Source: Janibacter anophelis NBRC 107843 (lineage in GTDB: Bacteria > Actinomycetota > Actinomycetes > Actinomycetales > Dermatophilaceae). From it: 39,786 bases of DNA. The first letter of the stretch is position 1. Each line of letters begins with the position of its first letter. The stretch is from contig NZ_BCSQ01000031.1 in NCBI RefSeq assembly GCF_001570945.1, positions 1 to 39,786 of the forward strand, given 5' to 3'. The notes under the pieces are model-generated. The model had not been told where the DNA came from and did no database searches. It saw only the letters and a list, made by a program, of their open reading frames with translations. Made by a program: the position numbers and the translations under genes. Positions 1 through 39,786 of this stretch are shown in pieces.

Positions 1-2
1 CC

Positions 3-1445
3 GCGGCGGCTGCCCGTGGCTACCCGCAGGAGGACGTCGACCGCATCTGGGCGGTGCTCGCCGCCTTCGCCTCCTTCGGGTTCTGCAAGGCGCACGCCGC
101 CGCCTTCGCCATGCCGACCTACCAGTCGGCCTGGCTCAAGGCGCACCACCCGGCCGCCTTCCTCGCCGGGGTGCTCACCCACGACCCCGGCATGTACCCC
201 AAGCGGCTGCTGCTCGAGGAGGCCCGCTCGCTCGGCGTGAGCATCCTCGGGGTCGACGTCAACGCGAGCACGGGGGAGTACCTCGTCGAGCCGGCGCCCG
301 TGCCCGCCCCGCCGCCCGACGACCCGGACCTGCCCGACGGGTCGGCCTGGGGGATCCGCCTCTCGCTCGCGGACGTCAAGGGCATGAGCGAAGGGGAGAT
401 CGCCCGCGTCGTCGCCGGCGCGCCGTACGACTCGCTCGCCGACTTCTGGCAGCGGGCGCAGGTCAGCCGGCCGGTCGTCGAGCGGCTCGTGCTCGTCGGG
501 GCCTTCGACTCCGTGCACGGCACGGGCGCCGGGCACGGCGGCCCGGGGCTCGGCAGCCGCGGGCGGCTGACCCGGCGTGACCTGCTGCTGCACGTCGCCG
601 AGCTCGACCGGTGGACGCGGGCGGCGGCGACGGGACGCTCGCGAGGACGGTCGAGGGGTCGCGTGTCCTCGGGGCCGCGGCGTCCCGAGGCGCCGGCGTG
701 GGCCGCCGGCCAGCCGGGGGCGCAGCAGGTGCGCACGAGCACGGTCGCTCCGGTGGCGAGCCAGCTGACCCTCGACCTCGGCGACTCCCCGGAGCTCGGC
801 GAGGGCGTCGGCCTGCCCGAGATGAGCGTCCCCGACCAGGTGAGCGCCGAGCTGGAGATCCTCGGGCTGGACGCCTCGCGGCACGTCATGGACTTCTACG
901 CGCCGATGCTCCAGGCGCTCGGGGTGACCCGCAGCGCCGACCTGCTCTCGGTGCGCAGCGGCGCTCAGATCCTCGCCGCCGGGGTCAAGGTCGCGACCCA
1001 GACCCCACCGATCCGGTCCGGGCGCCGGGTCGTCTTCCTCACCGTCGACGACGCGAGCGGACCGGTCGACGCGACCTTCTTCGAGGACGTGCAGGGGCCC
1101 TACGCGGCGACGGTCTTCCACTCCTGGCTGCTGCTCGTGCGCGGCACGATCCGCCGCGCCGGGCCGCGTGGTGTCTCGGTGCTCGCCTCCGGGGCGTGGG
1201 AGCTGTCGACGCTGTGGGAGGCGTGGCAGCGCGGCGGGCTGCCCGCGGTCCATGCCGCCCTCGACGAGGCCGACGAGCTCGCCCGGGCCCGCGACGCCGC
1301 GCACCAGCAGCCGGCCGGGCACCGGGTGCTCGTGCACGCCTCGGGGTTCAGGCAGTCGCCGTGGGCCGACACCCGCCCCGCCGGCTCCGGCGTGCAGCCC
1401 CCGCGCAAGTTGTGGCACTCCTCGCCCGGCAGCTCCGGCCACTGA
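3..1445 (+). CDS. dnaE2: Error-prone DNA polymerase III alpha subunit DnaE2, 3' part only
   Basis: This is the C-terminal part (about 480 residues) of a C-family DNA polymerase that enters the window from the left; the first complete codon is at base 3. The segment FASFGFCKAHAAAFAMPTYQ followed by SAWLKAHHPAAFLAGVL is the conserved end of the polymerase core. A helix-hairpin-helix region follows (MSEGEIARVVAG... LVLVGAFDS), then a basic low-complexity stretch, and an OB-fold (GVKVATQTPPIRSGRRVVFLTVDD). SQLTLDLG near base 770 resembles a beta-clamp-binding motif. DnaE2 (ImuC) works with ImuA'/ImuB in damage-induced mutagenesis in actinobacteria. Those partner genes, if present, would be upstream of the window. 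The short OB-containing tail and this ending favour DnaE2 over the replicative DnaE1. The family call is secure; the missing N-terminus prevents checking catalytic aspartates. Confidence 0.93.
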   Translation, partial: AAAARGYPQEDVDRIWAVLAAFASFGFCKAHAAAFAMPTYQSAWLKAHHPAAFLAGVLTHDPGMYPKRLLLEEARSLGVSILGVDVNASTGEYLVEPAPVPAPPPDDPDLPDGSAWGIRLSLADVKGMSEGEIARVVAGAPYDSLADFWQRAQVSRPVVERLVLVGAFDSVHGTGAGHGGPGLGSRGRLTRRDLLLHVAELDRWTRAAATGRSRGRSRGRVSSGPRRPEAPAWAAGQPGAQQVRTSTVAPVASQLTLDLGDSPELGEGVGLPEMSVPDQVSAELEILGLDASRHVMDFYAPMLQALGVTRSADLLSVRSGAQILAAGVKVATQTPPIRSGRRVVFLTVDDASGPVDATFFEDVQGPYAATVFHSWLLLVRGTIRRAGPRGVSVLASGAWELSTLWEAWQRGGLPAVHAALDEADELARARDAAHQQPAGHRVLVHASGFRQSPWADTRPAGSGVQPPRKLWHSSPGSSGH

Positions 1446-1484
1446 CGGGCGCAGACCCGCCGGGTCAGCCCCCTTCGCCCTGGG

Positions 1485-1542
1485 TCGATGTATCCCCGAC
1501 CGGATAGTCGGTCGCAGGTACCTCGACCCCGAGCGGGGAGGC
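1485..1542. repeat. 58-bp intergenic repeat, copy 1
   Basis: This copy lies 40 nt after the dnaE2 stop codon and matches 1949-2006 at 56 of 58 positions. The unit carries an inner inverted repeat (CCGAC-CGGATA-GTCGG) and outer arms TCGATGTA / TACCTCGA, which are imperfect in this copy. Because each copy follows a stop codon, a terminator or REP-like role is possible. Confidence 0.85.
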
Positions 1543-1581
1543 GCAGCGGGTGTTGGTGGCGACCTGTACTTGAATGTCCAC

Positions 1582-1941
1582 ATGGATGACTTGGCGCTGA
1601 TCACGGTCCTGGACCTCGAGCGCGAGCTGCAGTCGCCACAGACGCGGGCCGATGCCGGGCGTCTGCGCGACCTCATCGCCCCGGACTTCGAGGAGGTCGG
1701 GGCGTCTGGTCGGGTCTGGGACCGCGACTCGATCCTTGCGATGCTCGAGTCGGAGTCCGCGGACCCCGACTTGTCGACCATCGAGATCGACGACCTGCGA
1801 GCCCGGGTCATCGCACCGAGCGTCATCAGGGTCTCGTGGACGTCGGCCCAGGGGGAGCGCCGCGCGCGACGCACGTCGATCTGGTGCGAGCGGGATGGAG
1901 GCTGGCGCCAGGTCCATCACCAGGGGACTCTCCTCACCTGA
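1582..1941 (+). CDS. Small NTF2-like (SnoaL/DUF4440-type) protein
   Basis: This gene encodes 119 residues, MDDLALITVLDLERELQS..., containing the recognisable DUF4440 pattern of a helical start (LERELQSPQTRADAGRLRDL), then IAPDFEEVGASGRVWDRDSI, then strands ending VSWTSAQGERRARRTSIWC and GGWRQVHHQGTLL. Members fold as a small alpha+beta barrel and many are of unknown function; some are domains of steroid isomerase-like enzymes. No catalytic residues can be assigned here. The reading frame stays open upstream, but the first ATG is at 1582; no good Shine-Dalgarno is seen, so TTG at 1570 is an alternative start. The gene sits exactly between two copies of a 58-bp repeat, separating dnaE2 from the methyltransferase gene. 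Confidence 0.75.
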   Translation: MDDLALITVLDLERELQSPQTRADAGRLRDLIAPDFEEVGASGRVWDRDSILAMLESESADPDLSTIEIDDLRARVIAPSVIRVSWTSAQGERRARRTSIWCERDGGWRQVHHQGTLLT

Positions 1942-1948
1942 CGGTGGA

Positions 1949-2006
1949 TCGAGGTATCCCCGACCGGATAGTCGGTCGCAGGTACCTCGACCCGGAGCGG
2001 GGAGGC
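1949..2006. repeat. 58-bp intergenic repeat, copy 2
   Basis: This copy begins 8 nt after the stop codon of the NTF2-like gene and differs from copy 1 at two positions (1489 vs 1953, 1530 vs 1994). Here the outer arms TCGAGGTA (1949-1956) and TACCTCGA (1983-1990) are perfectly complementary, enclosing the inner CCGAC/GTCGG hairpin. It ends 25 nt before the -10 box of the methyltransferase gene. Confidence 0.85.
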
Positions 2007-2031
2007 CGAAGGGGGTGTCGGGGGCGGCGAC

Positions 2032-2037
2032 TAGGGT
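2032..2037 (+). promoter_or_regulatory. Candidate -10 box of methyltransferase gene (leaderless)
   Basis: TAGGGT fits the actinobacterial TANNNT -10 pattern and ends 7 nt before the ATG at 2045. Transcription would start at or next to the start codon, which explains the lack of a Shine-Dalgarno sequence. No convincing -35 is visible. Confidence 0.5.
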
Positions 2038-2044
2038 TGGGGCC

Positions 2045-2824
2045 ATGAGTGAGGAGCGAGCATGGCGCCGTGGAGGCAGCGGGGTCGAGGGCAACGTCCG
2101 GACCGCCGCCGTCTGGTCCCAGGTGCGTGAGCTCAGCGAGTCCCGCCGCAGCGAGCTCGGACGCCCTCTGCGGGTCCTCGACCTCGGGGGCGGCACCGGC
2201 GGGCTGGCCGTGGCCCTCGCCGAGCAGGGACACACCGTCACCGTCGTCGACCCGAGCCCCGACGCGCTGGCCTCGATGGGCCGTCGCGTCGCCGAGTCCG
2301 ACGCCGCCGAGCGGATCAGTTCCGTCCAGGGCGACGCCGACACCCTCGCCGGGATCGTCGCACCGGGCAGCATCGACCTGCTCTGCTGCCACGGCACCCT
2401 CGAGTACGTGGAGGACCCCGAGGCCACCCTCACCCGCATCGCCGAGGTCCTCGCGCCCGGCGGCCACCTGTCCCTCGTCACCGCGCAGCGCGTGGCCGCG
2501 GTCATCGCCCGCGCCCTCGCCGGCCGCTTCGACCAGGCCCGCGCCGCGCTGACCGCGCCCGACGGCCGGTGGGGCGAGGAGGACCCGGTGCCGCGGCGCT
2601 TCGACCGGGCGGCCCTGGCCGAGATGCTCACCCGCACCGGATTCACCGCGCGCGAGACGCGGGGGGTGCGGATCTTCAGCGACTTCGTGCCCAGCACCTT
2701 CGTCGACACCGAGGCCGACCGGCAGGCCCTGCTCGAGCTCGAGGCCCTCGCCTCCGCCGACGCCGGCCGCACGGGGCTGTCCGCGCTCGGTGGCGCCGTC
2801 CACCTCGTCGCGCGCCGCGACTGA
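2045..2824 (+). CDS. Class I SAM-dependent methyltransferase
   Basis: This gene encodes 259 residues. Motif I is RVLDLGGGTGGLAVALAEQG (about residues 39-58), followed by an acidic strand end TVVDPSPDALASM, a VQGDADTL segment, and a motif IV/post-IV block LLCCHGTLEYVEDPEATLTR ... VLAPGGHLSLV. These mark the Rossmann-type SAM fold of the Methyltransf_11/25 kind, resembling SmtA/CmoA-like enzymes. The substrate cannot be told from sequence. The ATG at 2045 is favoured because a -10-like TAGGGT sits 7 nt upstream. The stop is 6 nt before dinB, so the two genes are probably cotranscribed and translationally coupled; whether the enzyme has any link to DNA repair is unknown. Confidence 0.87.
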   Translation: MSEERAWRRGGSGVEGNVRTAAVWSQVRELSESRRSELGRPLRVLDLGGGTGGLAVALAEQGHTVTVVDPSPDALASMGRRVAESDAAERISSVQGDADTLAGIVAPGSIDLLCCHGTLEYVEDPEATLTRIAEVLAPGGHLSLVTAQRVAAVIARALAGRFDQARAALTAPDGRWGEEDPVPRRFDRAALAEMLTRTGFTARETRGVRIFSDFVPSTFVDTEADRQALLELEALASADAGRTGLSALGGAVHLVARRD

Positions 2825-2830
2825 CCCACG

Positions 2831-4099
2831 ATGAGCCGGCGTCAGTACCGGCCCCCACCGCGGGTCGGCGACGGACCACCCGACGACACCGGGTGCACGA
2901 TCCTGCACGTCGACATGGACGCCTTCTTCGCCTCGGCGACCCTGCTGGCGCATCCCGAGCTCGTCGGCACGCCCGTCATCATCGGTGGGGGCAACCGCGG
3001 CGTCGTGCTGTCGGCCACCTACGAGGCCCGGGCCTTCGGCGTGGCCTCCGCCATGCCGATGGGCCGTGCCCGACGGCTGTGCCCCCAGGCGACGATCCTG
3101 CCCCCCGACCACGAGCTCTACTCCCGGATCTCCGCGGCGGTCATGGCCACCTTCGCCGACATCACCCCCTTCGTCGAGCCGTTGAGCAGTGACGAGGCCT
3201 TCCTCGACGTCGCCGGCGCGGTGCGGCTCATGGGGTCGCCGGCCACGATCGCCCAGCGGATCCGGGACACGGTCGCCGACGAGCAGGGCATCACCTGCTC
3301 CGTGGGGGTCGCGAGCACGAAGTTCGTCGCCAAGCTCGCCTCCGGCCTGGCCAAGCCCGACGGGCTGCTCGTCATCCCGGCCGACGAGGTCGTCACCTTC
3401 GTCCAGCAACTGCCCGTGGGGGCCCTGTGGGGGGTGGGGGACCGGACCGAGGAGGCCCTGGCCCGCCTGGGGCTCAAGACCGTCGCCGACATCGCCCACA
3501 CCCCGCGCGCGACCCTCGTGCGCGCGCTCGGGGAGGCCACCGGCGCCCACCTGCACGACCTCGCGTGGGGGCGCGACCCACGCTCGGTCGAGCCCGTCCG
3601 GCGCGAACGCAGCATCGGCAACGAGCGCACCTTCGGCCACGACGTCGACGACCCCGAGGTGGTCCACCGAACCCTGCTCGGTCTCGCCGACAAGGCGGCC
3701 TCCCGGCTGCGGGCGGCCGGGCTCGTCGGCCGCACGGTGAGCATCAAGGTGCGCTTCGCCGACTTCACGACGATCACCCGCTCCCGCTCCCTTCGCGACA
3801 GCACGGACGTCTCCCGCGACATCGCCGCCACGGCCCGTGAGCTCTACGACGCGCTCGGCCTGCAGCGCGCCCGCGTGCGCCTCGTCGGGGTCCGGGTCGA
3901 GCAGCTCTCGGAGGCGTCGTCGACGCCGGTCCAGGTGGCCCTCGACGAGCCCGAGCACGGATGGCGGGACGCCGACCGGGCCGTCGATCGGGCGAGCGCA
4001 CGCTTCGGCAGCGGCAGCGTGCGCCCGGCCAGCCTGCTCTCGGACCGCAAGCCGCGGGACGGCCGACCTACCGCCGACCGCGGCCGCGACCTAGACTGA
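2831..4099 (+). CDS. dinB: DNA polymerase IV (Y-family, DinB)
   Basis: This is a 422-residue translesion polymerase. The first catalytic motif is LHVDMDAFFAS (about residues 25-35) and the second is PLSSDEAFLDV (about 117-127), supplying the metal-binding Asp and Asp-Glu. The steric-gate region reads DMDAFFA, with Phe as usual. CSVGVASTKFVAKLASGLAKPDG is the conserved palm segment, GVGDRTEEALARLG is the helix-hairpin-helix thumb, and a little-finger domain follows (RSIGNERTF ... VSIKVRFADF). The C-terminus (VQVALDEPEHGWRDADRAVD...) lacks a clear QLxLF clamp-binding motif, which is odd because many DinB proteins end in one. It follows a methyltransferase gene closely and lies about 1.4 kb downstream of dnaE2, another mutagenic polymerase gene. 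The start at 2831 has no obvious Shine-Dalgarno. Confidence 0.95.
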   Translation: MSRRQYRPPPRVGDGPPDDTGCTILHVDMDAFFASATLLAHPELVGTPVIIGGGNRGVVLSATYEARAFGVASAMPMGRARRLCPQATILPPDHELYSRISAAVMATFADITPFVEPLSSDEAFLDVAGAVRLMGSPATIAQRIRDTVADEQGITCSVGVASTKFVAKLASGLAKPDGLLVIPADEVVTFVQQLPVGALWGVGDRTEEALARLGLKTVADIAHTPRATLVRALGEATGAHLHDLAWGRDPRSVEPVRRERSIGNERTFGHDVDDPEVVHRTLLGLADKAASRLRAAGLVGRTVSIKVRFADFTTITRSRSLRDSTDVSRDIAATARELYDALGLQRARVRLVGVRVEQLSEASSTPVQVALDEPEHGWRDADRAVDRASARFGSGSVRPASLLSDRKPRDGRPTADRGRDLD

Positions 4100-4176
4100 G
4101 AGGAACACGGCGGTGCAGCCGCCGTGGGGACCTTGCGGGCAGGCCCGCACGACAACAGGCTGGTAGGGAGGTCACC
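4092..4176 (+). promoter_or_regulatory. Promoter and structured leader of the DUF3040 gene
   Basis: TAGACT (4092-4097) overlaps the dinB stop codon and fits a TANNNT -10 box. The predicted leader of about 73 nt holds a perfect 8-bp hairpin (CACGGCGG, loop TGCAG, CCGCCGTG; 4106-4126) and a second 5-bp hairpin (4135-4148). It ends in the ribosome binding site AGGGAGG (4165-4171), 5 nt before GTG. Confidence 0.5.
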
Positions 4177-4608
4177 GTGGCGCTGTCAGAGCGCGAGCGG
4201 CAGATGCTCGAGGAGATGGAAGAGGCCATCCGGGCCGAAGATCCTCGCTTCGCCTCGCAGATGAACGGTTCGGGTTCCGAACGCACCGATCGCCGCCGGG
4301 TGGTGCTCGGTGTCATCGGCGCGATCGCCGGCCTCGGTCTGGTCCTGCTCGGCATCAACACCAACCTGTGGGTCGGCGTCGCCGGCTTCGTCCTCATCGT
4401 CGGCTCCGTCGCGCTGGCCCTCACCCCGGGCGGGGGCGGCCGCTCGCACGGGCTCGGGCTGGTGGGTGACGACGGCACGGTCCGCCGCCCGCGCACCCCG
4501 CACAAGCGCCGGGCGAAGGGGGGCCGCAAGGCCACCGGTCACGGCACCTTCATGGAGCGGCTCGAGCAGCGCTGGGAGAAGCGCCGCCAGGACGGTCAGG
4601 GCTGGTAG
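4177..4608 (+). CDS. DUF3040 small membrane protein
   Basis: This gene encodes 143 residues starting MALSERERQMLEEMEEAI, the signature start of the DUF3040 family, followed by RAEDPRFASQM. Two hydrophobic segments (VVLGVIGAIAGLGLVLLGI and LWVGVAGFVLIVGSVALAL, about residues 46-85) suggest two membrane spans with a basic cytoplasmic tail rich in Arg/Lys. Function is unknown. In many actinobacteria a DUF3040 gene lies just upstream of mraZ and the division/cell-wall cluster; here the next sequence is a tandem repeat and a convergent gene, so that link is not present locally. The GTG start at 4177 is supported by AGGGAGG 5 nt upstream. Confidence 0.88.
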   Translation: MALSERERQMLEEMEEAIRAEDPRFASQMNGSGSERTDRRRVVLGVIGAIAGLGLVLLGINTNLWVGVAGFVLIVGSVALALTPGGGGRSHGLGLVGDDGTVRRPRTPHKRRAKGGRKATGHGTFMERLEQRWEKRRQDGQGW

Positions 4609-4621
4609 GGAGCGCTTCGGG

Positions 4622-4806
4622 GGTCTCGAGGCGACTCGCTGGCGCTCGTCGCACCTCGACCAGCGGTGCTGTCTCTCGGCGACGCTGGCGCTCGTCGCAC
4701 CTCGACCAGCGGTGCTGTCTCTCGGCGACGCTGGCGCTCGCAGCACCTCGACCAGCGGTGCTGCCTCTCGGCGAGGCTGGCGCTCGCCGCACCTCGACCA
4801 GCGGTG
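4622..4806. repeat. 46-bp tandem repeat array between convergent genes
   Basis: The segment CACCTCGACCAGCGGT recurs at 4652, 4698, 4744 and 4790, an exact 46-bp period, with a diverged partial unit before it. Units differ by a few bases. Each carries short self-complementary arms such as GCGACG...CGTCGC. It fills the gap between the DUF3040 stop and the DUF456 stop, where a bidirectional terminator or REP-type element would sit. No unique spacers exist, so it is not a CRISPR. Confidence 0.9.
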
Positions 4807-4808
4807 GG

Positions 4809-5324
4809 TCAGTGGGCCAGGATGCCCACGGTCCACGTGATGGCGATGAGCAGCGCGGCACCGAGCTCGATGCCCATGCTGTGCAGGACCCCGCGCAGGG
4901 CCGACTTCGTCGCCGACCACGCGCGGTCCCAGTCGCGGTAGCGCAGGTACTCGGAGACCAGGACACCCACGACGAAGCCGATGGGCAGACCGACGCCGGG
5001 GATGACGAAGAAGCCGATGATGGCGCCGACGACGCCGAGCGCGAGGGTGACGCCGCCGACGCCCTCACGCTTCATGCGGCGGCCCGGCAGCAGGAACTGC
5101 AGCGCCAGGCACATCAGGTAGATGACCGCGACGACGCCCAGGGTCACCCAGGCGATGGTCCCGCCCGTCTCGGTGGCCCACAGCAGGACCGCGCCGACGC
5201 ACAGGAGCAGCCCGGGCAGCACCGGGATGACGATGCCGAGCACCCCGACGACGTAGATCGCGAGGGCGAGCGCGAGCACCCAGGTCGTCGGGTCGGGGGA
5301 GGCCTCGGCGGCCAGGCTCAGCAC
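4809..5324 (-). CDS. DUF456 membrane protein
   Basis: This gene encodes 171 residues with several hydrophobic segments: LALALAIYVVGVLGIVIPVL, LLLCVGAVLLWA, IAWVTLGVVAVIYLMCLALQ, and a glycine-rich block VTLALGVVGAIIGFFVIPGV followed by IGFVVGVLVSEYL. The alternation of Gly-rich helices and the GxPIGxxxG-like segment are typical of DUF456, a small integral-membrane family of unknown function. It begins with GTG at 5324, 13 nt after the stop of the DUF7455 gene, so the two probably form one transcript with coupled translation; no Shine-Dalgarno is visible at the GTG. It runs convergently into the 46-bp repeat array. Confidence 0.85.
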   Translation of the reverse strand: MLSLAAEASPDPTTWVLALALAIYVVGVLGIVIPVLPGLLLCVGAVLLWATETGGTIAWVTLGVVAVIYLMCLALQFLLPGRRMKREGVGGVTLALGVVGAIIGFFVIPGVGLPIGFVVGVLVSEYLRYRDWDRAWSATKSALRGVLHSMGIELGAALLIAITWTVGILAH

Positions 5325-5337
5325 GGGAGGGTGCCGG

Positions 5338-5562
5338 TCAGCGCTCGTCGGCCGGGGCCGAGGCCGGGGTGCTCTCGTCGAGACGGGCCGAGTCGTCGTC
5401 GATCTCGGCCAGGTCCTTCAGCGCCGGGATGTGCTCACGCCCGTGGTGGGCGCAGAAGAGCAGCTCCCCGCCCGCGTGGAGGCGGGCACGCACGTAGGCC
5501 TTGGCTCCGCAGCGGTCGCAGCGGTCGGCTGCGGTCAAGGGGCTTGCCAGGGTCGCGTTCAC
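5338..5562 (-). CDS. DUF7455 small zinc-ribbon-like protein
   Basis: This gene encodes 74 residues: ASPLTAADRCDRCGAKAYVR ... GGELLFCAHHGREHIPAL followed by an acidic tail. CxxC followed by CxxH strongly suggests one structural zinc site. This short family is very widespread in actinobacteria and has no known function. I chose GTG at 5562 because AGG in ATGAGG lies about 6 nt upstream and the protein then starts like its relatives; ATG at 5574 would add four residues. It is divergent from parE and precedes the DUF456 gene. Confidence 0.85.
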   Translation of the reverse strand: MNATLASPLTAADRCDRCGAKAYVRARLHAGGELLFCAHHGREHIPALKDLAEIDDDSARLDESTPASAPADER

Positions 5563-5645
5563 GTGATGCCTCATTTCATGCTGTGTTCCGTGGACGTCCG
5601 GGACAACAGTCAAACATGCAAAAGGCTTCCCGAGAGGCACCCTTT

Positions 5646-5672
5646 CCGCGTGGCGTGACGGACGCCACGCGG
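5646..5672. repeat. Perfect 11-bp inverted repeat in the parE/DUF7455 divergent region
   Basis: The arms CCGCGTGGCGT (5646-5656) and ACGCCACGCGG (5662-5672) flank a 5-nt loop, GACGG. It sits between two divergent genes, so it may be an operator or mRNA hairpin for the minus-strand gene. There is no U-tract on either side. Confidence 0.6.
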
Positions 5673-5763
5673 CCTCGTGTGCGCCGACAGGCAGGCGCAG
5701 GGACTTCCGGAGCGGACGAACGACGCCATCGCGAGCCTCCCCGGCACTGTCGGCGGTGCGGAC

Positions 5764-5769
5764 TACCCT
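5764..5769 (+). promoter_or_regulatory. Candidate -10 box of parE
   Basis: TACCCT fits TANNNT and would give a 5' leader of about 37 nt before GTG at 5814. The -35 region is not recognisable, so the assignment is tentative. Confidence 0.35.
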
Positions 5770-5813
5770 GCGAGACGTCCACTCCCACGACGACGACAAG
5801 GCAGGCCCCCTTC

Positions 5814-7949
5814 GTGCCTCCGGCAGCCACCACCGCCAAGAAGACCGCGAGCCGCAAGTCCGCGCAGGACTACACCGCGCACCACCTGCAGGTCCTCGAG
5901 GGGTTGGAGGCCGTCCGCAAGCGGCCGGGCATGTACATCGGCTCGACCGACCAGCGCGGCCTCATGCACTGCATGTGGGAGATCATCGACAACGCGGTCG
6001 ACGAGGCCCTCGGCGGCCACGGTGACCGCATCGAGATCGTCCTGCACGACGACGGCTCGGTCGAGGTCCGCGACAACGGTCGCGGCATCCCCGTCGACAT
6101 CGAGCCGCGCACCGGCCTGACCGGTGTCGAGGTCGTCTACACCAAGCTGCACGCGGGTGGGAAGTTCGGCGGCGGCTCCTACACCGCCTCCGGTGGCCTG
6201 CACGGTGTCGGTGCCTCAGTCGTCAACGCCCTGTCCGCCCGCCTGGACGTCGAGGTCGACCGTGCGGGCAAGACCTATGCGATGAGCTTCCGCCGGGGCG
6301 AGCCCGGCACCTTCTCCGACGCGGCGGGGGCGAAGGGGGCGAAGTCGCCCGAGCACGAGTTCATCGCCTACGACAAGGGCAGCGAGCTCGAGGTCGTCGG
6401 CAAGGCCAAGCGCGGCGTGACCGGCACCCGAGTGCGCTACTGGGCCGACCCGCAGATCTTCCTCAAGGGCGCGACGATCGACCGCGAGGCCCTCACGGCG
6501 CGGGCCCGGCAGACCTCCTTCCTCGTGCCCGGACTGACGCTCGTCGTGCGCGACCAGCGCGAGTCCGAGCCGGTCGAGGAGGTCTTCGTCCACGACGGCG
6601 GCATCAGTGAGTTCGTCGACTTCCTGGCCCCCGACGCCCCGGTCACCGACGTGTGGCGCCTGGAGGGCACCGGGACCTTCACCGAGACCGTGCCGGTGCT
6701 CGACGCCAAGGGACACATGACCCCGACCGAGGTCGAGCGCGAGTGCGGGGTCGACATCGCGCTGCGGTGGGGGACCGGCTACGACGCCAAGCTGTCCTCC
6801 TTCGTCAACATCATCGCCACGCCCAAGGGCGGCACCCACGTCGCCGGCTTCGAGCAGGCGCTGCTCAAGGTCTTCCGCAAGCAGCTCGAGACCAACGCCC
6901 GCAAGCTCAAGGTCGGCAACGACAAGGTCGACAAGGACGACATCCTCGCCGGCCTGACCGCCGTCGTCACCGTGCGCCTCGCCGAGCCACAGTTCGAGGG
7001 CCAGACCAAGGAGGTGCTCGGCACCAGCGCCGTGCGTTCGATCGTCGGCAAGGTCGTCGAGACCGAGCTGACGGCGCTGCTGACCTCGACCAAGCGCGGC
7101 GACAAGCAGATGGCCGGCCAGCTGCTCGAAAAGGTCGTCGCCGAGATGAAGTCGCGCATCTCCGCCCGGCTGCACAAGGAGACCCAGCGCCGCAAGAACG
7201 CCCTGGAGACCTCGTCCCTGCCGCCGAAGCTGCGCGACTGCCGCAGCAACGACGTCGAGGCCACCGAGCTGTTCATCGTCGAGGGTGACTCGGCCATGGG
7301 CACGGCCAAGGAGGCCCGCAACAGCGAGTTCCAGGCGCTGCTGCCCATCCGCGGCAAGATCCTCAACGTGCAAAAGGCCGCGGTCGGCGACATGCTCAAG
7401 AACGCCGAGTGCGCCTCGATCATCCAGGTCCTCGGCGCCGGCTCAGGGCGCAGCTTCGACGTCGACGCCGCCCGCTACGGCAAGGTCATCATCATGACCG
7501 ACGCCGACGTCGACGGCGCCCACATCCGCACGCTGCTGCTCACCCTGTTCTTCCGCTACATGCGGCCGCTCGTCGAGGCGGGCAAGGTCTTCGCCGCCGT
7601 GCCCCCGCTGCACCGCATCGAGGTGGTCAACCCCGGCTCGAAGAAGAACGAGCTGATCTACACCTACTCCGAGGCCGAGATGCGCAAGAAGCTGTCCGCG
7701 CTCAACTCGCGGGGCAAGAACATCAAGCAGCCGATCCAGCGGTACAAGGGTCTGGGCGAGATGGACGCCGACCAGCTCGCCGAGACGACGATGGACCCGC
7801 GCCACCGGATGCTGCGGCGGGTGACGACCGCGGACCTGGAGGCCGCCGAGGAGGTCTTCGAGCTGCTCATGGGCAAGGACGTCGACCCCCGCCGCGAGTT
7901 CATCGTCTCCTCGGCCGACCAGCTCGACCGCGAGCGGATCGACGCCTGA
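5814..7949 (+). CDS. parE: DNA topoisomerase IV subunit B (ParE, GyrB-type ATPase)
   Basis: This 711-residue protein is the ATPase subunit of a type IIA topoisomerase. The GHKL ATPase starts [33 protein letters not shown] holds the catalytic Glu and Asn, and DNGRGIPV and [14 protein letters not shown] are the ATP-lid motifs. The TOPRIM domain has EGDSAMG (about residues 490-496) and [10 protein letters not shown] (about 562-571), which bind Mg2+ for cleavage. The length, about 710, suits either GyrB or actinobacterial ParE. ParE is preferred because a parC-like A subunit lies nearby on the opposite strand and gyrB/gyrA usually sit near oriC. The GTG start at 5814 gives a normal N-terminus; the open frame continues upstream but without family similarity. 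ParC and ParE together decatenate daughter chromosomes. Confidence 0.92.
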
Positions 7950-8016
7950 GCAGGCCTGTCCTGTCACGAAAGTGCAAGAACTTCGGCGCGTCGCCACGGA
8001 TGTGGTTGCGTGAGCG

Positions 8017-8032
8017 CGTGACACGGGTCACG
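8017..8032. promoter_or_regulatory. CRP/GlxR-like palindrome upstream of the APC permease
   Basis: CGTGACACGGGTCACG contains GTGA-N6-TCAC, the half-site pair and spacing of CRP-family regulators. It is about 50 nt before the permease start codon. Whether a CRP/GlxR protein binds it is inference. Confidence 0.4.
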
Positions 8033-8081
8033 GTTAGGGGATCGGTGTGCGCCCGGCCCACCGCTGACCTTGGGAGGATCC

Positions 8082-9521
8082 ATGTCCGACGTCGACACGA
8101 CGGAGCATGCAGCTGGCGAGGAGGCCACTGACCTCAAGCGGGTCATGGGCCCCAAGCTCCTGCTGCTCTTCATCGTCGGTGACATCCTCGGCACAGGTGT
8201 CTACGCGCTGACCGGTGCAGTGGCCGGGGAGGTCGGCGGAGCCGCGTGGGCCCCCTTCATCGCCGCCTTCCTCGTCGCGACGATCACCGCCTTCTCCTAT
8301 CTGGAGCTGGTCACGAAGTACCCCAAGGCGGGCGGCGCCGCGACCTTCATCCACAAGGCCTTCGGCCTGCACTTCCTGACCTTCATGGTCGCCTTCGCCG
8401 TCATGTGCTCCGGCATCACCTCCGCCTCGACGGCGTCGAACGCCTTCGCGGGCTTCCTCAGCGACGGCCTCGGGCTCGACTGGGGCGGCAACCAGCTGCT
8501 CATCGTGGCGCTGGCCTTCATGCTCGTCATCGCCCTGATCAACTTCCGTGGCGTCGGCGAGAGCGTCAAGGCCAACGTGGTGCTCACCTGCATCGAGCTC
8601 TCCGGCCTGCTGCTCATCATCTTCATCGGTCTCTACGCCGTCACCCAGGGCAAGGCGGACTTCTCCCGGGTCATGGTCTTCGAGAGCGCGAGCGACAAGA
8701 ACACCTTCTTCGCCATCACCATGGCGACCTCGCTCGCCTTCTTCGCGATGGTCGGCTTCGAGGACTCGGTCAACATGGCCGAGGAGACCCACGAGCCGTC
8801 CAAGATCTTCCCGCGGGTCATGCTGACCGGTCTGGGCATCACCGGCGTCATCTACGTGCTCGTCTCGATCACCGCGGTGGCCCTGGTGCCGGTGGGCGAC
8901 CTCACCGACCCGGAGAAGGCCTCGGCGCTCACCCAGGTCGTCGCCGCCGGAGCACCCGGTCTGCCCTTCGACAAGATCTTCCCGTTCATCGGGATGTTCG
9001 CCGTCGCCAACTCGGCCCTGATCAACATGCTCATGGCCTCGCGTCTCGTCTACGGCATGGCCCGTCAGGAGGTGCTGCCCCCCGGTCTCGGTCTGGTGCA
9101 CCGCAGCCGCCAGACGCCGTGGGTGGCGATCATCTTCACGACGCTCATCTCGTTCGCCCTGATCACCTACGTGGTCCTCGACAGCGAGTCCAAGGTCGTC
9201 TCGCTCCTGGGTGGTACGACGTCGCTGCTGCTGCTCGCCGTCTTCACGATCGTCAACATCGCGGTGCTCGTGCTGCGGCGTGACGACGTCGGTCGCGAGC
9301 ACTTCCGCGCGCCGACCTTCCTGCCGATCATCGGTGCCATCTTCTGCGCCTTCCTCGTCGGCCCGTGGGCCCGCAGCGAGGAGCAGCAGCAGCAGTACGT
9401 CATCGCCGGCGGTCTGCTCGCGCTCGGCGTGATCCTCTGGGCGGTCACGTGGTTCCTCAACCGCGCGCTCTACGCCAAGAAGACGTACATGCGCGACCCG
9501 GAGCACATCGACCACGACTGA
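8082..9521 (+). CDS. APC-family amino acid permease
   Basis: This 479-residue transporter has about 12 hydrophobic segments. The N-terminal block KLLLLFIVGDILGTGVYALT carries the unwound TM1 motif G(D)xxGxGVY typical of the amino acid-polyamine-organocation superfamily. Later landmarks are FSYLELVTKYPKAGGAATFI (TM2-3 loop), FFAMVGFEDSVNMAEETHEP (TM6) and ASRLVYGMARQEVLP (TM8-9). Substrate cannot be assigned; cationic amino acids or polyamines are possible from the family. ATG at 8082 has the strong ribosome site GGGAGG 4 nt upstream. The gene is alone, between parE and a strong terminator, and a CRP-like palindrome lies in its upstream region, so catabolic control is possible. The C-terminus is hydrophilic. 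Confidence 0.88.
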   Translation: MSDVDTTEHAAGEEATDLKRVMGPKLLLLFIVGDILGTGVYALTGAVAGEVGGAAWAPFIAAFLVATITAFSYLELVTKYPKAGGAATFIHKAFGLHFLTFMVAFAVMCSGITSASTASNAFAGFLSDGLGLDWGGNQLLIVALAFMLVIALINFRGVGESVKANVVLTCIELSGLLLIIFIGLYAVTQGKADFSRVMVFESASDKNTFFAITMATSLAFFAMVGFEDSVNMAEETHEPSKIFPRVMLTGLGITGVIYVLVSITAVALVPVGDLTDPEKASALTQVVAAGAPGLPFDKIFPFIGMFAVANSALINMLMASRLVYGMARQEVLPPGLGLVHRSRQTPWVAIIFTTLISFALITYVVLDSESKVVSLLGGTTSLLLLAVFTIVNIAVLVLRRDDVGREHFRAPTFLPIIGAIFCAFLVGPWARSEEQQQQYVIAGGLLALGVILWAVTWFLNRALYAKKTYMRDPEHIDHD

Positions 9522-9532
9522 GTCGGGACGAG

Positions 9533-9573
9533 CGAAGGGGGCGGAGCCGGATCACCCGGCTCCGCCCCCTTCG
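9533..9573. terminator. Strong bidirectional terminator hairpin
   Basis: A perfect 18-bp stem (9533-9550 pairing with 9556-9573) with loop ATCAC begins 12 nt after the permease stop codon. Its outer ends are CGAAGGGGG and CCCCCTTCG, an inverted pair of the oligomer that recurs throughout the window. parC converges on it from the other side. Confidence 0.85.
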
Positions 9574-9583
9574 TCATGTCGTA

Positions 9584-9647
9584 GGCGCGCAGGCGCCCGG
9601 GGAGATGCGCGCGTGGGCGCGCAGGCGCCCGGGGAGATGCGCGGGTG
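9584..9647. repeat. Two tandem 32-bp repeats
   Basis: GGCGCGCAGGCGCCCGGGGA followed by GATGCGCGCGTG occurs at 9584-9615 and 9616-9647 with one difference. The CCCGGGGAGATGC core resembles half of the palindromes at 23641 and 31481. It lies between the terminator and the parC stop codon. Confidence 0.8.
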
Positions 9648-9651
9648 GGGG

Positions 9652-12087
9652 TCAGAGGGAGCCGATGCCGCCGATGACGGCGCTGGCGGGGGTGCCGGAG
9701 CCGTCGCGGCGGCCTTCGGCCTCGGGGAGGGTGATCGCCACGCCGTTGGGCTGCGCCGCCCGGGCGCCGGCGCGGCCGACCCAGGCGAGGACCAGGGCGT
9801 CCTCGCCCTTGAGGAACCGGTGCGCCCGCACGCCCGCGGTCGCCCGTCCCTTGCCCGGGTACTCGGCGAAGGGGGTGACCTTCCACGCGCCCGCGTCGGT
9901 CCCGGGCAGCGCGTCGGACGCTCCCGAGACGGTGACGACGATGTTGTCGACGCCCGGGTCGACCGCGCCGAAGAAGACGACACGGGCCCCGTCGCCGAGG
10001 CGGATACCGGCGATGCCGCCGCCCGAGCGGCCCTGCGGGCGCACGTCGGCCGCCGAGAAGTGCAGCAGGCTCGCCTGGTCGGTGACGAAGACCAGCTCCT
10101 CGTCACCGGTGCGCAGCTCGACGGCACCGACGACCCGGTCGCCCTCCTTGAGGGAGATGGCTTCCCAGGAGTTGCCCTTCGGGTAGTCGGTCGTCACCCG
10201 CTTGACCACACCGGCGGCGGTGCCGAGGGCCAGGCCGGGGGAGTCGGTCGACAGGCTCATCAGCGTCAGCGGGGCCTCGTCGCCCGGCAGGTCGACATAG
10301 GCCGCCAGGGGCGCGCCGCCGGAGAGGTTGGGCGCGCCGTTGGAGGGCGGCAGCGTCGGCAGCTCGAGGGCACCCAACCGGACCATGCGGCCGGCAGAGG
10401 TGACGACGGCGACCTCACCGCGTGCGGTCGTGCGCACCGCCGCGACGACGGCGTCGTGCTTGGCCCGACCGCCCTCGGTGCTCAGCGGCTCGGCGTCGCT
10501 CGTGCGCGCGAGCAGCCCGGTGCTCGACAGCAGCACCCAGCACGGGTCGTCAGCGACCTCGAGCGGCGTGCTGGCCGCGGCGGGCGCACCGGCCGACTCG
10601 AGCAGGACCGTCCGGCGCGCGTCGCCGTGCTTCTTGGCGACCTCGGCGAGCTCGCTCGAGACGAGCCGGGTGAGCACCTTGTCGTCGCCGAGGATCTCCT
10701 CGAGGGCGGCGATCTGCTCGAGCAGCTCGCCCTGCTCCTTCTCCAGCTCGAGGCGGGAGAACTTCGTCAGGCGTCGCAGCTGCAGGTCGAGGATGAAGCT
10801 CGCCTGGACCTCGGACAGGTCGAAGACCTGCTGCAGGCGCTCGCGGGCAACCGTCGCGTCGTCGCTGGAGCGGATGACCTGGATGACCTCGTCGATGTCG
10901 AGGATCGCGATGAGCAGGCCCTCGACGAGGTGCAGCCGCTCCCGCCGCTTCATCAGGCGGTACTCGCTGCGCCGCCGCACGACCTCGCGGCGGAAGTCGA
11001 CGTAGACCGTGAGCAGCTCCTTCAGGCCCATGGTCCGCGGCTGGCCGTCGACGAGCGCGACGTTGTTGATGGAGAAGGAGTCCTCCATCGGGGTGAGCTT
11101 GTACAGCTGCTCGAGGACGGCCTCGGGGTTGAAGCCGTTCTTGATCTCGATGACCAGCTGCATGCCGGACTCACGGTCGGTGAGGTCCTTGACGTCGGCG
11201 ATGCCCTGCAGCTTCTTCGCCTGGACCGCGTCCTTGATCTTCTCGATGACCTTTTCGGGGCCGACGAGGTAGGGCAGCTCGGTGACGATGATCCCCTGGC
11301 GGCGCGGCGAGACCTTGTCAATCCGCGTCGTCGCGCGCGTGCGGAAGCTCCCGCGCCCGGTGAGGTAGGCGTCGCGGATGCCGTCGAGCCCGACGATCCG
11401 CCCACCGCCGGGCAGGTCGGGCCCGGGGACGAACTTCATCAGGTCGTCCAGGCTCGCGTCGGGGTGGGTCAGCAGGTGCCGGACGGCGCCGATGACCTCG
11501 ACGAGGTTGTGCGGCGGCATGTTGGTCGCCATGCCGACCGCGATGCCGGTCGTGCCGTTGACGAGGAGGTTGGGATAGGCCGAAGGGAGGACCTCCGGCT
11601 GGAGCAGCTGGTCGTCGTAGTTGGGGACGAAGGGGACGGTGTCCTCGTCGAGCCCGGTCACCATGAGCAGCGCGGCCGGGGCCATGCGCGCCTCGGTGTA
11701 CCGGCTGGCGGCCGGCCCGTCGTCGAGGGAGCCGAAGTTGCCGTGGCCGTCGACGAGCGGCAGGCGCATCGAGAAGGGCTGGGCCAGGCGCACGAGGGCG
11801 TCGTAGATCGCCGTGTCACCGTGCGGGTGGTACTTGCCCATGACCTCGCCGACGACGCGGGAGGACTTCACGTGGCCGCGCTCGGGGCGCAGGCCCATCT
11901 CGCTCATCGAGTAGAGGATCCGGCGGTGCACGGGCTTGAGGCCGTCGCGGGCGTCGGGCAGCGCCCGGGCGTGGATCACCGAGTAGCTGTACTCGAGGAA
12001 GGCATTGCGCATCTCGTCCGCGACGTCGATGTCGACGATCCGCTCCGGGGCGTCGGGCGGGGGAGAGGCGGCGGGACGGCGGGCCAT
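9652..12087 (-). CDS. parC: DNA topoisomerase IV subunit A (ParC, GyrA-type)
   Basis: This 811-residue protein is the DNA cleavage/religation subunit. The N-terminus has [20 protein letters not shown] and [30 protein letters not shown] is the quinolone-resistance-determining region. The active-site tyrosine is Tyr130 in [12 protein letters not shown] coiled-coil arm follows ([19 protein letters not shown]), then a beta-pinwheel C-terminal domain. The GyrA box (QRRGGKG) is absent; the nearest segment is [12 protein letters not shown], degenerate. That supports topoisomerase IV rather than gyrase. ATG at 12087 has GAGGAG about 11 nt upstream; a much longer open frame continues upstream but is antisense to the next gene. 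parE is 1.7 kb away on the plus strand, an arrangement like the nearby parE and parC of Streptomyces. Confidence 0.92.
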
Positions 12088-12219
12088 GCTGGCTGTGGAC
12101 TCCTCGTGGGGACGGTGCTCGAGCCCCGCCATCCTCCCCCCTTCGCCCGTGCCACCGCGGTACCGACACACGTGCGGGCGACCACGTGCCGGCGCCGCCG
12201 CCGTGGCAGGATTGAGGCC

Positions 12220-14901
12220 ATGACGCAGCTCCCACCGGGGTACCCGGTGCTGGCGGAGGCCGACGTCGTCCTGCGGGACGGCTCGGTCTGCCGGTTGCGG
12301 CCGATCAAGCCCTCCGACGCCGACGGGGTCCGCCGCTTCCACGCAGGGCAGTCCGACGAGTCGATCTACCTGCGCTTCTTCGCGCCGATGCGCGAGCTGA
12401 GCGACCGTGACATCAAGCGCTTCACCGAGATCGACTACCACGACCGGATGGCCCTGGTGGCGACGATCGGTGAGGACATCATCGGCATCGGCCGCTACGA
12501 CCGGGTGAGCGAGCACAGCGCCGAGGTCGCCTTCAACATCTCCGACCACTACCACGGCAAGGGCATCGGCTCGGTCCTGCTCGAGCACCTCGCGGCCATC
12601 GCGCAGTCGCACGAGATCGCCGAGTTCGAGGCCGAGGTCCTGCCGCACAACCGCAAGATGCTCAATGTCTTCTCCGAGGCCGGCTACCAGGTCAGCCGGC
12701 ACCTCGAGGACGGCGTCGTCACCCTGCACTTCGCCATCGAGCCGACCGCGGAGTCGCTCTCGGTCCGCTTCGCCCGCGAGCACCGCGCCGAGTCGCAGAG
12801 CGTGCGGGCGATCCTGCACCCGGAGTCGGTCGCGGTCATCGGTGCGAGCCGCCGCGAGCGCGCCATCGGCCACCAGGTCCTCAAGCAGATCGTCGACGGC
12901 CGGTTCACCGGCCGGATCCACGCGGTCAACCCGGGCGCCGACCAGATCCTCGGCGTCCCGGCCGTCGCGTCCATCGGTGAGGTCGAAGGGGGCGTGGACC
13001 TGGCGGTCATCGCGGTCCCGGCGGAGGCGGTCACCCAGGTCGTCGTCGAGTGCGCCGCGGCCGGTGTCCGGACACTGCTCATCATCTCCTCGGGCTTCGC
13101 CGAGGTCGACGAGGAGGGCGGCCGGCGCCAGCAGGAGGTGCTGCGGCTGGCCCGCATGCACGGCATGCGAGTCGTCGGACCCAACTCCTTCGGATTGATC
13201 AACAACGACCCGGCCGTGAGCCTCAACGCGACCCTCACCCCGGTCATCCCCAAGCCGGGCTTCCTCGGACTGTTCTCGCAGAGCGGTGCCCTGGCGATCG
13301 CCAACCTTGACTCGGCCGCCCGGCGCAACCTGGGCATCTCGGTCTTCGCCTCCGCCGGCAACCGGGTCGACGTCTCGGGCAACGACCTCATGCAGTACTG
13401 GGTGGAGGACGAGCGCACCCACGCGGTCGGCCTCTACCTGGAGTCCATGGGCAACCCGCGCAAGTTCTCCCGGGTCGCGCGGCATCTGGCGTCCAACAAG
13501 CCGGTCATCGTCGTCAAGCCCGCCTCGGCCACCTATGGCGCGCCTCCCGGCCACCGGGTGCGCAAGGCCAAGGTCAAGCCGCACGCCTTCACCGCCATGC
13601 TCGAGCAGGCGGGGGTGATCCACTGCGAAAACGTGCACCAGATGTTCGACGTCGCCCAGCTGCTCGTCCACCAGCCGCTGCCCGCAGGACGTCGGGTCGC
13701 GATCGTCGGCAACTCCAGCCAGCTGGCGGCCCTGTGTGCCGACAACGCGACCGAGCGTGGGCTCGAGGTCGTCCACGGGCCCGTCGCGGTCGCCACCGAG
13801 GCCACCGCGCAGGAGTTCCAGGCCGCCGTCGACGCCGCCTTCTCCGACGAGCAGGTCGACTCGGTGATCGTCTGCTTCATCCCACCCGTCGGCGCGCTCG
13901 ACCAAGAGGTCGTCGACGCGCTGCGCCATGCCGCCTCCCGGTCCGACAAGCCCTGCGTGGCCACGCTGCTCGGGCTGCGGGGCGTGGACGAAGGGGGCGA
14001 CGCCGCCTTCCTCCACGAGACCGGTGAGGTCGCCGATGACGCGCCCCGGCAGGCGGTGCCCCTCTACGCGATGCCCGAGGAGGCCATCCGCGCGCTCGCG
14101 GCCGCGACCGACTACGCGCAGTGGCGCGACAAGGACAAGGGCGAGACGGTCGTGCGGGACGGCATCGACCGCTGGGCCGCCCGGGCGCTGCTCGACCGGG
14201 TGCTCGAGGAGGACCCGGAGGGCCGGGCGCTCACCACCGACGAGGCGCACGAGCTGCTCGCGGCCTACGGCATCGACGTCTGGCCGCGGTACGAGGTCGC
14301 GACCGCCGACGAGGCCGTCGCCCGCGCCGAGGAGGTCGGGTACCCGGTCGTCGTCAAGTCGCTCTCCCCGCTGGTGCGCGGGCAGGCGATGCTCGAGGGC
14401 ATCCGGGTGGACCTGCACGACGAGCTGGCGGTGCGCTCGGCCTTCGAGGCGCTCGACCGGCGGCTGGCCCCGATGGATGCCAACTACTTCGTCGTCCAGC
14501 GCATGGCCGGGCCCGGGGTCTCGACGGTCCTGTCGACCCTCGAGGACCCGCTCTTCGGTCCCGTCGTCTCCTTCAGCCTCGCCGGGGCGCCCACCCAGCT
14601 GCTGGACGACATCGCCTACCGCATCCCGCCCCTGACCGACGTCGACGCCCGTGAGCTCGTCGAGGAGATCAAGCTCGCGCCCCTGCTCATGGGCCACGAC
14701 GGCGCGACGCCGGTGGACCGGGCGGCGCTGGAGGACGTCCTCGGACGGTTGTCGATCATGTCCGACGACTTCCTCGAGCTGTCGTCCGTGGAGCTCAACC
14801 CGGTCATCGCGCACACGAGCGGTGTGACCGTCCTTGGGGCGGACGTCATGATCGCGCCGGCGGCCCGACGCATCGACCCCAGCGCGCGGAGCCTGTCCTG
14901 A
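12220..14901 (+). CDS. Pat-type protein: N-terminal GNAT acetyltransferase fused to an NDP-forming acyl-CoA synthetase-like domain
   Basis: This gene encodes 893 residues. Residues about 15-170 form a GNAT domain (RLRPIKPSDADGVRRFH ... HGKGIGSVLLEHLAAIAQ, the acetyl-CoA-binding loop). From about 200 comes a CoA-binding Rossmann domain (VAVIGASRRERAIGHQVLK), then a succinyl-CoA-ligase-like region (GLFSQSGALAIANL) and, from about 665, an ATP-grasp domain (VVVKSLSPLVRGQ ... SSVELNPVIA). The usual phosphohistidine motif SHTGSLAG is replaced by PPGHRVRKAKVKPHAFTAML, and the ATP-grasp HKSDVGG is replaced by RGQAMLEG. The synthetase half is therefore probably catalytically dead and regulatory, as in protein lysine acetyltransferases (Pat) that control acetyl-CoA synthetase. 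The GNAT-first order is, as I recall, that of Streptomyces Pat. The start is ATG at 12220; CAGGAT, a weak -10, lies 7 nt upstream. Confidence 0.88.
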   Translation: MTQLPPGYPVLAEADVVLRDGSVCRLRPIKPSDADGVRRFHAGQSDESIYLRFFAPMRELSDRDIKRFTEIDYHDRMALVATIGEDIIGIGRYDRVSEHSAEVAFNISDHYHGKGIGSVLLEHLAAIAQSHEIAEFEAEVLPHNRKMLNVFSEAGYQVSRHLEDGVVTLHFAIEPTAESLSVRFAREHRAESQSVRAILHPESVAVIGASRRERAIGHQVLKQIVDGRFTGRIHAVNPGADQILGVPAVASIGEVEGGVDLAVIAVPAEAVTQVVVECAAAGVRTLLIISSGFAEVDEEGGRRQQEVLRLARMHGMRVVGPNSFGLINNDPAVSLNATLTPVIPKPGFLGLFSQSGALAIANLDSAARRNLGISVFASAGNRVDVSGNDLMQYWVEDERTHAVGLYLESMGNPRKFSRVARHLASNKPVIVVKPASATYGAPPGHRVRKAKVKPHAFTAMLEQAGVIHCENVHQMFDVAQLLVHQPLPAGRRVAIVGNSSQLAALCADNATERGLEVVHGPVAVATEATAQEFQAAVDAAFSDEQVDSVIVCFIPPVGALDQEVVDALRHAASRSDKPCVATLLGLRGVDEGGDAAFLHETGEVADDAPRQAVPLYAMPEEAIRALAAATDYAQWRDKDKGETVVRDGIDRWAARALLDRVLEEDPEGRALTTDEAHELLAAYGIDVWPRYEVATADEAVARAEEVGYPVVVKSLSPLVRGQAMLEGIRVDLHDELAVRSAFEALDRRLAPMDANYFVVQRMAGPGVSTVLSTLEDPLFGPVVSFSLAGAPTQLLDDIAYRIPPLTDVDARELVEEIKLAPLLMGHDGATPVDRAALEDVLGRLSIMSDDFLELSSVELNPVIAHTSGVTVLGADVMIAPAARRIDPSARSLS

Positions 14902-14922
14902 GGCTGGGGCACAATGGCGGGC

Positions 14923-15519
14923 ATGCCCGCACCTGCTGACCTCACGGCGATCACCCTCCCGCCGGTCCTCACCGCCGACATCGAGCGGGCGGGGTACTAC
15001 CCGGCCCTCGTCGCGGACGTCATCAAGGCGGCGGTCGGCGCCGAAGAGGTCCACGGGCACCTCGTGCACCAGGAGACGACCTTCGACCAGGACACGGTGC
15101 GTCGGCACATCACGGTCTTCGTGCGCACGAGCACCCGGCTCGTCGTCGCGCACGCCGACGACTACCCGGACCACCTCTCCGGCTCGCAGGAGATCGCGAC
15201 CGCCACGACCGAGTGCATCCCGCTCTCGTCCGTGCGTGGCGTCATGCTCACCCACGTCGTCGGCGACCCCTCCAGCTATGTCCCCGGCTCGCTCGGCCGC
15301 GAGCTGACCCTCACCGTCGGCTGGGGCGCGGTCAGCCGGGTCGACCTGCTGCCGGCCCAGTGCAATGACCCCGAGTGCGAAGGGGGCGACCACGGCTACG
15401 AGGGCACGATCACCAGCGACGACATCGCCCTACGCATCAGTGCCGAGGCCGAGGGCCGGGTGGCGCTCGACCGGGCGATGGAGTTCGCCCGGGACCTCTC
15501 GGCCAGCATCGGGCACTGA
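14923..15519 (+). CDS. DUF5998 conserved actinobacterial protein
   Basis: This gene encodes 198 residues, MPAPADLTAITLPPVLTADI... ending FARDLSASIGH. The pattern VRRHITVFVRTSTRLVVAHADD, VRGVMLTHVV and LTVGWG matches the DUF5998 family, found in actinobacteria next to a phosphatase-superfamily gene. It has no membrane segments or known catalytic motif; function is unknown. CNDPECEGGDHGYEG holds two cysteines spaced CxxxxC and might bind a metal, but this is unsupported. ATG at 14923 is preferred over 14914 because CACAAT (14910-14915) fits a -10 box 7 nt upstream and overlaps the other candidate. The stop is 8 nt before the next gene, so the pair is probably an operon. Confidence 0.82.
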   Translation: MPAPADLTAITLPPVLTADIERAGYYPALVADVIKAAVGAEEVHGHLVHQETTFDQDTVRRHITVFVRTSTRLVVAHADDYPDHLSGSQEIATATTECIPLSSVRGVMLTHVVGDPSSYVPGSLGRELTLTVGWGAVSRVDLLPAQCNDPECEGGDHGYEGTITSDDIALRISAEAEGRVALDRAMEFARDLSASIGH

Positions 15520-15527
15520 TCCATCGC

Positions 15528-16691
15528 ATGGCGCACCACGGCTCCCAGCAGGCGACCCTCCTGCCGGCCACCCCGCGGCTGGACCGGGTCCTGCCCGCCG
15601 TCGCGACCAGCCTGGGCGTGGCCGGTCTGGCGCGGGCGGGGGATCGCCCCCTTCGTCCCGCCCGACGCACGGTCGTCGTCCTCGTCGACGGACTGGGCGC
15701 CCAGCTGCTCGCCCGTCGGGGCGGGCACGCCCCCTTCCTGCGGCGCCTCCTGCAGGACCCGCAGGCCGCGATGACCATCGACTGCGGGTTCCCGTCGACG
15801 ACCGCGACGTCGATGGGCAGCTTCGGCACTGGGACGCTCGCCGGCAGCCACGGACTCGTCGGTTACGAGGCCTACGACCCGGCCTCCGACACCGTCTTCA
15901 ACGAGCTGTCCTGGGAGGACGGCCCTGCGCCGCACCAGTGGCAGCCGGCGCCCACCGTCTTCGAGGCCGCGCAGGCCGACGGGGTCGCCGTGACGCGCAT
16001 CGGCCCGGGCTTCTTCGACGGGTCGGGCCTGACCGAGGCGGCCCTGCGCGGCGGACGATTCGTCGCGGCCCGCAGCCTGGCCGAGCGCGTCGACGCCACG
16101 GTCACCGCCGTGCGGGCCGATCCGCGCTCCCTCGTCTACCTCTACTGGGGCGATGTCGACAAGATCGGACACGTCCACGGCTGCGACTCCCACGAGTGGG
16201 TCGCCGAGCTGGAGGAGGTCGACGCCCAGCTGGCTCGGCTGGCCTCGCTGCTGCCGGCCGACACGTCGCTGCACGTCACGGCCGACCACGGCATGGTCGA
16301 CGTGCCGCTCGACGCCCGGCCGGACATCGCGGCCGAGCCAGACCTCGATGCCGGGGTCCGGCACGTCTCCGGCGAACCCCGGTGCGTCCAGCTGCACGTG
16401 CAGCCCGGCGCCCGCGACGACGTGCTCGCCGCTTGGCGCGCACGGCTCGGCGAGGACGCCCTCGTGCTCCCGGGTGAGCAGGCGATCGCCGCCGGGTGGT
16501 TCGGGGCGGTCAGCGACACCGTGCGCCCGCGCATCGGCGACGTCATCGCCGTCATGACCGGCCGGATCGCCGTCCAGGACTCCCGACGCCACCGGCCCGA
16601 GCTGCGGGCGCTGCTCGGGGTGCACGGGTCGATCACCGCCGACGAGGTCGCCATCCCGTGGCTGACCCTCTCCGCGGCCCAGGAGAGCTGA
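15528..16691 (+). CDS. Alkaline phosphatase superfamily enzyme (nucleotide pyrophosphatase/phosphodiesterase type)
   Basis: This gene encodes 387 residues. VVVLVDGLGAQLL supplies the first metal-binding Asp; CGFPSTTATSMGSFGTG contains the Thr/Ser nucleophile region typical of the phosphodiesterase/NPP branch. YWGDVDKIGHVHG gives Asp and His ligands, and HVTADHGMVDV gives the final Asp-His pair. These indicate two metal ions and hydrolysis of a phosphomono- or diester; the natural substrate is unknown. No signal peptide is seen, so it is probably cytoplasmic. The start is ATG at 15528, 8 nt after the DUF5998 stop. Its own stop is 1 nt before tdk GTG, so DUF5998, this gene and tdk look like one operon, which hints at nucleotide metabolism. 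Confidence 0.87.
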   Translation: MAHHGSQQATLLPATPRLDRVLPAVATSLGVAGLARAGDRPLRPARRTVVVLVDGLGAQLLARRGGHAPFLRRLLQDPQAAMTIDCGFPSTTATSMGSFGTGTLAGSHGLVGYEAYDPASDTVFNELSWEDGPAPHQWQPAPTVFEAAQADGVAVTRIGPGFFDGSGLTEAALRGGRFVAARSLAERVDATVTAVRADPRSLVYLYWGDVDKIGHVHGCDSHEWVAELEEVDAQLARLASLLPADTSLHVTADHGMVDVPLDARPDIAAEPDLDAGVRHVSGEPRCVQLHVQPGARDDVLAAWRARLGEDALVLPGEQAIAAGWFGAVSDTVRPRIGDVIAVMTGRIAVQDSRRHRPELRALLGVHGSITADEVAIPWLTLSAAQES

Positions 16692-16692
16692 C

Positions 16693-17373
16693 GTGGCCGA
16701 GCTGACCTTCTTTGCCGGGACGATGGACTGCGGCAAGTCCACGCTCGCCCTGCAGATGGACCACAACCACCGCGCCCGTGGCCTCGCCGGCATCATCTTC
16801 ACCCGGCTCGACCGCTCCGGTGAGGCCGTGCTCTCCTCGCGCCTGGGTCTGGCGACGCCGGCCGTGGAGGTGACCGAAGACCTCGACCTGTGGGACGTCG
16901 TCGTCGCGCGGATGACCTCCGGGGGGCGGGTCGACTACCTCATCTGCGACGAGGCGCAGTTCTACTCGCCCCAGCAGGTCGAGCAGCTGGCGCGGGTCGT
17001 CGACGAGCTCGACATCGAAGTCTTCGCCTTCGGCATCACGAGCGACTTCCGCACGCAGCTCTTCCCGGGCAGTCAGCGCCTTGTCGAGCTCGCCGACCGC
17101 ACCCAGCTGCTGCAGGTCTCCGCGCTGTGCTGGTGCGGGCGCCGCGCGACGCACAATGCGCGCGTCGTCGACGGCGTCATGGTCGTCGAGGGGGAGCAGG
17201 TCGTCGTCGGCGACACCGCCGACCCGGAGCACGAGGCGCAGGTCGAGTACGAGGTGCTGTGCCGGCGCCACCACATGCGCCGGATGAACTCTCGCGCCGC
17301 CCAGGCCGCGGCCCTGTCCGCGGACGTGCTGCCCTTCGACCTCGACGCCTGCCCGGTGCCTCAGCAGGGCTGA
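16693..17373 (+). CDS. tdk: Thymidine kinase, type II
   Basis: This 226-residue enzyme phosphorylates thymidine in the salvage pathway. The P-loop is GTMDCGKST (residues 9-17), the Walker B-like ICDEAQFYSPQQV carries the catalytic Glu, and FGITSDFRTQLFPGSQRLVELAD is the conserved region before the zinc site. Zinc ligands are CWCGRRATHNAR and, later, LCRRHH. The length is slightly above the roughly 200 of most bacterial TKs because of a C-terminal extension. GTG at 16693 follows the upstream stop by 1 nt (translational coupling). The gene ends about 115 bp before the convergent sepH. Confidence 0.94.
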   Translation: MAELTFFAGTMDCGKSTLALQMDHNHRARGLAGIIFTRLDRSGEAVLSSRLGLATPAVEVTEDLDLWDVVVARMTSGGRVDYLICDEAQFYSPQQVEQLARVVDELDIEVFAFGITSDFRTQLFPGSQRLVELADRTQLLQVSALCWCGRRATHNARVVDGVMVVEGEQVVVGDTADPEHEAQVEYEVLCRRHHMRRMNSRAAQAAALSADVLPFDLDACPVPQQG

Positions 17374-17375
17374 CG

Positions 17376-17488
17376 GGCCGAGCAATCTCGAGCGGGCCGG
17401 GAAACCCTGAACGGGCCGGCTCGTGACCCGGCCCTCCATGGACATCCCGGCCCAGTCGGGGGTTCCCGGCCGAGGTCGGCGAAGGGGG
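17376..17488. other. Convergent intergenic gap with hairpin
   Basis: The gap between tdk and sepH repeats GGGCCG-type blocks. A 7-bp hairpin pairs GGGCCGG (17413-17419) with CCGGCCC (17428-17434) across an 8-nt loop, and CGAAGGGGG occurs near the sepH end. A terminator for both genes is the likely role. Confidence 0.45.
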
Positions 17489-18799
17489 TCACTCCCGGGT
17501 CGTCCCGAACATCACGTCGTCCCAGCTGGGCACCTTGGCCCGGCCCTTGCGGCCGCGCGCGGTGGCGCCGCCGTCCTTGCCGCCCGAGCCCTTGCCGTCC
17601 GAGCCCGTGTCGTCGGAGCCCTTGCTCTCCGAGGCCGTGTGGTCGGCAGTCGTGTCGTCGGAGGGCTCGCTGCCCGAGCCGTCGTCCGCGTCCTCGTCCT
17701 GCGGGGCCTCGGCATCGGTGGACCTGTCGTCCGCGGCAGGGGCCGTCGTGCCCTGAGCGGGCTCGGCGGCGTCGGTGCTCGAGGTCGTGGCCTCGGGCCG
17801 CACGTCGTCCTGCACCGTCTGCTCCGGCTCGGCCCGCATCTCGGCGTCGGGAGCCTCGTCCGTCTCCTGGGGCGACTCCGGCGATGCAGCTGCCCGCGAC
17901 TTCGCCTCGGGCGCGGGCGACGCCTTGGGCGCGGCGGACGACTCGGGGGTCGCCCCCTTCGCCTCGTCACGGGGGTGCGTGCCACCCGCGGGCGGGGGCA
18001 GCTCGTCCAGGGGCAGGGCGTCCTCGGTCGGCGTCGCAGGTGCCTCCACGGAGCGCGTCCTGCGTCGACCGCCGCGACCGCGGCGCTTGGCGCCGGACTG
18101 CTCACGCATGGACTGGATGAGGTCGTCGGTGTTGGCGCGGGTGGCCCGCTCGACCTTGCTCTCCTCGACCTCGACGTCGAAGACCGCGGTGGGGCGGTGC
18201 ACGCTCGTCGGGACCGGGCCCGCAGGGGTGTCGGCCTCGGAGAGCCACTTCGCCTCGTCGTTCTTGGCGACGACGCTCATCCCGGACATGTCGAACCACC
18301 ACGTCGCGGTGCGCTCGCGCCCACCGGCGGCGAAGACCGCGGAGACCGTCCACTGGCCCTCGGCGTCGCGCCGCGCGTCCCACAGGACGGTGGAGGGCTC
18401 CACGCCCCGGCCGGTCAGCCGCGTCGCGGCCCGCTGGGCGAGCGTCTCGGGGGAGCCGGCCTGGTTGGTGCCGCGCATGCGCACCCCTTGGGCGCGGGTG
18501 GCCACGTGCTCGCGCTCGGCGATCACCGGCCCCTCGAAGCGCGCGATCTTGTCCGGGTCCCAGCCCGTGCGGGCGGCGACCTCATCGGCGGTGGCACCAG
18601 CGCGGATCATCGCCTGCACCTCACGGGGGCGCACGTCGTTGTCGATGGCGATCTGCAGCTGGCCGAGCCGTGGTCGGTCGCGTCGCGCGGCGGCGCGCAA
18701 CTGGTCGTCGATGCGCAGGCGGTACTCCTCGCCGGCGTCGTCGGTGACGACGAGGTGCTCGCCGTCGTCGTGCACCCCGATGAGTCGCAGGTCCCGCAT
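17489..18799 (-). CDS. sepH: Septation protein SepH (DUF3071)
   Basis: This gene encodes 436 residues. The N-terminus MRDLRLIGVHDDGEHLVVTD followed by YRLRIDDQLRAAARRDRPRL and LRPREVQAMIRAGATADEVAART-like text is the DUF3071 domain with its helix-turn-helix. A conserved region (TATWWFDMSGMSVVAKNDEAKWLSE) follows at about residues 170-195. The last 230 residues are Ser/Glu/Asp/Ala-rich, low-complexity and presumably disordered. SepH promotes FtsZ assembly at division sites in Streptomyces and mycobacteria. ATG at 18799 follows GAGAGGGA at a suitable distance; the open frame extends 32 codons further but without similarity. It is divergent from the ferrochelatase gene with 94 bp between starts. 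Confidence 0.92.
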   Translation of the reverse strand: MRDLRLIGVHDDGEHLVVTDDAGEEYRLRIDDQLRAAARRDRPRLGQLQIAIDNDVRPREVQAMIRAGATADEVAARTGWDPDKIARFEGPVIAEREHVATRAQGVRMRGTNQAGSPETLAQRAATRLTGRGVEPSTVLWDARRDAEGQWTVSAVFAAGGRERTATWWFDMSGMSVVAKNDEAKWLSEADTPAGPVPTSVHRPTAVFDVEVEESKVERATRANTDDLIQSMREQSGAKRRGRGGRRRTRSVEAPATPTEDALPLDELPPPAGGTHPRDEAKGATPESSAAPKASPAPEAKSRAAASPESPQETDEAPDAEMRAEPEQTVQDDVRPEATTSSTDAAEPAQGTTAPAADDRSTDAEAPQDEDADDGSGSEPSDDTTADHTASESKGSDDTGSDGKGSGGKDGGATARGRKGRAKVPSWDDVMFGTTRE

Positions 18800-18881
18800 C
18801 AACAATCCCTCTCGTCCATCGTGCTCCTGCCCGACTCTGCCACCTGCCCGGGCCGATCCGTGAGTGCACACGCCGCAGGGA

Positions 18882-18887
18882 TACGTT
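18882..18887 (+). promoter_or_regulatory. Candidate -10 box of the ferrochelatase gene (leaderless)
   Basis: TACGTT fits TANNNT and ends 6 nt before ATG at 18894, so the mRNA would start at the AUG. Confidence 0.5.
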
Positions 18888-18893
18888 GTGTCC

Positions 18894-20006
18894 ATGTCCG
18901 ACCAGGCCGCAGCGCACCCCCTTCGCCCCTACGATGCCGTGCTCGTGCAGTCCTTCGGAGGGCCCGAGGGGCCCGACGAGGTGCTGCCCTTCCTGCGGCG
19001 GGTCACCGCCGGCCGCGGTGTCCCCGACGAGCGGCTCGCCGAGGTGGGGGAGCACTACGACCGCGTCGGAGGGGTCAGCCCGCTGCCTGCGCTCAACCGG
19101 CGCCTCGTCGCGGACCTGACCGCCGAGCTCGCGGCGCGGGAGTGCCCTCTGCCGGTCGCCCTCGGCAACCGCAACTCCGCCCCCTTCGTCCCCGATGCGC
19201 TCGACGAGCTCTCCGCCGGTGGCGCCCGCCGGATCCTCGTCGTGCCGACGAGCGCCTGGCGCAGCTACTCCTCCTGCCGCCAGTACCGCGAGGGCCTGGC
19301 CGACGCGGTCGAAGGGAGGGAGGGACTGGTCCTCGACAAGGTGCGGCCCTTCGGCGAGCACCCGGGCTTCGCGGCGACGCTGGCCGCGGACACGCTCGCG
19401 GCCTCCCGTGCCGCGGTGGAGGCGGTCGGCGCCGACCGGGTCGCGCTGCTCTACGTCACCCACTCCATCCCCGATGCGATGGACGAGACCTCCGGACCCG
19501 GCGACGGCGACGGTCGCGCCTACTCCGCCGACCAGGCAGAGCTCGCGGCGGCGATCACGGCGGAGGTCGACACGGTCCTCGGGACCGACCTGCCCGCCGG
19601 GCTCTGCTTCTGCTCGCGGTCGGGCTCGCCGCGCACCCCGTGGCTCGAGCCCGACGTCAACGACCGGATGCGCGAGCTGGCCGACGAAGGGGAGATCGCG
19701 CACGTCGTCGTCGTGCCCATCGGCTTCATCTCCGACCACATGGAGGTCGTCCACGACCTCGACGTCGAGGCGGCCGCCACGGCCGCGGAGGTCGGTCTGG
19801 GGATGTCGCGCGTGCCCACGCCGGGCAGCGACAAGGCCTTCGTCACCGGTCTCGTCGACCTCATGCTCGAGCGCGCCGCCCAGGCGCGCGGCGAGCAGCC
19901 GGTGCGCCCCACGTGGCGCGACCTCGACTCGCACCCGGCGGTGTGCCCGGTCGGATGCTGCCCCAACCTGCGCGAGGCCCGGCCCGCGCTCTGCGGATCG
20001 GACTGA
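18894..20006 (+). CDS. cpfC: Ferrochelatase (coproporphyrin III ferrochelatase in actinobacteria)
   Basis: This 370-residue enzyme inserts Fe2+ into coproporphyrin III, the actinobacterial route to haem; the older name is hemH. YDAVLVQSFGGPEGPDEVLP is the N-terminal signature. VGGVSPLPALNRRL, LGNRNSAPFV (which covers the region preceding the active site), LLYVTHSIPDAM with the catalytic His, and VVVPIGFISDHMEVVHDLDV with the Glu/Asp metal path are all present. Four C-terminal cysteines (351, 355, 356, 367 in VCPVGCCPNLREARPALCG) match the [2Fe-2S] cluster region known from mycobacterial ferrochelatase. ATG at 18894 is chosen over the upstream GTG at 18864 because of the -10 box directly before it. 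The suhB-like gene begins 1 nt after its stop codon. Confidence 0.94.
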   Translation: MSDQAAAHPLRPYDAVLVQSFGGPEGPDEVLPFLRRVTAGRGVPDERLAEVGEHYDRVGGVSPLPALNRRLVADLTAELAARECPLPVALGNRNSAPFVPDALDELSAGGARRILVVPTSAWRSYSSCRQYREGLADAVEGREGLVLDKVRPFGEHPGFAATLAADTLAASRAAVEAVGADRVALLYVTHSIPDAMDETSGPGDGDGRAYSADQAELAAAITAEVDTVLGTDLPAGLCFCSRSGSPRTPWLEPDVNDRMRELADEGEIAHVVVVPIGFISDHMEVVHDLDVEAAATAAEVGLGMSRVPTPGSDKAFVTGLVDLMLERAAQARGEQPVRPTWRDLDSHPAVCPVGCCPNLREARPALCGSD

Positions 20007-20007
20007 G

Positions 20008-20868
20008 ATGACCCAGCTGCCTGTCGGGACCGACCCGGCCGAGCTCGCGCGCACCGCCCTGGCCGTCGCCGTCGAGGCCGGCGACCTCATCGTCGACGAG
20101 CGGCCGGCGCGTCTCGGCGTCGCCGAGACCAAGAGCTCGTCCACCGACGTCGTCACGGTGATGGACCAGCGCAGCCAGGACCACCTGCTCGCCCGCCTGG
20201 GCGAGCTGCGCCCGGACGACGGCTTCGCCGGTGAGGAGCGTGGCGGCCGCACGGGGGAGTCGGGCATCACCTGGGTCGTCGACCCGATCGACGGCACCGT
20301 CAACTACCTCTACGAGGTCCCCGCCTACTCCGTCTCCGTCGCGGCGGTCATCGGGGACCCGCGGACCGATGGCGCGTGGCAGCCGGTGGCCGGTGCCGTC
20401 GTCAACCCCGTGACGGGCGAGCGTTACTCGGCATGGCTCGGCGGCGGTGCCTGGCGGACCGTCGGCGACGCCGAGCAGCAGCGGCTGCAGGTCGCCGAGA
20501 CCTCGCTCGCGCACGCGCTGTGCGGGACCGGGTTCGGCTACGACGCCGACCGCCGGGCCTGGCAGGCGGCCGTCCTCACGCACGTGCTGCCGCAGGTGCG
20601 TGACATCCGACGCTTCGGCAGCGCGGCGCTCGACCTGTGCCGGGTGGCCGAGGGCAGCCTCGACGTCTACTACGAGCGAGGTCTCAACCCGTGGGACATG
20701 GCCGCGGGCTGGCTGGTCGCCACGGAGGCCGGTGCGGTCGTCTCGGACCTGCTCGGTGGTGCGCCGAGGGCCGACATGACGATCGCGGCACCACCGGCGC
20801 TGCACGCCGCTCTGGGAGCCGTCCTGACGGACGCGGTGGAGCAGGTCGGGCCCGAGCGCGTTCGCTGA
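20008..20868 (+). CDS. suhB: Inositol-monophosphatase family phosphatase (SuhB-like)
   Basis: This 286-residue Mg2+-dependent phosphatase has the metal site GFAGEERGG (Glu), WVVDPIDGTVNYLYEVPAY (about residues 89-107, the family signature DPIDGT) and LNPWDMAAGWLV (the second signature with catalytic Asp). These are the three ligand sets of the IMPase/FBPase/CysQ fold. Inositol monophosphate is the likely substrate, as inositol lipids and mycothiol are common in this phylum, but fructose-1,6-bisphosphate or histidinol phosphate cannot be excluded. ATG at 20008 follows the ferrochelatase stop by 1 nt. A SuhB gene at this place near dut is also, as I recall, the order in M. tuberculosis. Confidence 0.88.
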   Translation: MTQLPVGTDPAELARTALAVAVEAGDLIVDERPARLGVAETKSSSTDVVTVMDQRSQDHLLARLGELRPDDGFAGEERGGRTGESGITWVVDPIDGTVNYLYEVPAYSVSVAAVIGDPRTDGAWQPVAGAVVNPVTGERYSAWLGGGAWRTVGDAEQQRLQVAETSLAHALCGTGFGYDADRRAWQAAVLTHVLPQVRDIRRFGSAALDLCRVAEGSLDVYYERGLNPWDMAAGWLVATEAGAVVSDLLGGAPRADMTIAAPPALHAALGAVLTDAVEQVGPERVR

Positions 20869-20999
20869 TCGGGAACCGGGTGGCGCACGGCCCCGGGATG
20901 GGGCACAATCCGGCGCGCCGGGCACAAATCCAGCACCCGCTGCGTTGACGACGGCACCAGAGCTTTTTCAGCCCTCCAACCCCCAAGGAATCAGGAGAG

Positions 21000-21299
21000 A
21001 TGGCGACCGATTACGACGCCCCTCGCAAGACCGACGACGATCTGTCCGAGGACTCCATCGAGGAGCTCAAGTCCCGTCGCGGTGACGCGACCTCCGCCAA
21101 CGTCGACGTCGACGAGACCGAGATGGCCGAAGGCTTCGAGCTGCCCGGCGCGGACCTCTCCGGCGAGGAGATGTCCGTGCGGGTCGTGCCGCGCCAGGCG
21201 GACGAGTTCACCTGCACGAGCTGCTTCCTCGTCCACCACCGCAGCCAGCTGGCCAGCGACGGCAAGAACGGCCCGGTCTGCACCGAGTGCGCCGCGTGA
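21000..21299 (+). CDS. DUF4193 acidic zinc-ribbon protein
   Basis: This gene encodes 99 residues: an acidic N-terminal half (MATDYDAPRKTDDDLSEDSI...) and a C-terminal zinc ribbon, FTCTSCFLVHHRSQLAS ... GPVCTECAA, with two CxxC pairs. This architecture is the actinobacteria-wide DUF4193 family. The function is unknown; a role in binding RNA polymerase has only the resemblance of an acidic tail plus ribbon and is a guess. ATG at 21000 has AGGAGAG directly upstream. The 131-bp gap before it holds CCGGCGCGCCGG (20910-20921) and TTGACG (20945-20950), but no -10 box that fits well. The stop is 3 nt before dut. Confidence 0.88.
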   Translation: MATDYDAPRKTDDDLSEDSIEELKSRRGDATSANVDVDETEMAEGFELPGADLSGEEMSVRVVPRQADEFTCTSCFLVHHRSQLASDGKNGPVCTECAA

Positions 21300-21302
21300 C
21301 CC

Positions 21303-21785
21303 GTGCCTGACGCACCCCGTCAGGTCGCGGTCCCGGTGCAGCTGGTGCACCCGGACGCGGTCCCCCCTTCGTACGCCCAGCACGGCGACGCAGGGGCGGA
21401 CCTGACCTCCGTGGTCGAGCTGACGCTCGCGCCGGGGGAGCGCGCGCTCGTCCCCACGGGCATCGCGCTCGCCCTGCCGCACGGCTGGGTCGGTCTCGTG
21501 CACCCGCGATCGGGCCTGGCCGCCCGGCACGGGATCTCGGTCGTCAACGCACCGGGCACGGTCGACTCCGGCTACCGCGGCGAGATCATGGTCAACCTCA
21601 TCAACCTCGACCCGGCCGAGCCGTTCGCGGTGCGCGTCGGGGACCGGATCGCCCAGCTGGTGCTGCAGGAAGTGGGCGAAGGGGAATTCCTCCCCGTCGA
21701 TTCGCTTCCGTCCAGCCCACGGGGTGAGACTGGACATGGATCCACTGGGGGCTTCGGCCCAGAGTCGACGACAGGACGTAGATGA
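21303..21785 (+). CDS. dut: dUTP diphosphatase (dUTPase)
   Basis: This 160-residue trimeric dUTPase hydrolyses dUTP to dUMP, keeping uracil out of DNA and feeding thymidylate synthesis. All five motifs are visible: [43 protein letters not shown] with the catalytic Asp, [10 protein letters not shown], and [16 protein letters not shown], the flexible tail that closes the active site. GTG at 21303 lies 3 nt after the DUF4193 stop. The stop codon overlaps the ATG of the DUF3710 gene (ATGA), so the two are translationally coupled. Thymidine kinase (16.7 kb) is in the same neighbourhood. Confidence 0.95.
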
Positions 21786-22516
21786 TGTTCGGGCGCAAGA
21801 AGAAGACCGCAGCCGCTGACGAGGCGACCGAGCAGGACTCGACGACCACCGCGACGGACGCGGCCACTGCCTCCGACGCCGCTGAGGCGCCAGCCCGCGG
21901 ACCGCGCGACATCGCCGACGTCTCCAACACCGACTCCCTCGTCGACCTCGGCGCGCTCCTGCTCGCCCCGGCCCCCGGGATCGAGCTGCGCCTCGAGGTC
22001 GACCAGAAGACCAATGACGTGACGGCCCTCCAGGTGGCCGACGACGACGGCGCCGTCCAGCTGCAGGTCTTCGCGGCCCCCCGCTCGGCGGGCATCTGGG
22101 ACGACATCCGCGACGAGATCGCCGAGATGATCACCGGCAACGGCGGCACGGTCGACGAGGCCGACGGCCCCTTCGGCACCGAGCTGCTCACCCGCCTGGC
22201 CCAGCCCGGGCCCCAGGGCCGCACGGTCTTCGCGCCGGCGATCTTCGCCGGGGCTGAGGGCCCGCGCTGGTTCCTGCGTGCGGTCTACTCCGGATCGGCC
22301 GCCGTGGACGAGACCGCCCGGGCCCGCTTCGACGAGATGCTGCAGTCCGTCGTCGTGCGCCGTGGTGAGGAGCCGCGCGCGCCCCGCGAGATGCTCCCGC
22401 TGCAGATGCCGACCGCGCCGCAGGCGTCGGCGGAGACGGGCGACGAGGACGCGCAGGAGCAGGGCGACGACCTCAAGCCCTTCGAGCGCGGTCCCGAGAT
22501 CACCGAGGTCCGCTGA
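21782..22516 (+). CDS. DUF3710 protein
   Basis: This gene encodes 244 residues. A basic and acidic N-terminus ([20 protein letters not shown]) is followed by the DUF3710 core: [48 protein letters not shown] and [16 protein letters not shown]. It ends in a charged low-complexity tail ([20 protein letters not shown]). No membrane span or catalytic motif is visible and the family has no known function. It overlaps dut by 4 nt and the next gene by 1 nt, and it conserves this position next to dut in many actinobacteria, which suggests a role tied to the OB-fold partner. Confidence 0.87.
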
Positions 22517-22881
22517 TGCCCTCCCTGCTGCGCCGGCTCGTCGACCTCGGGCGCTCCGACGACGACCTCGCGGCAGGGGAGCTGCGTGAGGCGGCCTCCG
22601 CCCACGGCTGCACGCCGATCGCCGCCGACACCGACCGGCAGGTCGTCACCGTCGCCGGCACTCTGACCGCCGTGACCCTGCGGCCGCGGGCGACCGTGCC
22701 CGCCCTCGTCGCCGAGCTCTACGACGGGTCGGCCACGGTCCAGCTCGTCTGGCTGGGTCGCCGCAGCATCCACGGCATCGAGCCGGGGGCCTACCTCAAG
22801 GCGACCGGGCTGCTGTGCCGACCCTCGGGGACCGCCACGATCTTCAACCCCTCCTACGAGCTGCTGCCCCACCATGGCTGA
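22516..22881 (+). CDS. OB-fold nucleic-acid-binding domain protein
   Basis: This gene encodes 121 residues, VVTVAGTLTAVTLRPRATVP ALVAELYDG followed by SATVQLVWLGRRSIHGIEPG, a compact OB-fold (beta-barrel) of the tRNA-anti/RecG wedge kind, with an N-terminal helical part (LRRLVDLGRSDDDLAAGELR). It has no other domain. OB-folds of this type often bind single-stranded nucleic acid, but no target is known. It overlaps the DUF3710 stop by 1 nt (TGATG) and the DUF3159 start by 8 nt, so all three proteins are made from one coupled message. Confidence 0.83.
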   Translation: MPSLLRRLVDLGRSDDDLAAGELREAASAHGCTPIAADTDRQVVTVAGTLTAVTLRPRATVPALVAELYDGSATVQLVWLGRRSIHGIEPGAYLKATGLLCRPSGTATIFNPSYELLPHHG

Positions 22882-23584
22882 GCCCCCCGCGTCTGTCGCC
22901 GCCCCCGTCCACCCCACGGTCGAGGCACTCATCCGGCACCGTCTGGGCGAGGCCCTCGGTGGGCTGCGCGGGTCGCTCGAGGCGGCCGCGCCCATGCTCG
23001 TCTTCGTCATCGCGTGGTCGATCACCAAGGACCGCACGATCTCGCTCGGCTCCGCCGCCGCGCTGACCGTGCTGCTCGCCCTGGCCCGGATCGTCCAGCG
23101 CCAGACGCTGCAGTTCGTCCTCGGGTCGGTCATCGCGACGGGTCTGGCGGCCTTCTTCGCGCTGCGCTCGGGCGAGGCCGAGGACGCCTTCCTGCCCGGC
23201 ATCCTCACCTCGTGCGCCTACCTCGTCGGGACCGTGCTGTCGGTGATCCTGCGGTGGCCGGTCATCGGCATCATGGTCGGCTTCGCCGACCAGGCCGCGG
23301 TCGCCGCCGGCGACCCCTTCCGCTGGCGCCGCAATGCCGCCGCGGTCAAGGTGTGCAGCCGCCTCACCCTCGTGCTCATCGCGGTCTACGCGATTCGGGT
23401 GGGCATCATGGGGCCGCTCTACCTCGCGGACAATGTCGCGGGACTGACGGTGACCAAGGTCGTGCTCGGCTGGCCGCTGTGGGCCGGAGCCGTCGCCATC
23501 ATGGGCGCGATGCTCGTCAAGGGCCACACGCCCATCGACCCGGATGACGACCTCGTCCAGCCGGTCGACGTCGCCCGGGACTGA
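22874..23584 (+). CDS. DUF3159 integral membrane protein
   Basis: This gene encodes 236 residues with about six hydrophobic segments: AAPMLVFVIAWSIT, SLGSAAALTVLLALARIVQ, QFVLGSVIATGLAAFFAL, YLVGTVLSVILRWPVIGIMV, LVLIAVYAIRVGIMGPLYL and VVLGWPLWAGAVAIMGAMLV. The regularly placed Arg/Gln in helix ends is typical of DUF3159. Function is unknown, and it carries no transporter signature that I recognise. It starts inside the OB-fold gene (8-nt overlap) and ends at the 20-bp tandem repeat that contains its stop codon. Confidence 0.87.
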   Translation: MAEPPASVAAPVHPTVEALIRHRLGEALGGLRGSLEAAAPMLVFVIAWSITKDRTISLGSAAALTVLLALARIVQRQTLQFVLGSVIATGLAAFFALRSGEAEDAFLPGILTSCAYLVGTVLSVILRWPVIGIMVGFADQAAVAAGDPFRWRRNAAAVKVCSRLTLVLIAVYAIRVGIMGPLYLADNVAGLTVTKVVLGWPLWAGAVAIMGAMLVKGHTPIDPDDDLVQPVDVARD

Positions 23585-23620
23585 CCCCCTTCGTCCGGGA
23601 CTGACCCCCTTCGTCCGGCC
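23581..23620. repeat. Tandem 20-bp repeat spanning the DUF3159 stop codon
   Basis: CTGACCCCCTTCGTCCGG recurs at 23581 and 23601, 20 bp apart. Both copies contain CCCCCTTCG. The first copy supplies the stop codon TGA. Confidence 0.85.
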
Positions 23621-23640
23621 CGAGGTCGCCGCCGGACCGC

Positions 23641-23744
23641 GCATCTCCCCGGGGAAATGCAACCACTTGACGTCAAGAGACTGCATCTGCCCGGGGAAAT
23701 GCAACCACTTGACGTCGAGAGACTGCATTGCCGTAGGGCAATGC
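23641..23744. repeat. Tandem 42-bp palindrome-rich repeat between convergent genes
   Basis: Two 42-bp units (23641-23682 and 23683-23724) differ at 2 positions. A partial third (23725-23744) forms a perfect 8-bp stem (GCATTGCC-GTAG-GGCAATGC). Each full unit has a near-palindrome such as GCATCTCCCCGGGGAAATGC and the motif CTTGACGTCAAG (23666-23677; CTTGACGTCGAG at 23708). The region ends 9 bp before the stop of the RCK gene and could terminate both transcripts. Confidence 0.9.
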
Positions 23745-23753
23745 AGGGTCCGG

Positions 23754-24440
23754 TCAGGGGGTGGGGCGTTTGCGGCTGCGGCCGCCGGGGCGCATCATCG
23801 CCTCGAGCTCCGGCTCGGCCTCTGCGGTGGTGAGCAGGAGCAGCTCGTCGTGCGCCTCGAGGGAGTCGTCGGCGCTCGGGCCGATCGGTCGGCCGTCGCG
23901 GATGATGCCGACGAGCAGCGTGTCCTGGGGGAAGGCGATGTCACCGACGCGCCGACCCACGTTGGGGTTGTCGGCCGGCAGGGTGATCTCGGCCATCGCC
24001 GCGTTGCCCTGCTGGAAGTCGAAGATGCGCACGAGGTCGCCGACGCTCACGGCCTCCTCGACCAGCGCCGTCATCAGGCGTGGCGTCGACACCGCGACGT
24101 CGACGCCCCACGACTCGTCGAACATCCACTCGTTCTTGGGGTTGTTGACCCGGGCGACGGTGCGCGGCACACCGAACTCGGTCTTGGCGAGCAGCGAGAC
24201 GACGAGGTTGGCCTTGTCGTCGCCGGTCGCGCAGACGACGACATCGCAGGTCTCGATCTGCGCCTCCTGCAGCGTGGACAGCTCGCAGGCGTCGCCGGAG
24301 AGCCAGCTGGCCTCGGCGACCTTGGCGACACGGGTCTCGTTGGCGTCCTTGTCGATGAGCAGGACGGAGTGCTCGTTCTGCAGCAACTCCTGGGCGATGG
24401 ACCGACCGACCGAGCCGGCTCCGATGATGGCGACGCGCAC
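23754..24440 (-). CDS. ceoC: RCK/TrkA-type potassium regulator, second subunit (CeoC-like)
   Basis: This gene encodes 228 residues. The N-terminal Rossmann RCK domain is VAIIGAGSVGRSIAQELLQ, ending in an acidic LLIDKDANE; SWLSGDACELSTL and VVVCATGDDKANLVVSLLA follow the TrkA_N pattern. The C-terminal TrkA_C domain is about residues 135-215 (AMAEITLPADNPNVGRRVGD... LLVGIIRDGRPIGPSAD). It probably senses nucleotides and gates or regulates a K+ transporter in the membrane. It is 2 bp after its sibling gene, so both come from one divergent transcript opposite a KimA-type K+ importer. Its start codon is GTG. Confidence 0.88.
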   Translation of the reverse strand: MRVAIIGAGSVGRSIAQELLQNEHSVLLIDKDANETRVAKVAEASWLSGDACELSTLQEAQIETCDVVVCATGDDKANLVVSLLAKTEFGVPRTVARVNNPKNEWMFDESWGVDVAVSTPRLMTALVEEAVSVGDLVRIFDFQQGNAAMAEITLPADNPNVGRRVGDIAFPQDTLLVGIIRDGRPIGPSADDSLEAHDELLLLTTAEAEPELEAMMRPGGRSRKRPTP

Positions 24441-24442
24441 GC

Positions 24443-25108
24443 TCAGACCTCCTGCGGTGGCTGGCCGTCGAGGATCCGCTCGACGTCGGGGATGCTCTCG
24501 CGACGGATGACGAGGTGGACGAGGTCGCCCTCCTGGTGGACCGTCTCCGGGCCGGGCAGGATGCCCTCGCCGAGCCGGGTCACGTAGGCGACCCGGGCCC
24601 CGGTCGCCTCCTCCATCGCCGTGAGGCGGTGGCCGACCCAGGCCGGTGAGACCTGGATCTCGGAGACGACGAGCTTGCCCGAGGCGTCGGTCATCTCGGT
24701 CGCCTCACCCTGGGGGAGCAGGCGGCGCAGGACCTGGTCGGCCGTCCAGCGCACCGTCGCGACGGTGGGGATGCCCAGCCGCTGGTAGACCTGCGCGCGG
24801 TCCGGGTCGTAGATGCGGGCGACGACGTGCTCGACGCCGAAGGTCTCGCGCGCCACCCGCGCCGCGAGGATGTTGGAGTTGTCACCGCTGGAGACGGCGG
24901 CGAAGGCGTAGGCGTCCCGGATGCCGGCCTGCTCGAGGGTGTCCCGGTCGAAGCCCACACCCGCGACGCGGCGGCCGTTGAACTCGCTGCCGAGCCGACG
25001 GAAGGCGGCGGGGTCCTGGTCGACGACGGCGACGTCGTGGCCGATGCGCTCGAGCGAGCGGGCGAGGGAGGCGCCGACGCGCCCGCAGCCCATGATGACG
25101 AAGTGCAC
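24443..25108 (-). CDS. ceoB: RCK/TrkA-type potassium regulator, first subunit (CeoB-like)
   Basis: This gene encodes 221 residues starting at a GTG. VIMGCGRVGASLARSLERIG and VAVVDQDPAAFRRLG form the NAD-binding RCK core; FAAVSSGDNSNILAARVAR and VARIYDPDRAQVYQRLGIPT follow the family pattern. A TrkA_C-like domain is at about 130-210 (VVSEIQVSPAWVGHRLTAM). The two genes are separated by 2 bp. M. tuberculosis has, as I recall, the same divergent pair (ceoB, ceoC) beside a permease. The start is 43 bp from that of the permease gene, and a -10 box lies 7 nt before the GTG. Confidence 0.88.
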   Translation of the reverse strand: MHFVIMGCGRVGASLARSLERIGHDVAVVDQDPAAFRRLGSEFNGRRVAGVGFDRDTLEQAGIRDAYAFAAVSSGDNSNILAARVARETFGVEHVVARIYDPDRAQVYQRLGIPTVATVRWTADQVLRRLLPQGEATEMTDASGKLVVSEIQVSPAWVGHRLTAMEEATGARVAYVTRLGEGILPGPETVHQEGDLVHLVIRRESIPDVERILDGQPPQEV

Positions 25109-25115
25109 GGCTCAG

Positions 25116-25121
25116 ACGGTA
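25116..25121 (-). promoter_or_regulatory. Candidate -10 box of the RCK operon (leaderless)
   Basis: On the minus strand this reads TACCGT and ends 7 nt before the GTG at 25108. It matches the spacing of other boxes in the window. Confidence 0.45.
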
Positions 25122-25139
25122 CCCCTCCTCGAGCAGGCC

Positions 25140-25145
25140 TACACT
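25140..25145 (+). promoter_or_regulatory. Candidate -10 box of the KimA-type gene (leaderless)
   Basis: TACACT ends 6 nt before the GTG at 25152. It and the minus-strand TACCGT are only about 18 bp apart, so the two promoters must share regulatory DNA. Confidence 0.5.
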
Positions 25146-25151
25146 CGCGTG

Positions 25152-27158
25152 GTGTCTTCCGGACGACTCATCAAGCGCGTCCTCGTCGGACGTGCGATGC
25201 GCAGCGACCGTCTCGGCGAGACGTTGCTCCCCAAGCGCCTGGCGTTGCCCGTCTTCGCCAGTGACGCCCTCAGCTCCGTCGCCTACGCCCCCGACGAGAT
25301 CCTGCTGACCCTCGGCCTCGCCGGCGGTGCGCTCGCGATGACCCACTCGTGGCCCGTCGCGCTCGCCGTCGTCGCGGTCATGGCAGTCGTCGTCGCCAGC
25401 TACCGGCAGAACGTGCACGCCTACCCCTCGGGGGGTGGTGACTACGAGATCGCCAGCACCAACCTCGGGCCCAAGGCGGGCCTGACCGTCGCCAGCGCGC
25501 TGCTCGTCGACTACGTGCTCACGGTCGCCGTGTCGATCTCGTCCGGGGTGCAGAACGCCGCGGCCGCCTTCCCCTGGATCCGGGGGAACGAGGTCCTCGC
25601 CGCGATCGCCCTCATCGCCGCGCTCACGGCGATGAACCTGCGTGGGGTCCGCGAGTCCGGCAAGGCCTTCGCGATCCCCACGTACCTCTTCATGTTCGCG
25701 GTGCTCGGCATGGCGCTCGTGGGGATCGTGCGCCGCACGACCGGGCACCTGCCCTCGGCCGAGAGCGCCTCGCTGACGCTCGCGCCGGAGCCCGGCATGG
25801 AGCAGCTCGGCACGCTCGCCATGGCCTTCCTGCTGCTGCGCGCGTTCAGTTCCGGCGCAGCGGCCCTCACCGGTGTCGAGGCGATCAGCAACGGCGTCCC
25901 GGCCTTCCGCAAGCCCAAGAGCAAGAACGCCGCGACCACGCTGCTGCTCATGGGTGCCGTGTCAATCACGATGCTCATGTCGATGATCGCGCTCGCCACG
26001 TGGACCGGCGTCAAGATCGCCGACGACCCGGCGCAGCAGCTGCTGCGCGACGGCGTGCCCGTCGGCGAGGAGTACGTCCAGCACACGGTCATGGCACAGG
26101 TCGCCGGGGCGGTCTTCGAGGGGTTCCCCGCCGGTGTCGTCGTCGTCGCGATCGTCACCGGCCTGATCCTCGTGCTCGCGGCCAACACCGCCTTCAACGG
26201 ATTCCCCGTCCTCGGCTCGATCCTGGCGCGCGACGGCTACCTGCCGCGCCAGCTGCACACCCGCGGTGACCGGCTGGCCTTCTCCAACGGCATCCTGCTG
26301 CTCGCCGGTGCGGCGGGCCTGCTCGTCGTGATCTTCGACGCCAGCGTCACCCGCCTCATCCAGCTGTACATCGTCGGGGTCTTCGTCTCCTTCACCCTGA
26401 GCCAGATCGGCATGGTGCGGCACTGGAACCGGCACCTGGCCGTGGAGAAGGACCGCTCGGCCCAGCGCGGGATGATGCGCCGTCGCGCGATCAACGCCGT
26501 GGGCGCGGTGATGTCCGGCACCGTCCTCGTCGTCGTCATCCTCACGAAGTTCACCCACGGTGCGGGCTTCGCGATCGCCGCCATGGCCGCCCTCTTCGTC
26601 CTCATGGGGGCGATCAGCCGCCACTACCAGCATGTCAGTGACGAGCTCGCGGTGGCCGAAGACGACACCCGGCACCAGCTGCTCCCTTCGCGGGTCCACG
26701 CGATCGTCCTCGTGAGCACGATCCACCGCCCCGCTCTGCGGGCCCTCGCCTACGCCACGGCGACGCGTCCCTCCAGGCTCGAGGCGGTCACGGTCGACGT
26801 CGACCCGGAGGCGACCCGCGCGCTGCAGGAGGAGTGGGACCGGCGGGGGATCCCCGTGCCGCTCAAGGCGCTGGACTCGCCCTACCGCGAGATCACCCGG
26901 CCGGTCGTCGACTACGTCAAGTCGATCCGCTCCGGCAACCCACGGGACCTCGTCGTCGTCTACATCCCGCAGTACGTGCTCGGCCACTGGTGGGAGCAGG
27001 CGCTGCACAACCAGTCGGCGCTGCGGCTGCGCAGCCGCCTGATCTTCACACCGGGGGTCATGGTCTCCTCGGTGCCGTGGCAGCTGGCCAGCTCGGCCGG
27101 TGCCGAGGAACGCATGGACGGCCCCGTGGCCGGCGACGTACGACGAGGTGGAGCATGA
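25152..27158 (+). CDS. kimA: KimA-type APC potassium importer
   Basis: This gene encodes 668 residues. The N-terminal half has about 12 membrane segments with LALPVFASDALSSVAYAPDE, ASYRQNVHAYPSGGGDYEIA, LLVDYVLTVAVSISSGVQNA, AFSSGAAALTGVEAISNGVP and LVLAANTAFNGFPVLGSILA. I recognise these as closely matching the conserved blocks of Bacillus subtilis KimA (YdaO), a high-affinity K+/H+ symporter bound and inhibited by cyclic di-AMP. A C-terminal cytoplasmic domain (from about residue 500: HAIVLVSTIHRPALRALAYA ... VYIPQYVLGHWWEQALHNQS) is the region present in KimA but not in ordinary amino acid permeases. GTG at 25152 is preferred (GTG 25149 also possible) because TACACT ends 6 nt upstream. It lies divergent to two RCK genes and overlaps the next gene by 4 nt. 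Confidence 0.87.
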   Translation: MSSGRLIKRVLVGRAMRSDRLGETLLPKRLALPVFASDALSSVAYAPDEILLTLGLAGGALAMTHSWPVALAVVAVMAVVVASYRQNVHAYPSGGGDYEIASTNLGPKAGLTVASALLVDYVLTVAVSISSGVQNAAAAFPWIRGNEVLAAIALIAALTAMNLRGVRESGKAFAIPTYLFMFAVLGMALVGIVRRTTGHLPSAESASLTLAPEPGMEQLGTLAMAFLLLRAFSSGAAALTGVEAISNGVPAFRKPKSKNAATTLLLMGAVSITMLMSMIALATWTGVKIADDPAQQLLRDGVPVGEEYVQHTVMAQVAGAVFEGFPAGVVVVAIVTGLILVLAANTAFNGFPVLGSILARDGYLPRQLHTRGDRLAFSNGILLLAGAAGLLVVIFDASVTRLIQLYIVGVFVSFTLSQIGMVRHWNRHLAVEKDRSAQRGMMRRRAINAVGAVMSGTVLVVVILTKFTHGAGFAIAAMAALFVLMGAISRHYQHVSDELAVAEDDTRHQLLPSRVHAIVLVSTIHRPALRALAYATATRPSRLEAVTVDVDPEATRALQEEWDRRGIPVPLKALDSPYREITRPVVDYVKSIRSGNPRDLVVVYIPQYVLGHWWEQALHNQSALRLRSRLIFTPGVMVSSVPWQLASSAGAEERMDGPVAGDVRRGGA

Positions 27159-28462
27159 CGGGTCCGGAGGCGGACGAACTGACGGTGGGCGACGAGGTCG
27201 ACGTGGAGGTCGGCCCCATCGCGCACGGCGGGCACTGCGTGGCCCGCCACGAGGGCCGGGTGCTCTTCGTAAGGCACACCCTGCCCGGCGAGCGGGTGCG
27301 CGCCCGGATCACCGAAGGGGGTCCCGGTGACCGATTCCTGCGGGCGGACGCCGTCGAGGTCCTCACCGCCTCCCCGGACCGCGTGCCGGTGCGGTGTCCC
27401 GTCGCCGGGCCCGGCAGGTGCGGCGGCTGCGACTTCCAGCACGTGAGCACCGAGCACCAGCGCCGGCTGAAGGCCGACGTCGTCGCCGAGCAGCTGCAGC
27501 GGCTCGCCGGCATCGAGCGCGAGGTCCTCGTCGAACCGCTCGACGACGAGGACGGGCTGCGCTACCGCACCCGGGTCGAGTTCGCCGTGGTGGACGGTCG
27601 GGTCGGCCTGCGCCGGCACCGCAGCCACGAGGTCGTGCCGGTCACCGGGTGCCCGATCGCCGTGCCCGAGATCGACGAGGCGCTCGTGGAGACCCTCGCC
27701 GACGTGGAGCGCACCCGCGGCGAGCTCGACGGCATCAGCGCCCTCGACATCGTGGTCCCGTCCGCGGAGGCGGACACCGTCGTCGTCGAGGTCCCCACCG
27801 AGGAGCCCACCCCGCCGATCGCCATCACCGAGCGGGTCGCGACGCCGGCGGGGGAGCGGGTACTGGGTGTGGACGCCCGGGGATTCTGGCAGGTGCACCG
27901 CGATGCCCCGCGCGCGTTCGTCGGCGCCGTCCTGGCCGCCGCTGACGTGCGTCCGGGGGAGCGGGTCCTCGACCTGTACTCCGGTGTGGGCCTGCTGTCC
28001 GTCCCGCTCGCCGAGGCGGTCGGCCCCGACGGCCAGCTGATCGCGGTCGAGTCCGACCGTCGCGCGACCGAGCACCTGCGCGACAACCTCGCGGCGACCC
28101 CGCAGGCACTCGTCGTCTGCGGTCGGGTCGACGACCTCTTCGGTGTCCCGCGCAGGGGGCGCCGTCGCGGCCCGCGTCGCCCCGCCCGCTCCGACCTGCT
28201 GCCCCCGAGCGCCGACGTCGTCGTCCTCGATCCACCCCGCACCGGGGCGGGCCGCGGGGTCGTGGAGGCGCTGACCTCCCTTCGTCCCCGGCGCCTGGTG
28301 TACGTCGCCTGCGACCCGGCGGCGCTCGCCCGGGACACCGGCTACCTGACCGGGCTCGGGTACGACCTGACGGGCCTGCGGGCCCTGGACGCCTTCCCCA
28401 TGACGCACCACGTCGAGTGCGTGGCGACCTTCGAGCCGAAGGGGGAGGACGCGCGCCCGTGA
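27155..28462 (+). CDS. TRAM-domain class I SAM RNA methyltransferase (TrmA/RlmD family)
   Basis: This gene encodes 435 residues. An N-terminal TRAM domain (VGDEVDVEVGPIAHGGHCVA, residues 11-30 onward) binds RNA. VRCPVAGPGRCGGCDFQHVS near residue 80-95 has the CxxC and nearby cysteines of the family's [4Fe-4S] cluster. The methyltransferase domain has DLYSGVGLLSVPLAEAV (SAM motif I), DVVVLDPPRTGAGRGVVEAL (motif IV) and VYVACDPAALARDTGYL (about 384-400), which contains the catalytic Cys of uracil-C5 methylation. It probably makes 5-methyluridine in rRNA or tRNA, but the exact target is open. ATG at 27155 overlaps the permease stop (ATGA). Confidence 0.9.
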   Translation: MTGPEADELTVGDEVDVEVGPIAHGGHCVARHEGRVLFVRHTLPGERVRARITEGGPGDRFLRADAVEVLTASPDRVPVRCPVAGPGRCGGCDFQHVSTEHQRRLKADVVAEQLQRLAGIEREVLVEPLDDEDGLRYRTRVEFAVVDGRVGLRRHRSHEVVPVTGCPIAVPEIDEALVETLADVERTRGELDGISALDIVVPSAEADTVVVEVPTEEPTPPIAITERVATPAGERVLGVDARGFWQVHRDAPRAFVGAVLAAADVRPGERVLDLYSGVGLLSVPLAEAVGPDGQLIAVESDRRATEHLRDNLAATPQALVVCGRVDDLFGVPRRGRRRGPRRPARSDLLPPSADVVVLDPPRTGAGRGVVEALTSLRPRRLVYVACDPAALARDTGYLTGLGYDLTGLRALDAFPMTHHVECVATFEPKGEDARP

Positions 28463-28534
28463 CGTGGCGCACGTTTTGGGGAAGAGTGGCGGGGGAACGG
28501 GCCGGAGGACCGGGCGTCACCGGCTGTGATAGTT

Positions 28535-28554
28535 TTATCTTGACGTCAAGATAA
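28535..28554. promoter_or_regulatory. Perfect 20-bp palindrome operator upstream of acnA
   Basis: TTATCTTGACGTCAAGATAA is a perfect 20-bp inverted repeat 18 bp before the acnA GTG. A TAGTTT hexamer (28530-28535) fits a -10 box, so the operator would cover the transcription start, as expected for a repressor. The core CTTGACGTCAAG also occurs at 23666-23677. The regulator is unknown. Confidence 0.65.
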
Positions 28555-28572
28555 CCAACAGAGGAGTCGACT

Positions 28573-31374
<2,802 letters not shown>

Positions 31375-31420
31375 CCTCTCCTGCGAGACGGCGCTGGCGC
31401 GCCTCCTCGGGGAGCGTGCG

Positions 31421-31460
31421 CGAAGGGGGTCGTCCACCATCCGGTGGGCGGCCCCCTTCG
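31421..31460. terminator. acnA terminator with CGAAGGGGG inverted pair
   Basis: CGAAGGGGG (31421-31429) pairs with CCCCCTTCG (31452-31460) around an inner 7-bp stem GTCCACC/GGTGGGC. It lies about 45 nt after the acnA stop codon. Confidence 0.75.
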
Positions 31461-31480
31461 TCGTGCCGTCCCTGTCGTTC

Positions 31481-31500
31481 GCATTTCCCTAGGGAGATGC
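31481..31500. repeat. Palindromic element GCATTTCCCTAGGGAGATGC
   Basis: A 20-bp near-palindrome with one mismatch pair, closely related to the units at 23641 and 23683. It lies between the acnA terminator and the promoter of the next gene. Confidence 0.65.
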
Positions 31501-31530
31501 GCGGGGTGGTGGGCCGTCGCCGCGGCGACG

Positions 31531-31536
31531 TACACT
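31531..31536 (+). promoter_or_regulatory. Candidate -10 box of the small hypothetical gene (leaderless)
   Basis: TACACT ends 7 nt before ATG at 31544, identical in sequence to the box of the kimA gene. Confidence 0.5.
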
Positions 31537-31543
31537 CGAACAC

Positions 31544-31987
31544 ATGTTCGACCAGACCTCCCGTCCGCCGGTGCGGACGGCGCTGCCCGGGTCGCCGGGG
31601 GCGCGGACCGCTGCGGCCGGGGCGAAGGGGGGACCCCCTGGGTGGCCGGACCGCGTGCCACCACCCGCGGTGCGGGGGTGGCAGTCGGCGGCGGTCTCGT
31701 GGCTGCTCGACCTGTGCCCGCCCGACTACCGCGGGCATGCGGTGCTGCGTCGGCACCCGGCCGCGCTGGCCTGGCTCGCCGACCTGCACGTCGCGGCGCA
31801 GGTCGACGCGATGCGGCAGGCATACCGGACGGTGCGCGTCGACCTGGCGGAGTCGTTGCCCGAGGGCACGATCGACGCCCTGCTCGTGGCGCTCGAGCAC
31901 GAGGGCCTGCGGCTGCGGTCCGCGCAGCGGAGCATCCTGCTCATCCGGGAGGCGCTCGACGGGAGCGTCTTCGTCGACCGGCTGTGA
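31544..31987 (+). CDS. Conserved hypothetical protein upstream of dxs
   Basis: This gene encodes 147 residues. A Pro/Gly/Ala-rich N-terminal third (RPPVRTALPGSPGARTAAAG) is probably disordered. From about residue 46 a helical domain begins: WQSAAVSWLLDLCPPDYRGH, AVLRRHPAALAWLADLHVAA, QVDAMRQAYRTVRVDLAESL and LRLRSAQRSILLIREALDGS. No family function or catalytic motif is recognised, but the well-formed hydrophobic pattern and an upstream TACACT box argue that it is real. It is on the same strand as dxs, about 100 bp upstream, with an inverted repeat between them. Confidence 0.75.
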   Translation: MFDQTSRPPVRTALPGSPGARTAAAGAKGGPPGWPDRVPPPAVRGWQSAAVSWLLDLCPPDYRGHAVLRRHPAALAWLADLHVAAQVDAMRQAYRTVRVDLAESLPEGTIDALLVALEHEGLRLRSAQRSILLIREALDGSVFVDRL

Positions 31988-32030
31988 CCCCCTTCGTCCG
32001 ACGTGGTGACAGGCTGGGTAGGTCACAGCC
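31980..32030. repeat. 10-bp inverted repeat before dxs
   Basis: GGCTGTGACC (31980-31989, overlapping the preceding stop codon) is complementary to GGTCACAGCC (32021-32030) with 31 nt between. The right arm ends at the predicted -35 region of dxs. It could be a terminator without a U-tract, or an operator. Confidence 0.5.
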
Positions 32031-32050
32031 ACTTCCCAGTGCTGCGGACG

Positions 32051-32056
32051 TAGACT
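32051..32056 (+). promoter_or_regulatory. Candidate -10 box of dxs
   Basis: TAGACT fits TANNNT and would give a leader of about 28 nt containing the ribosome site GGAAGGA (32076-32082). The -35 is not clear. Confidence 0.5.
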
Positions 32057-32090
32057 CGTGCGGTCCCCGACCCTTGGAAGGAAGCCCAGC

Positions 32091-33953
32091 GTGGCAGTCC
32101 TCGAGACGATCACCTCACCCGCCGACCTCAAGCGCCTGCCCGCAGAGCAGCTCGAGACCCTCGCGGAGGAGATCCGAGCCTTCCTCGTCGCCGAGGTCTC
32201 CCGCAGCGGCGGACACCTCGGGCCCAACCTCGGGGTCGTCGAGCTGACGATCGCGCTGCACCGCGTCTTCGACAGCCCGAGTGACACGGTCGTCTTCGAC
32301 ACCGGCCACCAGTCCTACGTGCACAAGCTGCTCACGGGTCGACAGGACTTCGGCGGGCTGCGCACCCGCGGCGGGATGTCGGGGTACCCGAGCCGCGCGG
32401 AGTCGCCCCACGACGTCGTGGAGAACAGCCACGCGTCAACCTCCCTGTCGTGGGCCGAGGGCATCGCCAAGGGCTACCGCCTGCGCGGCGAGGAGCGGCA
32501 CGCGGTCGCCGTCATCGGCGACGGCGCCCTGACCGGCGGCATGGCCTGGGAGGCGCTCAACAACATCGCCGCCGACAAGGACCTGCCTCTCGTCATCATC
32601 GTCAACGACAACGAGCGCTCCTACGCGCCGACGATCGGCGGGCTCGCCGACCACCTCGCGATGCTGCGCACCAACCGTCAGTACGAGCAGGTGCTCGACT
32701 GGGGCAAGGACAAGCTCAACCGCACGCCCGTCGTCGGTCGGGCCGCCTACCAGGCCTTCCACTCGATGAAGAAGGGCGCCAAGGACTTCTGGGCCCCGCA
32801 GGGGATGTTCGAGGACCTCGGCATCAAGTACGTCGGACCGGTCGACGGCCACGACGAGACGAGCGTCGAGCAGGCGCTGCGTCGGGCCCGCGCCTTCGGC
32901 GGCCCGGTGCTCGTGCACGTCATCACGCAGAAGGGGCGCGGCTACGAGCACGCGTGCAACGACGTCGCCGACCAGTTCCACGCCGTCGGCAAGATCAACC
33001 CCGAGACCGGCCTGCCGCTGGAGATCTCCGGGCGCTCCTGGACCGACGAGTTCAGCGACGAGATGCTCGCGCTGGGGGAGCGACGCCCCGACGTCGTCGC
33101 GATCACCGCGGCGATGATGATGCCGGTGGGGCTGCAACCCTTCGCCGACGCCCATCCCGACCGGATCTTCGACGTGGGCATCGCCGAGCAGCACGCGACG
33201 ACGATGGCCGCCGGGCTCGCCTTCGCCGGCATGCACCCCGTCGTCGCGATCTACGCGACCTTCTTGAACCGCGCCTTCGACCAGCTGCTCATGGACTGCG
33301 CGATGCACAAGGCCGGCGTGACCTTCGTGCTCGACCGCTCGGGCGTCACCGGGCCGGACGGCGCGAGCCACCACGGCATGTGGGACATGTCCCTCGTTGC
33401 CCTCGTCCCGGGACTGCGCCTGGCCGCCCCGCGCGACGGGCACCAGATCCGGCTGGCGCTGCGCGAGGCCGTCGAGGTCGACGACGCACCCACCGTCATC
33501 CGCTTCCCCAAGGGCAGCGTCGCGGAGCCGATCGAGGCCACGGCCACGATCGACGGCCTCGACGTGCTCGCCGGTGACCCCGAGGTCGACCCCGAGGTCC
33601 TCGTCGTCGCCGTCGGTGCCATGGCCGCGACCGCGACGACCGTCGCCGAGAAGTTGGCCGCCGAGGGGCACCCGACCCTCGTCGTCGACCCCCGGTGGGT
33701 CCTGCCCGTGCCCGAGGCGCTCGTCGAGCTGTCGCGCCGCGCCGGTCGCGTGGCGGTCATTGAGGACAACAATGTCGCCGGCGGTGTCGGTGGCGAGGTC
33801 GCCCGCGCGCTCGACGAGGCGGGCGTGGCCGTGCCCGTGCACCGCTTCGGCCTGCCCAAGCAGTTCATCGACCACGCCTCCCGGGCACAGGTGCTCGAGA
33901 GCGTGGGGCTGGCTCCCGACCCGATCGTCGAGCGGGTGCGCGCGCACCTCTGA
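32091..33953 (+). CDS. dxs: 1-deoxy-D-xylulose-5-phosphate synthase
   Basis: This 620-residue thiamine-diphosphate enzyme condenses pyruvate and glyceraldehyde-3-phosphate, the first step of the MEP isoprenoid pathway. [20 protein letters not shown] and [16 protein letters not shown] are N-terminal marks. [18 protein letters not shown] is the ThDP GDG...N motif, and [12 protein letters not shown] follows. [18 protein letters not shown] contains the conserved Glu of the pyrimidine domain, and the [18 protein letters not shown] block is typical of actinobacterial Dxs. The transketolase C-terminal domain ends near residue 600 ([18 protein letters not shown]). GTG at 32091 is favoured by GGAAGGA about 9 nt upstream; a longer frame starts at 32058 but lacks a ribosome site. 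Confidence 0.95.
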
Positions 33954-33990
33954 CGGGTCACCGCGATCTCCTCGGGCGTTGTGACGAAGG

Positions 33991-34022
33991 GAGGGCCCCA
34001 CCGGTGATCCGGTGGGGCCCTC
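33991..34022. terminator. Bidirectional terminator between dxs and the MurA paralogue
   Basis: A perfect 14-bp GC-rich stem (33991-34004 with 34009-34022) and loop TGAT lies 37 nt after the dxs stop and 19 nt before the end of the convergent gene. Confidence 0.85.
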
Positions 34023-34041
34023 TCCTCGTGCGCTCGGGTCG

Positions 34042-35583
34042 TCAGCCGATGTCGCGGAAGGGCTGCACGCTCGCACCCAGCGCGTTGAGGCGCTCGGCGA
34101 GGTCCTCGTAGCCGCGGTGGATGACGTACACGTTGCGCAGGTACGACGTGCCCGGCGCGGCGAGCATCGCCAGCAGGACGACGACGCCCGGACGCAACGC
34201 CGGCGGGCAGGTGACCTCGTTGGCGCGCCAGCGGTTGGGGCCCTCGACGAGGACGCGGTGGGGGTCCATCAGCGTGACCTTGCCGCCGATCTTGTTCAGC
34301 TCGGTCAGGTAGATCGCCCGGTTGTCGTAGACCCAGTCGTGGATCGTCGTCGTCCCCTCGGCGCAGGCGGCGATGAGCGCGAAGAAGGGCAGGTTGTCGA
34401 TGTTCAGCCCCGGGAAGGGCATCGGGTGGATCTTGTCGATCGGCGCCTTGAGCGGCCCGGGGTGGGTCGTGATGTCGACCAGTCGCGTGCGGCCGTTGTG
34501 GGCGAGGTACTCCTCGGAGAGCGAGTACTGCATGCCCATGCCGGCGAGCGTCGCGAGCTCGATCTCGAGGAACTCGATGGGGGAGCGTCGGATGGTGATC
34601 TCGGACTTGGTGACGACCGCCGCGGCGATCAGGCTCATCGCCTCGATCGGGTCCTCGCTGGGGGAGTACTCGACGTCGACGTCGATGTGCTCCCGGCCGA
34701 CGACCTCGAGGGTCGTGGTGCCAATGCCCTGGACCTGGACGCCGAGCTTCTCGAGGAAGAAGCACAGGTCCTGGACCATGTAGTTGGGGGAGGCATTGCG
34801 GATCGTCGTGCGGCCCGGGTGCCGGGCCGCGGCCATCAGCGCGTTCTCCGTCACGGTGTCGCCGCGCTCGGTCAGGATGATCGTCTTGTCGGCGGCGTCC
34901 TGGCCGGTGACCTTGGCCTCGTACCAGCCCTGCGTGGCGGTGACGTCCAGGCCGAAGTGCGTCAGGGAAGTCATGTGCGGCTCGACGGTGCGCGTGCCGA
35001 GGTCGCAGCCGCCGGCGTAGGGCAGGCGGAAGTTGTCGAACTCGTGCAGCAGCGGCCCGAGGAACATGATGACGGTGCGGGTGCGGCGGGCCGCGGCCTC
35101 GTCCATGCCGTCGAGGTCGATCCGCTCCGGCGGAATGATCTCCAGGTCAGCGCTGTCGGGCAGCCACCGGGTCTTGACCCCGATGGAGTCGAGCACCTCG
35201 AGGATGCGGTTGACCTCCTCGATGCGCGCGAGGTTGCGCAGCGTGGTGCGGCCCCGGTTGAGCAGGGAGGCGCACAGCAGCGCGACGGCAGCGTTCTTGC
35301 TCGTCTTGACGTCGATGGCGCCGGAGAGGGTGCGACCGCCCTCGATCTTCAGGTGGACGGCGCCGCTGCTCGACGTGCGGGTCAGGGCGACCAGCTCGGT
35401 GTCGAGGGCCTCGCTGATGCGGGCGAGGTTGTCGAGGGTGAGGTTCTGCCCCCCGGCCTCGATGCGCGCGACGGCGCTCTGGCTCGTCTCGAGCTTGGTG
35501 GCGAGGTCGGCTTGGGACAGGCCAGCGCGGTGACGCGCCTCCTTGATCGTCGTGCCGATCCGGGCGAGGTAGTCATCAGACAT
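34042..35583 (-). CDS. murA: UDP-GlcNAc 1-carboxyvinyltransferase paralogue with N-terminal HTH domain
   Basis: This gene encodes 513 residues. Residues about 8-63 form an XRE-type helix-turn-helix (IKEARHRAGLSQADLATKLE ... QSAVARIEAGG... LDNLARISEALDTELV). The rest is an EPSP-synthase/MurA fold: SKNAA (residues 95-99, Lys96 and Asn97 of the active site), GGCDLGTRTVEPH (191-203) with Cys193 at the phosphoenolpyruvate-attacking position, and repeats such as HPMPFPGLNIDNLPFFALIA. MurA makes UDP-GlcNAc-enolpyruvate for peptidoglycan. Segments around the catalytic loop differ from classical MurA (GARPVDLH becomes GTRTVEPH), so this is a divergent second copy; I recall a similar HTH-MurA beside aconitase in Streptomyces. 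ATG at 35583 is preceded by a TACCGT -10 box 7 nt upstream. Confidence 0.9.
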   Translation of the reverse strand: MSDDYLARIGTTIKEARHRAGLSQADLATKLETSQSAVARIEAGGQNLTLDNLARISEALDTELVALTRTSSSGAVHLKIEGGRTLSGAIDVKTSKNAAVALLCASLLNRGRTTLRNLARIEEVNRILEVLDSIGVKTRWLPDSADLEIIPPERIDLDGMDEAAARRTRTVIMFLGPLLHEFDNFRLPYAGGCDLGTRTVEPHMTSLTHFGLDVTATQGWYEAKVTGQDAADKTIILTERGDTVTENALMAAARHPGRTTIRNASPNYMVQDLCFFLEKLGVQVQGIGTTTLEVVGREHIDVDVEYSPSEDPIEAMSLIAAAVVTKSEITIRRSPIEFLEIELATLAGMGMQYSLSEEYLAHNGRTRLVDITTHPGPLKAPIDKIHPMPFPGLNIDNLPFFALIAACAEGTTTIHDWVYDNRAIYLTELNKIGGKVTLMDPHRVLVEGPNRWRANEVTCPPALRPGVVVLLAMLAAPGTSYLRNVYVIHRGYEDLAERLNALGASVQPFRDIG

Positions 35584-35590
35584 ACCAACC

Positions 35591-35612
35591 ACGGTAACCC
35601 ATATATGAGATA
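35591..35612 (-). promoter_or_regulatory. Promoter and dyad of the HTH-MurA gene
   Basis: On the minus strand TACCGT (35591-35596) ends 7 nt before the ATG. It overlaps a dyad, TAACCCATATATGAGATA on the plus strand (35595-35612), centred on CATATATG. This AT-rich island in very GC-rich DNA is a good candidate for binding by the protein's own HTH domain. Confidence 0.5.
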
Positions 35613-35807
35613 GGTGCCGCCCGTCGTCGTTCCCCGCGTGTCGCCGGTCAGCGCGATCGCCGCCTTCGCCTGCTGCGGATTCCGCCATCCTGGCATGGGA
35701 GGCCGGGATCGTTGCGGTCCTTCCCGACTCACCTCATACCACCACCACTTCGTCGCCACCGACGTCACGACAGACCGGAGCGAGATGTCATCACACGCGC
35801 AGCTGCC
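35613..35807. other. Intergenic sequence, nothing identifiable
   Basis: Between the HTH-MurA promoter and the uvrA remnant I see no convincing reading frame, repeat or hairpin. Together with the remnant and a hairpin, the whole non-coding stretch between the flanking genes is about 680 bp, the longest in the window. Confidence 0.6.
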
Positions 35808-36104
35808 TCAGGCAACGACGGTGTCCACCCTCGAGACGGCAGCAGCCTCTTCGAGCGCAGTGGCCAGATAACGTGCCGAAGCGCTCGTGGACGAACCAGC
35901 GACCTCTGCTGGAGTGCCAGCCGCGACGACCTGTCCGCCGTCGCCCCCAGCACCGGGCCCGAGATCGATGACGTGATCGGACTGTGCGATGACTCGCATG
36001 TCGAGCTCGACCATGACCACGGTGTTCCCGGCGTCCACGAGTGATTGCAGGTGAGCTACGAGCCGGTCGGTATCGGCGCAGTGCAATCCTGAAGATCGCT
36101 GGTC
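35808..36104 (-). pseudogene. Decayed C-terminal fragment of a UvrA-family ATPase
   Basis: Translated on the minus strand, about 99 codons read DQRSSGLHCADTDRLVAHLQ, then SLVDAGNTVVMVELDMRVIA, then QSDHVIDLGPGAGGDGGQVV and AAGTPAEVA. This aligns with the end of UvrA or UvrA-like resistance ATPases (DEPTTGLHPADTDRL ... VVVVEHDMDVI ... VIDLGPGAG). The Walker B/D-loop DEPTTGLH has become DQRSSGLH and the H-loop histidine is lost (VELDM for VEHDM). An in-frame TGA lies about 25 nt upstream of the similarity. The rest of the gene is absent, so it cannot be functional. It may be the scar of a deletion or horizontal event beside fadB. Confidence 0.78.
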
Positions 36105-36143
36105 ACCGCCAGGCCCCTCGGCCCTTCTTCACGTCGAAACGAC

Positions 36144-36188
36144 CGTGGTCCTCGCAACTCCTCGGACGCAGGAGTTGCGAGGACCACG
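36144..36188. terminator. Perfect 19-bp stem-loop
   Basis: Arms 36144-36162 and 36170-36188 (CGTGGTCCTCGCAACTCCT and its complement) are perfect, with loop CGGACGC. It lies about 80 bp beyond the fadB stop codon and next to the uvrA remnant. A terminator for fadB is the simplest reading; no U-tract follows. Confidence 0.65.
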
Positions 36189-36264
36189 AGAAGCGAAGGT
36201 CGTCGTCGGGACCTCCCCTTCGACATGTCGGAAGCCGGTCAGGCCTCGTCATGCTGCCAACGCA

Positions 36265-38337
36265 TCAGGCCGGGACGCTGGCCACACCCTTCGGCAGGAA
36301 GCGCTGCCCGGTGACCTTCTCCGAGACGCCCTCACGGTCCAGGAGCGGCGTGAGGCCACCGTTCCAGAATTGGAAGCCGGCGCCGGTGATCATCGCGAGG
36401 TCGATGTCCATCGGGGCCTGTGCGACACCGTCGTCGAGCATCGTGCGCACCTCCTCGGCGAGGACGCCGAGGACCCGCTCACGGACCTGCTGCGCGGTCA
36501 GCTCAACCGGCGACTCGGGGGCGGTGAGCAGCTCGGCCACACCTTCGTCGTCGTAGGAGCGCTTACCGGCCTCGACGAGCGCCTTGAGGTTGGGCGAGAC
36601 GTAGAAGCGCTCGCCGAGCTCACGGTGCAGCGTCTCGCTGTTGTGCAGCGCGATCGCCGGGCCGACGAGCCCGACGAGGACCAGCGGCGGCATCGGGGCC
36701 AGGCCCGCGATGCCCTCGTTTGCGACCTCGACCGCAGTGCCCTCGTCGACGATCTTGGAGAACTCGCCCATGAAGCGGCCGAGCAGTCGGTTGGCGATGA
36801 AGGAGGGGCTGTCCTTGACGAGGATGCAGGTCTTCTTCAGGCCCTTGCCGGTGGCGAAGGCCGTCGCGAGCGCCGCGTCGTCCGTCCGCTCGCCCGGGAT
36901 GATCTCGAGCAGCGGCATGACGGCCACCGGGTTGAAGAAGTGGAAGCCCACGACCCGCTCCGGGTGCTCCAGGTCTGACGCCATCTCGGTGATCGACAGC
37001 GACGAGGTGTTGGAGGCGAGCACGCACTCGGGCGTGACGACCTGCTCGACCTCGGCCCAGACCTTCTTCTTGACGCCCATCTCCTCGAAGACGGCCTCGA
37101 TGACGAAGTCCGCGTCGGCGAAGCCCTCCTTGCTCGTGGAGCCGGTGATGAGGGCCTTGAGCTGGTTGGCCTTGTCCTGGGTGATCTTGCCCTTGGCGAG
37201 GGACTTGTCGATCTCGCCGTGGACGTAGGCGACGCCCTTGTCCACGCGCTCCTGGTCGAGGTCGGTCATGATGACCGGCACCTTGAGCGAGCGGATGAAG
37301 AGCATCGCCAGCTGGCTGGCCATGAGACCGGCGCCGACGATGCCGACCTTGCCGACCGGGCGGGCCAGCGACTTGTCGGGGGCACCCGCCGGTCGCTTCG
37401 CGCGCTTCTGCACGAGGTCGAAGGAGTACAGGCCGGCGCGCAGCTCGTCACCCATGAGGAGGTCAGCCAGGGCCTCGTCCTCGGCGGCGAAGGCGGCGTC
37501 GCGCTCAGCGGTGCGCGCGGCCGTGACGAGCTCGATGGCCCGGTAGGGCGAAGGGGACTTCCCCGCGGTCTTCGCGTCGGCCAGCTGCGTGGCGGCCGCG
37601 GCGGCGGCCTCCCAGACGGCGGCGTCGTCGCTCACCGGCTCGCGCTCGACCTTCGTCTCGCCGGTGAGGACTCCAGCCGCCCAGATGATCGACTGCTCGA
37701 GGAAGTCGGCGCCGTCGAGGAGCGCGTCGGCGAGGCCGAGCTTCGCCGCGGCCGGGCCGTTCAGCATCCGGTTGGTGTTGAGCGGGTTCTCGACGATGAC
37801 CTTGAGGGCCTTCTCCGGGCCGACGAGGCGGGGGAGCAGGTAGCAGCCGCCCCAGCCGGGCACGAGACCGAGGAAGACCTCGGGCAGCGCGATGGCCGGC
37901 ACGGCCTTGCTCATCGTGCGGTAGTCGCAGGCCAGCGACAGTTCGACGCCACCGCCCATCGCCGCGCCGTTGACGAAGGCGAAGGTCGGCACTGGCAGGT
38001 CCATGACCGCCGCGTAGGCGGCGTGGCCGGCGCGGGCGATCTCGAGGGCCTGCTCACGGGAGGCGACGCCCGGGACGCCGGAGAGGTCGGCGCCGACGGC
38101 GAAGATGAAGGGCTTGCCCGTGACGGCGACGGCGACGATCTCGCCGGCCTCCGCGCGCTGCTGCAGCGTCGCGACGGCGGCGCTCAGACCGGCCATGCCC
38201 TCGAGGCCGAAGGTGTTGGGCTTGGTGTGGTCGTGGCCGTTGTCCAGCGTGATGAGGGCCAGCGTGCCGCCGTCGGCGGGGAGCTGGACGTCCTGGACGA
38301 GGGCGCGGGTGACGACCTCGGGCTTGGGCTCGCTCAT
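36265..38337 (-). CDS. fadB: Fatty-acid oxidation multifunctional protein: enoyl-CoA hydratase and 3-hydroxyacyl-CoA dehydrogenase
   Basis: This gene encodes 690 residues. Residues about 1-240 are a crotonase (enoyl-CoA hydratase) domain: TFAFVNGAAMGGGVELSLAC (oxyanion loop) and LPEVFLGLVPGWGGCYLLPR with the catalytic Glu. From about 330 is the NAD-binding domain VGIVGAGLMASQLAMLFIRS ending VIMTDLDQERVDKG, and RVVGFHFFNPVAVMPLLEII carries the catalytic His. The C-terminal dehydrogenase domains follow (NRLLGRFMGEFSKIVDEG). Together with FadA it performs steps 2-4 of beta-oxidation. ATG at 38337 follows AGGAGA and is 2 bp after the fadA stop, so fadA-fadB is one operon. The glycine-rich loop ends MASQLA rather than MGSGIA, which I have seen in other actinobacterial FadB proteins. 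Confidence 0.95.
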   Translation of the reverse strand: MSEPKPEVVTRALVQDVQLPADGGTLALITLDNGHDHTKPNTFGLEGMAGLSAAVATLQQRAEAGEIVAVAVTGKPFIFAVGADLSGVPGVASREQALEIARAGHAAYAAVMDLPVPTFAFVNGAAMGGGVELSLACDYRTMSKAVPAIALPEVFLGLVPGWGGCYLLPRLVGPEKALKVIVENPLNTNRMLNGPAAAKLGLADALLDGADFLEQSIIWAAGVLTGETKVEREPVSDDAAVWEAAAAAATQLADAKTAGKSPSPYRAIELVTAARTAERDAAFAAEDEALADLLMGDELRAGLYSFDLVQKRAKRPAGAPDKSLARPVGKVGIVGAGLMASQLAMLFIRSLKVPVIMTDLDQERVDKGVAYVHGEIDKSLAKGKITQDKANQLKALITGSTSKEGFADADFVIEAVFEEMGVKKKVWAEVEQVVTPECVLASNTSSLSITEMASDLEHPERVVGFHFFNPVAVMPLLEIIPGERTDDAALATAFATGKGLKKTCILVKDSPSFIANRLLGRFMGEFSKIVDEGTAVEVANEGIAGLAPMPPLVLVGLVGPAIALHNSETLHRELGERFYVSPNLKALVEAGKRSYDDEGVAELLTAPESPVELTAQQVRERVLGVLAEEVRTMLDDGVAQAPMDIDLAMITGAGFQFWNGGLTPLLDREGVSEKVTGQRFLPKGVASVPA

Positions 38338-38339
38338 GC

Positions 38340-39551
38340 TCAGTTCTCCTTGCCGTAGTCGGCGTGGTGCGGGTTTTCCCAGATGACGGCGCCACCCATG
38401 CCGATGCCGATGCACATGGCGGTCATGCCGTAGCGGACGCTCGGGTCCTCGGCGAACTGGCGGGCCAGCTGGGTCATCAGACGCACGCCGGAGGAAGCCA
38501 GCGGGTGGCCGGTCGCGATGGCACCGCCGTAGCGGTTGACCTTGTCGGAGTCGTCGGCGATGCCGAAGTGCTCGAGGAAGGCGAGCACCTGCACGGCGAA
38601 GGCCTCGTTGAGCTCGAAGAGGTCGATGTCGTCGATGGTCAGGCCGGCCTTGGCCAGGGCCTTCTCGGCGGCGGGGACCGGGCCGTAACCCATGACCTCC
38701 GGCTCGACGCCGACGAAGGCGAACTCGACCAGACGCATGCCGACGGGCAGACCGAGCTCCTGCGCGGTCTCCTCGGCCGCGAGGATGCAGGCCGTCGCGC
38801 CGTCGTTGAGGCCGGCCGCATTGCCGGCGGTGACGTTGCCGTGCGGGCGGAAGGGGGTCTTCAGGCCCTTGAGGGACTCGAGCGTCGTCTGCGGGCGCGG
38901 CGGCTCGTCGGCGGTGGCCAGCCCCCAGCCCTTGTCGGCGTGACGGGTGGCGGTCGGGACGAGGTCGGGCTGGATCTTGCCGTCCTCGTAGGCCTGGGCG
39001 AGCTTGCGCTGGCTGTTGACCGCGAACTCGTCCGAGCGCTCCTTGGTGAGCGTCGGGTAGCGGTCGTGCAGGTTTTCGGCCGTCTTGCCCATGACGAGCG
39101 CGGAGGGGTCGACGAGCTTTTCGGCGACGACGCGCGGGTTGGGGTCGACGCCCTCACCCATGGGGTGACGGCCCATGTGCTCGACGCCACCGGCGACGGC
39201 GACGTCGATGGAGCCGAAGGAGATGGCGCCGGCGATGTTGGTGACCGCGGTCATCGCGCCGGCGCACATGCGGTCGACGGAGTAGCCGGGGGTGGTGTTG
39301 GGCAGGCCCGAGAGGAGCGAGGCCATGCGGCCCAGGGTCAGTCCCTGGTCGCCGATCTGGGTCGTCGCGGCGATGGCGACCTCTTCGACCCGCTCCGGCG
39401 GCAGCTCGGGGTGGCGGCGCATGAGCTCGCGGATGCAGTTGATGACCAGGTCGTCGGCGCGGGTCTGGGCGTACATGCCCTTCTCCCCGGCCTTGCCGAA
39501 CGGCGTGCGAACGCCGTCGACGAAGACGACCTCACGTGAAGTGCGGGGCAC
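38340..39551 (-). CDS. fadA: Acetyl-CoA acyltransferase (3-ketoacyl-CoA thiolase)
   Basis: This 403-residue thiolase catalyses the last step of beta-oxidation. The nucleophile is Cys96 in VDRMCAGAMTAV; the second active-site block is NEAFAVQVLAF with Glu, then GGAIATGHPLASSGVRLM with the general base His, and MCIGIGMGGAVIWE with the second Cys. GNVTAGNAAGLNDGATACIL is the conserved loop. The start is GTG at 39551 (VPRTSREVVFVDGVRTPFGK), supported by GAGAGG about 6 nt upstream; an open frame continues 15 codons further. It is the first gene of the fadA-fadB operon and is preceded by a palindromic operator-like site. Confidence 0.95.
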   Translation of the reverse strand: MPRTSREVVFVDGVRTPFGKAGEKGMYAQTRADDLVINCIRELMRRHPELPPERVEEVAIAATTQIGDQGLTLGRMASLLSGLPNTTPGYSVDRMCAGAMTAVTNIAGAISFGSIDVAVAGGVEHMGRHPMGEGVDPNPRVVAEKLVDPSALVMGKTAENLHDRYPTLTKERSDEFAVNSQRKLAQAYEDGKIQPDLVPTATRHADKGWGLATADEPPRPQTTLESLKGLKTPFRPHGNVTAGNAAGLNDGATACILAAEETAQELGLPVGMRLVEFAFVGVEPEVMGYGPVPAAEKALAKAGLTIDDIDLFELNEAFAVQVLAFLEHFGIADDSDKVNRYGGAIATGHPLASSGVRLMTQLARQFAEDPSVRYGMTAMCIGIGMGGAVIWENPHHADYGKEN

Positions 39552-39613
39552 GGTGGGCCTCTCTGTCGTGGTGCAGGAGCAGCCGGGTGGTTCCACCCGA
39601 CGCCTCTGAGGCT

Positions 39614-39627
39614 ACTAAGCGCTTGCT
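39614..39627. promoter_or_regulatory. TetR-type operator candidate upstream of fadA
   Basis: On the minus strand AGCAAGCGCTTAGT fits AnCAAGnnCTTGnT, the consensus I know for KstR2-type TetR repressors, with one mismatch. It is 63 bp before the fadA start. A TetR regulator that responds to acyl-CoA is plausible; its gene is not in the window. Confidence 0.45.
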
Positions 39628-39680
39628 CACCTGCGACAGATGCGCCTCGCGTGACCCCGCCCACGTTCCACGTCCGGCCC

Positions 39681-39786
39681 GCTCCCTGAGGAGGCCGCCT
39701 GCGGCCGTCTTGCCCATCCGCTCCCTGAGGAGGCCGCCTGCGGCGTCCCCCTTCGCTCCCTGAGGAGGCCGCCTGCGGCCGTCTTG
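39681..39786. repeat. Tandem repeat cut by the right edge
   Basis: GCTCCCTGAGGAGGCCGCCT recurs at 39681, 39720 and 39755 (39- and 35-bp steps) with following CGGCCGTCTTG-type sequence. Each unit has complementary GGCCGC/GCGGCC arms. The array runs off the window. Confidence 0.85.

Follow-up and report, generated by a model that had tools for sequence, protein, structure and literature searches.

Why does one short oligomer recur, on both strands, throughout a stretch of 39,786 nt of the Janibacter anophelis NBRC 107843 genome (hereafter the window; 71.3% GC)? An earlier note had put CGAAGGGG at about 34 copies (18 forward, 16 reverse), 27 of them in the 9-letter form CGAAGGGGG, and had read it as a possible uptake-like or chromosome-organising signal. 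Our recount gave 35 copies of CGAAGGGG (18 forward, 17 reverse), against a mean of 2.2 and a largest value of 7 in 100 dinucleotide-preserving shuffles, and 28 copies of CGAAGGGGG (13 and 15); the over-representation is thus real and larger than originally stated. CGAAGGGGG ranks first among the 9-mers of the window. A Markov background, proposed at the time as a possible account of the repeats, leaves the counts unexplained at orders 4–5: the 28 copies compare with 1.6 (order 4) and 7.4 (order 5) expected, the order-5 model partly absorbing the word itself, and in 440 kb sampled there are 280 copies, where order 3 predicts 12 and order 5 predicts 91.

The sites of the window are given below. 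Each is CGAAGGGGG unless a different base is named after CGAAGGGG. The genic and intergenic labels come from a home-made gene caller, and the first half of the ORF 9613-14901 is doubtful, its Pfam matches beginning only at residue 894.

389..396, + strand, CGAAGGGG then A, genic
1470..1477, - strand, intergenic, 25 bases past the gene end at 1445
2007..2014, + strand, intergenic
3166..3173, - strand, within an impB/mucB/samB-family (DinB-type) polymerase gene
4514..4521, + strand, genic
5807..5814, - strand, at the predicted start of a gene for a type II topoisomerase B subunit
6331..6338, + strand, within the topoisomerase B-subunit gene
9533..9540, + strand, left arm of an inverted pair past a permease gene
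9566..9573, - strand, right arm of the pair begun at 9533, past the permease gene
9867..9874, + strand, called genic, gene call doubtful
11628..11635, + strand, CGAAGGGG then A, called genic, gene call doubtful
12138..12145, - strand, called genic, gene call doubtful
12984..12991, + strand, genic
13989..13996, + strand, genic
15378..15385, + strand, genic
15648..15655, - strand, genic
17480..17487, + strand, intergenic, convergent genes on either side
17954..17961, - strand, genic
18918..18925, - strand, ferrochelatase gene
19181..19188, - strand, ferrochelatase gene
19685..19692, + strand, CGAAGGGG then A, ferrochelatase gene
21364..21371, - strand, genic
21677..21684, + strand, CGAAGGGG then A, genic
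22168..22175, - strand, CGAAGGGG then C, genic
23586..23593, - strand, directly past the stop codon at 23584, in a tandem pair 20 bases apart
23606..23613, - strand, tandem partner of the 23586 site
27313..27320, + strand, genic
28437..28444, + strand, genic, at a gene 3' end
31421..31428, + strand, left arm of an inverted pair past an aconitase gene
31453..31460, - strand, right arm of the pair begun at 31421, past the aconitase gene
31623..31630, + strand, intergenic
31989..31996, - strand, directly past the stop codon at 31987
36215..36222, - strand, CGAAGGGG then A, intergenic
37549..37556, + strand, CGAAGGGG then A, 3-hydroxyacyl-CoA dehydrogenase gene
39748..39755, - strand, intergenic by gene call

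The copies that had been described as lying directly after stop codons (23585 and 31987) are those at 23586 and 31989. Both inverted pairs that had been pointed out, 9533/9573 and 31421/31460, are present; they begin 12 bases past the end of the permease gene (9521) and 47 bases past that of the aconitase gene (31374), respectively.

Across the whole genome (3,308,605 bases), CGAAGGGGG occurs 1,850 times (935 forward, 915 reverse), and the same pattern read backwards, used as a control, 26 times (15 and 11). The density of the 8-mer is about one per 1.2 kb, and the extended consensus is GRCGAAGGGGG. Because the flanks carry little information beyond about three bases (at most 0.13 bits per position in the 440-kb sample), a dispersed repeat or transposon end is ruled out as the source of the word.

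Words across the family

In a survey of 186 genomes of the family, CGAAGGGGG (word A) is abundant in 19, at 797–1,939 copies. These are all 16 genomes of g1, the genus of the window and by inference Janibacter, and all three genomes of genus g35, and the remaining 167 hold at most 80 copies. Word B, CGGCATAC, reaches our threshold of at least 390 copies in 107 genomes from 30 genera (a hand count of the table), with up to 4,724 copies, and has 7–41 copies in the word A genomes; across 18 other families (361 genomes sampled) it stays at or below 180 copies, near the control. Word C, CGGATGCCG, is found at 968–2,347 copies in seven genomes of three genera, the next highest count being 448. Two genomes rich in word C, G036 and G037, also contain about 1,200 copies of word B, a mixed state. 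Words A and B have no evident shared core.

By the thresholds used, 55 of the 186 genomes have none of the three words. Genera g3, g10 and g13 display a moderate enrichment of word B (153–322 copies, below threshold), and no strong word was seen in 40-kb samples from genera g2, g5, g11, g46 and g53. CGATGCGGG was rejected as a fourth word, being high only in G082 (726 copies; 43–313 in the other 185), and CGGCGTAC is moderately enriched in 40-kb samples of G015 and G088. In a tree of one gene, aconitase, a single branch (support 88/92) has the word A rows all on the same side, with genera g1 and g35 interleaved; J. massiliensis, a species named as Janibacter, is placed elsewhere in that tree, and its 23-kb locus, with 2 copies, is not enriched in the word. 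The fact that two genera share word A and other genera use other words lends support to an uptake sequence.

Sites are also conserved between the closest relatives compared, 47 of 73 being unchanged in G063 against 358 of 1,072 composition-matched 8-mers. Two smaller sets, from relatives further away, showed no conservation beyond background (4/12 against 48/201, and 3/9 against 54/170). The single gap longer than 10 kb in two samples, where about 0.07 would be expected by hand calculation, is a motif-free 10.6-kb low-GC restriction-modification island that carries C5 methylase, Vsr and Eco29kI-type genes. A search of 16 genomes for the PF04860 portal gene, as a marker of prophages, found none.

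Placement of the sites and alternative explanations

In the samples of G000 and of the complete relative G063, 85 of 384 and 113 of 396 sites are intergenic (22–28%), and intergenic sequence makes up 8.4% and 7.8%, a 2.6–3.7-fold enrichment (p < 1e-15). The word is therefore confined neither to one region nor to EGG/PF codons, as the earlier note had thought conceivable. Most sites are single and genic: 299 of 384 and 283 of 396 fall within called genes, where both strands and all six frames are used, with uneven frame counts. Site density is 4.6–5.6 per kb between convergent genes, 2.1–2.8 per kb between codirectional genes, where sites lean to the stop of the upstream gene, and 1.6–1.8 per kb between divergent genes. 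Opposite-strand neighbours at most 70 bp apart number 25 and 40, against 11–12 expected at uniform density, an expectation that ignores clustering, so that the excess is partly due to the accumulation of sites between genes. Intergenic pairs in hairpin order outnumber those in the other order by 29 to 8 in both species together (7 to 4 in G000 alone, not significant). Spacing is more even than random, clearly in G000 and marginally in G063.

The contig of G063 begins with dnaA and, with the terminus taken as opposite the origin, 199 of 368 sites are on the leading strand (54%; CI 49–59%, p 0.13), that is, replication polarity is absent. The balance of orientations previously seen in the window thus also holds relative to the origin, which speaks against an FtsK/KOPS polar motif.

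The same result weighs against a recombination hotspot of the Chi type, in which a G-rich word would control a helicase-nuclease (RecBCD, AddAB or AdnAB type) and be kept abundant for its role in chromosome protection and repair. CGAAGGGGG resembles Chi sites in being G-rich, 8–9 bases long, abundant genome-wide at the density given above, conserved between close relatives and missing from one foreign-looking island. Chi of E. coli, however, is strongly skewed, with about 75% of copies on the leading strand, and such orientation with replication is not seen here. Moreover, a Chi-like site would give no evident reason for hairpin-type pairs or for the crowding of copies at the 3' ends of genes, and neither of the sister words, CGGCATAC and CGGATGCCG, is G-rich, the words also varying by genus, which makes this explanation unlikely.

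A binding site for a chromosome-organising or transcription-ending protein, with no tie to uptake, would fit the excess of sites at the 3' ends of genes and between convergent genes, as well as the even spacing in G000. It also appears improbable, given that most copies are genic, on either strand and in six frames, and show no polarity; in addition, a change of word between genera would presumably mean that thousands of sites were rewritten without a transfer process to copy them.

Highly iterated motifs such as HIP1 of cyanobacteria may spread passively, through a mutation or repair bias or a methylase and without uptake, and the very high density and the spread of words of this sort over many genera in the family are compatible with that origin. 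HIP1 is a palindrome, whereas CGAAGGGGG by its sequence is not, and mutation bias alone would not be expected to yield intergenic and 3'-end enrichment or hairpin order; we regard a passive motif as very unlikely. Codon bias predicts uneven frame counts, but codon usage or base composition as the cause is rejected by the intergenic share, the use of six frames and the reversed-word and order-5 counts (1,850 against 26, and 280 against 91), and we give it almost no credence.

Competence-type genes

ComEC is present in 180 of the 186 genomes, HHH_3, a ComEA-type domain that is not ComEA-specific, in 182 (179 over cut-off), and the Tad minor-pilin family TIGR03816 in 183 at E 0.01 or better (170 over cut-off). 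TadE- and TadF-like genes are present, and secretion ATPases were found in all 11 genomes examined. This gene set is like that of Micrococcus luteus, in which tad genes are needed for transformation; the main text of the paper describing this makes no use of the term 'uptake sequence' (PMC4322843). Among the 186 genomes, ComEC, ComEA-type and Tad genes are equally present with or without the words and do not discriminate between them, so they permit an uptake function without proving it. G008, G083 and G113 have background levels of word B beside word B-rich congeners and match all three gene families, hence a loss of competence is not shown in them.

An extra C-terminal Cys in TadE is found in 7/7 of the word A clade and in 1/40 others (G164), among the 47 genomes in which TadE was found, and the C terminus of Flp reads EALG[IL]R in 7/7 word A rows and, by eye, in 0/40 others. 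This covariation is a lead only, as it comes from one clade and perhaps from one event.

Interpretation and comparison with known systems

Taken together, our results indicate that CGAAGGGGG probably serves Janibacter and genus g35 as a DNA uptake sequence. A putative surface DNA-binding subunit of the competence machinery, perhaps a TadE/F-type minor pilin or ComEA, would prefer DNA that bears the word, and the DNA of relatives would then enter the cell and recombine with the chromosome more frequently than foreign DNA does. Through many rounds of such biased uptake and recombination the copies could build up and be maintained where they are least harmful, in intergenic stretches, at the 3' ends of genes and as inverted pairs; CGGCATAC and CGGATGCCG would be the dialects of other genera. 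Dialects, strand balance and placement strengthen the uptake-like reading of the earlier note, which is partly supported; we found no uptake experiment in the literature, and the functional part is what we infer.

The genome-level features match those of uptake sequences in Neisseriaceae and Pasteurellaceae. The USS of Pasteurellaceae occurs at a density of the order of one per 1–2 kb, and that of CGAAGGGGG is similar. The USS is described as a highly enriched word of about 9–12 bases, with ComN as predicted receptor (PMC12616744); CGAAGGGGG is likewise short and highly enriched, but word and phylum are unrelated. The DUS of Neisseriaceae is described as a short word of one to several thousand copies, with intergenic use, terminator-linked inverted pairs, dialects within one family and a genome with two dialects (PMC3630211), all of which have a counterpart here. 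In contrast, the sequences are unrelated, the host belongs to Actinomycetota and not to Proteobacteria, and Tad-type pilin genes stand in the place of a demonstrated ComP receptor. All DUS dialects described there share CTG (PMC3630211), unlike words A and B.

A 2025 paper states that only two families, both proteobacterial, are known to have uptake sequences (PMC12616744). Among the papers listed in searches of the open-licence PMC literature (preprints excluded, judged from listings) there was no report of uptake-like words in actinobacteria, and one search there gave no paper combining the family name with natural competence. The chances seem to us evenly balanced that the whole family, within Actinomycetota, recognises self-DNA by a Tad-pilus competence machine, in which a minor pilin would read a short word in at least three dialects (CGAAGGGGG, CGGCATAC and CGGATGCCG), with one complete replacement that left no evident shared core and two genomes in transition between the other two.

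If this is true, uptake sequences would have arisen independently a third time, and Gram-positive bacteria would have their first example. Such a further case, from a different phylum and with both dialects and Tad-type pilus genes, would allow receptor bias to be tested as a driver of word evolution, and a change of dialect could become observable in the mixed genomes G036 and G037. Donor DNA carrying the host's word would offer a practical handle for transforming environmental actinobacteria, and the words would reveal by what means a family of bacteria draws the borders of its gene exchange.

Results

The earlier note had singled out the octamer CGAAGGGG as over-represented and balanced between orientations, and both points hold. 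The octamer occurs 35 times in the window (18 forward, 17 reverse), where shuffled sequences give 2.2, and the 9-mer CGAAGGGGG (word A), with 28 copies, has the top rank among all 9-mers there. The whole assembly of J. anophelis (G000; 3.31 Mb in 124 contigs) has 935 copies of word A on one strand and 915 on the other, about one per 1.8 kb, compared with 15 and 11 for the word read backwards as a control. A 440-kb sample, comprising the window and 20 further stretches, gave the extended consensus GRCGAAGGGGG, with G (0.72) at position −2, G (0.42) or A (0.31) at −1, and G (0.76) after the octamer. The outer flanks carry no more than 0.13 bits per position, with a weak C-richness about 5–9 bases downstream. 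In the same sample, the near variants CGAAGGGAG (77 versus 10) and CGAAGGGGA (48 versus 7) are enriched too.

A second repeat lies at 23640–23760 of the window, with imperfect copies around CCCGGGGAAATGC at 23648 and 23690, 42 bases apart. One half of it, GCATTTCCCC, occurs 20 times in the 440 kb, and at some places the full palindrome GCATTTCCCCGGGGAAATGC is present. A counterpart around GCAACTGCCCGGGC seems to exist in the more distant genome G053.

Gene calls from a home-made caller place 85 of 384 sites of word A between genes in 460 kb of G000, and 113 of 396 in 460 kb of the complete relative G063; intergenic sequence makes up 8.4% and 7.8% of these samples, respectively. Inside genes all six frames are used, and the sense frame 0 is the rarest, as the rare codons CGA and AGG would predict. 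Intergenic sites are densest where the neighbouring genes converge (4.6 and 5.6 per kb in G000 and G063). Codirectional neighbours have 2.1 and 2.8 per kb between them, skewed towards the stop of the upstream gene, and divergent neighbours have the fewest, 1.6 and 1.8 per kb. Neighbours on opposite strands no more than 70 bp apart number 25 in G000 and 40 in G063, against 11.2 and 11.9 expected at a uniform density that disregards intergenic clustering. Intergenic pairs stand in hairpin order rather than the other order in 7 versus 4 cases in G000 and 22 versus 4 in G063; the excess over both genomes (29 versus 8, p = 8e-4) is not significant in G000 alone.

The G063 contig begins with genes that read as dnaA, dnaN, recF, gyrB and gyrA. 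Orientation relative to the origin, a check proposed in the earlier note, showed no polarity: 199 of 368 sites in 21 stretches of G063 (54%, p = 0.13) are on the leading strand, assuming a terminus opposite the origin. A Chi-like hotspot would fit the abundance of word A, but neither its orientation nor its pairing. In G000 the sites are spaced more regularly than at random (CV 0.83 versus 0.996, sd 0.052); in G063 the same tendency is marginal (0.91 versus 0.992, sd 0.054).

Conservation in sister species, also raised earlier, was borne out among close relatives only. Of 73 sites of G000, 47 are intact in G063, compared with 358 of 1,072 composition-matched octamers (p = 2e-7). For J. indicus the figures are 9 of 13 sites and 90 of 237 octamers (p = 0.04). 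Sampled stretches of the more distant G053 (4/12 sites versus 48/201) and G056 (3/9 versus 54/170) gave no clear excess.

Taken together, the two samples contain one word-free gap longer than 10 kb, whereas chance would give about 0.07 (hand calculation). The gap runs from the stretch edge to 10,580 in L105, a stretch of G063. It has 67% GC, with 75% beside it, and encodes a C5 DNA methylase, a Vsr nuclease and an Eco29kI-type nuclease. This single case is what acquired DNA lacking the word predicts. A search for the phage portal gene PF04860 found none in the 16 genomes of genus g1.

Among 186 genomes of the Dermatophilaceae (162 of them with completeness of 90% or more and contamination of 5% or less), word A is abundant in 19, namely all 16 of g1 and all three of genus g35, with 797–1,939 copies and near-equal strands; the remaining 167 have at most 80, and controls reach 50. 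The intergenic enrichment is seen again in g35, with 25% and 30% of sites. Genus g1 would be Janibacter, since the nearest named aconitase record to the window is Janibacter indicus (95% identity), which falls within the window's clade in the aconitase tree and carries 11 copies of CGAAGGGG in 22.8 kb. J. massiliensis, with 2 in 22.8 kb, is placed outside that clade. All A-rich rows lie on one side of a single branch (support 88/92), g1 and g35 being interleaved, and the same side also holds rows without any counted word.

Sampled stretches of other genera revealed other words. Taking at least 390 copies as rich (hand count), CGGCATAC is rich in 107 of the same 186 genomes, from 30 genera, with a maximum of 4,724; the reversed control is lower in every one of them, its highest value being 578 in G005 (1,660 copies of CGGCATAC). 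The 19 A genomes hold 7–41 copies, and 361 genomes of 18 other families, within an order-wide sample of 396, at most 180. Named carriers are Knoellia flava (14 in 23 kb), K. locipacati (11 in 14 kb), K. aerolata (12 in 23 kb) and Phycicoccus elongatus (25 in 23 kb). A third word, CGGATGCCG, reaches 968–2,347 copies in seven of the 186 genomes, the next highest count being 448. In genus g15, two genomes (G036, G037) each have about 1,000 CGGATGCCG and about 1,200 CGGCATAC, and the other two have 1,871 and 2,347 CGGATGCCG with 288 and 361 CGGCATAC. In three sampled genomes, CGGCATAC read on the opposite strand with its commonest flanking base is CGTATGCCG, one base different from CGGATGCCG; no evident core is shared between word A and either of them. 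In small samples, 22–47% of sites of these other words are intergenic, in 8–13% of the sequence. At these thresholds 131 of the 186 genomes carry one or more of the three words. The other 55 have none, some of them being moderately enriched in CGGCATAC.

Further observations concern single genomes or loci. In G041 (genus g18; L064, L065, L112–L114), CGGCATAC is embedded in an extended sequence that is strongly conserved, approximately GCCGTATGCCGCTGRGC, and 15 of 32 sites are intergenic. CGATGCGGG, with 726 copies in G082 (genus g31; L131, L132) and 43–313 in the other 185 genomes, may be a fourth word, used by a single species. CGGCGTAC is enriched in 40 kb each of G015 (34 versus 5.6; L127, L128) and G088 (42 versus 9.1; L133, L134). 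In 23-kb loci of Arthrobacter and Paenarthrobacter (L174, L177, L180, L223), copies of the palindrome CGACGTCG exceed expectation about 9- to 16-fold.

Discussion

Transformation of Micrococcus luteus needs tad-cluster genes (PMC4322843). In the Dermatophilaceae, ComEC was found in 180 of 186 genomes, a ComEA-type helix-hairpin-helix domain in 182 and the Tad minor-pilin family in 183. A ComEA-like gene (SLBB and helix-hairpin-helix) adjoins the ComEC gene in G000, and the Tad locus of G063 includes Flp, TadE and a TadF-like gene. These genes allow an uptake reading without proving it, given that word-less genomes have them too. An extra C-terminal cysteine in TadE is present in seven of seven A-clade genomes (L103, L106, L108, L271–L274) and in 1 of 40 others, and the Flp C-terminus is distinct in the A clade. 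As pointers to a receptor, both traits are only a lead, since they come from one clade.

Among the open-licence papers searched, no report of uptake-like words in actinobacteria was found. Inverted pairs and dialects are described for the uptake sequences of Neisseriaceae (PMC3630211). At the genome level, the pattern matches the tested features of uptake sequences, inverted pairs (for word A) and dialects included; the decisive feature would be a preferential uptake of DNA carrying these words.
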